Assembly (NCBI GenBank): GCA_902521615.1 | Contig: CABYSJ010000003.1 | Location: forward strand, 1-64,000 | Source: an uncultured Pelagibacteraceae bacterium | Lineage (GTDB): Bacteria > Pseudomonadota > Alphaproteobacteria > Pelagibacterales > Pelagibacteraceae | Length of the DNA: 64,000 nt | Reading direction: 5' to 3' | Shown: piece after piece, positions 1 through 64,000 of the stretch | Position numbering within the stretch: position 1 is the stretch's first letter | How the letters are laid out: each line of letters starts with the position of its first letter | Made by a program: the position numbers and the translations under genes | The notes under the pieces: model-generated | Told to the model about the DNA's origin: nothing | What the model saw: the letters and a program-made list of their open reading frames with translations, nothing else | Database searches by the model: none

Positions 1-1
1 T

Positions 2-100
2 GATTTAGCTAAAAGAGTTGAGAAGCAATCAAATATTTATAAGCAACAATTATCTAAATGCAAAAATTCTTTGTCAACTTCAAAATATATTATTTTTTAA
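2..100 (+). CDS. 3' end of an unidentified gene (partial)
   Basis: An open frame runs in from the left edge and stops with TAA at 98-100, giving 32 C-terminal residues that are polar and Lys/Gln/Ser-rich. It converges on the RND pump gene and overlaps its stop codon by about 3 bases, an arrangement seen at other convergent pairs in this window. The fragment is too short to assign to a family, and it could be a chance open frame. Confidence 0.35.
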   Translation, partial: DLAKRVEKQSNIYKQQLSKCKNSLSTSKYIIF

Positions 101-3100
101 TTAAGCTGTTTTTTTAATTCAATATCAACTGCATCAATACGCTTTGTATTTTTTGCAAGAGCTGAATACATTGTTGGAGTAACATATAAAGTAAAGAAAG
201 TTGAAATGATCATGCCTCCTAAAATTGTAGAACCTACAGCTAATCTAGAACCTTCACCTGCACCTGGACCAATATTTCCAATAACTAACGGAAGCATTGC
301 TATCATTGTACTAAGTGAGGTCATTATGATTGGTCGAATTCTAAGTTGGCAAGCTTTAATTATAGCGTCTTGGATTTTAACACCAGTAGTTCTTATCTGG
401 TTTGTGTAGTCTACAATCAAAATACTATTCTTTGTGGATATACCAATGAGTATTATTAAAGCTATTTGAGAAAAAATATTTACTGAACTATTTAAAAATA
501 AAATAAATACTAAGCCACCAAATACAGCTAATGGTACTGTTAAAATAATAATAAATGGATGAACAAAAGAGTTAAATGTTGCCGCCATAACTAAATAAGC
601 AGTTAACAAAGCAAGCGCAAAGATTAAGTATATTTCATTTGTTGTTTCTTTTAACTCTTCAGATTTTCCTTTCCAAGTGATTTGATTTTGAGGTGCAACT
701 CTAATTATGACATCTTCAAGATATTTTATTGCTTCTGTTAATGTATAATCTTCTGCAAGCGCAGCAGAAATTGTAACAGCTCTTTGACGATTATACCTTG
801 GAAGTGCTTCAGCAGTACCTTTTTCTTTAAACTCAACTAAACTTGCAACAGATACAAGTTTACCAGTTGTTTCAGATCTAACAAAAATTTTTGATAAACC
901 ATCTTTATCTCTTCTGTCTGCTAAATATTGCTGTAAAATAATTGGATATTCTCTTCCCTCCTTACTAAAAGTTGTTACTCTTTTTCCTCCATAAAGAGTC
1001 TCTAAAGTTCTACCTATATTTTCTGTAGAAACTCCCAAATCATTTGCTCTATTTTTGTTAGTGATTAATTTAACCTCGGGTTTATTTTTTGTATAATCAC
1101 TTTCAATTCTAGACATTTTTCTATTTTTTCTTAATTCTCTTAAGACACTATTTTGAATTTCCTCTAATTCTTCGTAACTAGATCCGTATATGACCATTTG
1201 AACAGGCTTATTATAACTAGATACTCTTATTGATTGTGGAGAAATTGGAAAAGCAAAAGTTTCAGGTACAGAAACCACTTGCCCAATAGCTTCTCTCAAG
1301 ATTTGTTGACTACCTTTTTCTCTATTTTTCCACTCATCAAGTAATGCAATAATTATAAAACTGTTATAAGACGTTGCTGATCTTCCAAAACCAGGAACTC
1401 TCATTATTAGTCTTGCATATGGACTGTCTTCTGCCTGCAATAATCTTAATATTCTTCCTTCAATTATCTGTGCTTTTTCTTGGGTATATTCAAATGAACT
1501 TCCTTCATCAGTTGACCCAATAATTAAATAAGCACCTCTATCTTCAATTGGTATTAATTCTTTTTTGGAAAAACTAAATAAATAAGCAGAGGCAGCAATA
1601 ATTAAAATTATAAATATTGAAATAGTTTTTTGTTTATTGATCCAATATTTAAGTGAATTTACATAAAATCCTGTAAAAGATTTAAATCCATTATTAAATT
1701 TTTTTACAAACAAATTGACTTTTTCTTTTTTGTTTAGAAATTTACTTCCTAGCATTGGAGATAACGTTAATGCCACAAAAGAAGATACAACAATTGAAAA
1801 AGATAAGGCTATTGCTGTTTCTTTAAATAAAGTTCCTGATATTCCTTTAATAAAAATTAAAGGTAAAAATACTGCTATAAGAATTAAAGTAGTTGCAATA
1901 ATTGCAAATGTAATTTGTTTAGAACCCTTGTAAGCAGCCACTAAAGGTGTTTCACCATTTTCAATTCTTGTATAGATCGCATCAGTCATGATCACAGAGT
2001 CATCAGTGATTATACCAATTGCCAGAATAAAACTTAGTAACACAAAAATATTAATTGATAGATCAAATATATATAACCCTAAAAATGATCCAATAAGACT
2101 AACTGGTAAAGCAACCGCAGGAACTATTACTGCTTTAAGGTTACCTAAAAAAAGATAAATAATTAAAACAACTAATACAAATGCAATTACTAAACTTTTA
2201 TATACTTCTTCTATTGCGGCACCAATATAGGTTGCTCTGTTAAATGCTATTTCTAACTTTAATCCATCAGGTAAGGATTTGTTAAGTTCTTTAATCTTAG
2301 TTTTTATTTGTTTAGAAAGCTCTACCGTTGATGCTCCACTTTTTGCATAAATTCCAATTCCTACAGTTTTTAAATTTACTGCATTTTTTCTTTGTGCTTT
2401 AAATAAAGTTTTTTCCGAAACAGGTCCAAATTCTACATTAGCCACATCTGATAAAATGATAACTTTTTCTTTATTTTTCTTAAGTGGCAGTTGTTTAATA
2501 GTACCAATATTAGAATAGGATTTATCAATGTTTAAAGTTAAGTCTTTGTTATTAGCTTCCAAGGTTCCAGCTGGAAGATTTATATTCTCATTTCTAAGAG
2601 CTCTTTCAACCTCTTGAATTGTGAGATCGTTTGCAGCTAATTTTATTGGATCTATCCAAACTCTAACGCTAAGCTCTCTTAATCCACCAACTAAAATTCG
2701 ACCTACGTTTGGAACACTTGAGAATGCATCTATTAGATATCTTTCAGCATAATCTCCAAGATCTAAATCATTCCAAGTTGGAGATGATAAAGCTACCCAC
2801 ATTGTAGTTGTAAAACCTGCTGCTTGTTTTAAAATTTGAGGAGGGTTTGACTCACTTGGTAAATTGTCAACAACTCTTGCAACCCTTTCTCTAATATCAT
2901 TAGCAGCATCATCTAAATCAATGTCTGTGTTGAAATGAATATTAATCCTACTTCTTCCATTGAGAGAACTTGAGTCAATATTTTTGATACCTTCAGCGCC
3001 TCCAATTACATCCTCTAATTTTTGAGTTATTTCTTCATCAACAATTTCAGCAGAAGCAGATTTATAATCGGTTTGAACTTGAACTACCGGGGGCTGTATA

Positions 3101-3219
3101 CCATCTGGAAGTTCTCGTACTGGCAATTCTAAAAAGACAAAAATACCAAAAATTATCAATATCAAAGACATAACCCAAGCAACAACAGGTCGTTTAATGC
3201 TAACTTCAGTTATATACAT
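97..3219 (-). CDS. RND-family efflux pump, inner-membrane subunit (AcrB/MexF-like)
   Basis: 1040 residues, the normal length for a hydrophobe/amphiphile efflux RND pump. An N-terminal membrane helix (about 12-31) is followed by a large periplasmic loop, a bundle of helices, a second periplasmic loop and a second bundle, i.e. the duplicated RND layout. The proton-relay aspartates of helix 4 are present (D406-D407 in GIITDDSVIM), and the helix 10 lysine lies in GISTKNSILIV near residue 940. It should use proton-motive force to expel substrates from the periplasm or outer leaflet; the substrate cannot be read from sequence. It lies 4 bases downstream of its membrane fusion protein. No TolC-type outer-membrane gene lies next to it in this window. 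Confidence 0.93.
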   Translation of the reverse strand: MYITEVSIKRPVVAWVMSLILIIFGIFVFLELPVRELPDGIQPPVVQVQTDYKSASAEIVDEEITQKLEDVIGGAEGIKNIDSSSLNGRSRINIHFNTDIDLDDAANDIRERVARVVDNLPSESNPPQILKQAAGFTTTMWVALSSPTWNDLDLGDYAERYLIDAFSSVPNVGRILVGGLRELSVRVWIDPIKLAANDLTIQEVERALRNENINLPAGTLEANNKDLTLNIDKSYSNIGTIKQLPLKKNKEKVIILSDVANVEFGPVSEKTLFKAQRKNAVNLKTVGIGIYAKSGASTVELSKQIKTKIKELNKSLPDGLKLEIAFNRATYIGAAIEEVYKSLVIAFVLVVLIIYLFLGNLKAVIVPAVALPVSLIGSFLGLYIFDLSINIFVLLSFILAIGIITDDSVIMTDAIYTRIENGETPLVAAYKGSKQITFAIIATTLILIAVFLPLIFIKGISGTLFKETAIALSFSIVVSSFVALTLSPMLGSKFLNKKEKVNLFVKKFNNGFKSFTGFYVNSLKYWINKQKTISIFIILIIAASAYLFSFSKKELIPIEDRGAYLIIGSTDEGSSFEYTQEKAQIIEGRILRLLQAEDSPYARLIMRVPGFGRSATSYNSFIIIALLDEWKNREKGSQQILREAIGQVVSVPETFAFPISPQSIRVSSYNKPVQMVIYGSSYEELEEIQNSVLRELRKNRKMSRIESDYTKNKPEVKLITNKNRANDLGVSTENIGRTLETLYGGKRVTTFSKEGREYPIILQQYLADRRDKDGLSKIFVRSETTGKLVSVASLVEFKEKGTAEALPRYNRQRAVTISAALAEDYTLTEAIKYLEDVIIRVAPQNQITWKGKSEELKETTNEIYLIFALALLTAYLVMAATFNSFVHPFIIILTVPLAVFGGLVFILFLNSSVNIFSQIALIILIGISTKNSILIVDYTNQIRTTGVKIQDAIIKACQLRIRPIIMTSLSTMIAMLPLVIGNIGPGAGEGSRLAVGSTILGGMIISTFFTLYVTPTMYSALAKNTKRIDAVDIELKKQLN

Positions 3220-3223
3220 TTAA

Positions 3224-4219
3224 TTATTTTTTCTCTTTATCTGATTTTTTAAAAATATTTTTCAACCAATCAAATTTACCTTTTTTTTCTTCAGCTTTTT
3301 TTGATTTATCTTTTTTACCCCAGCTAGAATTTCCTTGTTTTTTTTTAGCACCTTTCTCTATAGGTCTGATTGTTAAATTTGGTCTTACTTTTTTTGTTCC
3401 TTCTGCAACAATTTTATCTCCATTATTTAATCCATCTAATATTTCTACGAAGCCTAAATATCTATCACCAATGGTTACCTTTGTTTTCATTACTTTATTT
3501 TTTTCATCTACTTTATAAATAAAAACATTTTCACCCTCGACAATTGTACTAGTGTCAGGAGCACTTAAGCCATTTCTCACATCATATTTGATTGATATTT
3601 CTAAAAATGAGCCAGGTAAAATTTCACCTGATGCATTATCCATCTTAATTCTTGTTGCTAAAGCTCTTGTATCTTCACTTATCCTGCTAGCAAAAGAGTC
3701 TACTTCACCTTTATAAATTTTATTTTCATATCCAGAAAATTTAATATCAACTGGCAGACCAACCTCAATAAATGGTACAAAAATTTCAGGTATATCTACA
3801 TCACAATATATTGAGCTAGTATCTTCAAGATTAATTAATATTGAGGATTTTGAAACCTCTATATCTTCTGAAAATTCTCTTTTTCCAATAACACCATCAA
3901 ATTGAGCAATAACTTTTCGATTTTTAAGCTCAGCAATTACATCACCCTTTTTAACTTTTTGATTAAATTTTATAGGTTTTAATATTTCATATTTTTCAAT
4001 TTTAAATGATTGTGTTTGAATTGGAGTTGCAGTCCCATAGGTACTAACAACGTTTTCAAAAACTCTTTCTTGAGTTGTAGTTATTATTATTCCAGGAGGC
4101 GGTCTTTTACTAAATTTTTTTTTGAAATGATTTCCTATCATTGTTCTTCCAATGATCACTGTTGCAATGATTAAAAAAAATATGATTACTATACTTGTTA
4201 TTTTTGTAGATGTTTTCAT
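3224..4219 (-). CDS. RND periplasmic adaptor (membrane fusion protein) without alpha-hairpin
   Basis: 331 residues with one N-terminal membrane anchor (about 9-27), then split lipoyl, beta-barrel and membrane-proximal domains typical of the HlyD/AcrA family. The two lipoyl half-motifs (about 75-99 and 103-135) are joined by only a few residues around N100-K102. In AcrA-like adaptors a long coiled-coil hairpin is inserted here and contacts TolC. The last 44 residues (288-331) are an unusual Lys-rich tail. The gene sits between the sulfurtransferase and the RND pump with gaps of 3 and 4 bases, so it is almost certainly the pump's partner. The assignment is firm; the missing hairpin is discussed as a finding. 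Confidence 0.88.
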   Translation of the reverse strand: MKTSTKITSIVIIFFLIIATVIIGRTMIGNHFKKKFSKRPPPGIIITTTQERVFENVVSTYGTATPIQTQSFKIEKYEILKPIKFNQKVKKGDVIAELKNRKVIAQFDGVIGKREFSEDIEVSKSSILINLEDTSSIYCDVDIPEIFVPFIEVGLPVDIKFSGYENKIYKGEVDSFASRISEDTRALATRIKMDNASGEILPGSFLEISIKYDVRNGLSAPDTSTIVEGENVFIYKVDEKNKVMKTKVTIGDRYLGFVEILDGLNNGDKIVAEGTKKVRPNLTIRPIEKGAKKKQGNSSWGKKDKSKKAEEKKGKFDWLKNIFKKSDKEKK

Positions 4220-4222
4220 AAG

Positions 4223-5035
4223 TTAATTTTTTCCGTATTCAGCCCAAGAGCCATCGTAAATTATCGGCATATATTTAGCATTTATTAAAGAATAAGCTAG
4301 TGCCAATACACTTGCAGTCACTCCAGAACCACATGAAAATACGAGATTCTTATCATGGTCAAATTTAAAGGACTTAAATTTTTCCATTATTTTATCTTTA
4401 CTAACGAAAGTATGGTCTTTGTTTATTAATTCAGAAAAGGGTAGGCAAAAAGAATTTTTTATTGAACCACTTCTAAGACCTTTCCTTGGTTCAGCTACTT
4501 TGCCTTCAAATCTTTCTCTACTTCTTGCATCAACAACATTAAATTCATGTGAATTAATATTTTCATCTATTTGTTTTTTATTTTTAACTAATTCTATATT
4601 TTCTTTACATACATACTCTGAAGTTTGATTGGTTACTTCTTTATTATCTGTAGGTTTATTTTCTTTTTTCCATTTTTTTAATCCACCATCCAGAACATGA
4701 ACTAGTTTAGGATCATGTCCATAATAAATTAAATTGTACCAACATCTACAAGAACTAATAACATCAGAATTATCGTAAATTACTATTCGATCATTATTTT
4801 CTATACCCATGTTGCTCATTATTTTTTCCCAAGATTTAGTATCGGTAAGCATATGTGGTAAATCAGTATCTAATTTAGAATTTTTATCTAAATCAAAAAA
4901 AATAGCATTTGGAATATGTTCCTCTGTATATTCCTCAAAACCGTTTCTTTGAGTTTGAGGCATATGCCATGAGCAATCAATAATTTTTACTTTATCAGCA
5001 TTATTTTCTAACCAACTTGTATCAACTAAAGACAT
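4223..5035 (-). CDS. sseA: 3-mercaptopyruvate/thiosulfate sulfurtransferase (two rhodanese domains)
   Basis: 270 residues in two rhodanese-like domains. The N-terminal domain is the inactive one. The C-terminal domain carries the active cysteine C235 in CGSGVTA, the loop type typical of 3-mercaptopyruvate sulfurtransferases. The upstream arginine-containing loop (DARSRERFEGK) is also conserved. It moves sulfane sulfur from mercaptopyruvate or thiosulfate to thiol or cyanide acceptors in the cytoplasm. It lies 1 base after msrA and 3 bases before the membrane fusion gene, suggesting one transcript linking sulfur and oxidative damage functions with export. Thiosulfate sulfurtransferase is the main alternative specificity. 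Confidence 0.85.
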   Translation of the reverse strand: MSLVDTSWLENNADKVKIIDCSWHMPQTQRNGFEEYTEEHIPNAIFFDLDKNSKLDTDLPHMLTDTKSWEKIMSNMGIENNDRIVIYDNSDVISSCRCWYNLIYYGHDPKLVHVLDGGLKKWKKENKPTDNKEVTNQTSEYVCKENIELVKNKKQIDENINSHEFNVVDARSRERFEGKVAEPRKGLRSGSIKNSFCLPFSELINKDHTFVSKDKIMEKFKSFKFDHDKNLVFSCGSGVTASVLALAYSLINAKYMPIIYDGSWAEYGKN

Positions 5036-5036
5036 T

Positions 5037-5480
5037 TTATCTTTTTTCCAAATATCGTTGATGATACTCTTCAGCTGGGCAATAATTTTTAACTAAAGAA
5101 GTTTTTGTTACTACTTTTCCTGATAATTTGACGTTTTGTTTTTCTATCATTTTTTCAGCAGTAATTTTTTGCTGATCATTTAAATAAAATATTTCACTTC
5201 TATATTGGGTTCCAAAATCTGGTCCTTGAGAATTTAAGGTTGTTGGATCATGAATTTCAAAAAAATATTCAAGAATTTTTTCATAAGATATTACCTTAGG
5301 ATCAAAATCTAGTTTTACTACTTCTGCATGATTTGTTGTTCCTGTGCATACTTCTTTGTAATTGGTTTCAGCATTATGACCTCCGCAATAACCTACCTCT
5401 GTTTTTATAACTCCATCAAGTTTACTAAACTTAATTTCTGGTCCCCAAAAACATCCTAATCCTAAAATTGCTATTTCCAT
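5037..5480 (-). CDS. msrA: Peptide-methionine (S)-S-oxide reductase
   Basis: 147 residues, near the minimal size for MsrA. The catalytic cysteine is C10 in the hallmark GCFWGPE motif, followed by the conserved EVGYCGG, THAEVV-like (TNHAEVV) and PAEEYHQRYL elements. It reduces methionine-S-sulfoxide in free or protein form, with electrons from thioredoxin. The start is very close to the active site, so there is no signal peptide and the enzyme should be cytoplasmic. It is the first gene of a tightly packed minus-strand operon with sseA and the RND system, and is transcribed divergently from the DMT transporter across 34 bases. Confidence 0.93.
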   Translation of the reverse strand: MEIAILGLGCFWGPEIKFSKLDGVIKTEVGYCGGHNAETNYKEVCTGTTNHAEVVKLDFDPKVISYEKILEYFFEIHDPTTLNSQGPDFGTQYRSEIFYLNDQQKITAEKMIEKQNVKLSGKVVTKTSLVKNYCPAEEYHQRYLEKR

Positions 5481-5485
5481 TGATA

Positions 5486-5511
5486 ATTAACTTAATTAAT
5501 CTAAAGTTAAT
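5486..5511. promoter_or_regulatory. Inverted repeat in the msrA / DMT divergent spacer
   Basis: The 34-base divergent spacer holds an 8-base inverted repeat, ATTAACTT at 5486-5493 and AAGTTAAT at 5504-5511, separated by 10 bases. This is the size and spacing of a dimeric repressor operator and it lies where both promoters must be. In DNA this AT-rich, such a repeat can also arise by chance. Confidence 0.3.
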
Positions 5512-5514
5512 CAT

Positions 5515-6396
5515 ATGCTATCAAAAAATCAATTAGGCTTTTTTTACATGTTCATATCAGTATGTGCATTTTCACTTATGGATGTGATTGTTAAATGGTC
5601 CGAGGATTATCCTGTTGGACAAGTATTATTTTTTAGAGGATTTTGTGGAATAATTCCTATTTTATTTCTTATTCCTAAAGATAGATATTTAGATTTTTAC
5701 AAAACGACGAGACCATTTCTTCATTTTAAAAGATGTTTAGCAGGATTAATTGCTTTGGTTTCTATATTTGTAGCATTAAGAAATTTACCTTTGGCAACAG
5801 TTGTAAGTATATCATTTGCAGCACCAATATTTATAACAATATTTTCAATTTTCTTATTAAAAGAAAAAGTTGGTATTTATCGATGGTTAGCAGTTATAGT
5901 AGGGTTTGTTGGTATAATTTTCATAACTGAACCAGGTTTTAGCTCTTTAAATTTATATTATATTTATCCAATAATTTTTTGCTTAGGCTTGTCTTATGTA
6001 GCTATTGCTATAAGAAAATTATCTTCAACTGAGCCTGCTTGGTTAATTAGTTTTTTCTTTTCATTCTCAATAATGCTTCTAAGTTTTTTATCTTTTTATC
6101 AGGGATGGATCTTGCCAAGTTTACTAGATTTATTTTTGTTATCTATGGTTGGTATATTAGGCGGTCTTGCAAATTTATGGTTATCACAATCTTACAAATA
6201 CTCAGAAGTAAGTTTAGTTTCTCCTTTAAAATATCTTGGATTAGTCTTTGCAATTATATTTGGATATTTTATTTGGAACGAAATACCAACTTCTAAAACA
6301 TTATTAGGTGCCTTATTAGTTATAGTTTCATCTATTATTATATTTAGAAGAGAGATGTATTTGAAAAAAAAGTTATCTGTTTCACGACATGAGTAA
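5515..6396 (+). CDS. DMT-superfamily transporter (EamA family)
   Basis: 293 residues that are almost entirely hydrophobic, with about ten predicted membrane helices arranged as two EamA repeats. The first starts near residue 8; the second runs from about 150 to the end. There is a short basic cytoplasmic C-terminus. Members export amino acids, metabolites or drugs, or import S-adenosylmethionine; the substrate cannot be told from this sequence. The start lies at the edge of the msrA spacer. The 3' end overlaps the following glycosylase gene by 8 bases, suggesting translational coupling. Confidence 0.85.
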   Translation: MLSKNQLGFFYMFISVCAFSLMDVIVKWSEDYPVGQVLFFRGFCGIIPILFLIPKDRYLDFYKTTRPFLHFKRCLAGLIALVSIFVALRNLPLATVVSISFAAPIFITIFSIFLLKEKVGIYRWLAVIVGFVGIIFITEPGFSSLNLYYIYPIIFCLGLSYVAIAIRKLSSTEPAWLISFFFSFSIMLLSFLSFYQGWILPSLLDLFLLSMVGILGGLANLWLSQSYKYSEVSLVSPLKYLGLVFAIIFGYFIWNEIPTSKTLLGALLVIVSSIIIFRREMYLKKKLSVSRHE

Positions 6397-7024
6397 AACT
6401 CCATCATACTGGAATAAAGCAAAAAAATATTTATCTAAAAAAGATAAAACTATGTCTTTTTTGATTAAAAAATATAAATCTCCATCAGAGACAGTGCTAA
6501 CTTCAAGAAAAGATGTCTTTTTCTCCCTCTGTAAAAGTATAATTGGACAACAAATTAGCGTTGCTGCTGCTAATTCAGTTTTTTTAAAATTTAAGAAAAA
6601 ATGCAAAAATAAAATTGATGCAAAAACAGTAAGCAAGTTATCTACTATTCAGCTCAAAAGTTGTGGTCTAAGTAGACAGAAAGTGAAAGGAATAAAAAGT
6701 TTAGCCCAAAAAATATTAAGTAAAGAGTTTAATCCAAGACTTATTTCAAAAATGTCTGATGAAGATGCCATAATTTATATGTCTCAATTAAGACAAATTG
6801 GACGATGGTCAGCAGAAATGATTTTATTATTTACTTATAATCGTCCTAATATTTGGCCAATTCAGGATATTGGTTTGTTAAGAGCTATTTCAAAAAATTT
6901 TAATAAAAAATATCTACCTCCAGAAAGTTACGTGAAATTTTTAAACAAAAAGTTTTCTCCTTACTGTTCTGTAGCGACATGGTATTTATGGAGAAGTATA
7001 GATCCCGAACCTATTCAGTATTGA
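6389..7024 (+). CDS. DNA-3-methyladenine glycosylase II-like (HhH-GPD superfamily)
   Basis: 211 residues of the AlkA/MagIII-type glycosylase fold. The helix-hairpin-helix is at LRQIGRWSAEMIL, and the catalytic aspartate follows in WPIQDIGL. The family removes alkylated purines such as 3-methyladenine to start base excision repair. The N-terminal regulatory domain of E. coli AlkA is absent, as in many short bacterial homologues. There is no C-terminal iron-sulfur cysteine cluster, which argues against Nth or MutY. It overlaps the DMT transporter gene by 8 bases and ends convergent with the DUF1330 gene 12 bases away. Confidence 0.85.
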   Translation: MSKTPSYWNKAKKYLSKKDKTMSFLIKKYKSPSETVLTSRKDVFFSLCKSIIGQQISVAAANSVFLKFKKKCKNKIDAKTVSKLSTIQLKSCGLSRQKVKGIKSLAQKILSKEFNPRLISKMSDEDAIIYMSQLRQIGRWSAEMILLFTYNRPNIWPIQDIGLLRAISKNFNKKYLPPESYVKFLNKKFSPYCSVATWYLWRSIDPEPIQY

Positions 7025-7036
7025 GCCTTTATTAAC

Positions 7037-7324
7037 TTACATTCCCTCAAAAATTATGTGTTCTCTAGTAGCATTATTTTCTAAATGTTTTCTAGCTTCA
7101 ACATACTCTTCAGAATTGTAACAATTTTTTGCTGTTTCAATATCTGGAAATTCTGCAAGTGCTACTCTAACCATTTCTCTGCCTTCTAAAGTTACGTTAT
7201 TTGCACTTCTCGCTATTATTTTTCCAGAATATTTTTCAACCGCTTCTTTTGCTTTAACAGCATATTTTTTAAGTCTTTCGTCGTCTTTTATTTCAGTATA
7301 ATTTGCAACCCAATAAGCTTTCAT
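7037..7324 (-). CDS. DUF1330 family protein
   Basis: 95 residues matching the small ferredoxin-like, dimeric alpha/beta barrel DUF1330 family: an N-terminal AYWVANYTEI strand, then a central EGREMVRVALAEFPDIETAKNCYNS segment spread over two elements, ending in HIIFEGM. The family has no firmly established biochemical role. It has a clear ribosome binding site (rc of tctccttttt, just upstream). It is divergent from the small cytochrome c gene across 43 bases, so it borders but need not belong to the purine island. Confidence 0.8.
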   Translation of the reverse strand: MKAYWVANYTEIKDDERLKKYAVKAKEAVEKYSGKIIARSANNVTLEGREMVRVALAEFPDIETAKNCYNSEEYVEARKHLENNATREHIIFEGM

Positions 7325-7367
7325 AATTCTCCTTTTTAAATTTTTTTAATTATGATACCAAATTTAT

Positions 7368-7691
7368 GTGAAAAAATTATTTTTAAATTTCTTTGGTACA
7401 TCATTATTTTTGATATTTTTATCATTTACCCATGTTAATGCTGATGAATTGTTTAATAAGGGAAAAGAAGTTTTTCTGGGAACTGGAAATTGTGCAGCAT
7501 GTCATATGCTCTCAGATGCTGGATCGAATGCAATGGTTGGTCCAAATTTAAATGAAATTAGACCTGATATTCAAAGAATTATAATGGCAGTTAGAAACGG
7601 TATAGGAGTAATGCCCGCAATGGAGGGTATACTAACTGATGATGAAATAGAGGCAGTTGCGCACTATACCTCTATAGCTGCTGAACAATAA
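7368..7691 (+). CDS. Small secreted class I cytochrome c, possible electron acceptor for PuuD
   Basis: 107 residues: a signal peptide (about 1-25, ending VNA), one haem c site C42-A-A-C45-H46, and an axial methionine region around M82-M85 (GVMPAM). The start is GTG at 7368 with no evident Shine-Dalgarno. A TATGAT -10-like hexamer at 7351-7356 would make the mRNA almost leaderless. It should be a soluble periplasmic electron carrier. It converges on puuE with a 7-base gap, at the edge of the purine catabolic genes, whose PuuD lacks its own cytochrome c domain. A role as PuuD partner is an inference from position; delivery to the cytochrome oxidase is equally possible. Confidence 0.82.
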   Translation: MKKLFLNFFGTSLFLIFLSFTHVNADELFNKGKEVFLGTGNCAACHMLSDAGSNAMVGPNLNEIRPDIQRIIMAVRNGIGVMPAMEGILTDDEIEAVAHYTSIAAEQ

Positions 7692-7698
7692 TAAAAAT

Positions 7699-8598
7699 TT
7701 AACTGTAATTTTTTATCCAATGTTTAGCTATATCTACTCTTTTGCAGATCCAAATATCCTTAAATTTTGTGATGTAATTTAAAAATTTTTTAAGAGACTG
7801 TATTCTACCAGGTCTTCCAATTAATCTACAATGCAAGCCAACCGACATCATCTTTGGCGAATTTTTTCCTTCCTCATAAAGGGCATCGAAACTATCTTTT
7901 AAATAATTATAAAATTGTTCACCCGAATTAAATCCTTGATTGGTTGCAAACCTCATATCATTGTTATCAAGTGTGTAAGGAACCATTAGTTGTTTTTTAT
8001 TACCTTTTTTTATCCAGTAAGGAAGATCATCACTGTATGTATCGCTACAGTATAAAAAACTACCATTATTAATTACTAAATCTAAAGTATTTTTGCTACA
8101 CCTACCTGTGTACCAACCAGCAGGTTGACTACCAAAAATCTTTTTTATAGATTTGACTGCAAGCTCCATATCATTCTTTTCTTTTTTCTTTGATACATTT
8201 TGATAGTCAATCCATCTCCACCCATGACTTGCAACTTCATAATTTGCTTTTTTTATAGCCGAACATACTTCTTTATTTCTTTCCAATGCCATACCAACTC
8301 CAAAAATAGTAAGTGGAATTTTCTTTTTATTAAATAGATCATGAATTCTCCAAAACCCTCTTCTTGATCCATATTCATAAATTGATTCCATATTTAAGTG
8401 TCGACCTTTAATTGGTTTTGCTCCTATAATTTCTGATAAAAATACTTCTGAAGTTTTATCACCATGAAGAGTGCAATTCTCTGCTCCCTCCTCGTAATTA
8501 AGCACAAATTGCAAAGCTAACTTAGCATTACCAGGCCACTTTACCTTAACTTTTTTGGAACCATATCCAACTAAATCTCTTGGGTAGTTTTTTTTCAT
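7699..8598 (-). CDS. puuE: Allantoinase, polysaccharide-deacetylase type (PuuE)
   Basis: 299 residues with the hallmarks of the PuuE branch of the NodB/polysaccharide deacetylase superfamily: YPRDLVGYG at the N-terminus, FVLNYEEGAENC, ESIYEYGSRRGFWR, the SHGWRW metal/active-site motif and DDLPYW. This family opens the ring of allantoin to allantoate without being related to amidohydrolase-type allantoinases. It is the last gene of a four-gene minus-strand operon in which every junction overlaps by 4 bases (uraD-alc-allA-puuE). That operon position, right after allantoicase and ureidoglycolate lyase, fits the role. Confidence 0.92.
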   Translation of the reverse strand: MKKNYPRDLVGYGSKKVKVKWPGNAKLALQFVLNYEEGAENCTLHGDKTSEVFLSEIIGAKPIKGRHLNMESIYEYGSRRGFWRIHDLFNKKKIPLTIFGVGMALERNKEVCSAIKKANYEVASHGWRWIDYQNVSKKKEKNDMELAVKSIKKIFGSQPAGWYTGRCSKNTLDLVINNGSFLYCSDTYSDDLPYWIKKGNKKQLMVPYTLDNNDMRFATNQGFNSGEQFYNYLKDSFDALYEEGKNSPKMMSVGLHCRLIGRPGRIQSLKKFLNYITKFKDIWICKRVDIAKHWIKNYS

Positions 8599-9086
8599 TT
8601 TTTCAAAATAATTTTATCTTTTTTAAATTTATAAATAACAAGATTGTTTCCTTTTCCTTTTCTATCAACAATTAGAAAATTCATATTTTTCATAGAAATC
8701 AACGGAAAGTGCCAAATACCAGCATTGTAATTAACTCCAGTTTGTTTTGGGACTAAAAAGGATTGGATTTTATTTACATCTGGTTTATCTCCTTTTGGTG
8801 CTACAAATACTAAAAATTTTGTATCTTCCATTGGTATAAAGGCTTGGCTTCCCAAAGGATGTTTTTCCATCATGTCAATTTTCATAGGAAACCTTCTTTT
8901 TTTTGCTTTAAAAATACTAACAATTGCTTTGCCTTTGTTTTTAGATGCGTCTACGTTTATCAAATTATCAAATCTTTTTGCATACCCATCATTGATATTT
9001 ATAGGATTTTTCTTTGACGTATCTATTAATTGACCAAATTTAGAAAAATTTTTTTTAGTAATTTTTTTTGCTTTTATTATTTTCAT
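8595..9086 (-). CDS. allA: Ureidoglycolate lyase
   Basis: 163 residues of the AllA cupin-like family. Recognisable elements are the N-terminal KKITKKNFSKFGQLID segment, HPLGSQAFIPM in the centre, FLVFVAP, and NAGIWHFPL with the active-site-region histidine. It splits ureidoglycolate into glyoxylate and urea, the last step of the pathway encoded here. Its partner allantoicase, which makes ureidoglycolate, is the gene directly upstream with a 4-base overlap. The C-terminus is Lys-rich, like most proteins of this genome. Confidence 0.9.
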   Translation of the reverse strand: MKIIKAKKITKKNFSKFGQLIDTSKKNPININDGYAKRFDNLINVDASKNKGKAIVSIFKAKKRRFPMKIDMMEKHPLGSQAFIPMEDTKFLVFVAPKGDKPDVNKIQSFLVPKQTGVNYNAGIWHFPLISMKNMNFLIVDRKGKGNNLVIYKFKKDKIILKK

Positions 9087-10069
9087 CTCACAAAATTTCC
9101 AAATGCTCTTATTCTTGAAATTCCACCGTCTGGATAGATATTTATTTTAAGATAATTTTCCTTACTTCTCTTAATTAAGAATTTTTTAAAAATATGTTTC
9201 TTGTGAGCTGACAGTTTTGACTTATTTAAAATAAATTTCCAATTTTTTGAATTATTGACAATTGATTTATTGGACAGATCTTTTGAAATGCTTGCAGTTT
9301 GAATTGAACAACTATCGGGGTAGTTTCCTTTAAAATGATGAGTGTCTATCTCTAGTTTTTTTATTAATCCTGGTTTTCCAAATTTTATTATAAGCCAATC
9401 AAAGTTTTTTCCTCTACTTCTTCTAGTTTCCCAACCATCTCCCATATTTTTTCCTTTACCAGGTGCTATGATATTTTCAGCCCTGCCGAAATGTTCATTA
9501 TTACAACCAATAATTGAAGCGCCATTTAAAACAGATGTAAGGTTGATAGTTTTATTATTTAAAAAGTTTTTCTCCATTTCAATTTTTCCATAAAGCCTTA
9601 GTCTTGCAACTCCACCATCTGGAAAAATGTTTAGTCTTATATAATTAAAAACAGATTTGTTGTTTGATTTGAAGCTATGGTTTCGGCTTGGCCCAAGTTT
9701 TTTTTTGCTCAGTAAAGAAATCCATTTTGTTTTCTTATTAGGCTTTGTTTTACTTAAGCAACCCTCTAACGAAGCATGTGTGGGCTGATTTCCATTGAAA
9801 TGTGTTGTGTCAATGTCTATATCAAATATCTTTCCAGGTTTACCAAGTTTTAAAATTAAATAATCAAAACCTTTTGATCTTCTTCTCCTTGTTTCCCATC
9901 CATCCATCCATTTACCATGTTTGTCAAATAGTCCATCTTTAAAAACTGGAGTTTCGATGTTTAATATTCTGTGAGCAGCCGCAAAAAAATCGTCAGTCTT
10001 AAATATCACTTTAGATCCAATTCTTGGATCCGCTAAGTTAATCATTTTTGCACTTATAAATTTTTTCAT
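9083..10069 (-). CDS. alc: Allantoicase
   Basis: 328 residues built from two copies of the allantoicase jelly-roll domain. The first (about 15-160) has the motif DGWETRRRR and IDIDTTHFNGN. The second (about 185-326) has DGWETRRSRG and LEIDTHHFKGN. Both end in NIFPDGG/NIYPDGG followed by R-LR-YG or RIRAFG. The enzyme hydrolyses allantoate to ureidoglycolate and urea. It is flanked by uraD upstream and allA downstream with 4-base overlaps. The choice of allantoicase plus lyase, rather than allantoate amidohydrolase, means nitrogen leaves as urea, not ammonia. Confidence 0.94.
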   Translation of the reverse strand: MKKFISAKMINLADPRIGSKVIFKTDDFFAAAHRILNIETPVFKDGLFDKHGKWMDGWETRRRRSKGFDYLILKLGKPGKIFDIDIDTTHFNGNQPTHASLEGCLSKTKPNKKTKWISLLSKKKLGPSRNHSFKSNNKSVFNYIRLNIFPDGGVARLRLYGKIEMEKNFLNNKTINLTSVLNGASIIGCNNEHFGRAENIIAPGKGKNMGDGWETRRSRGKNFDWLIIKFGKPGLIKKLEIDTHHFKGNYPDSCSIQTASISKDLSNKSIVNNSKNWKFILNKSKLSAHKKHIFKKFLIKRSKENYLKINIYPDGGISRIRAFGNFVR

Positions 10070-10563
10070 TTTTTATTTATTTTATTCAAACGAAAGGTTG
10101 CGATTTTTTTTACTTGTTTTTTCGCTTCAAGGAATTCACTTTCTACATCACTTTGTATTCTTTGTCTAAAATTATTCAAAATTTCATTTTTATCTTTGCC
10201 TTTTACAGCAATTATAAAAGGAAAATTAAACTTTTTTTTATATTCTGAATTTAATTTTTTAAATTCTTCATATTCATCATTAGAACATTGGTTTAATTTT
10301 GCAGAGGCTTGTTCTGATATAGATTCAGAGGTCATTTTTTTTGCTATAGCAAGCTCAGGATGAGCATTTAAAATCTCTAAAATTTTATTTTTTTCGTAAT
10401 TTTCATAAATATCAAGCATTTTAAACACAATATCTTCAAAGTTTTTAAATGGTTTTAACTCAAAAGCTTCCATAGCAACTGACTCAGTTTTTTCAAAAAC
10501 ATTACCAAATATAGACAAAAAATCAGACTTGTTAAGATCGTTAATGTTATCTATTGTTCTCAT
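10066..10563 (-). CDS. uraD: 2-oxo-4-hydroxy-4-carboxy-5-ureidoimidazoline (OHCU) decarboxylase
   Basis: 165 residues, all helical, with the active-site motif HPEL (H68-L71), SEQASAKL, LNSEYKKKFNFPFI and the C-terminal RIQSDVESEFLEAKKQVKKIA helix in pieces. It decarboxylates OHCU stereospecifically to S-allantoin. It is the first gene of the minus-strand uric acid operon, divergent from uraH, the enzyme that makes its substrate, across only 46 bases. The length matches stand-alone UraD, with no fused HIU hydrolase domain. Confidence 0.93.
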   Translation of the reverse strand: MRTIDNINDLNKSDFLSIFGNVFEKTESVAMEAFELKPFKNFEDIVFKMLDIYENYEKNKILEILNAHPELAIAKKMTSESISEQASAKLNQCSNDEYEEFKKLNSEYKKKFNFPFIIAVKGKDKNEILNNFRQRIQSDVESEFLEAKKQVKKIATFRLNKINKK

Positions 10564-10609
10564 ATAACTTTTAAAAATTTAAGTTTGAAATTAAAGATAC
10601 TATAATTTT
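10564..10609. promoter_or_regulatory. Divergent promoter region between the two purine catabolic operons
   Basis: These 46 bases separate uraD (minus) from uraH (plus) and must drive both operons unless promoters lie inside the genes. A TATAAT hexamer at 10601-10606 faces uraH and ends only 3 bases before its ATG, so transcription would start at or just after the A of the ATG, with no leader. I see no good -35 at 17 bases and no clear operator. No regulator gene lies next to it. Confidence 0.4.
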
Positions 10610-10960
10610 ATGACAAAGCTCACAACTCATGTTTTAGATGTGTATTCTGGTAAACCTGGCAAAGGTATCCTAGTTGATTTGTTTTATATTAATAATTCAG
10701 AACGAAAAAAATTAACGTCAATAAAACTCAATGATGATGGTAGAGCTAATTCACCATTAGCAGAGGGAGATGTTTTCATTAAGGGTAAATATGAATTAAT
10801 TTTTCATATTGGTGACTATTTTAAAAATATATCTTCAGCTAGCGATGTACCATTCTTGGATGATGTTGTTATAAGATTTGGTATTTCAGATCCCTCACAG
10901 CATTATCATGTTCCTTTACTTGTTTCACCTTGGAGTTATTCTACTTATAGAGGTAGTTAA
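10610..10960 (+). CDS. uraH: 5-hydroxyisourate hydrolase (transthyretin-related)
   Basis: 116 residues with the complete HIU hydrolase signature: N-terminal LTTHVLDVYSGKPG with the catalytic-site histidine H7, the central DVVIRFGI strand, and the C-terminal YHVPLLVSP and YRGS tetrapeptide at 113-116 that separates the enzyme from true transthyretin. It hydrolyses 5-hydroxyisourate, the direct product of urate oxidation, to OHCU. There is no signal peptide, so it is cytoplasmic. It opens the plus-strand operon; its TAA abuts the GTG start of xdhA with no gap. Confidence 0.95.
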   Translation: MTKLTTHVLDVYSGKPGKGILVDLFYINNSERKKLTSIKLNDDGRANSPLAEGDVFIKGKYELIFHIGDYFKNISSASDVPFLDDVVIRFGISDPSQHYHVPLLVSPWSYSTYRGS

Positions 10961-12397
10961 GTGATATCGAGTTCTGTTAAATTTCTATTAAATGACAAGC
11001 TTATAGTAATCAAAAATCCTGATCCAAATCAAACGTTACTTAATTATATTAGAACTGAATTAAAAAAGACCGGAACTAAAGAGGGATGTTCAGAAGGTGG
11101 TTGTGGAGCATGTACAATTGTTTTAGGTGAATTAGTCAATAATAAGATTATATATAAAGCAATTAATTCCTGTATTTCATTTGTTCCATCATTAAATGGT
11201 AAACAACTTTTAATTGTAGAAGATTTGGTTTCCAAAGATGGCAAACTTCACCCTGTACAAGATGCGATGGTAAAATTTCATGGTTCCCAATGCGGTTTCT
11301 GTACACCAGGATTTGTTATGGCTTTATTTTCAATGTTTAAAAATAACAAAAATCTTAACAATGAATTAATAACAGACTCTATATCAGGTAATTTATGTCG
11401 TTGCACTGGATATAGACCTATAATAGATGCTGCAAAAAGTCTAGACAAGAAAAACAGGAATGATCAATTTAGTAAAAATAATAATAAAGTTATTCAATTA
11501 TTAAAAAAAATTAAACCAAAAAATATTTATATTAAAAAAGATGATAAAATTTATTTTTCACCAAAGAATATTAAGGATTTAAAAAATATAATTAAAAAAT
11601 ACTCTAACTTTAGTTTTCTTGCAGGTGGAACAGACTTATCCTTAAAAGTTACAAAAGAAAGAAAAGAAATTCCTTTTATAATTGATTTAAAAGAAATAAA
11701 AGAATTAGATTTTATAAAAGTAAATAAAAATTACCTTGAAGTTGGCTCCTCTACACCTTTAATAAAATTTGAAAAAGAAATTAAAAAACATTATCCAGAT
11801 TTTTATTTAGTTCTTAAAAGATACGGTTCTGTTCAAATTCGAAATGTAGGAACTATAGGTGGTAACATTGCAACAGCATCTCCGATAGGTGATACATTGC
11901 CAATTTTGTTATCTTTAAATGCAGAAATTTTAATCGAAAGCTTCAATCAAAGAAAAGTTATTCCTATAAATAATTTTTTCCTTGATTATAGAAAAACTAA
12001 ATTAAAAAAGAATGAATTTATTCACTCAATAAAAATACCATTATTTAAGAAAAATATTTTTAAAGCATTTAAAATATCAAAAAGATTTGATGATGATATT
12101 TCATCTGTTTGTGGATCTTTTAATTTTGAAATTGATAAAAATAAAATTAAAGAGGTTTTTATTGCTTTTGGAGGTATGGCAGCTGTACCAAAAAGAGCTA
12201 AAGCCTGTGAGAAAATTCTTAAGAATAAACCTCTTAATTTAAGTACTTTTAATCAAGCCAAAAATTATCTTGATAAAGACCTAAGTCCTATAGGGGATAT
12301 GAGAGCAAGTAAAGAATATAGACTAGAGATAGCAAAAAATTTATTGATGAAATGTTTCGTAGAAATAGATTCTAATAAGCTAACAAGAATTAATTAA
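10961..12397 (+). CDS. xdhA: Xanthine dehydrogenase, iron-sulfur/FAD subunit (small subunit)
   Basis: 478 residues, starting with GTG directly after the uraH stop. An N-terminal plant-type [2Fe-2S] domain has C43, C48, C51 and C71. A second [2Fe-2S] helical domain has C111, C114, C146 and C148. A vanillyl-alcohol-oxidase-type FAD domain follows (about 175-340, with FLAGGTDLSLK and TIGGNIATASPIGDTLP), then the CO-dehydrogenase flavoprotein C-terminal domain. It passes electrons from the molybdenum subunit to NAD+. It abuts xdhB with no gap, and all eight cluster cysteines are intact. Confidence 0.95.
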   Translation: MISSSVKFLLNDKLIVIKNPDPNQTLLNYIRTELKKTGTKEGCSEGGCGACTIVLGELVNNKIIYKAINSCISFVPSLNGKQLLIVEDLVSKDGKLHPVQDAMVKFHGSQCGFCTPGFVMALFSMFKNNKNLNNELITDSISGNLCRCTGYRPIIDAAKSLDKKNRNDQFSKNNNKVIQLLKKIKPKNIYIKKDDKIYFSPKNIKDLKNIIKKYSNFSFLAGGTDLSLKVTKERKEIPFIIDLKEIKELDFIKVNKNYLEVGSSTPLIKFEKEIKKHYPDFYLVLKRYGSVQIRNVGTIGGNIATASPIGDTLPILLSLNAEILIESFNQRKVIPINNFFLDYRKTKLKKNEFIHSIKIPLFKKNIFKAFKISKRFDDDISSVCGSFNFEIDKNKIKEVFIAFGGMAAVPKRAKACEKILKNKPLNLSTFNQAKNYLDKDLSPIGDMRASKEYRLEIAKNLLMKCFVEIDSNKLTRIN

Positions 12398-14701
12398 ATG
12401 AGCAAAGAGAACTATATTAATGATGTAAGACCACATGATAGTGCTTATAAGCATGTAAGTGGATACGCTGAATACACTGACGACATTAATGAACCAAAAA
12501 ATACAATTTATGGTGCTATCGGTTTAAGTAAAAAAGCTCATGCAATAATCAAAAAAATAGACTTAAGCGATGTAAAAAAAAGTGAAGGGGTGATATCAGT
12601 AGTCACTCAAAGTGATATCTCAGGAAGGAACGATGTAGGCCCTGTTTTTGATGGTGATCCAATATTTCCAGATAAAAAAGTTGAGTTTTTTGGTCAACCA
12701 TTGTTTGCTGTAGCTGCCACAACTACTGAACTTGCAAGAAAAGCAGTATTAAAGGCAAAAATCACTTATAAAGATTTAAAACCAGTTATCACAATAAAAG
12801 ATGCTTTAAATAAAAAACAGTTTTTATTTAAGCCTAGAAAAATTAAAAAAGGAAACCCTTCTAAGAAAATTAAAAATTCAAAATATAATTTGAGAGGAAA
12901 CTTTACAACTGGAAGTCAAGAACACTTTTATTTAGAGGGTCAGGCAGCGTTTGTTATACCTAAAGAAGATGATAATTTTTTAGTTTACAGTTCAACACAA
13001 CATCCTTCTGAGACACAACAATTAATTGCAAAAATGTTTAATCAGAAAAGTAATTCTATAAATGTTGAAGTAAGAAGAATTGGAGGTGGATTTGGAGGGA
13101 AAGAGACAAATTTTATGACCGCATGTATTTGTGCGTTGTTGGCAAAAAAAACAGGACAGCCTGTGAAATTAAGACTAGATAGAGATGATGATATAATTTT
13201 GACTGGTAAAAGGCATGAATTTTTATCTGAATACGAAGTTGGATTTAATGATAAAGGAATTATTGAAGGATTAAAAATTAACTTATCATCAAATTGTGGA
13301 ATGTCGCCTGATTTATCAGCAGCAATAAATGAAAGAGCTCTTCTTCATATAGACAATGCGTATTACATATCAGATATCGAGGTAACAAACAATTTATGCA
13401 AGACAAATATTCCAACTTCAACTGCATTTAGAGGCTTTGGTGGAAATCAAGGAATGATGGCTATAGAAAATGTTATTGATAATATTTCAAGGTATTTAAA
13501 AATAGATCCTATTCAAGTTCGAAAGAAAAATTTTTATCAAAAAGATAAAAAAAATATAACTCACTATGGAATGACTATTGAAGACAATGTGATTAATGAA
13601 ATATTTAAAAATTTAGAAAATAAATCTAATTATAAGAAAAGATATTCAGAGATAAAAAAATTCAATGAAAAAAATAAATTTAAAAAGAAGGGTATAGCTA
13701 TTACACCAGTAAAATTTGGGATTTCATTTACAACAATTCATTTAAATCAAGCTGGTGCTTTAGTGCATATTTACACAGATGGAAGTGTGTACTTGAACCA
13801 TGGTGGTATAGAAATGGGTCAAGGGACCCATACAAAAATAGCTCAACTAGTGGCCAATTCTTTGGGATTACCCTATAGTTTAGTTCATATTTCATCAACA
13901 AATACAGCTAAGGTTCCAAATACTTCAGCTAGCGCTGCATCTTCAACCACAGACCTTAATGGTGCTGCAGCATTAAATGCAGTAGCAAAAATTAAGTTAA
14001 ATTTAGAAAAATTTATCAAAAAAAAATATAAGATTTATAATCAAGAAGCAATTTATAAGGATCAATATATAATATTTGGAAACCGACAGTTTGAATTTAA
14101 AAGTATTATTAAAGAAGCATATTTAAATAGAATTTCTCTTTCATCCTCAGGTTATTATTCAACGCCAAAAATAAACTTTGATAAAAAAAAATTTAGAGGA
14201 AGACCATTTTATTACTTTTGTTATGGTGCAGCTGTTTCAGAAGTGACTATTGATACATTGACTGGTGAAAATGTCTTAGAAAGAGTTGATATTTTGCATG
14301 ATGCAGGAAAACCAATAAATCCAGCACTTGAATTAGGTCAGATCGAAGGGGGTTTTGTTCAAGGACAAGGTTGGTTAACAATTGAAGAACTAAATTGGAA
14401 ATCAAATGGTCAGATTACAACTTTCTCTCCATCAACGTATAAAATACCTGCCGTAAGTGATATTCCAAAAAAATTTAATGTAGAAATTTTTAAAGAGGGA
14501 ATAAATAAAGAAAAAGTTGTTAATAAAGCAAAGACAACAGGTGAACCTCCTCTAATGTTAGCCATGAGCGTTTTTTATGCAATTAAAGATGCAGTTGCCT
14601 CAGTTGGAAATTATCAGCTCGCACCAGAACTTAATGCCCCAGCAACACCTGAAAGAATTTTAATGAGTATTAACAAAATTAGAAATAAATTAAAAAGTTA
14701 A
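12398..14701 (+). CDS. xdhB: Xanthine dehydrogenase, molybdopterin-binding subunit (large subunit)
   Basis: 767 residues. An N-terminal aldehyde oxidase/xanthine dehydrogenase a/b hammerhead domain (about 15-130) is followed by the molybdenum-cofactor domain with GGGFGGKE (229-236), TAFRGFGGNQG and GGIEMGQGTHTK. The active-site glutamate E716 is in GEPPLMLA, as in authentic xanthine dehydrogenases. It hydroxylates hypoxanthine and xanthine to urate. It sits between xdhA and guaD (2-base gap). The XdhC maturation factor is not present in this window, so it must be elsewhere or dispensable. Confidence 0.95.
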   Translation: MSKENYINDVRPHDSAYKHVSGYAEYTDDINEPKNTIYGAIGLSKKAHAIIKKIDLSDVKKSEGVISVVTQSDISGRNDVGPVFDGDPIFPDKKVEFFGQPLFAVAATTTELARKAVLKAKITYKDLKPVITIKDALNKKQFLFKPRKIKKGNPSKKIKNSKYNLRGNFTTGSQEHFYLEGQAAFVIPKEDDNFLVYSSTQHPSETQQLIAKMFNQKSNSINVEVRRIGGGFGGKETNFMTACICALLAKKTGQPVKLRLDRDDDIILTGKRHEFLSEYEVGFNDKGIIEGLKINLSSNCGMSPDLSAAINERALLHIDNAYYISDIEVTNNLCKTNIPTSTAFRGFGGNQGMMAIENVIDNISRYLKIDPIQVRKKNFYQKDKKNITHYGMTIEDNVINEIFKNLENKSNYKKRYSEIKKFNEKNKFKKKGIAITPVKFGISFTTIHLNQAGALVHIYTDGSVYLNHGGIEMGQGTHTKIAQLVANSLGLPYSLVHISSTNTAKVPNTSASAASSTTDLNGAAALNAVAKIKLNLEKFIKKKYKIYNQEAIYKDQYIIFGNRQFEFKSIIKEAYLNRISLSSSGYYSTPKINFDKKKFRGRPFYYFCYGAAVSEVTIDTLTGENVLERVDILHDAGKPINPALELGQIEGGFVQGQGWLTIEELNWKSNGQITTFSPSTYKIPAVSDIPKKFNVEIFKEGINKEKVVNKAKTTGEPPLMLAMSVFYAIKDAVASVGNYQLAPELNAPATPERILMSINKIRNKLKS

Positions 14702-14703
14702 AA

Positions 14704-15174
14704 ATGGAAGATAAAAAAAAATTTATGGAAAAAGCCATTGAACTTTCAATTAAAAGTGCGAATAATATAGGTGGTCCCTTCGGAAGTGTTATAGTAAAGG
14801 ATCAAAAGATTATTGCAGAGGGCTCTAACAAAGTTACTTCTACAAATGATCCAACTGCTCATGGAGAAATAGTAGCAATTCGAGAAGCCTGCAAAAATTT
14901 AAATACTTTTGATCTTTCTGGATGTGAGATTTATACATCTTGTGAACCTTGCCCGATGTGTCTTTCAGCAATTTATTGGTCAAGATTAGATAAAATATAT
15001 TATGCAAATACAAGAGACGATGCAAAAAATATAGATTTTGATGACTCTTTTATTTATACAGAAATTCCAAAAAAAATTGATGATAGAAAAATTAAAATGG
15101 TGCAAATGCTTAGAGAAGAAGCTTTAAAAGCGTTTGAAATCTGGGATAAAAAAGTAGATAAAATAAAGTACTGA
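14704..15174 (+). CDS. guaD: Guanine deaminase (cytidine-deaminase fold)
   Basis: 156 residues, the same length as Bacillus subtilis GuaD and very similar in layout. The zinc site is H53-x-E55 (TAHGE) plus C83 and C86 in EPCPMC. The C-terminal segment DDSFIYTEI is characteristic of guanine deaminase rather than tRNA adenosine deaminase. It converts guanine to xanthine, feeding the xanthine dehydrogenase encoded just upstream. Its TGA overlaps the puuD ATG (TGATG). A TadA-like role is unlikely given the operon context. Confidence 0.9.
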   Translation: MEDKKKFMEKAIELSIKSANNIGGPFGSVIVKDQKIIAEGSNKVTSTNDPTAHGEIVAIREACKNLNTFDLSGCEIYTSCEPCPMCLSAIYWSRLDKIYYANTRDDAKNIDFDDSFIYTEIPKKIDDRKIKMVQMLREEALKAFEIWDKKVDKIKY

Positions 15175-16082
15175 TGGAATTCTTACCTTACACAATTAAA
15201 TGGTTAGAAGTTATTTTAAGATGGGGTCATGTAGTATTTGCAATATTATGGGTAGGTAACAGTTTTTTATTTAATTACTTAGACAATAATTTAAATAAAA
15301 ATATAACTAGTGATGATGTAGATGGAGAGGGGTATCTGATGCATTCCGGTTTTTTTTATAAACTTTCGAGGTTAAAAACCTCGCCACCGCAGGATTATTT
15401 AAATAGATTAGTAATTTTTAAATGGCAAAGTTACCTTACTTTTGTAACAGGAATGTTGCTATTAGTCGTAATTTATTATTATAACGCTGGTGTATTAATG
15501 GTTGATAAACGTGTCCTGTTAATGCCACCTAGTTATGCTATTATTATTTCGCTTTTATCATTGATTGTAGCTTGGTTTATTTATGATCTTTTATGTAAAT
15601 CAAAATTGGTTGAAAATAATGCACTATTTATATCTACAGCAATTATTTTATTAGCAGCTGTTTCCTTTAGTTTGACAAAATTATTTGGACCAAAATTTGC
15701 AATTTTAAGTGTTGGATTAATTATAGGAACCAATATGTTTGGCAATGTTTTTACAGTAATTATACCAAATCAAATGAACATCATCAGCAGTAGTGAAAGA
15801 GGTGAAAAATTTGATATGAGTCTTTCTCTAGCAGCTAAACAGAGGTCAATTCATAATAATTATTCCACTTATTTAGTATTGTTTATAATGCTTTCTGGAC
15901 ACTCAAGTTTCTTAGTTTATCATCAATATAATTGGTTAATATTATGCGCATTAGCAGTCATTACTGGAGTAGCACGACATTATTTTAACTTAAGAGGAAG
16001 AAACATTCACAGGTTGTATATTTTAATATCTTCAATAATTGCACTTATCGTTCTTGCAGTTTTAGTTTTATTATTTAAATAA
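15174..16082 (+). CDS. puuD: Membrane urate oxidase PuuD, catalytic membrane part without cytochrome c domain
   Basis: 302 residues with about eight membrane helices, matching the N-terminal membrane domain of PuuD: RWGHVVFAILWVGNS, GGFYK-like SGFFYKLSRLK, FKWQSYLTF, NVFTVIIPNQ and AAKQRSIHNNY. PuuD oxidises urate to 5-hydroxyisourate and sends the electrons to a cytochrome c instead of making peroxide. The usual form carries a C-terminal haem c domain; this one ends after the last helix (VLLFK) with a clean stop. No CxxCH occurs in it. The product is the substrate of UraH, encoded at the operon's start. Confidence 0.9.
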   Translation: MEFLPYTIKWLEVILRWGHVVFAILWVGNSFLFNYLDNNLNKNITSDDVDGEGYLMHSGFFYKLSRLKTSPPQDYLNRLVIFKWQSYLTFVTGMLLLVVIYYYNAGVLMVDKRVLLMPPSYAIIISLLSLIVAWFIYDLLCKSKLVENNALFISTAIILLAAVSFSLTKLFGPKFAILSVGLIIGTNMFGNVFTVIIPNQMNIISSSERGEKFDMSLSLAAKQRSIHNNYSTYLVLFIMLSGHSSFLVYHQYNWLILCALAVITGVARHYFNLRGRNIHRLYILISSIIALIVLAVLVLLFK

Positions 16083-16099
16083 ATAGATATTAAAAGATT

Positions 16100-16624
16100 A
16101 TGACTGAAAAAATAATAGTCAGCTGGGATGATTACAACAAGACCGTTGAGAAGTTAGCAATCCAAATTGATGAAAGTGGATATAAACCAACAATACTGGT
16201 TGGCATCATGCGTGGGGCAGCACCGATGATAGATGTATTAAGCAGAATATTTAAATTAAAATGTGCATATCTTGCAGTTGAGTCTTATAGTGGTAAAGGA
16301 GTGGAAGATGAGCAAGGTGATATTGTTTTTTCAAGGGAAATGAGTTCTATAGCACCTAATATGGGTGGTAAAATACTTTTATGTGATGATTTATCTGATA
16401 CAGGAATAACTTTCAACAAAAGTATAGATTGGTTAAAAAAATATGAACCGATAAAAGATAAAATAGAAGATATTAAAACTGCTACGTTGTTTAAAAAAAA
16501 GAAATCAACATTTGAGCCAGATTTTTGTGCGAAAAAACTTGCTGGTAATCCTTGGATTGTGCAGCCCTTCGAAATTTATGAAGAATTAAGAATTGAAGAA
16601 ATTAAAAAAAAACATCAAATATAA
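16100..16624 (+). CDS. Purine phosphoribosyltransferase (xanthine-guanine type)
   Basis: 174 residues of the type I phosphoribosyltransferase fold. The PRPP-binding loop is LLCDDLSDTGITF (about 93-105), preceded by the flexible hood strand ILVGIMRGAAPMIDVLS. The C-terminal NPWIVQPFE segment resembles xanthine/guanine PRTs. It would convert imported or internally released xanthine, guanine or hypoxanthine to the nucleotide, competing with the catabolic enzymes of the same operon. The gene follows puuD after 17 bases and is closed by a strong hairpin terminator. The exact base preference is inferred from context. Confidence 0.8.
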   Translation: MTEKIIVSWDDYNKTVEKLAIQIDESGYKPTILVGIMRGAAPMIDVLSRIFKLKCAYLAVESYSGKGVEDEQGDIVFSREMSSIAPNMGGKILLCDDLSDTGITFNKSIDWLKKYEPIKDKIEDIKTATLFKKKKSTFEPDFCAKKLAGNPWIVQPFEIYEELRIEEIKKKHQI

Positions 16625-16652
16625 AAAAGGCCAGTTAAATAACCGGCCTTTT
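16625..16652. terminator. Bidirectional intrinsic terminator between the purine operon and the BMP transporter operon
   Basis: A perfect 8-base stem, AAAAGGCC at 16625-16632 and GGCCTTTT at 16645-16652, encloses a 12-base loop that can add a GTTA/TAAC inner stem. Flanking A and T runs make it work in both directions. It sits between convergent operon ends, 1 base after the phosphoribosyltransferase stop. Confidence 0.88.
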
Positions 16653-16674
16653 AAATTTTTATAAGTTTAAGAGC

Positions 16675-17745
16675 TTACTTCGGTATATCTCCTTCAACAC
16701 CTTTAACATAAGTCATCATACCTGCTAGCATACCATCATCTGCAGTTTTCCCTTCTGCTACCATTAAATTCCCTTTTTGGTCATAAATTGGTCCAGTGAA
16801 AGAATGAACTTTACCAGATGCTAAATCTGCTTGTAGTTTTTTAACTTTTGCTTGTAGGTCACTAGGCATTTGAGAATCTAAACCTGAGATTACTACCATG
16901 CCATCACCTATACCGTGCCATGTATCTTTTTGACTCCATGTGCCATTTGCAACAGCTTTAACTCTATCGACATAATATGGTCCCCAGTTATTCTCAACTG
17001 AAGTTAATACAGCCTTTGGTGCAAACTTATCCATATCACTCGCTTGTCCAAAAGCATATACTCCTGCTTTTTCAGCCATTTGAACAATTGCTGTACTGTC
17101 TGTATGTTGAGCAATTACATCAGCACCTTGATCAATTAAAGCTTTTGCTGCTTCTGCTTCTTTACCTGGATCGTACCATGTGAAAGCCCAAACAATTTTA
17201 GTTTTAATATTTGGGTTAACTTTTTGAGCTGCTAAAGTAAATGAATTGATACCTCTTATTACTTCAGGTATTGGAAAAGATGCAACATATCCAATCACAT
17301 TAGATTTAGTCATAGTTCCAGCAATTGTTCCCAAAATAGTTCTACCCTCATAGAATCTAGCTGCGTAAGTTGCAACATTTGGATGCTCTCTTTTATATCC
17401 AGTAGCATGTTCAAATTTTACATTTGGAAACTCTTTTGCAACTTTGTTAGTAGGGTTCATATATCCAAAACTAGTTGTAAAGATAATGTCATGACCAGAA
17501 TTAGCTAATTGTCTAAGAACCCTTTCAGCATCAGCACTTTCTGGAACACCTTCCACGTATGTTGTTTTAAATCCGGCAGCTTCAACAGCTTTTCTACCTA
17601 CATCATGCTGATAAGTCCATCCATGGTCACCAGTTGGACCAATATAAACAAATGCTGCTTTTACATCTTTTGCAACTGCAGCCACAGTTAATGTAAATAA
17701 TAAAACTAAAGAAGAGACGAAAGAACGAATTAAAAATTTATGCAT
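16675..17745 (-). CDS. BMP-family ABC transporter substrate-binding protein (nucleoside/purine type)
   Basis: 356 residues: a signal peptide (about 1-25, ending AVAK), then the BMP/PnrA-like periplasmic-binding fold with AAFVYIGPTGDHGW near the N-terminus, EGVPE, IIFTTSFGYM and DVIAQHTDST. BMP proteins of this kind bind purine nucleosides or related compounds. No lipobox cysteine is seen, so it is a free periplasmic protein. It is the last gene of the importer operon, with a 77-base gap upstream that could hold an extra promoter, and an evident AGGGG ribosome binding site. Confidence 0.88.
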   Translation of the reverse strand: MHKFLIRSFVSSLVLLFTLTVAAVAKDVKAAFVYIGPTGDHGWTYQHDVGRKAVEAAGFKTTYVEGVPESADAERVLRQLANSGHDIIFTTSFGYMNPTNKVAKEFPNVKFEHATGYKREHPNVATYAARFYEGRTILGTIAGTMTKSNVIGYVASFPIPEVIRGINSFTLAAQKVNPNIKTKIVWAFTWYDPGKEAEAAKALIDQGADVIAQHTDSTAIVQMAEKAGVYAFGQASDMDKFAPKAVLTSVENNWGPYYVDRVKAVANGTWSQKDTWHGIGDGMVVISGLDSQMPSDLQAKVKKLQADLASGKVHSFTGPIYDQKGNLMVAEGKTADDGMLAGMMTYVKGVEGDIPK

Positions 17746-17822
17746 AAATTTATTTCCCCTTTTGGTTTTTTAATTAATTAAATTTAAATTAAATTATCTA
17801 AAAAAAAATGATTATTTTAAAA

Positions 17823-18755
17823 TTAATTGTCTTTATGAAAAGATTTCCCCAAGGAACTAGGAGTACTCAGTCTTATTTTTCTACTATCACGAGAAATTAC
17901 AACTAAAACTATTATTGTTACTATGTAAGGCAGGGCCGTTAAAAATTGAACAGGAATTCTTACTCCGATTGCTTGCATATGAAATTGAATAATGGTCAAT
18001 CCACCAAAAATCATTGCACCGATTAAAATTTTAATAGGGTTCCACGTTGAGAAAACCACTAGAGCCAATGCGATCCAACCTCTTCCACCTGTCATATTTT
18101 CAATCCACTGCGGAGTATAAATCATTGACAAATACGCCCCTGCAAGACCACACATTGCGCCCCCATAAAGTATACAAGCGTAACGCACAAACCTTACATT
18201 TATTCCTTGATTAGAGGCAGACTCAGGCGAGTCTCCTACAGCTCTAACAATTAACCCAATTTTTGTTTTTTTTAAAAAGTAGCTAGTTATGAAGGGTAGT
18301 GCAAAAGCAAAATAAAAAACTATTGAATGACCAAACAATATTGGACTTAAAAGTGGTATTGTGTCTTTTAAACCTTCAAACAAAACAGGAAACTCTTTTC
18401 CAGGAATACCCACAAAGTTTTTTCCAATCATTGCAGAAATTCCTATTCCAAAAATAGTTAGAGCTAAACCAGTAGCAACATGATTTGTAATTAATGTTTG
18501 GGTAAGAAATGCAAAAATTGTTGAAATTAAAACTCCAGCTAACATTGCACCAAAAACTGCTATAATTAAACTTCCAGTAACCGTCATTAGTGCGAAGCCC
18601 GAAATAGCTCCAATGATCATCATTCCTTCAACACCAAGGTTTAGAACCCCAGATCTTTCAGTAATTAATTCACCACAAGACGCCAAAATCAAAGGAACTG
18701 CAGAAGCCATTATAGATGCAATTATTAGTCCAACAAAATTTACATCTACTATCAT
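17823..18755 (-). CDS. ABC transporter permease, BMP-type importer (second permease)
   Basis: 310 residues with about eight to ten membrane helices. The LNLGVEGMMIIGAISGF motif near residues 38-55 is diagnostic of branched-chain/BMP-type permeases, and TGGRGWIALALVVFSTWNP is the cytoplasmic coupling region. It forms a heterodimer with the neighbouring permease. It overlaps that gene by 4 bases. The organisation ATPase - permease - permease - binding protein is as in the B. subtilis guanosine importer (yufNOPQ). Confidence 0.88.
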   Translation of the reverse strand: MIVDVNFVGLIIASIMASAVPLILASCGELITERSGVLNLGVEGMMIIGAISGFALMTVTGSLIIAVFGAMLAGVLISTIFAFLTQTLITNHVATGLALTIFGIGISAMIGKNFVGIPGKEFPVLFEGLKDTIPLLSPILFGHSIVFYFAFALPFITSYFLKKTKIGLIVRAVGDSPESASNQGINVRFVRYACILYGGAMCGLAGAYLSMIYTPQWIENMTGGRGWIALALVVFSTWNPIKILIGAMIFGGLTIIQFHMQAIGVRIPVQFLTALPYIVTIIVLVVISRDSRKIRLSTPSSLGKSFHKDN

Positions 18756-19816
18756 TTTTTTGAACCTATAAATTTAAATTTGAAAAAGAGTAAATAGTCA
18801 GAAGCAAGAAGAAAAAATAAAATCATCCCTTGAAAAACCTGACCTGTATATTTTGGTATTTGCATAAAGATTTGAGCCGTTTCAGCACCCAGATAAGTTA
18901 TTGCAACAACTAGCGATGCAAAAATTATTCCCACAGGATGTAAGCGACCTAAAAATGCAACAATAATCGCAGTAAATCCATAATCTGGAGATACTTCTCT
19001 ATGAAGCTGTCCAATCGGTCCAGTTATTTCTCCTACGCCTGCTAGACCTGCACAAGCTCCACTTATTAAAAAAACCAGGATAATCATTTTTTTACCTTTG
19101 TAGCCAGCATATTTTGCTGTTTTTAAACTAAAACCTGAAACTTTCATTTGGAAACCCAAATATGTTTTATAAAAAACAAACCAACTAATAACCACCGCAG
19201 CTAATGCTAAAAATATTCCTGCGTGAATTCTTAGTCCTTCAAATAATAAAGGAAGTCTTGCAGAGTCACTGAACTGTCTAGTTTCAGGAAAATTAAATCC
19301 TTCTGGATTACTCCAAGGACCGACAACAAGATAATCTAAAATTAATTTTGAAACATATACCAACATAAGACTTACTAATATCTCATTAGTATTGAAGTAC
19401 GTTTTTAATATTGCAGGTATTGATGCATATATCATACCACCAATTGCGCCAGCTAATATTACTATTGGTAGAATATAGAAACCTTCTTGATCATAAAATA
19501 ATAATGCAACTCCTCCTGAAACTATAGCCCCAAAAGTTAATTGCCCTTCTGCTCCAATATTCCAATTGTTACTTTTAAAACAAAAAGATAAACCAATCGC
19601 TATTAAACAAAGTGGTGTGGCTTTTAATAGTAATTCACTGAAACCATATTTATCTGCAATTGGAACTATGAAAAAAAATTTTAGGGCTTCAAATGGTTTA
19701 AAACCTAAAATATAAAATATTATACCTCCAGCTATTAATGTGAGAAAAATAGCCAGGACAGGTGTAAAGAAAAATATAGCTTTTGAAGGTTGATCTCTTT
19801 TTACAATTTTAATCAA
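18752..19816 (-). CDS. ABC transporter permease, BMP-type importer (first permease)
   Basis: 354 residues with about nine to ten membrane helices. The conserved NIGAEGQLTFGAIVSGGVAL segment occupies the position of LNLGVEGMM in the partner permease, and GPIGQLHREVSPDYGFTAII is the coupling region. This longer permease type pairs with the shorter one in BMP importers. It overlaps the ATPase gene (4 bases) and the second permease gene (4 bases), so all three should be co-translated. Confidence 0.88.
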   Translation of the reverse strand: MIKIVKRDQPSKAIFFFTPVLAIFLTLIAGGIIFYILGFKPFEALKFFFIVPIADKYGFSELLLKATPLCLIAIGLSFCFKSNNWNIGAEGQLTFGAIVSGGVALLFYDQEGFYILPIVILAGAIGGMIYASIPAILKTYFNTNEILVSLMLVYVSKLILDYLVVGPWSNPEGFNFPETRQFSDSARLPLLFEGLRIHAGIFLALAAVVISWFVFYKTYLGFQMKVSGFSLKTAKYAGYKGKKMIILVFLISGACAGLAGVGEITGPIGQLHREVSPDYGFTAIIVAFLGRLHPVGIIFASLVVAITYLGAETAQIFMQIPKYTGQVFQGMILFFLLASDYLLFFKFKFIGSKK

Positions 19817-21303
19817 TTTCCTCCTCCCATAAGTATCCCAAGTTTCTCAGAGGTAACATCCTCAGCATTCATTATTTTTGATAATTTTCCTCTATGGATT
19901 ACTGAAATTTTGTCACTTAATTTTAACAACTCATCAGTGTCTGTTGATATTAATATTATTGATTTATTTTGTTCATTTATTTTAATTAATGTTTCATGAA
20001 TATAATTTATAGCTCCAACGTCCAAACCCCATGTAGGATTGAAACAAATTAATAAATCTGGAGATGTTATTAATTCTCTTCCAATAATTAATTTTTGTAA
20101 ATTTCCTCCAGATAAAAATTGGCTTTTTAAATCTATATTGTCAGTGTTTACGTTAAATTCTGAAATTATTTTTTTTGAATGCTCTTTAATTTTGCTTTCA
20201 TTTATTAATCCATTATTAAAAAAATTTGAGGATTTGAAATTGTTTAGAGCTACATTTTCAAAAATTGCCATTTGTGGAATAGCAGCTTGTTCAAGCCTAT
20301 CTTCTGGAGAAAAAGCCATTAAATATTCCCTTCTTTCTTGAGGATTTAAATCCCCAATAAAATTTTTATTAAATTCTATGGAATTCTTATTTGATATAAT
20401 TTCACCACTTAACACTTGAAATAATTCACTCTGGCCATTTCCTGATATACCAGCGATTCCTAAACATTCCCCTCTATTTAGAGAAAAATTAATGTCAACT
20501 AAGTTTGTTTCAAAAGGATCTTCACTTGTAAAATTAAGATTTGTTATTTTAATTAATTGTTCTGACGAAGTATTTTCCTTTTTTTTCTTAATTGTTTTTA
20601 AATCCTGACCTACCATTTTGTTAGCAAGAGATTCTATATTTTCATTATTGATTTGGCTTACAGAGACCAATTTTCCTCTTCTCATCACAGCAACTTCATC
20701 ACAAAGTTGCATAACTTCCTTTAGTTTATGGGTTATATAAATAATTAATATTCCTTCCTCTGAAAATTTTTTTAATGATAAGAATAATTCACTGGTTTCT
20801 TGCTCTGTTAATACCGATGTGGGTTCATCCATAATTAAAACTTTTGGGCTTCTAATTAGGCATCTTATTATTTCTACTTTTTGTTTTTGACCTGCTGATA
20901 AGTTGAGAACAGGAACATCAAGATCAACTGAAAAATTGTATTTTTTCATGATTGTATCTATTTTTTCTTTTAAATTTTCTCTTTGTTCATCTGAGTCTAT
21001 TATTAAGTTTTCAAATACAGACAAAGTTTCAAAAAGATTAAAATGCTGGAATACCATTCCAATATCATTTTTTTTTGCATCTGATGGTGAATTAAGTTTA
21101 AGAATATTTTTATTTAAATAAATTTTACCTTCATCAGGAATGACTACACCTGAGAGAATTTTAACAAGTGTAGATTTTCCAGCACCATTTTCTCCAAGAA
21201 GAGCGTAAATTTTACCACTATTAAATTCGAGTGAAACATTGTCATTTGCAATACACCCAGGATATATTTTAGTTACATTTGAAATTTTAAGGTTTGTATT
21301 CAT
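19813..21303 (-). CDS. ABC transporter ATPase with two nucleotide-binding domains, BMP-type importer
   Basis: 496 residues with two ABC domains in tandem. Domain 1 has Walker A GENGAGKST (37-45), signature LSAGQKQK and Walker B VLIMDEPTSVL. Domain 2 has a degenerate Walker A (GISGNGQSE), signature LSGGNLQK and an altered Walker B (LICFNPTWGLD) without the catalytic DE pair. This asymmetry is normal for sugar/nucleoside-type fused ATPases. It powers the two permeases. It lies 3 bases after a deaminase gene, tying the importer to base deamination. Confidence 0.92.
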   Translation of the reverse strand: MNTNLKISNVTKIYPGCIANDNVSLEFNSGKIYALLGENGAGKSTLVKILSGVVIPDEGKIYLNKNILKLNSPSDAKKNDIGMVFQHFNLFETLSVFENLIIDSDEQRENLKEKIDTIMKKYNFSVDLDVPVLNLSAGQKQKVEIIRCLIRSPKVLIMDEPTSVLTEQETSELFLSLKKFSEEGILIIYITHKLKEVMQLCDEVAVMRRGKLVSVSQINNENIESLANKMVGQDLKTIKKKKENTSSEQLIKITNLNFTSEDPFETNLVDINFSLNRGECLGIAGISGNGQSELFQVLSGEIISNKNSIEFNKNFIGDLNPQERREYLMAFSPEDRLEQAAIPQMAIFENVALNNFKSSNFFNNGLINESKIKEHSKKIISEFNVNTDNIDLKSQFLSGGNLQKLIIGRELITSPDLLICFNPTWGLDVGAINYIHETLIKINEQNKSIILISTDTDELLKLSDKISVIHRGKLSKIMNAEDVTSEKLGILMGGGN

Positions 21304-21306
21304 TAA

Positions 21307-21897
21307 TTAATTTAATGGTATAGAATTTCCATCCTTATTTTCCTGATATTGATTTGATAATTTTTGATATTTTTTCTTAATTTCATCTAATTGATTAATA
21401 ATACTATCTTTTTTTGAAGTAGGTAAATTTTCAATAAGTAAATTTATATTTTGACTTTTCCAATAATAATTTTCTTTATTATATTCTCCATCATTAATTT
21501 TAAATACTTCCTTGAGTATATTTAAATCATGTGGAATATTAAATTCTTCGTTTGTGGCAGTATATGGAAACAAATAATAAAAATTATCAAATCCAGAAAA
21601 TGTGATTGCGCTCAAACACATACTACAGGGCTCATGTGAACTTAAAAACATGCAGTCTATTTCTTTTGGTCTTGTATTTGCATCTAATTCATAAAATTTT
21701 TTAAGAGTATGCATTTCTCCATGCCACAATGGATTTTCTATTTCATTGTTTGTTTCAGCAACTACAAGTGATAAATCATCTTTTTTAATTATTGCTGCCC
21801 CAAATATTTTACTACCTTTAGCAACACCTTTTTCAGTTAAGGGTAAAACTTCTTTTAAAAATATTTTTAGTATCTTTTCTAGGGCTTTTTCATTCAT
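21307..21897 (-). CDS. Cytidine-deaminase-fold nucleoside/base deaminase of unknown substrate
   Basis: 196 residues with the zinc-dependent deaminase site H59-x-E61 (WHGE) and P90-C91-x-x-C94 (HEPCSMC). It differs from the guaD product: it has 40 extra C-terminal residues that are polar and charged, a different N-terminus, and no DDSFIY motif. It is the first gene of the importer operon, so its substrate is probably what the importer brings in or a direct product of it (for example adenine, guanine, cytosine or a nucleoside). I cannot choose between these from sequence. Confidence 0.78.
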   Translation of the reverse strand: MNEKALEKILKIFLKEVLPLTEKGVAKGSKIFGAAIIKKDDLSLVVAETNNEIENPLWHGEMHTLKKFYELDANTRPKEIDCMFLSSHEPCSMCLSAITFSGFDNFYYLFPYTATNEEFNIPHDLNILKEVFKINDGEYNKENYYWKSQNINLLIENLPTSKKDSIINQLDEIKKKYQKLSNQYQENKDGNSIPLN

Positions 21898-22024
21898 ATG
21901 CTTGGACCATCAAATAAAGAACACAATTGTTACTATAATTAAACTTAAAAGTAATAAGAAATAAATTATTTATACAACTTAAAAGTTAATAATTTATTAA
22001 AGCAAAAAATGTTAATTTGAACTT

Positions 22025-22330
22025 ATGTTAAAATTTAAATCAGCAATAAGCCTATTAATTATCATAATTTTTTTTTCAGGGTGCCAAACTGTAAAGGAAA
22101 AAACAGATGCAATTGTTGAAAAAGAAAATGAAAAATTAAGTAAATTCTTAGGAAAATCTGCCAGTGAACTTCAAATGGAACTTGGAAAACCAGACGAAGA
22201 TTTTAAAAATGCTAAAGGTAATTTTGAACTAGTTTATAATAGCAAAAAATACCTAGTTCCTTGTGAACGAAGGTTTGAGATTAATTCAGAAAATATAGTC
22301 GTTGGTTTTGTATCAAACGGGTGTTTTTAA
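22025..22330 (+). CDS. Small lipoprotein (SmpA/BamE-like region)
   Basis: 101 residues with a lipoprotein signal peptide: hydrophobic segment 7-17 and lipobox FSGC with C20 as the lipidated residue. After a charged helix comes GKSASELQMELGKPDEDF, a pattern typical of the BamE/OmlA fold, and two cysteines near the C-terminus (PCERRF and NGCF) that may pair. It should be anchored at the inner or outer membrane. The function is unknown. It is a single gene between the deaminase promoter and the heat shock gene. Confidence 0.72.
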   Translation: MLKFKSAISLLIIIIFFSGCQTVKEKTDAIVEKENEKLSKFLGKSASELQMELGKPDEDFKNAKGNFELVYNSKKYLVPCERRFEINSENIVVGFVSNGCF

Positions 22331-22425
22331 ATTCGATGCTAGTAAAAAATCTGCTCACTATAGGTTTTTTAATGATACAAAACAAACTTGTATAAATTAA
22401 TCAGTTTTTAAGATTTACTCATACC

Positions 22426-22445
22426 TGTGGGGACTTCTCCCCACA
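22426..22445 (-). terminator. Hairpin downstream of the small heat shock gene
   Basis: A perfect 7-base GC-rich stem, TGTGGGG at 22426-22432 and CCCCACA at 22439-22445, with a 6-base loop, lies 16 bases past the hsp20 stop and between two convergent genes. The T-run on the minus strand is weak and displaced, so it may protect or terminate the transcript. It is one of the few GC-rich spots in the window. Confidence 0.6.
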
Positions 22446-22460
22446 AGTAAGGTTTAAGAC

Positions 22461-22907
22461 TTATTTAATTTCAATAAGCTTCTTTTTTTTATGTTCTGGA
22501 ATTATTCTTTCACAAGATATTGTTAAAAGACCATCTTTAAGTTCAGCACCATTAACTTTTACATCATCAGCAATAGTGAATGATCTTGCAAATTGTCTTT
22601 GAGAAATACCTTTATGAATAATTTCTCCATTAATATCACTGTCCTCAGACTTATTAACTTGTTTTGTTCTTACGGTTAATAAATTGTCCTCGAACTCAAC
22701 TTCAACATCTTTTTTGCTAAAGCCAGCCAATGCTACTTCAATTGCATAGTTGTCTTTACCTGTCTTTCGTATGTTGTATGGTGGATAATTTGATTGCATT
22801 GTCAAATTTCCATTTCCCAACATATTCTCAAATTGGTCGAACATATCGTCGAAACCAATTGAAAAAGGTCTAAGTGAGTTAAATATAGATAGATCCTTAC
22901 TTGTCAT
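22461..22907 (-). CDS. Small heat shock protein (Hsp20/alpha-crystallin family)
   Basis: 148 residues. The N-terminal arm (about 1-40, Phe-rich FDDMFDQFENML) precedes an alpha-crystallin domain (about 43-135) with YNIRKTGKDNYAIEVALAGF in two strands, the FARSFTIADDV loop, the NGAELKDGLLTISCER strand and a basic tail. The C-terminal I-x-I type motif is weak (RIIPEHKKKKLIEIK). It acts as an ATP-independent holdase, like IbpA. It stands alone, with a near-perfect ribosome binding site (AAAGGAGGA) that may be masked by an RNA thermometer and a sigma-32-type promoter. Confidence 0.93.
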   Translation of the reverse strand: MTSKDLSIFNSLRPFSIGFDDMFDQFENMLGNGNLTMQSNYPPYNIRKTGKDNYAIEVALAGFSKKDVEVEFEDNLLTVRTKQVNKSEDSDINGEIIHKGISQRQFARSFTIADDVKVNGAELKDGLLTISCERIIPEHKKKKLIEIK

Positions 22908-22912
22908 AATAT

Positions 22913-22962
22913 CCTCCTTTGTTAAGCAAGTTTATTTATGTAAGCCCCATTAGGCGACTTAC
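22913..22962 (-). promoter_or_regulatory. ROSE-like RNA thermometer in the hsp20 5' leader (candidate)
   Basis: On the minus strand the leader can form two hairpins. The first (22962-22940) pairs GTAAG with CTTAC and extends inward with one G-G mismatch. The second (22930-22913) pairs CUUGCUU with AAGGAGG around an AACA loop, burying the Shine-Dalgarno. The UUGCU-AGGAG pairing with an internal G-G opposition is the signature of ROSE elements, known upstream of alphaproteobacterial small heat shock genes. Folding is judged by eye. Confidence 0.65.
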
Positions 22963-22968
22963 TTAATA

Positions 22969-22997
22969 TATGTGGGAATTAATTTTTTTTTTTCAAG
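22969..22997 (-). promoter_or_regulatory. Sigma-32 (RpoH)-type promoter of hsp20
   Basis: On the minus strand CTTGAAA (22997-22991) is followed after 14 bases by CCCACATA (22976-22969), close to the RpoH consensus CTTGAAA-N13-15-CCCCATnT. Transcription would begin near 22963, exactly at the base of the first leader hairpin. Confidence 0.75.
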
Positions 22998-23009
22998 ATT
23001 GAATTTGTA

Positions 23010-25085
23010 CTAAATTTTATTAGAAATTTTTAATGCAAAAGCATAATCAATAGCAATTTCTTCTATTGCGCCATCTCTTCCTGATTTCCCACCATGACCA
23101 GCATTCATTTCAGTTTTTAAAAGGAGCAAATTATTATCTGTTTTATAATCTCTGAGTTTTGCAGTGAATTTTGTAGGTTCATCAAATAAAACTCTATTAT
23201 CACTCAAACTTGTTGTAATAAAAATATGTGGATAATCCATTTTTTTAATATTGTTGTAGGGTGCATATGAAAAAATATAATCAAAGTGTTCTTTATTCTC
23301 TTTTGCATTCCCAAATTCATCAAATTCTCCCACAGTTAAGGGTAAAGAGTGATCAAGATTTGTTGTTAAAGAATCTACAAAAGGAACAGCCATGATAATT
23401 CCTAAAAATAATTCAGGGGATTGATTTACTACAGCTCCCATTAACAATCCTCCAGCTGATCCACCCATGCCAATAATTTTTCCTTTCGAGGTATATTTTT
23501 TTTTGATCAAATATTTTGCTGCATAAACATAATCTTCAAAAGTATTTTTTTTGTTGGTTAACTTTCCCTCTTTCCACCATTTCATACCTTTTTCCATACC
23601 ACCTCTTATGTGGGCTGTAGCCCAAATTATATCTCTGTTTATAAGACTCAATCTTGTGGAAGAGAAACTTGGTGACATAGAATTCCCATAAGATCCATAT
23701 CCATACAATAAAATATTTGCGGACCCATCAATTTTCGTTTTTTTGTGTCTTGTGATTGTTAATGGAACCATTCTTCCGTCATGAGATTTAAACTCAACTC
23801 TCTCGACAATATAGTCATCTTTATTATGACCTGATGGGATCTCTTGCTCTTTAACAAGTTCTTTAGATTTTGTTGCTAAATTATATTTAAATACTCTAGA
23901 GGGTGTTTTAGGAGATGAGTATCCTAAATAAACTTCATCAGTATTTCTATCTTTTTGAGTTAAGCTTACTCCCGGAACATAAACTGACTCATCAGAAAAA
24001 ATTAATTCTTCCTCTATATTTGTAGAAATATTTTTAACAAATAATTTATCTAGTGCATCTGATGTTTCACCACGAATAATCCAATTTTTAAGGAATGTTA
24101 ATCCACCAATTAAAACTTCATCTTTTGCTGGAATATATGTTTGCCAATTTTGATTTTCTATATTGTCACAAATATCAATTTTAAAGTCTTCAGCATTTTT
24201 ATTTGTATGATTATAAAATTTACCTTCCCATGAATTAACAGAATACAGAACACCTCTTTCTCTTTTAATAATAAGTTTTGGAGATGGATTTAATTCATCT
24301 GATTTAAAGTAATATTGCTCCGAAGTATTATGGTCAGAAGTATTTATGAAATAATATTTTTCATCTGAGCTTTTTCCAATTCCCACTGTAAAAGCTTCAC
24401 TTTTCTCCTCAAATATTAACTCATCCTCATTATCAAAATCTCCTATTTTGTGTCTATATATTGTTCTTGCTCTATGATTTTCATCAAGTTTAGAATAAAA
24501 AATATATTTATCATCCAAACTAAATGTTATTCCCCCTGATGTTTCTGTGATTTCTTTAGAAATAATTTTGTTTGTTTTTATATCTCTTAAATAAATTGTG
24601 TAATACTCAGAACCTTTGAGATCTAAAGAGTATCCTAGATATTTATCATTATTACTTACTTCTAAATCTCCAACTCCAAAATATTCAGTTTTGAGTTTTT
24701 CTTTTTCCTTATCTCCATTCCATATTTCTTCTATATTTTCTGAACCAATTTTTTTTCTAAGTTTTATAGAATAGTTTCCTGTTGTTGTAGTTTTTGTCCA
24801 ATACTCATATGTATGATCTTTATAAGGTAAAGACTCATCATCTAATTTTATTCTACCTTTAATTTCATCAAACAATTTTTTTTGAATATCTTTAGTATCT
24901 TTTAGGTGATAATCGGTGTATGCATTTTCTTCTTCTAAATATTTTTTAACTTCCGAGTTTAGTTTTGATTTATCTTTTAGAACTTCTAAAATATTTTTTT
25001 GATGTATCCAGCTGTAATTATCCTCCCACTCTATATTGTGACAAGATTTTATCTCTAGTTTTTTTTTAAGTTGTGGTACTTTCAT
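23010..25085 (-). CDS. ptrB: Oligopeptidase B-type prolyl oligopeptidase (S9A)
   Basis: 691 residues: an N-terminal seven-bladed beta-propeller (about 70-400) and a C-terminal alpha/beta hydrolase. The nucleophile serine is in GMGGSAGGLLMG. The aspartate is in SDNRVLFDEP-like SLSDNRVLF, and the histidine is in MNAGHGGKSGR. It cleaves short peptides after basic residues in the cytoplasm. There is no signal peptide. The adjacent acidic pocket residues cannot be checked by eye, so prolyl specificity remains possible. Its start is divergent from the J-domain gene, 15 bases away. Confidence 0.87.
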   Translation of the reverse strand: MKVPQLKKKLEIKSCHNIEWEDNYSWIHQKNILEVLKDKSKLNSEVKKYLEEENAYTDYHLKDTKDIQKKLFDEIKGRIKLDDESLPYKDHTYEYWTKTTTTGNYSIKLRKKIGSENIEEIWNGDKEKEKLKTEYFGVGDLEVSNNDKYLGYSLDLKGSEYYTIYLRDIKTNKIISKEITETSGGITFSLDDKYIFYSKLDENHRARTIYRHKIGDFDNEDELIFEEKSEAFTVGIGKSSDEKYYFINTSDHNTSEQYYFKSDELNPSPKLIIKRERGVLYSVNSWEGKFYNHTNKNAEDFKIDICDNIENQNWQTYIPAKDEVLIGGLTFLKNWIIRGETSDALDKLFVKNISTNIEEELIFSDESVYVPGVSLTQKDRNTDEVYLGYSSPKTPSRVFKYNLATKSKELVKEQEIPSGHNKDDYIVERVEFKSHDGRMVPLTITRHKKTKIDGSANILLYGYGSYGNSMSPSFSSTRLSLINRDIIWATAHIRGGMEKGMKWWKEGKLTNKKNTFEDYVYAAKYLIKKKYTSKGKIIGMGGSAGGLLMGAVVNQSPELFLGIIMAVPFVDSLTTNLDHSLPLTVGEFDEFGNAKENKEHFDYIFSYAPYNNIKKMDYPHIFITTSLSDNRVLFDEPTKFTAKLRDYKTDNNLLLLKTEMNAGHGGKSGRDGAIEEIAIDYAFALKISNKI

Positions 25086-25100
25086 TTTTATAGGAAATAT

Positions 25101-25604
25101 ATGAATATTATAATTTATACAGTATTAATTTTAGCAGGTTTATATTTTTTACTAAGATTTTTAACTGGAGTTGCATCAAAAAAAATATCCAAGGGTTTAA
25201 GAATTTTATTATTTCTAATATTGGCTGTTTTTGCAATATTATTTGCAATAGGGGGAAAAGTTTTATTAACTTTACCTTTCACACTTGCAAGTTTAGCGCT
25301 TTTAAAATTAAAGGGTCTTTCCATTTTTCAATTAATTTCTCTGTATAGATTAATTCAAACTTTGAGAAATTCTGGAAGGTTTTCTTTTAACAATCAAAAT
25401 CCCTCTAATTTAAGGACTATGTCAACCCAAGAAGCATATAGAATTTTAAATTTAAATCCTTCTAAAAGTTTAACAAAAGAGGAAGTAAATAAAGCATACA
25501 TTAAAATACAAAAAAAAATACATCCAGATATTTCTCCAGAAACATCAAGACTGTCTTCCTTGGTGAATGAAGCAAAAGAAATTGTTTTAAGAGATATAGG
25601 TTAA
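25101..25604 (+). CDS. Membrane-anchored J-domain protein (TIM14/Pam18-like)
   Basis: 167 residues counted from the ATG at 25101, chosen because it has a GGAAA ribosome binding site and a membrane helix starts at once; a longer frame from 25071 would overlap the divergent oligopeptidase start. Two to three membrane helices (about 2-20, 35-65) precede a linker and a C-terminal J domain (about 106-167) with the HPD motif at 141-143 and NEAKEIV. The layout resembles mitochondrial TIM14 and its alphaproteobacterial relatives. It should recruit DnaK to the membrane. Confidence 0.83.
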   Translation: MNIIIYTVLILAGLYFLLRFLTGVASKKISKGLRILLFLILAVFAILFAIGGKVLLTLPFTLASLALLKLKGLSIFQLISLYRLIQTLRNSGRFSFNNQNPSNLRTMSTQEAYRILNLNPSKSLTKEEVNKAYIKIQKKIHPDISPETSRLSSLVNEAKEIVLRDIG

Positions 25605-25649
25605 TTTATTTAATCTTTACTAAATTTAATTTTTATATAAATTTTAAGT

Positions 25650-26534
25650 ATGAATAATATTAAAGGAATATACGCTGCATCAATGTCAATATTAAATGAA
25701 AATTTGACATTAAATATTGGTAAAACAATAGAGCATGCAGAGATGGTTATTGACAATGGATGTCATGGAGCTGCAATTTTTGGAAGTACCGGGCAGGCAC
25801 AACTTATTCCTATTTCAGAAAAAATTAATTTATTAAATAAACTTGCTACAAATAAATACAAAGATAAATATTTAATTGGAACTGGCCTTAATTCATTAGG
25901 AGATACAATAAATCTAATGAGAGTAGCCAAATCATTAAATTTTGAAAAATTCTTAATTATGCCTCCTGCTTATTATTTGTATGGAGACAGTGAAGTAATC
26001 GATTTTTATAGCAAAATTGTTGAGGCAATTCCTGAAAGTAAAATTATCCTTTATAATTTTGAAAAATTATGTGGATATAAATTTAGTATAGAATGTGTCA
26101 AAGAACTTGTGAAAAGATTTCCAAATCAAATAGTTGGAGTAAAAGATAGTTCTTATAATCTTTTTGAGAATTTAAAGTTAGACAATTTTTCTGTTATGCC
26201 TGGCTCTGAATCAAAGTTACTAAAAGGACTTGAGCTAGGATGCTCTGGCATAATTACAGCTACATGCAATGCTACAGCAGGATTAGCAAGAAAAGTTTAT
26301 GATGATTTTAGCAAGGGTACACCCCAAACAGTTAATGAAAAACTTTGTGAAGTTAGAGGTGAGTTTGAAAAGTATAATCTTATCTCTGGGCTTCATACTT
26401 TTTATAAAAAAAAGGAAAATATCTACGAAAATTTATTACCTCCTTTAAGAGTTTTAGATGCTAAACGTGAAAAAGAACTTATTAGCAATTTAGAAAAACT
26501 TAACTTTTCAATTAAATCTTTAATGGCAGCATAA
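25650..26534 (+). CDS. Dihydrodipicolinate synthase / N-acetylneuraminate lyase family aldolase
   Basis: 294 residues of the DapA-like TIM barrel. The Schiff-base lysine is K165 in VGVKDSS, the partner tyrosine is Y135 (ILYN), and the substrate loop FGSTGQ (44-49) replaces the GTTGE of true DapA. That altered loop, and the absence of lysine-pathway neighbours, argue against dihydrodipicolinate synthesis. It is more likely an aldolase or dehydratase for a keto acid. It is followed after 1 base by a cyclopropane fatty acid synthase gene, but no shared pathway is evident. Confidence 0.78.
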   Translation: MNNIKGIYAASMSILNENLTLNIGKTIEHAEMVIDNGCHGAAIFGSTGQAQLIPISEKINLLNKLATNKYKDKYLIGTGLNSLGDTINLMRVAKSLNFEKFLIMPPAYYLYGDSEVIDFYSKIVEAIPESKIILYNFEKLCGYKFSIECVKELVKRFPNQIVGVKDSSYNLFENLKLDNFSVMPGSESKLLKGLELGCSGIITATCNATAGLARKVYDDFSKGTPQTVNEKLCEVRGEFEKYNLISGLHTFYKKKENIYENLLPPLRVLDAKREKELISNLEKLNFSIKSLMAA

Positions 26535-26535
26535 A

Positions 26536-27726
26536 ATGCAATTAGCAAGATTCCTAAATAGTGTTTTTAAGAAAGATGGATTTATATTAGTGGATGCTAA
26601 TTCTAAAAATTACATTATTGGAAATCCCAAAAGTGACAATCCCATTAAAGTTAAAATTTTAAACAAAAATCTTCATTATAAGCTGTTATTTCATCCAGAT
26701 CTTTATTTTGGAGAAGCTTATACGGATGGTGAGATAGTTATTGAAAATGGAAGCCTTACTGATTTTCTAGATTTATCATTAATGAATTTTGGAAGAGGGG
26801 ATTTAAATTTTTTTAGTTATTTTATCAATAGATTGAGGGGTACTTATAGATACTTAACTAATTTCAATTTTATTAAAAAATCAAAAATGAATGTTTCGCA
26901 TCACTACGATATCTCAGATGATCTTTATGACTTGTTTCTAGATCCTAAAAGACAATACTCTTGTGCTTATTTTAAAAGCGAGACTGACAGTTTAGAAACT
27001 GCACAAAACAACAAAATTCAACATATAATTAAAAAATTAAATATAAAACCAAATCAAAAGGTCTTAGATATAGGATGCGGATGGGGTTCACTAGCTATAG
27101 ATATTGCTAAAAGCGCAAATTGTGAGGTTACAGGAATAACACTCTCAGAAAACCAATTTAATTATTGTAAAAAAAAAGCGAAGGAACTTAATTTAGAAAA
27201 TCAATTAAATTTTAAATTAATGGATTATAGAGAACTTAATGAAAAGTTTGACAGAATAGTTAGCGTTGGAATGTTTGAACATGTTGGTAGAAAATTTTAT
27301 AAAAAATTTTTTTCACAAGTTGAAAAATTATTAAAAGATGATGGTGTATCTTTAATTCATACTATTGGATCAGTAAATCCACCAAGGGATCCACACCCAT
27401 GGATTACGAAGTATATATTTCCAGGTGGTTACACTCCAAGCTTGAGTGAAGTTACAACGCCAATAGAAAAAGCAGGTTTAATCGTTGCAGATATTGAGGT
27501 TTTGAGGATGCATTATTCACATACCCTAAGACATTGGAAAGAAAATTGCCTTAAAAATAAAGAGAAAATAATTCAAATGTTTGACGAAAGATTTTTCAGA
27601 ATGTGGGAATTTTATCTTGCGGGCTGTGAGATGGCATTTAAATGGGGCGATCAAGTTGTATATCAATTTCAATTAACAAAAGATTATTCATCAACTCCAG
27701 TTACAAGAGACTATATTTATCAATAA
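26536..27726 (+). CDS. Cyclopropane-fatty-acyl-phospholipid synthase family methyltransferase
   Basis: 396 residues. The N-terminal lipid-binding region precedes HHYDISDDLYDLFLD (122-136) and YSCAYF, both hallmarks of Cfa enzymes. The SAM-binding glycine loop is VLDIGCGWGS (176-185), and the active-site region MFEHVG is present. It adds a methylene bridge from S-adenosylmethionine to unsaturated phospholipid chains at the inner membrane. It is co-directional with the aldolase gene upstream and a Lys-rich protein gene downstream. Confidence 0.88.
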   Translation: MQLARFLNSVFKKDGFILVDANSKNYIIGNPKSDNPIKVKILNKNLHYKLLFHPDLYFGEAYTDGEIVIENGSLTDFLDLSLMNFGRGDLNFFSYFINRLRGTYRYLTNFNFIKKSKMNVSHHYDISDDLYDLFLDPKRQYSCAYFKSETDSLETAQNNKIQHIIKKLNIKPNQKVLDIGCGWGSLAIDIAKSANCEVTGITLSENQFNYCKKKAKELNLENQLNFKLMDYRELNEKFDRIVSVGMFEHVGRKFYKKFFSQVEKLLKDDGVSLIHTIGSVNPPRDPHPWITKYIFPGGYTPSLSEVTTPIEKAGLIVADIEVLRMHYSHTLRHWKENCLKNKEKIIQMFDERFFRMWEFYLAGCEMAFKWGDQVVYQFQLTKDYSSTPVTRDYIYQ

Positions 27727-27754
27727 ATTATTGATAGATATTAATTTCCTTAAA

Positions 27755-28948
27755 ATGAAAAAAAAGAAAAAAAAGCTAAAAAAAAACGTTTCTAAAAACA
27801 AAAATAAACGAAAAACTAAAAAAATTTTTAAAAAATCAAAAAAAAGAAATGAAAAAAAAACAAAAGTAACACGAAAAAAAATTCCAAAAAAAAGTAAAAT
27901 TAAAAAAACAAAAAAAGTAATAAAAAAATTTAAATCAATTAAACCAAAGCAAACAGGTTTTCTTTTAAAGTTAATAAATTTTCAAAATTCTTTAAAACCC
28001 GAAATAAAGTTTAAAATAAATTTTGGTTTTGAAAAATATATTCAAGCATTTTTTGATAAAATAGCAGATACAATTTCTCAATACAGAGTGCTTAAAAAGG
28101 ATGAAGCAAGAAGGTTAAAATTAGAAAAACAAGAAAAAGAGAGATCAGAAAAGATTGAAATAGCAAAAGAAAAACAAAAAGAGGCTGAATTAAAGGTAAA
28201 ATTAAAAGAACAGGCTCTAAAAGATGAAATTAGGTTAGAAAAACAAAGAACAAAAGAAATAAAATTATTTTTAAGAAAAGAACAAGCTCTTTTAAGAATT
28301 GAACAAGCAGAAAAACAAAAGAAATTTTTACAACAATTAAAATTAGATAAGCAAATTGAAAAATTTAGAGTTAGAGAGGTTAAAGAATTAGAGAAATTAG
28401 AAAAAATTTCTTTAAGAGAAAAGAGAGAGGATTATGCTGGCTTACAACAAAGAATAGAAAAACTTAAAGAAAAATACCGAATTATTAGAGATCAAAAGAT
28501 TAGGGAAAGAGTAGAGGCCTTAGGAGTAAAAATTCAAGGCGACGAAGATAGAGAAACACTTTTACAAAAAGAAAAAGAATATACTTTAGCTAGACAAAAA
28601 ATTGAGTTTGCTCTCGAAAGTTTTTACAGAAGTGCTAGTAGTTTAGTCTTTCAGTTAAACAAAAGACACATAACAAGACATATGTCTATCTTTAGATGTA
28701 TAGACAGAAGATTTGAAACAGGAGAAATATTTGTTAAATGGGATGAAGCCTCAGATGATGAATGGTTATTATTAATTTATATAAAAAATAATTCACCAGA
28801 TGAAGGAATAGTTATTGAAGACAAAACTAATCCAGAAAAAAATATTTCTCATGAGTTTAAAAATAATGAAATATTTAAGGCCTCAGATACCATGGTTGAT
28901 GCTCTTACACAGTTAATCGCAAGAAAAAGAGCCAAAAATATCAATTAA
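27755..28948 (+). CDS. Hypothetical protein: Lys-rich N-terminus and long coiled coil
   Basis: 397 residues from the ATG at 27755; an in-frame TTG 24 bases upstream gives a longer but less likely start. Residues 1-70 are dominated by lysine and encoded by long A runs. Residues about 115-300 form charged heptad-like helices rich in Glu, Lys, Gln and Arg, a probable coiled coil. The last 100 residues are globular-looking, with NKRHITRHMSIFRCIDRRFE, KWDEASDDEWLLLIYIK and ALTQLIARKRA. I do not recognise the family. The basic tail suggests nucleic acid or membrane-surface binding. Confidence 0.7.
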   Translation: MKKKKKKLKKNVSKNKNKRKTKKIFKKSKKRNEKKTKVTRKKIPKKSKIKKTKKVIKKFKSIKPKQTGFLLKLINFQNSLKPEIKFKINFGFEKYIQAFFDKIADTISQYRVLKKDEARRLKLEKQEKERSEKIEIAKEKQKEAELKVKLKEQALKDEIRLEKQRTKEIKLFLRKEQALLRIEQAEKQKKFLQQLKLDKQIEKFRVREVKELEKLEKISLREKREDYAGLQQRIEKLKEKYRIIRDQKIRERVEALGVKIQGDEDRETLLQKEKEYTLARQKIEFALESFYRSASSLVFQLNKRHITRHMSIFRCIDRRFETGEIFVKWDEASDDEWLLLIYIKNNSPDEGIVIEDKTNPEKNISHEFKNNEIFKASDTMVDALTQLIARKRAKNIN

Positions 28949-28978
28949 ATTATCATACATAATTAAGTACTATTAAGA

Positions 28979-29272
28979 ATGTTACTTTCTTCAATACTAA
29001 TGATTATTTTGTATCTAGTATTAAAATATGTTCTTGCATGGATAAGGTATTTTAACAGTCTCGACTCTAGATTAGGCCAATCTACATGGCGATGGAGTTA
29101 TGACTATCCCGTAGTTGGTGAAAGGGATATTTCAGATTTAGATGATAAAACTTTTGTTAGACTAAGGAGAAAAAGAAATAGAGTTATAACTCTTATGTAT
29201 TCAATTTTATTAATTATGTTTTTATTATCTATGTCTTTACTCAGTGAATTTTTAATATTTTTTTTAACTTAG
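28979..29272 (+). CDS. Small two-helix membrane protein, unknown function
   Basis: 97 residues with hydrophobic helices at about 3-22 and 70-95 around a polar centre (LGQSTWRWSYDYPVVGERDISDLDD in two parts). I do not recognise it. It follows the Lys-rich coiled-coil gene by 30 bases in the same direction. Its 3' end overlaps the convergent DCC-family gene by 9 bases. Confidence 0.6.
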   Translation: MLLSSILMIILYLVLKYVLAWIRYFNSLDSRLGQSTWRWSYDYPVVGERDISDLDDKTFVRLRRKRNRVITLMYSILLIMFLLSMSLLSEFLIFFLT

Positions 29273-29617
29273 TTTTTTAAGTTGTTTTTTATTTTTTAAA
29301 TATAAAAAAAAGGCAATTATTTCATACCCATATTTAAAGATTGTGAAAATTATTGGTAGTTTGAAAAATTTATATAAAAATTTATATTTAGGAATTTTTT
29401 TCCAAACATAAAGAAATGCCTCCGCACCTTCAATAATTTTACCATTCTCCTTGACATGCAATCTTCTTAATAATTCTTTATCATTTCTAGATGTTTCTTT
29501 CTCAGCATCTGAATTATTTGTTATATCTATCCAGTCAATATCTTTGATATTTTCTTTTTTATATAAGTTAATTTCTGATCTACAGATTTTACAAGAGTTA
29601 TTAAAAAATACTTTCAT
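29264..29617 (-). CDS. DCC-family thiol-disulfide oxidoreductase-like protein (DUF393)
   Basis: 117 residues. The N-terminus has a thioredoxin-like strand followed by C9-K-I-C12 (NNSCKICRSEI), the CxxC that replaces the DxxCC of the classical DCC motif. DWIDI and GAEAFLYVWKKIPKYKFL, with a C-terminal amphipathic/hydrophobic helix, are typical of DUF393. A redox role is assumed for the family but not proven. It overlaps the upstream membrane protein gene end-to-end and is divergent from tldD. Confidence 0.8.
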   Translation of the reverse strand: MKVFFNNSCKICRSEINLYKKENIKDIDWIDITNNSDAEKETSRNDKELLRRLHVKENGKIIEGAEAFLYVWKKIPKYKFLYKFFKLPIIFTIFKYGYEIIAFFLYLKNKKQLKKLS

Positions 29618-29702
29618 TTAACAATAATTAACTTTTAGTAATAAATTGTACATGCGTAAAATGATCAGTTGAAAATTATCAACAAACCACTATTTAAGAT
29701 GA

Positions 29703-31115
29703 ATGAGTAATTTCTTTAACAAATCTGATTTAACAAGACAAGATGCAGATAAAATAGTATCTGAAACACTAAATAATTGTGATGATGGTGAGCTTTATTT
29801 AGAGGAGTCAAAATCAGAGTCAATTGTTTTAGATGATAATAAAATAAAAAGCTCAAACTATAGTTCTGATTTAGGATTTGGCTTCAGAGCTATCTCAAAC
29901 GAGGTTGTTGCTTATTCATATTCTAACGAAATATCAAAAGATTCATTAAAAAATTCCTCAGAAAATCTTAAATCAACTCTTAAATCAATTAAAGGCACAT
30001 ATAATCATGAAATTCCAAAATCTAATAAAAAATTTTATGAAGATATTAATCCAATTGAACAAAAATCTTTAGACTCGAAATTAGAAGTTTTAAATAAAGT
30101 AAATGATTTTTTAAGAAAAAAAGATGGATCAGTAAAACAAGTGACTGCTAGTTTTGCTGGTGAGCAAAAATCAATTGAAATTATTCGATCAGGTGGAGAA
30201 GCACTTACCGATGTACGTCCATTAATTAGATTTAATGTCTCTGTAATGTTGGAAAAAAATGGAAGAAAAGAAACTGGAGTATATGGAATTGGTGGCAGAC
30301 AATCTTATGACGATTATTTAAAAAATGATAATTGGAAAAATGTTTGTGAAGAGGCTTTTAGAATTGCATCAGTAAATTTAGAAAGCAAACCAGCACCTGC
30401 TGGTGAGATGAAAGTAGTCTTAGGACCTGGTTGGCCTGCTATATTAATTCATGAAGCAATTGGTCATGGTCTAGAAGGAGATTTTAATAGAAAAAAAACA
30501 TCAGCATTTCATGATCTTATTGGAGAAAAAGTTGCAAGTGAGGGAGTAACAATTGTTGATGATGGTACGATAGATAATAGAAGAGGCAGTTTAACTATTG
30601 ATGATGAGGGAACGCCAACTGAGCGAACAGTTTTAATTGAAAATGGTATTCTCAAAAATTTTATGCAAGATAGACACAATGCAAGATTAATGAATACAAG
30701 ATCTACCGGATCTGGAAGAAGAGAAAATTATAGACATATTGTTTTGCCAAGAATGAGAAACACAATGATGTTAAGTGGCAATCAAACTCAAGATGAAATG
30801 ATCAAATCTGTTGATAAAGGAATTTTTGCAGTAAGTTTTGGAGGTGGTCAGGTAGATATTACTTCTGGAAAATTTGTATTTAATTGTACTGAAGCTTACG
30901 AAATTAATAATGGTAAAATTGGATCTCCAATTAAAGGCGCAACACTTATTGGTGATGGACCATCAATACTTAAAGAAGTATCGATGGTAGGAAATGATAT
31001 GATGTTAGACCCAGGCATAGGAACTTGTGGAAAAGCAGGACAAGGAGTTCCGGTGGGTGTTGCTCAACCTTCAATTTTGATCGATAAAATGACAGTTGGT
31101 GGAACAAAACTTTAA
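29703..31115 (+). CDS. tldD: Metalloprotease subunit TldD
   Basis: 470 residues of the TldD/PmbA family with the zinc-binding HExxxH motif, H250-E-A-I-G-H255, which marks the catalytic TldD subunit. The C-terminus has GKAGQGVPVGVAQPSILI. TldD and TldE form a heterodimeric protease that degrades unfolded peptides and, in some bacteria, matures ribosomally made peptides. It is followed after 2 bases by its partner tldE. No peptide precursor or modification gene is evident nearby, so a housekeeping role is the simplest reading. Confidence 0.94.
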   Translation: MSNFFNKSDLTRQDADKIVSETLNNCDDGELYLEESKSESIVLDDNKIKSSNYSSDLGFGFRAISNEVVAYSYSNEISKDSLKNSSENLKSTLKSIKGTYNHEIPKSNKKFYEDINPIEQKSLDSKLEVLNKVNDFLRKKDGSVKQVTASFAGEQKSIEIIRSGGEALTDVRPLIRFNVSVMLEKNGRKETGVYGIGGRQSYDDYLKNDNWKNVCEEAFRIASVNLESKPAPAGEMKVVLGPGWPAILIHEAIGHGLEGDFNRKKTSAFHDLIGEKVASEGVTIVDDGTIDNRRGSLTIDDEGTPTERTVLIENGILKNFMQDRHNARLMNTRSTGSGRRENYRHIVLPRMRNTMMLSGNQTQDEMIKSVDKGIFAVSFGGGQVDITSGKFVFNCTEAYEINNGKIGSPIKGATLIGDGPSILKEVSMVGNDMMLDPGIGTCGKAGQGVPVGVAQPSILIDKMTVGGTKL

Positions 31116-31117
31116 TT

Positions 31118-32434
31118 ATGGTTAAGGATCAAGAATTTCTAAAATCTAAAGCTTCATATTGTTTAGATTTGGCAAAAAAAATGGGAGCAACTGATGCCAG
31201 TGTTACAGTCGGTCACTCAATTTCAGAAACAGTTAACTTTAGAAATAAATCCTTAGAAGCCTCAGATAGATCAGATGGATTGGCATTAAGTATAGAAACT
31301 TATTTAGGTAAAAGAAGATCATCAATTTCATCATCAAATTTACTAGATGAAAATATAAAAACTTTAATTGAAAAGTGCTTTGAAACCACAAAAATTACAC
31401 CAGAGGATGAATTTAATTCTTTGCCTGACAAAAATTTATTAGCTAAACAAATTAGTAGTCTTAATTTGTATGATGAAACAAGATTTGAAAATGATAAAAA
31501 AATAAAATATTTAAATGATTTAGAGGAATCTGCTTCATCAGATAATCAAATCATAAATACAGAATCTAGTTTTACTGAAAATAAATCAAATTTTATATTA
31601 GCAAATAGTGACGGTTTTTGTGACGGCTATAAAACTTCCTCTTTTACTACTTCTTGTGTAACGGTTGCAAAAGATGAAAATAGCATGGAAAGAGACTATG
31701 AATTTTCTAGTAAACGTCATTTGTCTGATATTAAGCAAGCAATAGAACTCGGAAATAAAGCTGCCAAGCAAACTATTAGAAAATTGAGCCCTAAGAAAAT
31801 TGGAAGTGAAAAGATCAGCATAATTTTTGATAAAAGAATTTCAAAGGGAATGTTAAGTGTTTTTGCAAGTGCAATATCTGCCTCCGCAATTGCAAGAGGC
31901 ACTTCATTTTTAAAGGATAAAATTGATGAACAGGTTTTTGCTGATTCGATAAATGTAATTGATAAACCAGATATGATTAAAGGAATGGGTTCTCAAAATT
32001 TTGATTCAGAGGGTGTAAACTCAAACACATTACAACTTATAGAGAATGGAATACTTAAAAATTATCTTGTCGACACATACAATGGAAAAAAATTAAATTT
32101 AAAATCAAATGGAAGAAGTGGTGGAACTACCAATTTATATTTTGAAAAAGGAAATATAAGCTATGAGGATCTTATGAAAAAAGATTCAAGAAGTCTTTAT
32201 ATTACCGAAACTATTGGCCATGGTTCTAATATTGTAACCGGAGATTATTCAGTAGGTGCAACTGGTTTTTTAGTTGAAGATGGAGAATTTAAATATCCTG
32301 TTAATGAAATAACAATTGCTGGAAATTTTAAGGATATGTTCAAAAATATTATTTTAGCTAATGATTTAGAATTCGAATATTCAGTCAATTCACCAACTAT
32401 GATGATAGAAGGTATGACTGTTGCAGGAAAATGA
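31118..32434 (+). CDS. pmbA: Metalloprotease subunit TldE (PmbA)
   Basis: 438 residues of the same family as TldD but without the HExxxH motif, as expected for the non-catalytic TldE/PmbA partner. Recognisable segments are RSDGLALSIETYLGKRRSS, GSQNFDSEGV, NGRSGGTTNLYFE and SPTMMIEGMTVAGK. It shapes the substrate channel of the heterodimer. The ATG of the following FAD oxidoreductase overlaps its stop by 4 bases. Confidence 0.93.
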   Translation: MVKDQEFLKSKASYCLDLAKKMGATDASVTVGHSISETVNFRNKSLEASDRSDGLALSIETYLGKRRSSISSSNLLDENIKTLIEKCFETTKITPEDEFNSLPDKNLLAKQISSLNLYDETRFENDKKIKYLNDLEESASSDNQIINTESSFTENKSNFILANSDGFCDGYKTSSFTTSCVTVAKDENSMERDYEFSSKRHLSDIKQAIELGNKAAKQTIRKLSPKKIGSEKISIIFDKRISKGMLSVFASAISASAIARGTSFLKDKIDEQVFADSINVIDKPDMIKGMGSQNFDSEGVNSNTLQLIENGILKNYLVDTYNGKKLNLKSNGRSGGTTNLYFEKGNISYEDLMKKDSRSLYITETIGHGSNIVTGDYSVGATGFLVEDGEFKYPVNEITIAGNFKDMFKNIILANDLEFEYSVNSPTMMIEGMTVAGK

Positions 32435-33402
32435 GTAGTTATTGTGTAATTGGCTCTGGAATTTCTGGAGCAACAATAGCTAATTTGTTAAGTAAAAAAA
32501 ATTCTGTACACATTTATGATAAAGCTCGGGGCCCAGGTGGAAGATCTTCTTTTAAAAGATTAAATAAGACTAAAGGATTTGATCACGGGGCACAATATAT
32601 TTCTCCAAAAACAATTCAATTTAAAAAATTTATTACCAATTTATGTAAAAAAAAAATTCTAAAAAAATGGAGTGGCAAACATATTTTTTTAAACAAATTA
32701 AAAAAAGAAAATAAAAATCATGTTAAAATAATTGGCTGCAAGGGCAACAATGATATTAGCAAACATTTAATAAAGAATATAAATTGTAATTTTCAAAGTG
32801 AGTTAGAGAAGATTAAATTTGTAAACAAAAAATGGAAGCTAGTCTTTAAGAATAATAAAACAAAATATTATGATAAATTGGTATTAACTTGCCCATTCCC
32901 ACAATTAAAAAAATTATCAAAAAAATTTATTAAGGATTCATTCATTAAGCAAAAAATCAAAATGGATGCAAATATTACAGTCATGATCGAAATTAAAAAA
33001 ACAAATAAAAACATATCAAGTTATTTATTTAATGATAAAATTTTAGGCTGGGCGGCTAAAGAAAATAGTAAAAAAAGATTTAAAAGTAATAATGATTTAT
33101 GGACTTTACAAAGTACAAATTTATGGGCAAATAAAAAAATAAATAAAAATAGAGAAAATAAAGAAAAAAACTCAAAGATTTTAATTAATCAATTTTTTAA
33201 ACTTACTGGAATTAAAAAAACAAAAATAATAACTTCATTAAATCATGGTTGGAAATATTCCTCAAATTCTAGAGCCTTAAAAGTTAAAAGTTATTGGAAT
33301 AATAAATTAAATTTAGGAGTGTGTGCAGATTGGTTTGTAGGTCCTAGAGTAGAGGCCGGATGGATAAGTGCAAACGATCTTTTTAAAAAAATAAATAAAT
33401 AA
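32431..33402 (+). CDS. FAD-dependent oxidoreductase (renalase/COG3380-like)
   Basis: 323 residues. An N-terminal dinucleotide-binding fold has GSGISGATIANLL (7-19), then YDKARGPGGRSS, and FDHGAQYIS, the FAD-binding GGR arrangement of the amine-oxidase-like family. The C-terminal motif is CADWFVGPRVEAGWISANDL. The family is predicted to oxidise small NAD(P)H-related or amine compounds; the substrate is unknown. The protein is strongly Lys/Asn-rich. It is translationally coupled to tldE by a 4-base overlap. Confidence 0.8.
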   Translation: MSSYCVIGSGISGATIANLLSKKNSVHIYDKARGPGGRSSFKRLNKTKGFDHGAQYISPKTIQFKKFITNLCKKKILKKWSGKHIFLNKLKKENKNHVKIIGCKGNNDISKHLIKNINCNFQSELEKIKFVNKKWKLVFKNNKTKYYDKLVLTCPFPQLKKLSKKFIKDSFIKQKIKMDANITVMIEIKKTNKNISSYLFNDKILGWAAKENSKKRFKSNNDLWTLQSTNLWANKKINKNRENKEKNSKILINQFFKLTGIKKTKIITSLNHGWKYSSNSRALKVKSYWNNKLNLGVCADWFVGPRVEAGWISANDLFKKINK

Positions 33403-33404
33403 TT

Positions 33405-34085
33405 TTATTCAAGATTTTTTAAGCGATATTCCCAATTTCCCATTCTCTCATATGTAATTTTAACAATCACCGAAGTTTTTTTATCAAGCCAAATATCAAA
33501 ATTTAATTTTTTATCTTCAGGAAGAGACATATCTTTAGATGTAAGTTTGAAATGATCTGTTTCGTATTGTTTGCCATTAATTGAAATATTTTCCTTACCA
33601 ATAAAAGTAACTATTTGTTCTTTTATACTTCCAGAAATAGGACTTATTTGGCTTTCTGCTTGTAAAATTTTATGACTCCACCAATTTCCAATAATATTTT
33701 TAATAGAAGCTTCGCCTGAGTATGAAGATCCTTTGATGTCAAATTTCTTATTATTTTTATCAAGTTTTAAGTTTACAAATTTTTCTTTTTTATTTTGAAG
33801 CGTCTTTGATTGAAAAGATATTAAATTATCTTTTAAATAAATTTCTTCTCCATATCCCTCTACTTTAAATATTGTTGCAGATAGGAGTTTTACCTCAAAT
33901 TTATATTGATTTTTTACTATCGTTTTTTCACCATCTCTTTTAAAAAAATAATTGTTATACCCAATTACTTCATCATTTCTCAAGATCTCCATTTCTATTT
34001 TGTCAAATTTGTTATAATGACCAATATGAGCTAAAGAAATTGATGAGAAAAATGTTAAAAGTAAAATAATTGCAATCTTTTTCAT
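33405..34085 (-). CDS. Secreted protein of unknown function (DUF6134-like)
   Basis: 226 residues with a signal peptide (about 1-19, ending SLA) and an otherwise beta-rich sequence: DKIEMEILRNDEVIGYNNYFF, then NWWSHKIL in the centre and a final VKITYERMGNWEYRL. The pattern resembles DUF6134-type periplasmic proteins, with moderate confidence. It stands alone on the minus strand, converging on the FAD oxidoreductase with a 2-base gap, and its promoter region faces the YczE-like gene. Confidence 0.6.
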   Translation of the reverse strand: MKKIAIILLLTFFSSISLAHIGHYNKFDKIEMEILRNDEVIGYNNYFFKRDGEKTIVKNQYKFEVKLLSATIFKVEGYGEEIYLKDNLISFQSKTLQNKKEKFVNLKLDKNNKKFDIKGSSYSGEASIKNIIGNWWSHKILQAESQISPISGSIKEQIVTFIGKENISINGKQYETDHFKLTSKDMSLPEDKKLNFDIWLDKKTSVIVKITYERMGNWEYRLKNLE

Positions 34086-34138
34086 TTGCTGATTACAATA
34101 TTAGAATTTTTCATTAATAGATATAGCTTATTATAATT

Positions 34139-34786
34139 ATGTTTTTAAAAATAAAAAAAATTCCAAAAGTAAAATGGAGCTCAGAAAAACCATTTAATTT
34201 TAAACCAAAGTTTTCTACATTTTTTTTCTTATGTTTTGGTTTGTCTTTATTTGGATTAGGTGAAGGATTATTAATTGTTTCATTCACAGGAGCCTCTCCT
34301 TGGAGTGTTTTAGCCCAAGGTATTTCCTTAAATATTAATTTAAGTATTGGAACTATTACATTATTAATAAGTATTGCTGTTTTAATTTTATGGATCCCAC
34401 TCGGGCAAAAACCAGGGATGGGTACAATATTTAATGCTTTGATAATTGCAATTATGATTGATCTTTGTATCAAATATGTTCCAACACCATCAAATTATAT
34501 TTATCAATTAATTTTAGCTGTAATTTCTGTAATCTTGGTAGGAATAGGTGGGGGTATTTACTTAGTATCAAATTTAGGAGCCGGTCCTAGAGATGGGCTT
34601 ATGATAGGATTACAAAAAGTAACAAATTTTCCTATAGCCGTTGTAAGAGCAACTTTAGAAATTTCAGTTGTAAGTATTGGATGGTATTTAGGAGGAACAG
34701 TAGGGGTTGGAACTTTATTGTTCGCGTTTGGCATAGGTCCTTGCGTTGCTCTAGGACTTTATTTAGTTGATAAAACTTTTGATTAG
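34139..34786 (+). CDS. YczE/YyaS-like integral membrane protein
   Basis: 215 residues with five or six membrane helices. The conserved segments FTGASPWSVLAQGIS (about 43-57), GQKPGMGTIFNA, GAGPRDGLMIGL and GGTVGVGTLLFAFGIGP are characteristic of the YczE family of predicted transporters. The substrate is unknown. The 3' end overlaps the convergent typA gene by 4 bases. Confidence 0.78.
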   Translation: MFLKIKKIPKVKWSSEKPFNFKPKFSTFFFLCFGLSLFGLGEGLLIVSFTGASPWSVLAQGISLNINLSIGTITLLISIAVLILWIPLGQKPGMGTIFNALIIAIMIDLCIKYVPTPSNYIYQLILAVISVILVGIGGGIYLVSNLGAGPRDGLMIGLQKVTNFPIAVVRATLEISVVSIGWYLGGTVGVGTLLFAFGIGPCVALGLYLVDKTFD

Positions 34787-36609
34787 GCTGCAACTATAGC
34801 TTTTTCGCTTTTTTTTCTTTCGTGGGGATCAAGAATTGCTTTTCTCAATCTACATGAGTCTGGAGTTATCTCTAAAGCTTCATCTGTATTAAGCATACTT
34901 AATTGTTCTGCAATTGACATTTTTCTTACAGGTGTAAGTACAACATTCTCATCTGTGCCCTGAGTTCTCATATTTGTAAGTTTCTTACCCTTCATTACAT
35001 TAATGATCATATCACCTGGTTTAGGTGAAAGACCTACGATCATTCCAGGATAAACAGAGTCGTTATGTGTAACAAACATTTCTCCTCGTGCCTGTAGGTT
35101 AAAGATTGCAAATGCAACAGCTTTTCCTTGTTCCATTGAGATTAACGCTCCATTTCTTCTACCTTCCATTTCTCCCTCAAAAGGACCATAACTATGGAAT
35201 ATTCTGTTAATCACTCCATTTCCTTTTGTAAGTGTAAGAAATCTACTTGTGTATCCCATCAGGCCTCTAGTAGGCGCATGAAAAATTAATCTTTTTTTGT
35301 TAGTTCCAGTATCTTTTAATTCTATTAGTTTACCTTTTCTTCTATTCATTGAGTCTATTACTTTTGATGAATGTTCTTCATCAAGGTCCATAGTAATTTC
35401 TTCAATTGGCTCAAGTTTATTTCCACTTTCATCAGTTTTGTATAAAACCTTTGGAGGGCTAACTGTCATTTCAAAACCCTCTCTTCTCATTTGAGTTAAA
35501 AGAATTTCTAACATTAGCTCACCTCTACCACTAACAACAAAAGAATCTTTTCCAGTGTTTTCTGAAAATGTAATACCAACATTATTTTGAGCTTCTTGAA
35601 CCAATCTATCTCTTATTTGGGTGCTGGTTAGTTTCTTACCTTCAGTTCCAGCTAAAGGTGAAGTATTTACAGTAATTGTAATTGACATTGTAGGTGGATC
35701 TATTGGAGTCGCAGGGATCGGCTCATTTACCTCTAGATCGCATATAGTATCAGCAACGTTTGCTTTTTCTAACCCAGCAACAACTACGATATCCCCAGCC
35801 TCGCCAACATCTATCGGAACTTTTTTTGTTCCTTCATATCTAAAAATTTTTGTTAATTTTCCTTCATCAACTTTTTCACCATTTAAATTAATTGCTTTTA
35901 TGGATTGATTAGCTTTCGCTGTCCCCTGTGTAATTCTTCCAACTAAACTTCTTCCTAAAAAACTATCTGCGTAAAGCAGCGTTGACAACATTGCAAAAGG
36001 TTTGGTTTTATCCAGTTCAGCAGGTTTTACGTGATCAACAATTAAATCTAACAAAGGATTTAAATTTTCTCTTGGACCATCAACTTCATGATCAGCCCAA
36101 CCTGATCTTCCACTTGCATACAGAACTGGAAAATCTAATTGTTCTTCATTTGCATCTAAGCTAACAAATAAATCAAATGTTTCATCTAAAACTTCATTAG
36201 CTCTTTGATCAGCTTTATCTAATTTATTAATAACAACAATTGGTTTTAATCCTTGTTTAAGTGCTTTGGATAATACAAATTTTGTTTGAGGCATAACACC
36301 TTCTGCAGAGTCAATTAATAAAAGTGCTCCGTCTGCCATACTTAAAACTCTTTCAACTTCAGCAGCAAAATCTCTATGGCCTGGAGTATCGATTATATTT
36401 ATTCTTGAATTGTTCCAATTAATTGAAGCAGGTTTTGCTAAAATTGTAATCCCTCTTTCTTTTTCAAGCTCACCTGAGTCCATTAATCTTTCATCAACAA
36501 CTTCATTCTCTCTAAATGAACCGCTTTGTTTCATTAAATTATCAATTAGAGTGGTTTTGCCATGATCAACATGGGCTATGATTGTGATGTTTCTGATGTT
36601 ATTGCTCAT
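34783..36609 (-). CDS. typA: Ribosome-associated GTPase TypA/BipA
   Basis: 608 residues, the family's usual length. The G domain has AHVDHGKTT (12-20), DTPGH and NKLD. It is followed by EF-G-like domains II, III and V and the unique C-terminal domain with KGKKLTNMRTQGTDENVVLTP. It binds ribosomes and aids assembly and stress or cold adaptation. The start MSNNIRNITII matches the family. It has no obvious Shine-Dalgarno and lies 85 bases after a 38-residue basic ORF in the same direction. Confidence 0.96.
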   Translation of the reverse strand: MSNNIRNITIIAHVDHGKTTLIDNLMKQSGSFRENEVVDERLMDSGELEKERGITILAKPASINWNNSRINIIDTPGHRDFAAEVERVLSMADGALLLIDSAEGVMPQTKFVLSKALKQGLKPIVVINKLDKADQRANEVLDETFDLFVSLDANEEQLDFPVLYASGRSGWADHEVDGPRENLNPLLDLIVDHVKPAELDKTKPFAMLSTLLYADSFLGRSLVGRITQGTAKANQSIKAINLNGEKVDEGKLTKIFRYEGTKKVPIDVGEAGDIVVVAGLEKANVADTICDLEVNEPIPATPIDPPTMSITITVNTSPLAGTEGKKLTSTQIRDRLVQEAQNNVGITFSENTGKDSFVVSGRGELMLEILLTQMRREGFEMTVSPPKVLYKTDESGNKLEPIEEITMDLDEEHSSKVIDSMNRRKGKLIELKDTGTNKKRLIFHAPTRGLMGYTSRFLTLTKGNGVINRIFHSYGPFEGEMEGRRNGALISMEQGKAVAFAIFNLQARGEMFVTHNDSVYPGMIVGLSPKPGDMIINVMKGKKLTNMRTQGTDENVVLTPVRKMSIAEQLSMLNTDEALEITPDSCRLRKAILDPHERKKSEKAIVAA

Positions 36610-36694
36610 AAATTCTGGCTCTTATACATATTTAAAAGGATATTAAAACTCAAAAAAACTCATAACTGGCTTGAATAATTTTCAAAATTTAGGA

Positions 36695-36811
36695 TTAATT
36701 TGGCTTTTTTTGCTTATCTTTTTTAAGTTTTCTTTTTTCTTTAAAGCTCAATTTAGGTTTTTTCTTAACACTAGAGTCTTTAAATGATTTACCGCTATAT
36801 CTTTTTGACAT
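36695..36811 (-). CDS. 38-residue basic small protein (candidate)
   Basis: An ATG-started frame between groEL and typA encodes 38 residues, about 40 percent Lys/Arg (MSKRYSGKSF at the start, KEKRKLKKDKQKKPN at the end). It begins 20 bases after the groEL terminator and has no clear ribosome binding site. I do not recognise it. The regular codon use and its place in the longest gap in the window favour a real gene. A role in nucleic acid or ribosome binding is only a guess from charge. Confidence 0.5.
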   Translation of the reverse strand: MSKRYSGKSFKDSSVKKKPKLSFKEKRKLKKDKQKKPN

Positions 36812-36830
36812 TATTAAATTTCACATAAAA

Positions 36831-36856
36831 AAAAGGCCATCTTGAGATGGCCTTTT
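36831..36856 (-). terminator. Intrinsic terminator of the groESL operon
   Basis: A perfect 11-base stem, AAAAGGCCATC at 36831-36841 and GATGGCCTTTT at 36846-36856, with a 4-base loop, lies 25 bases past the groEL stop. On the minus strand it is followed by a run of eight T. Its outer AAAAGGCC/GGCCTTTT arms are the same as those of the terminator at 16625-16652. Confidence 0.92.
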
Positions 36857-36881
36857 AAATTTTGTTTTAGAAAATGAGGGA

Positions 36882-38555
<1,674 letters not shown>

Positions 38556-38565
38556 TTAAATTAAA

Positions 38566-38856
38566 TTATTTACCCGAGATACCCATAATGTCAGACTCTT
38601 TCATTATGCTGTATTCTTTGCCATTAATTTTGACTTCAGTTCCTGACCATTTGCCAAATAAAACTTTATCACCAACTTTAACATCCATTGGAATTATTTT
38701 TCCATCTTCAGTTTTTGCACCACCACCTACAGCAACTACTTTACCTTCTTGAGGTTTTTCTTGAGCTGTGTCAGGGATAATTATTCCTCCAGCAGTTTTT
38801 TCACTGCCATCTAATACTTCGATTAAAACTCTGTCATGTAACGGTTTAAACTTCAT
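38566..38856 (-). CDS. groES: Co-chaperonin GroES (10 kDa)
   Basis: 96 residues from the ATG at 38856, which follows an AAAGGAGA ribosome binding site by the right distance; the open frame extends 13 codons further upstream but those residues are not part of the family. [13 protein letters not shown], the mobile loop [20 protein letters not shown], and [20 protein letters not shown]-like segments are all in place. It caps GroEL. It is the first gene of the groESL operon. Confidence 0.97.
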
Positions 38857-38882
38857 AAATTCTCCTTTATAAATCTTTATAA

Positions 38883-38897
38883 ATATGAGCCTCATAT
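38883..38897. promoter_or_regulatory. Perfect palindrome over the groES promoter (candidate operator)
   Basis: ATATGAG (38883-38889), one central base, and CTCATAT (38891-38897) form a perfect 15-base palindrome overlapping the -10 region of the groES promoter. It is not the CIRCE element of HrcA (TTAGCACTC-N9-GAGTGCTAA). A repressor bound here would block transcription; a short mRNA hairpin is the alternative. Confidence 0.45.
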
Positions 38898-38921
38898 AGA
38901 TATTTCACCACCTATTTCAAG
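38893..38921 (-). promoter_or_regulatory. Sigma-32-like promoter of groESL
   Basis: On the minus strand CTTGAAA (38921-38915) is followed after 14 bases by TCTATATG (38900-38893). The -35 is identical to that of hsp20 and the spacing is the same, while the -10 is a poorer match to CCCCATnT and closer to a TATA-type hexamer. That may allow basal as well as heat-induced transcription. Confidence 0.6.
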
Positions 38922-38989
38922 ATCAGAAAACATTTAAGGATATTAATATTGCTAGTAAATTCGGGATTTTATGGTTTATACCTTAAAAT

Positions 38990-39808
38990 ATGAGCAAAAA
39001 TTTAGATTTAAATGGCTTACAATCAATTGCTGATAATTATGATCTTTTTTATATAGACTTATGGGGCGTTGTTCATAATGGGGTTAAACTTCATGAAAAG
39101 GCAATAGCTGTTTTAAATGAACTTTTAAAAAAAAAGAAATTACTAGTACTTTTAACAAACGCTCCAAGACCAAATAAAACTGTTCAAAATTTTTTAGAAA
39201 AGATGAGCATGGATAAAATTCTCAGAGATCATGTATTTACATCAGGAGAAGCAGCATTAAATTATCTGAAAAAATCATACTTATTGAAAAAGTTTTATCA
39301 CATAGGTCCACCCAGAGATTTTGATTTGTTTTATTTATTTGACAAAAATAAGTGTGAAAATATTAGTGATAGTGAATATTTATTGTGTACAGGGCTATTT
39401 GATGATCATGATAAGGATTTAAAATTTTATAAAAATTTACTTGAAAAGCATATTACCAAAAAAATGATTTGTACAAATCCAGATTTAATCGTTGATCGTG
39501 GAGATGTTAGAGAGTTGTGTGCAGGTTCTGTTGCAATGGTTTTTGAAAAAATGGGTGGAGAAGTAGTATATTTTGGAAAACCATACCCAGAGGTTTATAA
39601 TCAATCTATTGATAATAAAAATAAAAAAATATTAGCAATTGGTGATAATTTAAATACTGATATCAGAGGTGCAAATCTTTTAAATTATGATTCTTTATTA
39701 ATTAGTAATGGAATACATAAAAATGAAATTAAAAACAAGGGTATTAAAAATGTTGCAAAAGAGTACGAGGTAATAGTTAATTATATTCAGTCAGATTTAA
39801 AATGGTAA
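38990..39808 (+). CDS. HAD-superfamily class IIA hydrolase
   Basis: 272 residues with the HAD nucleophile region IDLWGVVHNG (D23), the second motif LLTNAPRP, a class IIA cap domain, and the Mg-binding GDNLNTDIRGAN near residue 215. It resembles the NagD-like subfamily common in alphaproteobacteria next to ribF. These are phosphatases of unknown natural substrate. Its 3' end overlaps ribF by 7 bases, which suggests a link to flavin nucleotide metabolism, but this is inference from position. Confidence 0.85.
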   Translation: MSKNLDLNGLQSIADNYDLFYIDLWGVVHNGVKLHEKAIAVLNELLKKKKLLVLLTNAPRPNKTVQNFLEKMSMDKILRDHVFTSGEAALNYLKKSYLLKKFYHIGPPRDFDLFYLFDKNKCENISDSEYLLCTGLFDDHDKDLKFYKNLLEKHITKKMICTNPDLIVDRGDVRELCAGSVAMVFEKMGGEVVYFGKPYPEVYNQSIDNKNKKILAIGDNLNTDIRGANLLNYDSLLISNGIHKNEIKNKGIKNVAKEYEVIVNYIQSDLKW

Positions 39809-40725
39809 AACATTATTCAAATTTTAATATTCAAAAAATACATAGAGGATCAATTATCTTAATAGGTAATTTTGATGGTTTACATTTAGGACATCAAAAA
39901 TTATTTAAATTAGCACAATCATATAAGAAAAAATATAATTTGAAGATTGGTGTTGTTAACTTTGATCCAATGCCAAAAATGTTTTTTAATAAAAATTTAA
40001 AAAATTTTCGGCTTTCTAATATAAATCAAAAAATTGAGTTACTTAGTAATTTAAAAGTGGATTTTGTTATTACAAAAAAATTTGATAAAAACTTTTCAAA
40101 AACTAAAGCGCTAAATTTTATATCTAAAATTTTAAATAAAAAATTAAGTTCCAAATTTATTTTTGTTAGCAATAATTTTAGATTTGGAAACAAAAGAGAA
40201 GGAACTGTTAATTTACTAAAAAAATATGAAAAATTGTTTAATTATAAAGTTGTTAAACCTGAGCCATTAATTAAAAGTAAAAGGATCGTATCATCATCTT
40301 TAATAAGAAATCTTTTAGAAAAGGGTCTATTGGAAAAAGCTAATATTTTTTTAAAAAGAAACTGGACGATACAAGGAGTAGTTAAAAAGGGAAGACAAGT
40401 AGGAAAAAAAATTGGATTTCCAACTTGCAACATAGACATCGACGATTATGTTTTAGCAAAACCAGGAGTTTATGCTGTAAAGGTTTTGAGAAAAAATAGT
40501 AAGAAATATCTTAAAGGAATTGCTAATCTTGGATATAGACCAACATTTAATCAAAAAAAAATATTACTAGAAGTTCATTTATTTAATTTTTCTGGAAATC
40601 TTTATAATAAACTTTTATCAGTAGAGTTTTTAAAGTTTATAAGGAAAGAAAAAAAATTTAATAATGTTAATCAATTAAGAGCTCAAATAAAAAAAGATTT
40701 AAATATTGCAAAAAAGGTTAAATGA
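39802..40725 (+). CDS. ribF: Bifunctional riboflavin kinase / FAD synthetase
   Basis: 307 residues. The N-terminal nucleotidyltransferase domain has GNFDGLHLGHQKL (about 22-34), FVSNNFRFG and VSSSLIRNLL. The C-terminal kinase domain has VKKGRQVGKKIGFPTCNI and NLGYRPTF. It converts riboflavin to FMN and then FAD in the cytoplasm. It overlaps ileS by 4 bases; the ribF-ileS-lspA order is widely conserved in proteobacteria. Confidence 0.95.
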   Translation: MVKHYSNFNIQKIHRGSIILIGNFDGLHLGHQKLFKLAQSYKKKYNLKIGVVNFDPMPKMFFNKNLKNFRLSNINQKIELLSNLKVDFVITKKFDKNFSKTKALNFISKILNKKLSSKFIFVSNNFRFGNKREGTVNLLKKYEKLFNYKVVKPEPLIKSKRIVSSSLIRNLLEKGLLEKANIFLKRNWTIQGVVKKGRQVGKKIGFPTCNIDIDDYVLAKPGVYAVKVLRKNSKKYLKGIANLGYRPTFNQKKILLEVHLFNFSGNLYNKLLSVEFLKFIRKEKKFNNVNQLRAQIKKDLNIAKKVK

Positions 40726-43454
40726 ATAAATCACAAATAAATCTCCCAAAAACAGCCTTTTCCATGAAAGCTAACTTGCCTGCTAGAGAGCCAGAAATTC
40801 TTGAATATTGGAAAAAAATAAATCTTTACGATGAATTGAGAAATGAAAGTAAAGGAAGAGAAAAATTTATTCTACATGATGGTCCGCCTTATGCTAACGG
40901 AAATATTCATATGGGGACAGCTCTGAATAAAATACTTAAAGATATAATTGTAAAATTTCATCAAATGGATGGAAAAGACTCTATTTATGTTCCAGGTTGG
41001 GATTGTCATGGTTTACCAATTGAATGGAAAATAGAAGAACATTATAAAAAAAATAAAAAAAACAAAAATGAGGTTCCAATAGTTGAGTTTAGAAAAGAAT
41101 GTAGAGCATTTGCCGAGAAGTGGATTGAGGTTCACAAAAGTCAATTTAAAAGATTAGGTGTTATAGGGGATTGGGAAAATTATTACTCGACAATGAGCTT
41201 TGATGCAGAAGCTCAGATAGTCAGGGAGCTTGGTAAATTTTTAAAAGAAGGAAGTTTATATAAAGGTTTTAAACCTGTATTATGGTCAACGGTTGAGAAG
41301 ACGGCACTTGCGGATGCTGAGGTAGAATATCAAGACCATAAATCAGATACAATTTACACTTCATTTAAAGTTAAATCATCAAATTTAAAAGAATTAGTCG
41401 AAAGTGAAATAGTTATTTGGACAACAACTCCATGGACTATACCAGCCAATAAAGCTTTAGCATTTAATGAAACTCTTGATTATGTCATTTTGGAAATAAA
41501 TGATGAAGGTGATTTTAAAAATAGAAAAATTGTTATTGCAGCTGCTCTACTTGACTCAGTCGTTAAAGAGTGTGAATTAAAAGAATATAAAAAAATTCTC
41601 ACGTTTAAAGGTAAAGAATTTAAAAATACTATTTGTGATCACCCATTTTTAAATCTTGGTTATGATCATGATATTCCAATGCTAGAGGCCAGATTTGTAA
41701 CTACTGAGCAAGGAACTGGAATAGTACACTGCGCACCTAGTCACGGACCTGATGACTTTAATCTTTGTTTGAATAACGGTATCAAAGCAATAGAAACAGT
41801 TGATGGAGATGGAAAATATACAAACAATGTGAAATTGTTTGAAGGAATTCATATTTTTAAAGCAAATCCTATTGTAATTGAAAAACTTAGAGAACAAAAA
41901 AATTTATTATTCAATGGTGAGTTGGTTCATTCTTATCCACACTCATGGAGGTCTAAGGCACCACTTGTACATAGAGCTACTCCACAATGGTTTATCTCAA
42001 TGGAAAGTCACAAATTAAGAGATAAAGCATTAAAGGCTATTGATGAAACAACTTTTTACCCAAGCAAAGGTAAAGAAAGATTAAAATCAATGATTGAAAC
42101 AAGGCCTGACTGGTGTGTTTCAAGACAAAGAGTTTGGGGCGTACCTCTTCCAATCTTTGTGAATAAAAAAACAAATGAAATTTTAATTGATGATGAAGTA
42201 ATAGAAAATATTGCAACTATTTATGAAAAAGAAGGCTCTGATTGTTGGTTTTCGGATGATCCTCAAAGATTTTTAGGGAACAAATATCAAGCTGAAGATT
42301 ATGAAAAATTAAGTGATATTGTGGAAGTTTGGTTCGATAGTGGATCAACTCATTCTTTTGTATTAGAAAAAAGAGAGGATCTAAAATGGCCAGCATCAAT
42401 GTATTTAGAGGGTTCAGATCAACATAGGGGCTGGTTTCATTCATCATTATTAGAATCTTGTGGAACAAGAGATAGAGCTCCTTTCGAATCTATTTTGTCT
42501 CATGGTTTTGTTGTGGATGGTAAAGGTTTGAAGATGTCTAAATCATTAGGAAATGTCATTGCACCTGAGGATATTTTGAAAAAGTATGGTGCTGATATCT
42601 TGAGAATTTGGGTAGCATCATCAAATTATGCAGAGGATTTAAGAATTGATTATTCTATTCTAGATCAACACGCAGACTCATATAGAAAAATTAGAAATAC
42701 TTTTAGATTTTTACTTGGAAACATAAACGATGATTTTAAAACTATAAACTTTGATAAACTAGAATTAGAAAAGCTACCTGAGTTAGAGCAATTAATGCTT
42801 CATAGAATTTGTATTTTAAATAATAATTTTAAAAAATATTTTAATAATTATGATTTTCATAATTTATATAAAGAATTACTAAATTTTTGCACTGTTGATT
42901 TATCTGCTTTTTATTTTGATATTAGAAAAGATAATCTTTATTGCGATCCTAAAGACTCAGAGAAAAGAAAATCAACCATTTTAGTCCTTAATATAATTTT
43001 AAATGCATTGTTAAAATGGTTTGCTCCAATTTTATCTTTTACAACTGAAGAAATTTATAAATTATTATTTAAAAATCAAAAAAGTATTCACCTTGAAAAA
43101 TTTCTAGAATTTCCCGATAAATTTAAAAATCAAAAACTAAGTGAAAAATGGAGTGAATTAATTAAAATTAGAAATATTTGTAACATTAGTATTGAAGAAA
43201 AAAGAGGTAGTAAAGAAATAGGATCAAGCTTAGAGGCTGATTTAAAAATACAAATGAGTCAAAAACTAAAAAATCTCACTGAAAAGACAGATTTTTCTGA
43301 ACTTTGTATTACTTCAAAAGCTGAGGTTAGTTATGAGGATGATGTTGAAACAACAGCAATAACCACTAAAGCAAAAGGATTAAAGTGTTCGATTTGTTGG
43401 AAGATTAGAGAAATAGCTTGCGATAGAGCTAATTGTGCTGTGAATAAGGAATGA
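40722..43454 (+). CDS. ileS: Isoleucyl-tRNA synthetase
   Basis: 910 residues with the class I signatures: the HIGH-type motif in PPYANGNIHMG (near residue 55) and KMSKSLGN (near 605), separated by the CP1 editing domain (WTTTPWTIPANKAL, GTGIVHCAPSHG). The C-terminal zinc region is shortened to CSICWKIREIACDRANC, with the four cysteines retained at closer spacing than in E. coli. It charges tRNA-Ile and edits valine. It overlaps both ribF and lspA by 4 bases. Confidence 0.97.
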   Translation: MNKSQINLPKTAFSMKANLPAREPEILEYWKKINLYDELRNESKGREKFILHDGPPYANGNIHMGTALNKILKDIIVKFHQMDGKDSIYVPGWDCHGLPIEWKIEEHYKKNKKNKNEVPIVEFRKECRAFAEKWIEVHKSQFKRLGVIGDWENYYSTMSFDAEAQIVRELGKFLKEGSLYKGFKPVLWSTVEKTALADAEVEYQDHKSDTIYTSFKVKSSNLKELVESEIVIWTTTPWTIPANKALAFNETLDYVILEINDEGDFKNRKIVIAAALLDSVVKECELKEYKKILTFKGKEFKNTICDHPFLNLGYDHDIPMLEARFVTTEQGTGIVHCAPSHGPDDFNLCLNNGIKAIETVDGDGKYTNNVKLFEGIHIFKANPIVIEKLREQKNLLFNGELVHSYPHSWRSKAPLVHRATPQWFISMESHKLRDKALKAIDETTFYPSKGKERLKSMIETRPDWCVSRQRVWGVPLPIFVNKKTNEILIDDEVIENIATIYEKEGSDCWFSDDPQRFLGNKYQAEDYEKLSDIVEVWFDSGSTHSFVLEKREDLKWPASMYLEGSDQHRGWFHSSLLESCGTRDRAPFESILSHGFVVDGKGLKMSKSLGNVIAPEDILKKYGADILRIWVASSNYAEDLRIDYSILDQHADSYRKIRNTFRFLLGNINDDFKTINFDKLELEKLPELEQLMLHRICILNNNFKKYFNNYDFHNLYKELLNFCTVDLSAFYFDIRKDNLYCDPKDSEKRKSTILVLNIILNALLKWFAPILSFTTEEIYKLLFKNQKSIHLEKFLEFPDKFKNQKLSEKWSELIKIRNICNISIEEKRGSKEIGSSLEADLKIQMSQKLKNLTEKTDFSELCITSKAEVSYEDDVETTAITTKAKGLKCSICWKIREIACDRANCAVNKE

Positions 43455-43963
43455 AAATAAATAACTTAGGAAAAAATTTTTATATTAATTTATCTGTAGT
43501 TGTCCTGATTTTTTTAATTGATAGAATTTCTAAAACTTATGTAATTAATCTAGATAAAAAATTTCTTGGATCTGAAATATTCTCTTCAAAATTTTTGAAT
43601 ATTAACTTGATTTGGAACGAAGGAATTGCATTTGGTTTTTTTTCATTTGGAGATCAAACACTTTATGACTTTTTAACGATCCTAATATTTATAATTATTT
43701 TAGTGATTGTTTTCATGACAATTAAAAGCGAAGGTTTAAAAAAATATTCACTTTTGATGATTTTAGGTGGTGCTTTAGGAAATATTTTTGACAGAATGTA
43801 TTATAAAGCAGTACCTGACTTTATTGACTTACATATAGGAAATTTTCATTGGTTCATTTTCAATGTCGCAGATATATTTATAACTTTAGGTGTAGTTTTT
43901 ATGATTTTTTATGAATTATTTGTTAATAATAAAAAAAATAAAAATAGTCATGAAATATCTTAA
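43451..43963 (+). CDS. lspA: Lipoprotein signal peptidase (signal peptidase II)
   Basis: 170 residues with four membrane helices. The catalytic aspartates are in VPDFIDLH and FNVADIFI, with the conserved NEGIAFGF and GGALGNIFDR motifs. It removes the signal peptide from diacylglyceryl-prolipoproteins at the inner membrane. The lipoprotein gene that follows overlaps its end by 14 bases and is a plausible client. Confidence 0.95.
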   Translation: MKINNLGKNFYINLSVVVLIFLIDRISKTYVINLDKKFLGSEIFSSKFLNINLIWNEGIAFGFFSFGDQTLYDFLTILIFIIILVIVFMTIKSEGLKKYSLLMILGGALGNIFDRMYYKAVPDFIDLHIGNFHWFIFNVADIFITLGVVFMIFYELFVNNKKNKNSHEIS

Positions 43964-44264
43964 AATATTTTTGTTATTAAATTTAATTATATTTATCTCA
44001 AATTGTGGGACAGTAAGAGAAGGGTTTAAAAATCAAAAAAAAGATAATTCTGATGAATTTCTTGTTGAAAAAAAATCACCGCTAGTAATGCCACCTGATT
44101 ATAATGATTTACCAACACCAAAAATTACTCAAGCACCAACTAATGAAAAGAACAATGAAATTGAATTATTAATAAAGCAAGAAGAAAAATTATCCTCTTC
44201 TGAAGAAGATAAGACAGATAAAAATTTTGAGGAAATGTTGTTAGAAAAAATTAAGAAAAATTAA
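43950..44264 (+). CDS. DUF3035-like lipoprotein
   Basis: 104 residues from the ATG at 43950, chosen because a lipoprotein signal peptide begins there: hydrophobic core about 4-16, lipobox ISNC with C18. A frame starting at 43911 would lie further inside lspA and add residues that do not look like a signal. The segment VREGFKNQKKDNSDEF followed by PLVMPPDYNDLPTP is the mark of the DUF3035 family, found beside lspA in alphaproteobacteria. The rest is a charged, probably disordered tail. Function unknown; an envelope role is likely. Confidence 0.78.
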   Translation: MKYLKIFLLLNLIIFISNCGTVREGFKNQKKDNSDEFLVEKKSPLVMPPDYNDLPTPKITQAPTNEKNNEIELLIKQEEKLSSSEEDKTDKNFEEMLLEKIKKN

Positions 44265-45415
44265 TGATAGGCACTGGCATTAATTTTGTTAATTTTAAAA
44301 AAAAATATAAAAAAAAAAAAATTCATAGAGAACTTAATAGATTAATTAAAGAAAATAACCCTATAATCAAATCCTTATCAAAAGAATATAAAGACAATTT
44401 TGATAAAAAAAAAATAAGTAAATATAAAAAATATTCAAATTTTAGATTATTGGGTATGGGGGGATCTTCTCTGGGAGCTCAAAGTATCTATTCCTTTCTA
44501 AAAAAAAAAATAAATAAAAATTTTTATTTTATAGATAATTTACAACCCAAAAAAAATAAAAATAATAAAAAATTTGTTAACTTAATTATTTCTAAATCAG
44601 GTAATACAATTGAAACAATTACAAATACTAATATCTTACTTAAAAGAAATGATAAAAATATTTTTATAACTGAAAATAAAAAAAATTATCTTTATCTTTT
44701 AGCTAATAGATTAAAAGCTGAAGTTATTCATCATAATAACTTTATAGGAGGAAGATACTCTGTACTTTCAGAAGTTGGAATGCTTCCTGCAGAATTAATG
44801 GGTTTAAAATCAAAAGACTTTAGACAATTCAACTCACTAATTAAAAATAAAAACTTTATAAATCATTTAATCAATAACGTTTCAAGTACACTTTATTTTG
44901 TAAAACAAAAAAAATTTAATTCAGTAATAATTAATTATGACGAAAGATCTGAGAATTTGTTTAAATGGTATCAACAATTGGTTGCGGAAAGTTTAGGAAA
45001 AAAAAGTAAAGGGTTGCTGCCCATAGTTTCTAACATGCCAAAAGACAACCATAGTGTTATGCAGTTGTATTTGGATGGGTTTAAAAATAATTTTTATACT
45101 TTTTTTATTGTAAATGAAGGTAAGTCTGAAAAAATTAAAAGCAAAAATATACTACACTCACATGAATTTCTAAAAAATAAAAACTTATCAGAAATAATAT
45201 CTGCCCAAAAAAAAGCTACTGAGATAGTGTTCAAAAGAAAAAAAATTCCATTTAGAAGTTTTGAGATAAATAATAGAAGTGAAAAAAATTTAGGAAAGCT
45301 TTTTTGTTTTTTTATTTTAGAAACTATTCTTCTAGGTAGGTTATTAAATCTGAATCCATTTGATCAGCCCGCTGTTGAGTTGATTAAAAAAGAAACAAGA
45401 AAAATTTTATCCTAG
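44264..45415 (+). CDS. pgi: Glucose-6-phosphate isomerase, compact form
   Basis: 383 residues, short compared with about 450 in Bacillus and about 550 in E. coli. Key elements remain: MGGSSLGAQS and ISKSGNTIETIT (phosphate binding), GGRYSVLSEVGMLP, the catalytic glutamate in VAESLGKKSKG, the histidine in KDNHSVMQ, and the lysine in DQPAVELIKKE. It interconverts glucose 6-phosphate and fructose 6-phosphate. It overlaps the lipoprotein stop by 1 base and the convergent rsmD by 4. Confidence 0.88.
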   Translation: MIGTGINFVNFKKKYKKKKIHRELNRLIKENNPIIKSLSKEYKDNFDKKKISKYKKYSNFRLLGMGGSSLGAQSIYSFLKKKINKNFYFIDNLQPKKNKNNKKFVNLIISKSGNTIETITNTNILLKRNDKNIFITENKKNYLYLLANRLKAEVIHHNNFIGGRYSVLSEVGMLPAELMGLKSKDFRQFNSLIKNKNFINHLINNVSSTLYFVKQKKFNSVIINYDERSENLFKWYQQLVAESLGKKSKGLLPIVSNMPKDNHSVMQLYLDGFKNNFYTFFIVNEGKSEKIKSKNILHSHEFLKNKNLSEIISAQKKATEIVFKRKKIPFRSFEINNRSEKNLGKLFCFFILETILLGRLLNLNPFDQPAVELIKKETRKILS

Positions 45416-45972
45416 AAACAAATAAAAAATATTTTTGATATCCCATATTTTTTTTCTTCAATAATTTTAAAATTTGAGGAAAAGATTTCTTTTTCTTTTT
45501 TATGTCTGTGCAAAATTAAAATACCATTTTTCTTTAGAATTTTTGAATTTTTTATATTTATTAATATTTTTTCTAAATGCTTGTCTTTATATGGTGGGTC
45601 TAGAAAAATAATGTCAAATTTGTAATTTAAAAAATTAAATATATCATTATTATAAATATCTCTCTCTATAACTTCAAAATTATTTATTAATTTTAAGTTA
45701 AGTAGGTTTTTTTTTAGCACAGGCAATACTTGTTTATAATTTTCCACAAAAATAACCTTTTTTGCTTTTCTAGACAAACACTCAATTCCAAAAGAACCAA
45801 CTCCTGAAAATAAATCTAAAACTATTGCTCCCTCTAAATTAATTTTAAATTTATTAGAATGTTTAAGAATATTAAAAACTGATTCTTTAGTAAGATCTTT
45901 TAAAGGTCTTGTTTTTACGTCTAACGGGTTTAAAATTTTTCTTCCTTTAAAAATCCCAGAAATTATTCTCAT
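45412..45972 (-). CDS. rsmD: 16S rRNA (guanine966-N2)-methyltransferase
   Basis: 186 residues: the N-terminal IISGIFKGRKI and RPLKDLTKESVFNIL, the SAM-binding VLDLFSGVGSFGIECLSR (about 50-67) and the catalytic DPPY motif in FLDPPYKDKH. It methylates G966 of 16S rRNA late in 30S assembly. It overlaps purD by 4 bases and the convergent pgi by 4 bases. Confidence 0.92.
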   Translation of the reverse strand: MRIISGIFKGRKILNPLDVKTRPLKDLTKESVFNILKHSNKFKINLEGAIVLDLFSGVGSFGIECLSRKAKKVIFVENYKQVLPVLKKNLLNLKLINNFEVIERDIYNNDIFNFLNYKFDIIFLDPPYKDKHLEKILINIKNSKILKKNGILILHRHKKEKEIFSSNFKIIEEKKYGISKIFFICF

Positions 45973-47234
45973 TTATCAATAACTTTATAGCCAATATCTT
46001 TTCTATAAAAACCATTTCTCCAATTTAATTTTTTGAGATTTTCATTAATATTTTTTCTTGCTTCACCATAATCTTCTGATATCGACGTGAAATTTAGCAC
46101 TCTACCTCCTATAGCAAAAATTTTTTCATTTATTTTTTTGGTACCCGCATGGAATAAATAATTATTTTTATCTAAATTTATTTTATTGAAATTTTTTATT
46201 TCAATATTTTTTTCATAATGATCTGGATAACCATTAGAGCACAAAACAATACATAAGCTTTTTTTTCCTAGCCATTGTATTTCAATATTTTCTAGCTTTT
46301 CATCTATAGTTGACTCTATAATTTCTAATAAATCTGTGTATAACATTGGAAGAATTGTTTGACATTCAGGGTCTCCCATTCTGACATTGTATTCAATTAA
46401 GTAAGGGTCATTATTAACTATCATTAGTCCTGCATATAAAAATCCCTTATATTTGATGTTTTGATCATTTAGTCCTTTTAAGGTAGGTTTTATAATTTTT
46501 TCTATTATTTTGTCATCTAGTTCTTTGTTAATTAATCTTGATGGCGAGTAAGCTCCCATCCCGCCAGTATTTTTTCCTTTATCACCCTCATTTACTCTTT
46601 TATGATCTTGTGCGGTTCCGAAATTTTTAATTGTCTTACCATCACTAATTATAAAATAGCTCATTTCTTCTCCTTGAAGAAACTCTTCGATTAAAACATT
46701 TTTTGCATCTCCAAATTTGCCGTTAAATATATCCTCTACTGCCGAGCAAGATTCTTTAAAATTTTCACAAATATAAACACCTTTCCCAGCAGCTAAATTA
46801 TCAGCTTTTATTACAATTGGGTGTTGTGAATTTTCTAAAAATTTTTTTGAGTCTTTAATGTTTTCAAATACTCCAAAATTTGCTGTTGGGATATTATATT
46901 GTCTACATAAATTTTTGGTGAATATTTTTGAACCCTCTAATTGTGATGCATTTCTGTTTGGTCCAAAAGTTCTAATATTAAATTTTTCAAGATAATCGAC
47001 AATTCCATCCACTAATGGATTTTCTGGTCCGATAATAACAAGATCAATATTACTTTTATTTAAAAATTTCCGGATTTCTTCAAAATTGTTAATATCAATA
47101 AAAACATTTTCACATATTTCAGATGTTCCAGCATTACCCGGAATACAGTATATTTTTTTCACTTTTTTTGATTGTGAGATTGAAAAGGCTATAGCGTGTT
47201 CTCTACCACCACTACCAAGAATTGCAATTTTCAT
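45969..47234 (-). CDS. purD: Phosphoribosylamine-glycine ligase (GAR synthetase)
   Basis: 421 residues with the ATP-grasp fold: GSGGREHAIA at the N-terminus, IGPENPLVDGIVDYL, the ATP-binding KADNLAAGKGVYI, and NVRMGDPECQTILPML near the metal site. It joins glycine to phosphoribosylamine, the second step of de novo purine synthesis. It heads a short minus-strand operon with rsmD and is divergent from the DUF2093 gene. Confidence 0.96.
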   Translation of the reverse strand: MKIAILGSGGREHAIAFSISQSKKVKKIYCIPGNAGTSEICENVFIDINNFEEIRKFLNKSNIDLVIIGPENPLVDGIVDYLEKFNIRTFGPNRNASQLEGSKIFTKNLCRQYNIPTANFGVFENIKDSKKFLENSQHPIVIKADNLAAGKGVYICENFKESCSAVEDIFNGKFGDAKNVLIEEFLQGEEMSYFIISDGKTIKNFGTAQDHKRVNEGDKGKNTGGMGAYSPSRLINKELDDKIIEKIIKPTLKGLNDQNIKYKGFLYAGLMIVNNDPYLIEYNVRMGDPECQTILPMLYTDLLEIIESTIDEKLENIEIQWLGKKSLCIVLCSNGYPDHYEKNIEIKNFNKINLDKNNYLFHAGTKKINEKIFAIGGRVLNFTSISEDYGEARKNINENLKKLNWRNGFYRKDIGYKVIDK

Positions 47235-47257
47235 ATTACCATTTATATATCTTATAA

Positions 47258-47446
47258 ATGAAAAATAAGTTAGCTAAATTAAAATATTTACCAAATAACT
47301 TTAAGATCATCGAAAAGGGAGATTTTGTTATTTGTGCAGTTTCAGGTAAGAAAATTCTATTAGAAAATTTACAATATTGGAATGTCGAAGCACAGGAGCC
47401 TTATTATTCATATATTGAGGCTACAATTAAAAGAGAAACAAAATAA
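47258..47446 (+). CDS. DUF2093 family small protein
   Basis: 62 residues with the DUF2093 pattern: KLKYLPNNFKIIEKGDFVICAVSGKKI split over the first half, then LENLQYWNVEAQEPYYSY. The family is restricted to alphaproteobacteria and is uncharacterised. There is no signal peptide or membrane helix. It lies alone between purD (divergent) and the acyltransferase gene (convergent, 2 bases). Confidence 0.82.
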   Translation: MKNKLAKLKYLPNNFKIIEKGDFVICAVSGKKILLENLQYWNVEAQEPYYSYIEATIKRETK

Positions 47447-47448
47447 AA

Positions 47449-48303
47449 TTAATCTTTCCACCTATCGTGTGTCCAGATCCATTGATCTATATTTTTAAGT
47501 ATCATTTTTTCTAGAATATTATTAAGAAATTCTGAAATTTCTTTCACAGTTTTCGATTTATTTATTTTTATGGGTTTTGAAACATACATTTTAAAAAAGT
47601 AATTTTTATACCTTTCGATATAAATTGGTACAACATCGCAATTATATTTTTTAATTAATTGAGCTGGTATTGTTGTTGTGGTAGCTAGATTTTTAAAGAA
47701 AAATATTTTTTCTCCCTCTCTAACTCTCTGATCTATCATAAGAGCTATTGATCTTTCTTTATTCAAATTATTAATTACATCTCTTGTTCCAGCTCTACCT
47801 TTTTTGATTTGATATTTACAGATATCTCTTGTTCTGATTTTTTCCATAATTTTATTAAGATATGGGTTATTTAAAGGTCTGTATATTGCAGCACATTCAA
47901 TCCCTGACTTTTCAATTTGCATTGCCATTAATTCAAAATTGTTAAAGTGACCTGATATAAATACCACTTTTTGTTGATTTTTTTTAATTTGCTCAAGGTG
48001 CTCAATTCCTTCAATGGTTATATATTTTTTTAATTTATTATTTCTAAAATTTTTTAGATGAACATATTCTGCAAAAATACGTCCATAATTACCAAGAACA
48101 TTAGATGCAATTTTTTTATGATCATTTTGAATATTTGCTTTTTTAAGATTTTTTATTATTAATAATTTAGATCTAAAAATTGGACCTAAGTATTTTCCTA
48201 TTAAAAATCCTAGGTTGGATGAAATTTTAAAACCTAAAAGTTTAAATAAAAAAAATAAAAAATATATAATAATAAATTGGAGTAAATGATTAATTTTTTT
48301 CAT
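47449..48303 (-). CDS. Lipid A biosynthesis acyltransferase (LpxL/HtrB family)
   Basis: 284 residues with one N-terminal membrane helix and the catalytic HX4E motif in SGHFNNFELMA (the glutamate variant), followed by AIYRPLNNPYLN and the RSIALMIDQRVREGEKIFFF region. It adds a secondary acyl chain to Kdo-lipid A at the inner membrane. It overlaps lpxK by 14 bases. The next two genes, lpxK and waaA, make its acceptor, so lipid A maturation is a strong inference. Confidence 0.88.
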   Translation of the reverse strand: MKKINHLLQFIIIYFLFFLFKLLGFKISSNLGFLIGKYLGPIFRSKLLIIKNLKKANIQNDHKKIASNVLGNYGRIFAEYVHLKNFRNNKLKKYITIEGIEHLEQIKKNQQKVVFISGHFNNFELMAMQIEKSGIECAAIYRPLNNPYLNKIMEKIRTRDICKYQIKKGRAGTRDVINNLNKERSIALMIDQRVREGEKIFFFKNLATTTTIPAQLIKKYNCDVVPIYIERYKNYFFKMYVSKPIKINKSKTVKEISEFLNNILEKMILKNIDQWIWTHDRWKD

Positions 48304-49228
48304 TAATATCTAATAATATTTCTCTAAACTTTTTTAAATTTTTTATATTAAGTTTTATTTTTAAATACTTTATATTTTTTTTTTGATTATAGGATAATCG
48401 ATAATAATCCTTTTCAGTTGTTATAATTTTTAATTGTTCTCTTTTTGCTATTTTCTTGATTGTATTTATTTGTTTAAGATTAATAGGATAATGATCAGGA
48501 AAAATAATTTTTTTATTAATTTTGAAATTATACTTATTCAATGTATTTTCAAATTCATGTGGATTTCCGATTCCACAAAACATTAAATATTTTTTTTTTC
48601 TATCTAACTTATTTAAATTTGTAGGTTTATAATTGGCTTCAAAAATTTTCAAATTTTTGTTGATAGATTTTATTTTTTTCGCAAGTTTCATATTTTTTTT
48701 TTCACCATTTAAAAATACCAAATCATAATTTTTTAGTTCATCTAGCTTCTCTCTTAGGGGTCCTGCAGGAAATAAAAATCCATTTCCAATACCTTCATGA
48801 GAATTAAAGCAAACTATTTTCAAATTATAATTAATATTTTTTTGCTGAAGTCCATCATCTAATATTGCAACTTGAATTTTCTTGTTATCTGAAATTTTTA
48901 ATGAATTAATTCTTTCATTTGTTGAAATAACTGATCCATTTTTATTAAGCATATTTATCTCATCAATTTGATTTAAATATTTTTTTTTTATAAAAACAGT
49001 TTTAAATTTTTTTTTTAATATTTTATTTATTTCTATTGCTAAAGACGTTTTGCCAGTTCCTCCAATAAAGATATTTCCAATACAAATTGTTCTAATTCTT
49101 AATCGTAATCTTTTTTTTGAAAATGATTTTTTAATAATATTTATAAGTATCGTTATTAAAGTAGTGGGTAACATTAAGTAGGATAAAATATTTTTGTCTT
49201 CCCAAAATTTAGGTTTAATTAATTTCAT
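48290..49228 (-). CDS. lpxK: Tetraacyldisaccharide 4'-kinase
   Basis: 312 residues. After an N-terminal membrane-associated helix, the P-loop is IGNIFIGGTGKTS (about 52-64). It is followed by the DDGLQ motif and FCGIGNP near residue 215. It phosphorylates the lipid A precursor at the 4' position, the step before Kdo transfer. It overlaps waaA by 4 bases and the acyltransferase gene by 14. Confidence 0.93.
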   Translation of the reverse strand: MKLIKPKFWEDKNILSYLMLPTTLITILINIIKKSFSKKRLRLRIRTICIGNIFIGGTGKTSLAIEINKILKKKFKTVFIKKKYLNQIDEINMLNKNGSVISTNERINSLKISDNKKIQVAILDDGLQQKNINYNLKIVCFNSHEGIGNGFLFPAGPLREKLDELKNYDLVFLNGEKKNMKLAKKIKSINKNLKIFEANYKPTNLNKLDRKKKYLMFCGIGNPHEFENTLNKYNFKINKKIIFPDHYPINLKQINTIKKIAKREQLKIITTEKDYYRLSYNQKKNIKYLKIKLNIKNLKKFREILLDINEKN

Positions 49229-50460
49229 ATAAATTTTAAAATATAAGAAGTATTTTTATTTAATATTTTATTTCCTATTCTAAATATTTTTCTCTTAATT
49301 TTATTTGATAAATTTTTATTTAATTTGCTTTCAATATTTTTCTTCATTTGATTAAAATTGGAAGTAGTCACTGATATTTTATTTTTTTTTAAATATGCGT
49401 AAATTTCTTTAAAATTACAAATATTGGGGCCATTTAAAATAAAATTACCCAATCTAGCAGGTTCCAGCGGATTTTGCCCACCATGTTTAACGATTGAACC
49501 TCCAACAAAAGTAATCTTGCATAATTGGTAAAAATTTGCAGCTTCGCCATATGCATCTACTAAAAAAATATCTGTATTTTTTCTTATTTTGTTTCGAGAA
49601 GAGTAAGTTACAATGTTTAAATTTAATTTTTCTAAATTAGTTATAATTTTTTCTGAGCGGTTAATATGTCTGGGAATTATTATTGTTAATAATGTTTTAT
49701 TGTTTATTTTTAATGCTTTGTGAAGTTTCGCAACTAAAATTTCTTCACCCTCATGAGTACTGGCTGCACACCAAGTTGTAAATTTTTTAAATTTTCTATA
49801 AAATTCAAATTTATTTTGATTTATTTTAATATTTTTACCATAAAACTTTAAATTTCCAGCAATCTTAATATTTTTGACTCCCAATTTTTTTAGAAATCTT
49901 TGAGACTCAAGATTAGAAGGCAGTGCTAGCGATATTTTGCTAAATATACTTGCTGAAAAATTCTTAAAAATTTTCCATCTTTGAAAACTTTTTTTAGTAA
50001 TTCTTGCATTTAAAATAATTATAGGAATTTTATTTTTATCTAAATTTTTAAACATATTCGGCCAAATTTCAGACTCCACAAATATAGCTAGTTGTGGCTT
50101 CCAAATATCTATAAATTTATTTGTTAAATAATTTGTATCTAAAGGATAATATTTATGAATTGTTTTTTTAAGTTTTTGTTTTTTAAAAATTTTAGCAGAA
50201 CTTGTTGTTGATGTAGTAAGAATTATTTGTTTGACTGAAAAACTTTTTTCCAATCTTTCTATTATCGGAATAATACTCATAAGTTCGCCAACACTTGCAG
50301 CATGAAGCCATACTGATTTTAATTTATTCATTTTTTTATAAATACATAATTTTTCCTGATATCTTTTGTAATCCTCTTTTCCATTAATAATTCTGAACAA
50401 AAAAATTATTGGTGAAAATAAAAAAATTAAATTAGCAATTACACTATATATAAAATACAT
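49225..50460 (-). CDS. waaA: 3-deoxy-D-manno-octulosonic-acid transferase
   Basis: 411 residues with an N-terminal membrane anchor (about 4-22), WLHAASVGE with the catalytic glutamate near residue 60, FVESEIWPNM, ASTHEGEE, and the C-terminal GGSIVKHGGQNPLEPA nucleotide-sugar site. It transfers Kdo from CMP-Kdo to the lipid A precursor. It sits between msbA (1-base overlap) and lpxK (4-base overlap). Confidence 0.94.
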   Translation of the reverse strand: MYFIYSVIANLIFLFSPIIFLFRIINGKEDYKRYQEKLCIYKKMNKLKSVWLHAASVGELMSIIPIIERLEKSFSVKQIILTTSTTSSAKIFKKQKLKKTIHKYYPLDTNYLTNKFIDIWKPQLAIFVESEIWPNMFKNLDKNKIPIIILNARITKKSFQRWKIFKNFSASIFSKISLALPSNLESQRFLKKLGVKNIKIAGNLKFYGKNIKINQNKFEFYRKFKKFTTWCAASTHEGEEILVAKLHKALKINNKTLLTIIIPRHINRSEKIITNLEKLNLNIVTYSSRNKIRKNTDIFLVDAYGEAANFYQLCKITFVGGSIVKHGGQNPLEPARLGNFILNGPNICNFKEIYAYLKKNKISVTTSNFNQMKKNIESKLNKNLSNKIKRKIFRIGNKILNKNTSYILKFI

Positions 50461-52202
50461 TAATTTTTCTTTATTTGTTTTTCATAAAAATTTTTATACA
50501 TTTTTGAATTTATAAGTAAATTTTCATGAGTACCTGAATCTATAACTTCTCCGTTATCTATTACATATATTTTATCAGAATTGAGAATGGTAGATAATCT
50601 GTGTGCAATTACTATTGTTGTTTTGTTTGAGGTCAGTTCATCAAGTGCTTTTTGAATTTTTTCTTCAGTTTCAGTATCAAGAGAAGATGTTGCTTCATCT
50701 AATAGTATAATTTTACTTTTTTTCAAAAAGGCTCTAGCTATAGATATTCTTTGTTTTTCACCACCCGATAATTTTACTCCATTTTCACCAATCATTGATT
50801 CATAACCATTGTCTAAATTATCAATAAAATCCTTGCACATCGCTAATTCTGCAGCTTTAAAAACTTCGTTATTGCTTGCTTCGGGCTTAGCATATTTAAT
50901 ATTATTTATAACAGTATCATCAAATAGTGTTGTGTTCTGATCTACTATAGAAATTTCTTTTCTAATTGATGAAAGACTCATTTTGGAGATATTCTGTCCG
51001 TCAATTTCAATATTTCCGTTTACAGGTGAGTAGATTCTTGGAATCATATTCAAGATTGTAGATTTTCCAGAACCACTATGACCCACTAGAGCAGTCATTC
51101 TGTTACCGGAAAATTTTAACGATATATTTTTTAAAACTTTATTTTCTAAATTAGACTTGTATGAAAAATTTACTTTATTAAAAGTTATATTACCTTGTGA
51201 AATATTTAAATCTTCATTTTCCTCGTTTGAAGTTATTTCATTTTTTAGATCAACTATTGGTATAATTCTTTCAGCAGCTGCCAAACCTTGGTTTATTGCA
51301 ACATTAACTTTTGTAAGAGTTTTTACAGGTTGATATGCAAGCATCATTGCTGCCAAAAATGAGAAAAATTTATTTATCGCTAGCTCACCACTTATAATTA
51401 ATTTACCTGAATAAAAAATTAATATAGCAATCATTATACCAGTGAGTACTTCCATAATTGGAGTTGATCTAATATATATAGCGTGAATTTTTGCAGATTT
51501 TTCTTTTAATTTATTTACAAATTTTTCAGATCTTATATTTTCATATTTTTCTCGTTGAAAAATTTTAATTATTTTGTGGTTTTTAAATAAGTCAATCAAA
51601 TATCTGTTCAAATCACCCGATCTCTCTTGAGCTTGCGTTGAAACTTTACTCATCCTTTTTCCAAGAATTCTTGCCGTTATTGTTGCAAAAGGTATCATTA
51701 TTATTGCAATTAAAGATAGTTTCCAATTTTGGAAAAACATAATACCCAGTAGACCAACCAAAGTTAAGCCATCTTTCAATATCGTCAAATATGCATTTGA
51801 AAGCATATTTGTAATTTGGTCTACATCGTAATTTACGTTTGAAATATATTTACCAGAATGTTTATTTTCTATTACTTCTGTGTCAGCTTTAATAAAAGAT
51901 TTAAGCATATCTACTTGAAGTATTTTTTTAACTTCCTCAGAAACATTAATCATTAAAAGTTTTGCAAAATAAAGTGATAATCCTTTTGTGCTAAATGCAA
52001 TAATAATAGCTACTGGTATGATTAATATTAAAGTCTGATCTTTATTTAAGAAAATTTTTTCAATTGCAGGATCTAACAACCAAGCTATTGAAGAGGTGCT
52101 TAATGCAACAATAATTGAAAGAAGAGAGGCTAAAATTATTTTTTTAATAAACCTGTGAGTATAGTCTTTATATAATCTTTTAAATGCAATTGATTTATTC
52201 AT
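50460..52202 (-). CDS. msbA: Lipid A/phospholipid export ABC transporter (MsbA-like)
   Basis: 580 residues: six membrane helices in the first 320 residues, then one ABC domain with Walker A GHSGSGKST, signature LSGGEKQR, Walker B IILLDEATSSLD and the H-loop IAHRLS. The half-transporter works as a homodimer and flips lipid A across the inner membrane. Its place upstream of waaA-lpxK-lpxL supports the lipid A role over a general multidrug exporter. Confidence 0.9.
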   Translation of the reverse strand: MNKSIAFKRLYKDYTHRFIKKIILASLLSIIVALSTSSIAWLLDPAIEKIFLNKDQTLILIIPVAIIIAFSTKGLSLYFAKLLMINVSEEVKKILQVDMLKSFIKADTEVIENKHSGKYISNVNYDVDQITNMLSNAYLTILKDGLTLVGLLGIMFFQNWKLSLIAIIMIPFATITARILGKRMSKVSTQAQERSGDLNRYLIDLFKNHKIIKIFQREKYENIRSEKFVNKLKEKSAKIHAIYIRSTPIMEVLTGIMIAILIFYSGKLIISGELAINKFFSFLAAMMLAYQPVKTLTKVNVAINQGLAAAERIIPIVDLKNEITSNEENEDLNISQGNITFNKVNFSYKSNLENKVLKNISLKFSGNRMTALVGHSGSGKSTILNMIPRIYSPVNGNIEIDGQNISKMSLSSIRKEISIVDQNTTLFDDTVINNIKYAKPEASNNEVFKAAELAMCKDFIDNLDNGYESMIGENGVKLSGGEKQRISIARAFLKKSKIILLDEATSSLDTETEEKIQKALDELTSNKTTIVIAHRLSTILNSDKIYVIDNGEVIDSGTHENLLINSKMYKNFYEKQIKKN

Positions 52203-52207
52203 TAAAT

Positions 52208-53074
52208 TTAAATTAATTTTCCAATTAAAAGGTTAATAAAAATAATTAGTCCTAAAAAATTATTGCTTTTAAATTTATTAAAACAATCATTTGAATTTTT
52301 CGTATCTAATTTTTTAATTTGAAAATATAAAAGATGAATAATTGCAAAAATTAAAAACATAAAATAAAAAAATTTAAAATTCATCAAAACACCAACTAAA
52401 ATTAAAGAGGCTATAAATAGCATATAGCTGATTGACAAAAATTTTTTTGGATTTTTTTTAAATTTTATTGAGGTTGATTTTACTCCTATAATTTCGTCAT
52501 CTTTAATATCTTGAAATCCATAAATAGTGTCGTAACCTAGTGTCCAAAATATGGCCCCGATATAAAATATGATTGGGATTATAGAAATTTCATTTGAAAT
52601 TGAAATCCATGCTAAAAATAACCCATAATTAAAGGTTATTCCTAAAAATAATTGTGGCCAATAAGTAATTCTTTTCATTAGAGGATAAGTAAAGGCTAAA
52701 GGCATAGAGGCTAAGGCCATTAAAATTGTAAAATTGTTAAAATTAATTAATACTAAAAATGCCAAAAGACATAAAACACAACTGTAAAATAGAGCAAGAT
52801 TTAATGATATTTTTCCTGAGGCTATAGGTCTATTTTTTGTTCTTTCAACTTTTTTATCGAAGTTTCTATCCACAATATCGTTAACAATGCATCCTGCAGA
52901 CCTCATTAAAATTGATCCCGCAAAAAAAAGTAATGAAAAAAAAAAGTATTTTAATAAATTGGAATCAAAATCATACACTAATGTTAATCCCCAAATGCAT
53001 GGCCAAAATAAAAGCATATAACCGATTGGTTTTTTTAATCTTGTGACTTCAATAAATAAGTTTAATTGGTTCAT
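52208..53074 (-). CDS. ubiA: 4-hydroxybenzoate polyprenyltransferase
   Basis: 288 residues with eight or nine membrane helices. The two Asp-rich prenyl-diphosphate motifs are NDIVDRNFD (about 66-74) and YDTIYGFQDIKDDE (about 186-199), both typical of UbiA. It attaches the isoprenoid tail to 4-hydroxybenzoate in ubiquinone synthesis. It is the most upstream gene of the minus-strand lipid A block, 5 bases before msbA, and is divergent from the DUF2721 gene. Confidence 0.92.
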   Translation of the reverse strand: MNQLNLFIEVTRLKKPIGYMLLFWPCIWGLTLVYDFDSNLLKYFFFSLLFFAGSILMRSAGCIVNDIVDRNFDKKVERTKNRPIASGKISLNLALFYSCVLCLLAFLVLINFNNFTILMALASMPLAFTYPLMKRITYWPQLFLGITFNYGLFLAWISISNEISIIPIIFYIGAIFWTLGYDTIYGFQDIKDDEIIGVKSTSIKFKKNPKKFLSISYMLFIASLILVGVLMNFKFFYFMFLIFAIIHLLYFQIKKLDTKNSNDCFNKFKSNNFLGLIIFINLLIGKLI

Positions 53075-53114
53075 ATTTTACTTGTAAATAACAAAGGCTA
53101 GTTTCATAATCAAA

Positions 53115-53528
53115 TTGATTCGTATGAATATAGATTACACAGTCACAGCACTAATGTTTCCTGCAATTCCGTTATTAATGAGCGTTTATAGCAATAGGTT
53201 TCATTCTTTGAGTATTCTAATTCGTCAGCTTCATGACGAACATGTTTATGAAAAACATATTCCTCCAGAGTGGAAAAAACAGTTTATAAATTTGAGTGGA
53301 AGAATAACACTCCTAAGATGGACAATCTTATTTGCATCTTTTGGCTTTCTATTTAATATGCTTACAGTATTTGCTCTTTATTTAGATGAAGTTTTTCTTG
53401 CTAGAGTAATTTTCGGATCTTGTTGTCTATCAATGATTGTATCTATTATTTTTTTTATAAGAGAAATTCAAATATCAACGAATGCACTTAAACTCCATAT
53501 GTCAGATATGGATGTTGATGTTAATTAG
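53115..53528 (+). CDS. DUF2721 family membrane protein
   Basis: 137 residues with three hydrophobic helices (about 8-25, 72-95 and 100-120). The motif IPLLMSVYSNRFHSLSILIRQLHDE near the N-terminus is the DUF2721 pattern. Function unknown. Its 3' end overlaps the convergent quinone oxidoreductase gene by 8 bases. Confidence 0.8.
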   Translation: MIRMNIDYTVTALMFPAIPLLMSVYSNRFHSLSILIRQLHDEHVYEKHIPPEWKKQFINLSGRITLLRWTILFASFGFLFNMLTVFALYLDEVFLARVIFGSCCLSMIVSIIFFIREIQISTNALKLHMSDMDVDVN

Positions 53529-54495
53529 GAACTAACACTGCTGGGCCTAAAATTTTTCGTCCTTCGAGATCTTTATGAGCTTGGATAACTTCTTCTAATT
53601 TGTACTTTTTATAAATTTTAATTTTAATTTTACCAGAGCTTATTTTTTCAAACATTGTTTTTGACGCCTCATCTAATTCTTCTCTTGTTGACAGATATTG
53701 CTGCATAGAGGGTCTTACAAGATATAATCCTTTTGGCTGAATTACTTTTGGCACATTGATATCTGATAATGGTCCTGATGCGTTTCCAAATGAAACCATC
53801 ATTCCTCTTATTGCCAAACATTCAATTGATCCATCTAATGTATCTTTACCAACACCATCATAAACAACTGGAACACCTTTACCATTGGTAACCTCCAAAA
53901 CTTTTTTTGCAAAATCCTCTTTATTGTAATTTATTACGTGATCATACCCATTTTCTTTTGCTATATTTAATTTTTCATCTGATCCGACTGTGCCTATTAC
54001 AGTACAACCTAAACTTTTTGCCCACTGTCCAAAAATTTGACCAACACCACCAGCAGCTGCGTGAAATAAAATTGTTTCTCCTGATTTAACAGGATAAGTT
54101 TTATGCAAAAGATAAAAAGTCGTTAATCCTTTTGTCATTAAGGTTGCTGCTATTTCGAGATCAATACTATCTGGTACTTTAACTAAATTCTTAGTTGGGT
54201 AATTTCTGTGTGAACAGTATGAACCCAAAGGAATACCAGCATAAGAAATTTTGTCTCCAACTTTGAAGTCTTTTACATTTTCCCCAACATCAGTAATAAC
54301 TCCAGCACCCTCTAAACCTAAACCAATTGGTAGTTTTAATGGGTATAGACCTGATCTATGGTATGTATCAATATAATTAAGACCAATTGCTTTTTGTTCA
54401 ATGGTTACTTGATCAGGACCTGGTTTGTCTAAAGAAATATCTTTAACTTCTAAAACTTCAGGACTACCAGTTTTATTAATTTCTACAGCTTTCAT
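53521..54495 (-). CDS. NADPH:quinone oxidoreductase (zinc-free MDR family)
   Basis: 324 residues of the medium-chain dehydrogenase fold. The catalytic-domain LGLEGAGVITDVG segment precedes the NADPH-binding AAAGGVGQIFGQWAKSLG (about 145-162). Zinc-ligand cysteines are missing, as in Qor. It reduces quinones or enals with NADPH. It is the last gene of a pirin - Qor pair on the minus strand (3-base gap), possibly an oxidative stress unit. Confidence 0.88.
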   Translation of the reverse strand: MKAVEINKTGSPEVLEVKDISLDKPGPDQVTIEQKAIGLNYIDTYHRSGLYPLKLPIGLGLEGAGVITDVGENVKDFKVGDKISYAGIPLGSYCSHRNYPTKNLVKVPDSIDLEIAATLMTKGLTTFYLLHKTYPVKSGETILFHAAAGGVGQIFGQWAKSLGCTVIGTVGSDEKLNIAKENGYDHVINYNKEDFAKKVLEVTNGKGVPVVYDGVGKDTLDGSIECLAIRGMMVSFGNASGPLSDINVPKVIQPKGLYLVRPSMQQYLSTREELDEASKTMFEKISSGKIKIKIYKKYKLEEVIQAHKDLEGRKILGPAVLVPN

Positions 54496-54498
54496 AAT

Positions 54499-55335
54499 TT
54501 ATTTTACAAATGTACCATTATGATAATCTTGAACTGCTTGCAAGATCTCAGCTTTAGTATTCATTACAAAAGGTCCACCTCTAGCTATTTCCTCATTAAT
54601 TGGCTTACCTGAAATCACTAAAAATTTAGCATTTGATTTAGCTTTAATTGTTAAATCTTCACCTCTAGTTAGTAATATTAAAGTACTATCTATTACTTGA
54701 TCGTGTTTATCTTTTCCAATTTCTATTTCACCATTAATTAAATAAATAAACTTATTGTGAGTAGATGGTAATTTAAAATTAAATTCTTTATCTTTATTGA
54801 GCTCAACATCAAAATAAACTGGTTCAACATTATGTCCTTTAACAGGACCTTGAGCTTTTTCAAATTTTCCAGCTATGACTTTCACTTGTTTATCATCATC
54901 TTTATGAACACTCATTTTGTCTGCATCAATATAAATGTATTCAGGCTTACTCATCTTTAATTTTGCAGGCATATTAATCCATAACTGAAAACCATGAAGT
55001 TTTCCTTCTTTCATGGCTGGCATTTCAGAATGAATAATTCCACTTCCTGTTTTCATCCATTGAACATCTCCTGCAGTCATTTTACCTTCACCACCAGTAC
55101 TATCTTTGTGTTCAAAATCTCCAGCTAACATATAGGTCACCGTTTCAATTCCTCGATGAGGGTGGGGAGGAAAACCTGCAATATAGTCCTCACTATTTTC
55201 TGATCCAAATTCATCTAGCATTAAAAAAGGATCAAAGTAATTTGGATCAACACCAATGCTCCTTTTTAATTTAACACCTGCTCCATCTGAAGCAGGGATA
55301 GGGTCAATAATTTTACTAACTTCAATATTTTTCAT
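54499..55335 (-). CDS. Pirin family protein
   Basis: 278 residues of two cupin domains. The metal-binding residues of the N-terminal cupin are visible in PPHPHRGIETVTY and GSGIIHSEMP. The C-terminal pirin domain ends in GRGP-like ARGGPFVMNT. Some bacterial pirins are quercetin dioxygenases; others affect metabolism by protein contacts. The role here is unknown, but the link to a quinone oxidoreductase gene suggests redox or aromatic compound metabolism. Confidence 0.9.
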   Translation of the reverse strand: MKNIEVSKIIDPIPASDGAGVKLKRSIGVDPNYFDPFLMLDEFGSENSEDYIAGFPPHPHRGIETVTYMLAGDFEHKDSTGGEGKMTAGDVQWMKTGSGIIHSEMPAMKEGKLHGFQLWINMPAKLKMSKPEYIYIDADKMSVHKDDDKQVKVIAGKFEKAQGPVKGHNVEPVYFDVELNKDKEFNFKLPSTHNKFIYLINGEIEIGKDKHDQVIDSTLILLTRGEDLTIKAKSNAKFLVISGKPINEEIARGGPFVMNTKAEILQAVQDYHNGTFVK

Positions 55336-55355
55336 TATTCGTAAATAAGAATTTT

Positions 55356-56018
55356 TTATAATATATCAAGTAACATACTAAGATCTTTGATTTGATGTTT
55401 TGGGACATAATCTAGATTATCAAAAGTATTGTTGTTTCTATTAACCCAAATAGAATTATAACCATAGTTTCCACCACCTGAAACATCCCAAGTATTTGCA
55501 CTTAAAAAAGCAACTTCATTTGATCGAATTTGATATTGCTTTATTGGAAGATCGTAAACTTTAGAGTCTGGTTTATAAATTCCGACCTCTTCAATTGAAA
55601 AAATATTATCAAATATATTTTCTAAATTATTGCTCTTAACCAATTCATCAAGAAGGTAAGGAGTACCATTTGAAAGAATTGCAAGTTTAAAATCTTTTTC
55701 TTTTAATGATTTTAAAACTTCAGGAACTTCTTTAAATGGTGAAAGAATTTTATAAAGATCTAATAACTCATTTTTCATTGAAGAGTCTATCTCATAAGCT
55801 TTCATAGATTTATCTAAACTATCTTCTGTCACTTGCCAAAAATTCTTATGACGTTTCATTAAACTTCTGAGCCATGTATATTCTAGTTGTGTGGTTCTCC
55901 AATAATTGGCGAAACCTTCCCACTTATCACCTATTTTATCTTTACATTTTTCAGCAGCTGAATTGACATCAAATAAGGTGCCGTAAGCATCAAAAATTAT
56001 TGCTTTAATTTTTTTCAT
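55356..56018 (-). CDS. Haloacid dehalogenase, type II (HAD superfamily)
   Basis: 220 residues. The nucleophile is D10 in FDAYGTLFDVNSA, the sequence typical of L-2-haloacid dehalogenases. Further motifs are AILSNGTP (motif II), KPDSKVYDLP, and LSANTWDVSGGGNYGY near the C-terminus. It would replace the halogen of a 2-haloacid by hydroxyl. Other small HAD hydrolase activities are possible. It lies 20 bases upstream of the pirin gene on the same strand. Confidence 0.85.
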   Translation of the reverse strand: MKKIKAIIFDAYGTLFDVNSAAEKCKDKIGDKWEGFANYWRTTQLEYTWLRSLMKRHKNFWQVTEDSLDKSMKAYEIDSSMKNELLDLYKILSPFKEVPEVLKSLKEKDFKLAILSNGTPYLLDELVKSNNLENIFDNIFSIEEVGIYKPDSKVYDLPIKQYQIRSNEVAFLSANTWDVSGGGNYGYNSIWVNRNNNTFDNLDYVPKHQIKDLSMLLDIL

Positions 56019-56034
56019 AAACTAACTTATCAAT

Positions 56035-56733
56035 ATGAGTAACATTAGATTATTTTATTCAAAAAGTTTATCTCTTAATTTGACTGACAAACTTGATAAA
56101 TCTAAATCTCATTATGTTTCTAAAGTAATGAGAATTAAAGAAAATGAAGTTTTTTCTTTATTTAACAATAGTGGAGAATGGGAAGCTAAAATTTTAAATA
56201 TAACCAAAAGCATAGTTGAGTTTAATGTTACGAAGCAATTAAGACAGAAAGAAAATACAAAAGATCTTTGGCTGGCTTTCTCTCCAATAAAATCAAATTA
56301 CTTTAATTTTATGATCCAAAAAGCAACGGAGCTTGGGGTAACTAAGTTTTTACCAGTCATCTTTGAAAGAACTATTGTTAGAAAGATAAATAAAGAGAGA
56401 TTGGAAAAAGTAATCATAGAAGCCGCCGAACAATCAAATAGAATAACAGTTCCATCAATTGAGGATCCTCAAAAATTAAATAGCTTTCTAAATAATGATA
56501 TGGATTTAATTTTTACTGATCTCAACACTTCTAATACAAAAATTGACATTAAAAAGTTAACTACTAAGCCTACTTGCGTAATCATTGGACCAGAGGGAGA
56601 TTTTTCTGAGGAAGAAAGGGAAGAGATTCTCGGATTTAACGACGTTCAATCAATTAAAATCAATGAAAACATCTTACGATCTGAAACGGCTGTAATTTCT
56701 GCCTTATCGATCATAAATTACGCTATTAATTGA
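56035..56733 (+). CDS. rsmE: 16S rRNA (uracil1498-N3)-methyltransferase
   Basis: 232 residues: an N-terminal PUA-like domain and a SPOUT trefoil-knot domain with KATELGVTKFLP (about 100-111), IIGPEGDFSEEE (about 182-193) and LRSETAVISALSII. It methylates U1498 of 16S rRNA. It is divergent from the haloacid dehalogenase gene (16 bases) and precedes the cox cluster by 61 bases. Confidence 0.93.
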   Translation: MSNIRLFYSKSLSLNLTDKLDKSKSHYVSKVMRIKENEVFSLFNNSGEWEAKILNITKSIVEFNVTKQLRQKENTKDLWLAFSPIKSNYFNFMIQKATELGVTKFLPVIFERTIVRKINKERLEKVIIEAAEQSNRITVPSIEDPQKLNSFLNNDMDLIFTDLNTSNTKIDIKKLTTKPTCVIIGPEGDFSEEEREEILGFNDVQSIKINENILRSETAVISALSIINYAIN

Positions 56734-56794
56734 TATTTTGTCGCTAAAAGTAAAAGTGTATTTTTTTAAAAGACACTCTATATAGGGTAAAAAA

Positions 56795-59246
<2,452 letters not shown>

Positions 59247-59279
59247 GTTTAGCAAACAAGATTTTTTAACTTTAAATTA

Positions 59280-60191
59280 ATGATTAAGTCTAAATTAAAA
59301 AATAAAAACTTATCTCAAGAAGACGCCTTTAATTTATCTGAATTATTTAAATTAATGAAACCAAGAGTAATGTCTTTGGTTATCTTTACATGTGCAGTTG
59401 GATTATTAATGGCTCCAAATATAGTTCCAACAAAAGATGCAATCATTGGAATAATTTTAGTTTCAATTGGAGCGGGAGCAGCTGGGGCTTTAAATATGTG
59501 GTACGAGTCAGATTTAGATGCCCTTATGACAAGAACTTGTTTGAGACCAATTCCGACAGGCAAGGTAAATAGAAATCAAGCACTAGTATTTGGAATTTCT
59601 CTTTCGATTTTTTCTGTAATTGCGCTTGATTATTATTCAAACAGAATATCAGCTAGCTTACTACTTTTTACTATTTTGTTTTATGTATTTGTTTATACAA
59701 TTTGGTTAAAAAGAAAAACTCCGCAGAATATAGTAATCGGAGGAGCTGCAGGAGCACTGCCTCCAGTTATTGGCTGGACTATAGCTACTAATTCTTTGAC
59801 TTTTGAACCAATTACTTTCTTCTTAATTATATTTTTTTGGACTCCTTCACACTTTTGGGCTTTAAGTTTGTATAAATCTGATGATTATAAAAAAGCTAAA
59901 ATTCCAATGCTTCCTTTAACTAATGGAGTTGAGAGTACAAAATTAAACATATTTGTTTATTCTTTAACGATGTTACCTGTAATTATCTTGCCTTATGCAA
60001 TTGGCTTTGTGGGTATAACTTTTTTAATCCCATCTTTAATTTTGACAATTTATTATAATTATTTATGTTTCGAACTTTATAAATTTAAAAAAAACAAATT
60101 TGATGCAAAAAAAGCAAAATCTATTTTTGGATATTCAATTTTGTATTTATTTTTAATTTTTGTTCTTTTTTTAATTGATAAAATTTTATGA
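59280..60191 (+). CDS. ctaB: Protohaem IX farnesyltransferase (haem O synthase)
   Basis: 303 residues with about eight membrane helices. The prenyltransferase Asp-rich motifs are NMWYESDLDALMTRT (about 78-92) and the later YKSDDYKKAKIPMLP region. It adds the farnesyl tail to haem b, making haem O, the precursor of the haem a used by CoxA. Its TGA overlaps the ATG of the next small gene (ATGA). Confidence 0.96.
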   Translation: MIKSKLKNKNLSQEDAFNLSELFKLMKPRVMSLVIFTCAVGLLMAPNIVPTKDAIIGIILVSIGAGAAGALNMWYESDLDALMTRTCLRPIPTGKVNRNQALVFGISLSIFSVIALDYYSNRISASLLLFTILFYVFVYTIWLKRKTPQNIVIGGAAGALPPVIGWTIATNSLTFEPITFFLIIFFWTPSHFWALSLYKSDDYKKAKIPMLPLTNGVESTKLNIFVYSLTMLPVIILPYAIGFVGITFLIPSLILTIYYNYLCFELYKFKKNKFDAKKAKSIFGYSILYLFLIFVLFLIDKIL

Positions 60192-60313
60192 TAACACCTG
60201 ACAAAAAAACAAAGAGAAAAAATATTATAACTGCTATAGCAATTTTAGCATTTATGGTATTTTTATTTATTTTTACTTTATACAACGTTGGAGTATTTGA
60301 TAGACAAATATGA
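60188..60313 (+). CDS. 41-residue membrane protein of the oxidase cluster (CoxF-like position)
   Basis: A 41-codon frame exactly fills the space between ctaB and ctaG, overlapping both by 4 bases (ATGA at each end). It has a basic N-terminus (DKKTKRKN), one membrane helix (about 13-33) and a short periplasmic tail (NVGVFDRQI). Similar short one-helix proteins lie between ctaB and ctaG in other alphaproteobacteria. A role in oxidase assembly is inferred from position; the double overlap is strong evidence that it is translated. Confidence 0.8.
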   Translation: MITPDKKTKRKNIITAIAILAFMVFLFIFTLYNVGVFDRQI

Positions 60314-60843
60314 TTAAAGGCAAAACATTAACTCCTTTACTTTTAGCTGGGATTTTTATCCTTATGTTAGGATTGTCTTTTGCAGCAGTGCCTTTATATG
60401 ATTTGTTCTGTAGAGTAACTGGTTTTGGAGGAACAACCCAGGTTTCAAAAGAAGCTCCAAAAATAGTGTTAGACAAGGTTGTAAGTGTGAGGTTTGATAC
60501 AAATGTGAACAACCTTGATTGGAATTTTAAAGCAAAATCAAACGTCATTGATGTGAAAGTTGGCCAGGTCAACAGAATTGAATTTGAAGTTGAGAATTTA
60601 GGAAACGAAACGACTCATGGTGTAGCTAGTTTTAATGTTTCACCAGCAAGTTTTGGCAAATATTACAGTAAATTAGGATGTTTTTGTTTTGAAAAACAAG
60701 AGTTGAAGGCAGGAGAGAAGGCAACTTACGTAATGACTTTCTATTTAGACCCTGACCTTGTGAACGATCCAACTACAAAAAATCTACAAGATGTAACTAT
60801 GTCGTACACTTTTTTCTCGACAGATTACTATAAACAATCATAA
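60310..60843 (+). CDS. ctaG: Cytochrome c oxidase assembly protein CtaG (Cox11)
   Basis: 177 residues: one N-terminal membrane helix (about 9-28) with PLYDLFCRVTGFGGTT, then a periplasmic immunoglobulin-like domain. The copper-binding CFCF motif is in KLGCFCFEKQ near residue 120. It delivers copper to the CuB site of CoxA. It is coupled to the 41-residue protein upstream by a 4-base overlap and lies 9 bases before coxC. Confidence 0.96.
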   Translation: MIKGKTLTPLLLAGIFILMLGLSFAAVPLYDLFCRVTGFGGTTQVSKEAPKIVLDKVVSVRFDTNVNNLDWNFKAKSNVIDVKVGQVNRIEFEVENLGNETTHGVASFNVSPASFGKYYSKLGCFCFEKQELKAGEKATYVMTFYLDPDLVNDPTTKNLQDVTMSYTFFSTDYYKQS

Positions 60844-60852
60844 TCACGAAAA

Positions 60853-61641
60853 ATGTCAGCAGAAAAAAAACACGATTACCACTTAGTTGATCCAAGTCCT
60901 TGGCCAATCTATACATCTTTTGCATGCTTAGTATTAGCTATAGGCGCGATTTTTTATATGCATAACGGTATTTCATGGGGAATGTATCTAGGTTTAGCTT
61001 TGTTAATTTATGGTGCATATATGTGGTTTAGAGATGTAGTAATCGAAGCTGAACATCAAGGTCATCATACTCCTGTTGTTCAAATTCATCATAGATATGG
61101 AATGACTTTATTTATTGCTTCAGAGGTAATGTTCTTTGTTGCATGGTTCTGGGCTTACTTTGATATAAGTTTATTTCCAAATGAATTTGTTGGAAATGTA
61201 TGGCCACCAAAAGATATTGAAACATTTGATCCTTGGGATATTCCTTTGATAAATACTTTAGTTTTATTATTATCAGGAACAACTGTCACTTGGGCCCATC
61301 ACTCTTTATTGGAGGATGATAGAAAAGGATTTATACAAGGGTTAACTTTAACAGTGATACTAGGTTTCTTTTTTACCTTATTACAAGCATATGAATACCA
61401 TCATGCTACTTTTACCTACTCGGGCCATATTTATGGAGCAGTATTTTATATGGCAACAGGTTTTCACGGTTTTCATGTGATTATTGGAACAATTTTTTTA
61501 GCGGTATGTTTGTGGAGAGGAAGGCTTGGTCATTTCACAAAAGATCATCATTTTGGATTTGAAGCAGCTGCTTGGTACTGGCATTTTGTTGACGTAGTGT
61601 GGCTTTTTTTATTTGCTGCAATATATATTTGGGGAAGTTAA
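60853..61641 (+). CDS. coxC: Cytochrome c oxidase subunit III
   Basis: 262 residues with seven membrane helices. Typical motifs are HDYHLVDPSPWP at the N-terminus, SEVMFFVAWFWAYF (about 92-105), TGFHGFHVIIGT and AAWYWHFVDVVWLFLF. It stabilises the catalytic subunits and helps proton uptake. It stands in the usual alphaproteobacterial position after ctaG. Confidence 0.97.
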   Translation: MSAEKKHDYHLVDPSPWPIYTSFACLVLAIGAIFYMHNGISWGMYLGLALLIYGAYMWFRDVVIEAEHQGHHTPVVQIHHRYGMTLFIASEVMFFVAWFWAYFDISLFPNEFVGNVWPPKDIETFDPWDIPLINTLVLLLSGTTVTWAHHSLLEDDRKGFIQGLTLTVILGFFFTLLQAYEYHHATFTYSGHIYGAVFYMATGFHGFHVIIGTIFLAVCLWRGRLGHFTKDHHFGFEAAAWYWHFVDVVWLFLFAAIYIWGS

Positions 61642-61650
61642 TATTTATCC

Positions 61651-62304
61651 TTGAAGAATAAATTTCTATTTTCAGTATTTGTTTATTTTATTATTTTAAC
61701 TCTTCTCTCTCTAGGGTTTTGGCAAATTTATAGATTAAATTGGAAATTAGAATTAATTGAGCAAATAGAAAATTCTTTAAAAAACGACCCAGTGGAATTA
61801 TCCAGCATTGAAAAAATAAACTATCTTAGAATAAAGACAAGTGGAGATATTGATTTTGACAAACAAATTTACTTGTACAATTTAAATGATGCAGGGAAAC
61901 CTGGATTTGAGGTAATTAATCCAATAAAAATTGGTGATGAAAATTACTTAGTGAATAGGGGATGGATACCTTTTGAAAAAAAAGACCTACCTGAAATAAA
62001 TTTAGTTGATCAAAATCAAATAGTCGGCACTCTTATGCTGCAAACTACACCAAGTACATTCAAGCCTGAAAATGATATTGAAAAAAATTATTGGTTTACT
62101 TTGGATAGAGAAGATATTTTAAAATTTACTGGTAGAAATTTTTCACAGTATGTCATTTATTTAAACGGTGATTATAAAATTCCAAAACCAAGAGTGATAA
62201 CTGCTAAAATTTCAAATAATCATAAGAAGTATGCAATTACTTGGTTTTCTATGGCGATTTCAATTCTTTTAATATATTTATATTTTAGGAAAAAAAATTA
62301 TTAA
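61651..62304 (+). CDS. SURF1 family oxidase assembly protein
   Basis: 217 residues with one membrane helix at each end (about 5-23 and 193-212) and a periplasmic domain with LSLGFWQIYRLNWK, YLVNRGWIPF and YPIP-like GDYKIPKPR. SURF1 helps insert haem a into subunit I. The start is TTG at 61651; no ATG gives a complete first helix. The stop is followed directly by the thrC ATG. Confidence 0.9.
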   Translation: MKNKFLFSVFVYFIILTLLSLGFWQIYRLNWKLELIEQIENSLKNDPVELSSIEKINYLRIKTSGDIDFDKQIYLYNLNDAGKPGFEVINPIKIGDENYLVNRGWIPFEKKDLPEINLVDQNQIVGTLMLQTTPSTFKPENDIEKNYWFTLDREDILKFTGRNFSQYVIYLNGDYKIPKPRVITAKISNNHKKYAITWFSMAISILLIYLYFRKKNY

Positions 62305-63687
62305 ATGAGATACTTTAGTACAAGAGACACATCAAAAACCTTTGAATTTAAAGACGTTTTCATTAAAGGTCTTGCCGATGATGGAGGTTTATTTATTCCA
62401 GAAACATTAGTGAAATATGGGGAAAATGAAATTAGAGATTTAAAAAAACTTAGTTATTCAGAGTTAGCAAAAAAAATTGTTTATCCATTTATTGGTAATT
62501 TTATGTCTGAATCTGAAATGAGTAAAGTTATTGATAAATCTTACTCCACATTTAGAAAAGATAACGTTGTAGATTTCATAAAGATTGGAGACAAAACAAT
62601 ATTAGAATTATTTCATGGTCCTACTCTAGCTTTTAAAGATGTTGCCATGCAACTTTTAGGTAACTTTTACGAATATTATCTAAATAATGAAAATCAAAAA
62701 ATTAATATTGTTGTTGCCACATCTGGAGACACTGGTGCTGCAGCAATTGATGCAATTAAAGGTAAAAAAAATGTTAATATTTTTGTGCTTCATCCAGACA
62801 ATCGTGTTTCACCAGTTCAAAGAAAATTAATGACAACAGGTAAATATGAAAATGTATTTAATATAGCTATAAAGGGAAATTTTGATGATTGCCAAAACCT
62901 GGTTAAATCTATGTTTGCAGATAAGCAGTTTTCAAATGATATCAAAATGTCAGGGGTAAACTCTATTAATTGGGCAAGGATTGTTGCTCAAAGTGTTTAT
63001 TATTTTTATAGTTATTCATTGGTTGAAAATACAGATGAACCAACAAATTTTTCAGTACCAACAGGAAATTTTGGAGATGTTTATGCTGGATATTTAGCCA
63101 AAAAAATGGGCTTGCCTATTAATAAATTAATTGTTGCAACTAATCAAAACGATATTTTACATAGAGCAATATCAAAAGGTAGTTATGAAGCAGAAAAGGT
63201 TTCAGAAACTATTTCTCCTAGTATGGATATTCAAATAGCTAGTAATTTCGAGAGACTTATATTCGATCTTAATAATGAGGATGATAAACAAACTTCATTA
63301 GATATGAAAAATATTAAAGAGAATGGAAAATATTTAATTGGTGATGATAAATTAAATAAAATTAGAGAAAATTTTTTATCAGCTAGTCTGAGTGAGAATG
63401 AGACTTTGGAGATTATTAAAAAGGTGTATGAAAAATTTTCTGTAGTTTTAGATCCACACACAGCAATTGGATATGGTGCTTTCGACAAACATAACCTAAG
63501 AGGAAATAATATTGTACTAGCAACTGCACATCCATGTAAATTTCCTGATGCTGTTTCCAAAGCTATAAATTTTAAATCTGATTTACCAAAAGAACTCGAG
63601 TTTATTTTGAATGAAAAAGAAGATTATGATATAGTAGAAAATAACTTAGAAAAAATTAAAAACTATATTATAGGTAAAACAAAATGA
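62305..63687 (+). CDS. thrC: Threonine synthase
   Basis: 460 residues, the long form of the enzyme. Motifs are YFSTRDTS at the N-terminus, the PLP lysine K111 in TLAFKDVAMQLLG, ATSGDTGAAAIDAI and VPTGNFGDVYAGYLAKKMG. It converts O-phosphohomoserine to threonine. Its position after surf1 at the end of the cox cluster is common in alphaproteobacteria. Its TGA overlaps the peroxiredoxin ATG (ATGA). Confidence 0.96.
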   Translation: MRYFSTRDTSKTFEFKDVFIKGLADDGGLFIPETLVKYGENEIRDLKKLSYSELAKKIVYPFIGNFMSESEMSKVIDKSYSTFRKDNVVDFIKIGDKTILELFHGPTLAFKDVAMQLLGNFYEYYLNNENQKINIVVATSGDTGAAAIDAIKGKKNVNIFVLHPDNRVSPVQRKLMTTGKYENVFNIAIKGNFDDCQNLVKSMFADKQFSNDIKMSGVNSINWARIVAQSVYYFYSYSLVENTDEPTNFSVPTGNFGDVYAGYLAKKMGLPINKLIVATNQNDILHRAISKGSYEAEKVSETISPSMDIQIASNFERLIFDLNNEDDKQTSLDMKNIKENGKYLIGDDKLNKIRENFLSASLSENETLEIIKKVYEKFSVVLDPHTAIGYGAFDKHNLRGNNIVLATAHPCKFPDAVSKAINFKSDLPKELEFILNEKEDYDIVENNLEKIKNYIIGKTK

Positions 63688-64000
63688 AGATTAAAGAAGG
63701 GGAACAACTTCCAAATTCAGAATTTTATTATTTAGACTCAAGTGGAGTAGCAAAAAAAATAAATACAACAGAAGTTTTTAAAAATAACAAAACAATTGTG
63801 ATTGGTGTTCCTGGAGCATTTACAAAAGTTTGTTCCGCAAAACATCTTCCAGGATATGTTAATAATTATGAGGAAGCAAAGAATAAAGGGGTTACAAAAA
63901 TCATTTGTGTTTCAGTTAATGATCCAAATGTGATGAAAGCATGGGGTGATAGTCAAAAAGTTGAGGATAAAATATTTATGGCTGCAGACCCATATTGTGA
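63684..64000 (+). CDS. Peroxiredoxin, Prx5 type (partial, runs off the window)
   Basis: The first 105 residues are visible. The peroxidatic cysteine is C50 in GVPGAFTKVCSAKHLPGY, the Prx5/AhpE-like signature, and CVSVNDPNVMKAW follows. It reduces hydrogen peroxide or alkyl hydroperoxides with glutaredoxin or thioredoxin. It is coupled to thrC by a 4-base overlap. The C-terminal third is beyond the window edge, so a fused glutaredoxin domain cannot be excluded. Confidence 0.9.
   Translation, partial: MKIKEGEQLPNSEFYYLDSSGVAKKINTTEVFKNNKTIVIGVPGAFTKVCSAKHLPGYVNNYEEAKNKGVTKIICVSVNDPNVMKAWGDSQKVEDKIFMAADPYC

Follow-up and report, generated by a model that had tools for sequence, protein, structure and literature searches.

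We analysed a 64-kb stretch of DNA (the window) from an assembly that is 91.6% complete; the genome is that of a SAR11 bacterium, as an earlier note on this DNA had recognised. Profile searches of the window recovered 15 genes in three blocks, the full set named by that note, together with a free c-type cytochrome gene. All the gene families named there were confirmed, and their count was corrected from 12 to 15. The interval described in the earlier note begins at position 7368, which is the start of the cytochrome gene that it leaves unnamed.

Genes of the purine island and of its edge (positions within the window)
Gene product	Position	Strand	Characteristics
Free c-type cytochrome	7368..7691	+	107 aa, N-terminal signal-like sequence, one CXXCH; SorU-like
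PuuE allantoinase	7699..8598	-	TIGR03212 485.6 bits, above cut-off
Ureidoglycolate lyase, releasing glyoxylate and urea	8595..9086	-	PF04115 169.3 bits
Allantoicase	9083..10069	-	TIGR02961 392.1 bits, above cut-off
UraD, OHCU decarboxylase	10066..10563	-	TIGR03164 160.4 bits, above cut-off
UraH, hydroxyisourate hydrolase	10610..10960	+	TIGR02962 122.9 bits, above cut-off
XdhA, xanthine dehydrogenase FeS/FAD subunit	10961..12397	+	TIGR02963 574.5 bits, above cut-off
XdhB, xanthine dehydrogenase molybdopterin subunit	12398..14701	+	TIGR02965 1100.3 bits, above cut-off
Guanine deaminase, CDA fold	14704..15174	+	Nearest solved structure 1wkq guanine deaminase, 166 bits
PuuD urate oxidase, membrane domain only	15174..16082	+	302 aa; PF06181 286.6 bits
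Purine-type phosphoribosyltransferase (salvage)	16100..16624	+	PF00156 91.6 bits
BMP-type substrate-binding protein, ABC importer	16675..17745	-	PF02608 179.9 bits
ABC importer permease	17823..18755	-	PF02653
ABC importer permease	18752..19816	-	PF02653
ABC importer ATPase, double	19813..21303	-	PF00005, two stretches
Second CDA-fold deaminase	21307..21897	-	PF00383 39.3 bits

Several assignments were examined beyond these profiles. The top NCBIfam equivalog of the ureidoglycolate lyase scored 179 bits, below its cut-off of 230. XdhB aligned from end to end with chain B of 1jro and retained the GGKE and GEPP stretches, which we take to be catalytic. The guanine deaminase scored far higher against 1wkq than against the best TadA (80 bits), and the second deaminase was weakly related to the same structure (E 2.7e-6). 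The closest solved structures were 4z1o, the purine phosphoribosyltransferase GpT-2, for the phosphoribosyltransferase (42.5 bits), and 3s99 and 6pi5, which presumably bind purine-like rings, for the BMP protein.

A gene was thus found for each step: deaminase, xanthine dehydrogenase, urate oxidase, UraH, UraD, allantoinase, allantoicase and ureidoglycolate lyase. The pathway had been called near-complete. Its genes are indeed present, and the term undersells them, because no step between guanine and glyoxylate is without a gene, and XdhC-type proteins and urease are encoded elsewhere in the genome. On contig C10, outside the island, the XdhC-type proteins (PF02625, PF13478) are encoded after another molybdenum enzyme; the score against the XdhC model TIGR02964 was 63 bits, below the cut-off of 161.6. 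The urease genes, of which the alpha subunit is the family-tested one, help the reading of the island as a probable nitrogen source. No match reached the Rfam gathering score in the 64-kb window, where purine and glycine riboswitches were sought.

Comparison of the island across SAR11, as proposed in the earlier note, revealed a gene set shared more than expected by chance. Among the 80 named SAR11 loci that we kept, 57 had a readable interval from the HhH-glycosylase to PuuD, the presence of PuuD and UraD being conditions for their selection. UraH, XdhA, XdhB, the phosphoribosyltransferase and the BMP protein were kept in all 57, and PuuE, ureidoglycolate lyase and allantoicase in 56. These counts exclude both permeases and the second deaminase, whose paralogs cross-hit at that threshold. 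The gene order of the window was also found in named loci. The named loci and the 250 genomes of the genus used below overlap (the contigs of L007 and G088, for instance, are equally long), and the two sets were therefore never summed.

The island has already been published (Haro-Moreno 2020, PMC7318151; Braakman 2025, PMC11698098; PMC12636525), and the passages of these papers that concern it read the SAR11 cluster as a route from purines to glyoxylate, urea and NADH. Since it is in print, the conversion of guanine or xanthine to glyoxylate and two urea, predicted in the earlier note and consistent with the genes found here, was already known. What the window carries is this known purine-catabolism cluster of SAR11, which by itself adds nothing to the published record. 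The running text of the same three papers, exclusive of figures and supplements, makes no mention of a cytochrome gene or of a missing PuuD domain: the word "cytochrome" occurs zero times in the main text of PMC7318151 and PMC11698098, and three times in the text of PMC12636525, where it concerns plastocyanin or belongs to the title of a reference. The description of the island as having its own importer was correct in that a full BMP-type importer is present. This importer is not peculiar to catabolism: of 14 genomes without the island, 4 carry it at the same address. Its substrates are inferred to be purines.

We then considered the urate oxidase. In the window PuuD, PF06181 covers residues 6-297 (positions 2-293 of a profile of 295; E 3.2e-85), and no match to a C-terminal cytochrome c or to CXXCH was found in the 302-aa protein. 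CXXCH was also missing from PuuD at all 102 SAR11 loci examined (79 distinct proteins), a mix of named loci and genus genomes, whereas the cytochrome domain is present in 32 of 33 alphaproteobacterial PuuDs taken from outside the family. A Caulobacter genome used as a control also matched PF06181. The stop-to-stop frame of PuuD measures 302-308 codons in 63 of the 66 PuuD-bearing genomes of the genus; the outliers are an apparent run-on into the phosphoribosyltransferase (G627) and two frames at contig ends (G461, G619). A strong match was present in 22 of 147 genomes of the family, with frames of 248-306 codons, and the class search gave frames of at least 395 codons in 64 of 65 rows outside the family. 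PuuD of the sister genera g3 and g6 is 273-280 aa long (L102-L108). One alphaproteobacterium outside the family (G273) likewise has a short PuuD without the cytochrome domain, and no free cytochrome was found near it among the ORFs listed. Fused PuuD has 70 near-invariant columns in its membrane domain; the window protein keeps 52 of them, including His19, His57, His227, His243, Arg16 and Arg224, and differs at 18, a pattern that may reflect constraint on the membrane domain. A structure prediction, made from 27 near-identical rows, had a mean pLDDT of 42 and was discarded. SAR11 PuuD has lost the fused cytochrome c that serves as its electron carrier in other Alphaproteobacteria, an observation that is possibly new.

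With a score of 45.6 bits, the free cytochrome at the edge of the island is the genome's sole match to PF13442 at E 0.001. It is adjoined by a DUF1330 gene and by puuE, and there is no sorT among the adjoining genes. It scored 83.9 bits against the SorU model NF052248, below the cut-off of 100, as did a SAR11 cytochrome located beside a SorT-like gene (L175, 80.7). Its nearest solved relative is 4pw9_B, also found in 4pwa; these entries are the SorT/SorU complex and SorU, the latter presented in the text of PMC4760952 as the natural electron acceptor of SorT. The free cytochrome could have been PuuD's own domain, split off by gene fission. Profile scores ruled this out: a profile of 32 fused domains gave 2.7-6.2 bits with island cytochromes, and a profile of SorU-like SAR11 cytochromes gave 120.6-134.9 bits with 59 island cytochromes but no more than 7.6 with fused domains. 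Among 28 SAR11 relatives encoded outside the island (L111-L138), 12 stood beside a SorT-like gene and 14 beside aprA-type or TauE genes; of the remaining two, one stood beside a GMC oxidoreductase and the other beside none of these types. Genes of the SorU-like family are found in SAR11 next to those for sulfite dehydrogenase and for other oxidoreductases.

In a tree of the cytochromes (60 rows, 109 columns), 25 of the 56 inner branches stayed open. The window protein falls in a starred group with 20 island rows in all, and the other 7 island rows scatter, so that island rows form no clean group; the labels require four changes, of which the starred branches force only one. The tree settles no origin of the island cytochrome. 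The cytochrome has evolved more quickly than PuuD, at a pace closer to that of the flanking genes: in three loci chosen by PuuD similarity (L030, L069, L080), PuuD identity was 95-96% versus 53-62% for the cytochrome.

The distribution of the two genes was followed in the 250 genus genomes, where a threshold of E 1e-20 gave the cytochrome in 53 of 66 genomes with PuuD versus 4 of 184 without, counts that are uncorrected for descent. In 45 of these 53 genomes both genes lie on one contig, on the same strand every time, at a spacing of 5.14-5.16 kb (12) or 7.49-7.55 kb (33). They belong to separate transcription blocks, with the oppositely oriented puuE-uraD block between them. In the four PuuD-less genomes the cytochrome stood beside aprA-type genes (two), beside TauE (one) or at a contig end at the island's edge (one). 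The cytochrome is not a resident gene of the locus, because all 14 complete island-less sites were devoid of it.

Nor is it a strict requirement. A local cytochrome was missing from nine of 57 PuuD-bearing genus genomes in which the interval is readable (G568, G584, G622, G660, G497, G514, G589, G630 and G673), indicating that it is preferred and not obligatory. Five of these nine genomes have a relative elsewhere, located in G497 and G630 beside aprA-type genes and TauE, and four have none at E 1e-20. An 855-aa CXXCH protein of G630 was considered as a local stand-in and rejected, being of the sugar epimerase/methyltransferase type. No cytochrome was found at the four readable PuuD loci of g3 and g6 (L103, L104, L106, L108) either. 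At PuuD loci of either kind without a local cytochrome, another cytochrome must therefore serve. Family-wide, at E 0.001, a relative was present in 19 of the 22 genomes that have a strong match to PuuD and also in 30 of the 125 that do not; most of those read were SorT- or apr-linked.

The explanation that we consider probable is that of the known island with a cytochrome-less PuuD, usually served by a SorU-like cytochrome encoded at the edge. The BMP importer would bring purines in, guanine deaminase would convert guanine to xanthine, and xanthine dehydrogenase would convert xanthine to urate. PuuD, UraH and UraD would then lead from urate to allantoin, and PuuE, allantoicase and ureidoglycolate lyase from allantoin to glyoxylate and two urea. 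Urease encoded outside the island would free ammonia, and the phosphoribosyltransferase would provide a salvage side route. Sequence establishes the gene families, the loss of the domain and the co-occurrence; from these we infer that the separate, secreted SorU-like cytochrome usually takes the electrons of PuuD in this genus, and it would hand them on to the respiratory chain. We also lean slightly towards the view that SAR11 made PuuD two-component, the fused cytochrome having been lost and its role taken by a plug-in recruited from the SorU-like family.

It is possible, if doubtful, that PuuD electrons pass to a general respiratory cytochrome c, the island cytochrome being a replaceable extra or serving something else. 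The nine genus loci and the four g3/g6 loci at which PuuD stands without a local cytochrome would fit such a route, as would the divergence of the island cytochrome, which resembles that of a flanking gene. However, absence of the cytochrome from the 14 complete island-less sites links it to the island, and 180 of the 184 PuuD-less genomes are without it at E 1e-20. The families of the other island enzymes are not known to need a c-type cytochrome. That SAR11 PuuD is independent of any cytochrome, with electrons going straight to quinone or oxygen, seems improbable, even though the domain is missing at 102 of 102 SAR11 loci and G273, outside the family, has neither the domain nor, among the ORFs listed around it, a protein with CXXCH. 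In the genus, PuuD mostly comes with a cytochrome gene, and the text of Doniselli 2015 (PMC4562309) reports that the cytochrome domain is invariant and that catalase was not raised with PuuD, and cites a ccmC mutant as impaired in purine use. The changes at 18 of 70 near-invariant positions could also suggest that PuuD is decaying and that the island ends at urate. This is very hard to credit, as PuuD ranks with the most conserved genes of the island (the identities given above, from PuuD-chosen loci) and UraH, the next enzyme, is retained in all 57 readable named loci.

The fate of glyoxylate is a separate question. The link from glyoxylate to glycine proposed in the earlier note found no support, as none of the seven PF00266 matches in the genome (91.6% complete) is an AGXT-type class V aminotransferase; they correspond to SufS (the sole strong match), three DegT-type proteins, a class I/II enzyme, a Cys/Met PLP enzyme and GcvP. 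At this completeness an AGXT gene could simply be missing. The sole glycine riboswitch found in the genome is a tandem one, ahead of an apparent gcvT-gcvH-gcvP system (gcvP assigned by family test, gcvT and gcvH by look), which consumes glycine. That feeding glycine is the main use of the island is therefore unlikely, although glyoxylate is the end product of the pathway and agxt, reported in offshore SAR11 genera, is proposed for glycine/serine in the text of PMC12636525. The urease genes point to nitrogen, and nitrogen harvest has been associated with an ABC transporter (Braakman 2025, PMC11698098). Malate synthase, common to all SAR11 subclades according to the text of PMC10030771, would be a likelier candidate sink.

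The urate oxidase variant matters modestly. One reason why the mechanism of PuuD is unsettled is that its fused cytochrome was regarded as an essential component. A naturally cytochrome-less PuuD allows the membrane part and the cytochrome to be expressed and tested separately, and it reveals the membrane-domain residues that persist without the fusion. For urate oxidases of marine genomes, the rule that full-length PuuD always has a cytochrome is unsafe for annotation.

Among known systems, the cluster of HIMB083 and genomospecies Ia.3/V matches the window island in gene set, judged by the legend of Fig. 3 of Braakman 2025, and shares its organism group. The importer resembles nupNOPQ-like BMP importers in having a BMP binding protein, two permeases and a double ATPase; nupNOPQ is named for a purine-using offshore SAR11 genus in the text of PMC12636525. 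The window PuuD shares a full-length membrane domain and a purine gene neighbourhood with the PuuD described in the text of Doniselli 2015 (PMC4562309), but it is without the C-terminal cytochrome c that is described there as invariant. SorU, the closest solved relative of the island cytochrome, is likewise a small monohaem cytochrome and, in the account of PMC4760952, a free-standing acceptor of an oxidoreductase; its partner is SorT, whereas the proposed partner of the island cytochrome is an integral membrane urate oxidase.

All the purine genes named in the earlier note are present in the window. The note spoke of twelve genes; its own list adds up to 15, and a sixteenth, absent from its finding, begins at the start of the interval and encodes a small c-type cytochrome. 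The three blocks that carry the other genes are consecutive, and inside each block most genes abut or overlap. PuuE, allantoicase, UraD, UraH, XdhA and XdhB scored above curated NCBIfam cut-offs, and the remaining island genes reached Pfam gathering scores. The first deaminase was nearest to guanine deaminase 1wkq (166 bits, versus 80 bits for TadA), and XdhB aligned end to end with chain B of xanthine dehydrogenase 1jro. A DUF1330 protein is encoded at the edge of the island, and a DUF1330-like gene directly follows PuuD in seven fetched loci of sister genera g3 and g6 (L102-L108).

Features of the purine island and of related loci
Feature	Position	Strand	Remarks
DUF1330 protein	window:7037-7324		edge of island
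Cytochrome c gene, 107 aa	window:7368-7691	plus	signal-like N terminus, one CXXCH
Block 1	window:7699-10563	minus	puuE, ureidoglycolate lyase, allantoicase, uraD
Block 2	window:10610-16624	plus	uraH, xdhA, xdhB, guanine deaminase, puuD, phosphoribosyltransferase
Block 3	window:21897-16675	minus	second deaminase, ATPase, two permeases, BMP binding protein
Short DUF989/Urate_ox_N protein, 200 aa	L099:6241-6843		window's genome; neighbours look like uvrA and secF
Short PuuD of G273, 303 aa	L170:9771-10682		no cytochrome c; alphaproteobacterium outside the family
Fused PuuD of G306	L171:5320-7369		1.6 Mb alphaproteobacterial genome
PuuD and phosphoribosyltransferase of G627	L193:3844-5150		apparently one frame, about 450 codons

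A genome scan with PuuD kept 80 of 210 loci encoding a relative. All 80 belonged to Pelagibacteraceae, with PuuD identities of 95-98%, which places the island in SAR11. The purine pathway itself is already known, since the SAR11 cluster is in print. Haro-Moreno et al. (PMC7318151) describe a gene cluster for aerobic purine degradation in genomospecies Ia.3/V, with HIMB083 as reference. Braakman et al. 2025 (PMC11698098) list the same gene set, give glyoxylate, NADH and urea as its inferred products, associate an ABC transporter with nitrogen-harvesting genes, and report purine catabolism genes in about 18-22% of SAR11 genomes and urease in about 5%. An offshore genus with xdhAB and nupNOPQ has urease in 6 of 8 genomes (PMC12636525). 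In the window's genome the presence of urease genes on contig C5 (alpha subunit 960 bits against a TIGR01792 cut-off of 680, other subunits named by look alone) means that urea nitrogen is probably recoverable. On contig C10, a molybdenum enzyme, by type a CO- or glyceraldehyde-dehydrogenase, is followed by an XdhC-type pair (PF02625, PF13478); the enzyme scored below both cut-offs and the XdhC-type protein below that of the XdhC model. Short matches similar to the DUF989/Urate_ox_N protein of L099 occurred in more than 100 of 147 family genomes.

The earlier note had also proposed that purine-derived glyoxylate feeds glycine. Seven matches to the class V aminotransferase family were obtained in this genome (1,195,365 bases, 31 contigs, 91.6% completeness). 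The sole strong match was SufS, the other six being three DegT-type enzymes, one class I/II enzyme, one Cys/Met metabolism PLP enzyme and one GcvP, and no AGXT-type enzyme was found among the seven. The single glycine riboswitch pair lies upstream of apparent gcvT-gcvH-gcvP genes (gcvP alone family-tested). The glycine link is thus possible, yet unsupported in this assembly. Malate synthase is reported as common across all SAR11 subclades (PMC10030771).

Within the genus the island lies at one place, flanked on the HhH side by msrA, a transporter-like gene, an HhH DNA glycosylase and DUF1330, and on the other side by lipoprotein, Hsp20 and peptidase genes. A search of 41 genomes found the peptidase gene in 33, and 24 of these had no PuuD at E 1e-20. 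The adjoining stretch was fetched in 18 of these 24, and 14 stretches held both sides (L196-L205, L207, L209, L211, L212); the others were too short (L210, L213), at another place (L206) or without the HhH side (L208). A phosphoribosyltransferase and an importer were found in all 14, and the island's catabolic genes and cytochrome in none. Four had a BMP ABC importer and ten a gene of 429-436 aa at the importer's place; one of 436 aa belongs to Xan_ur_permease, as does a gene of 428 aa in a genome with PuuD, and the remainder were taken as permease-like by length and place. Since importer and phosphoribosyltransferase occur in all 14 island-less stretches, they form a salvage unit that can stand without the catabolic insert. 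Across the genus, purine import and salvage genes keep one fixed chromosomal address, where the type of importer varies and the insert is present or absent. The fused PuuD gene of G306 adjoins a gene resembling, by look only, the HhH DNA glycosylase that flanks the SAR11 island.

The window PuuD has 302 aa and a complete membrane domain, at which the protein ends. CXXCH was absent from all 102 SAR11 PuuD loci read (79 distinct proteins), and the strong PuuD matches in 22 of 147 family genomes lie in frames of 248-306 codons. A class-wide sample gave PuuD matches at E 1e-30 in 65 of 289 genomes, the window's own among them. The other 64 genomes contributed 65 rows, with frames of at least 395 codons in 64 and of 308 codons in G273; CXXCH occurred near the C terminus in 32 of the 33 PuuDs read, the exception being that of G273, which may represent a second loss or an assembly artefact. 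Among 32 fused PuuDs, 70 membrane-domain columns are near-invariant, with the same residue in 31 or more. The window PuuD keeps 52 of the 70 and the short G273 protein 62; for 45 of them, at least 95% of the 79 SAR11 proteins have the conserved residue. Judged by these columns, the SAR11 membrane part looks constrained though the cytochrome is gone.

In the genus, the free cytochrome usually accompanies PuuD. At E 1e-20, PuuD was found in 66 and the cytochrome in 57 of 250 genus genomes (both 53, PuuD only 13, cytochrome only 4, neither 180); the Fisher value of 8e-37 ignores shared descent and is no measure of independent evidence. The two genes lie on one contig and the same strand in 45 of the 53 genomes with both, spaced by 5.14-5.16 kb (12) or 7.49-7.55 kb (33); the two loci read with the shorter spacing (G530, G627) have no puuE, lyase or allantoicase in between. 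In G502, G544 and G638 the contig is broken and the cytochrome adjoins the edge of the island. Altogether, 48 of 57 readable PuuD loci of the genus carry the cytochrome, and in the other nine the readable interval lacks it (G568, G584, G622, G660, G497, G514, G589, G630, G673); nine further genomes, with contig ends or broken order, fall outside this count (G446, G453, G483, G532, G576, G603, G619, G643, G674). In the cytochrome-only genomes the gene lies beside aprA-type genes (G451, G484), beside a TauE gene (G657) or, in G586, at the island's edge where the contig ends. Family-wide, at E 0.001, a relative was detected in 49 of 147 genomes, namely 19 of 22 with strong PuuD and 30 of 125 others. 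The 80 named loci, close relatives of the window selected by PuuD similarity, had the cytochrome in 57 of 57 readable intervals; it was absent from four readable sister-genus loci with PuuD (L103, L104, L106, L108).

Such a cytochrome could have split off from a fused PuuD or have been recruited from elsewhere. A profile of 32 fused cytochrome domains gave island cytochromes only 2.7-6.2 bits, whereas a profile of SAR11 cytochromes resembling SorU, the acceptor of SorT sulfite dehydrogenase, gave 59 of them 120.6-134.9 bits and fused domains at most 7.6. Among solved structures, the best relative is chain B of the SorT/SorU complex 4pw9 (PMC4760952). Of 28 SAR11 relatives encoded away from the island (L111-L138), 12 have a SorT-like gene as neighbour, 14 have aprA-type or TauE genes and one has a GMC oxidoreductase; L120 has no neighbour of these kinds. 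One SorT-like example scored 499 bits, under its cut-off of 570, and one AprA exceeded its cut-off. Because of these matches and neighbours, recruitment appears more likely than splitting. A cytochrome tree (60 rows, 109 columns) did not settle the place of origin. Across the neighbourhoods L111-L138, L173-L175, L189, L190, L195 and L221, SorU-like cytochromes of SAR11 adjoin varied electron donors: SorT-like sulfite dehydrogenase, aprA-type or TauE genes and, once, GMC oxidoreductase.

The gene content, the missing PuuD domain, the conserved membrane part and the linkage are direct observations, and we propose a two-piece urate oxidase. Urate would be oxidised at the PuuD membrane domain, and the free cytochrome would take up the electrons from PuuD and deliver them to a terminal oxidase. 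Another acceptor can serve in place of the island cytochrome, as nine genus loci and four readable sister-genus loci have PuuD without it.

A literature search of mostly open-access main text found no description of a SAR11 PuuD without cytochrome. Doniselli et al. 2015 (PMC4562309) identified PuuD as the urate oxidase of Agrobacterium fabrum by gene deletion and describe its C-terminal cytochrome c as invariant. The window PuuD lacks the C-terminal cytochrome c described there.
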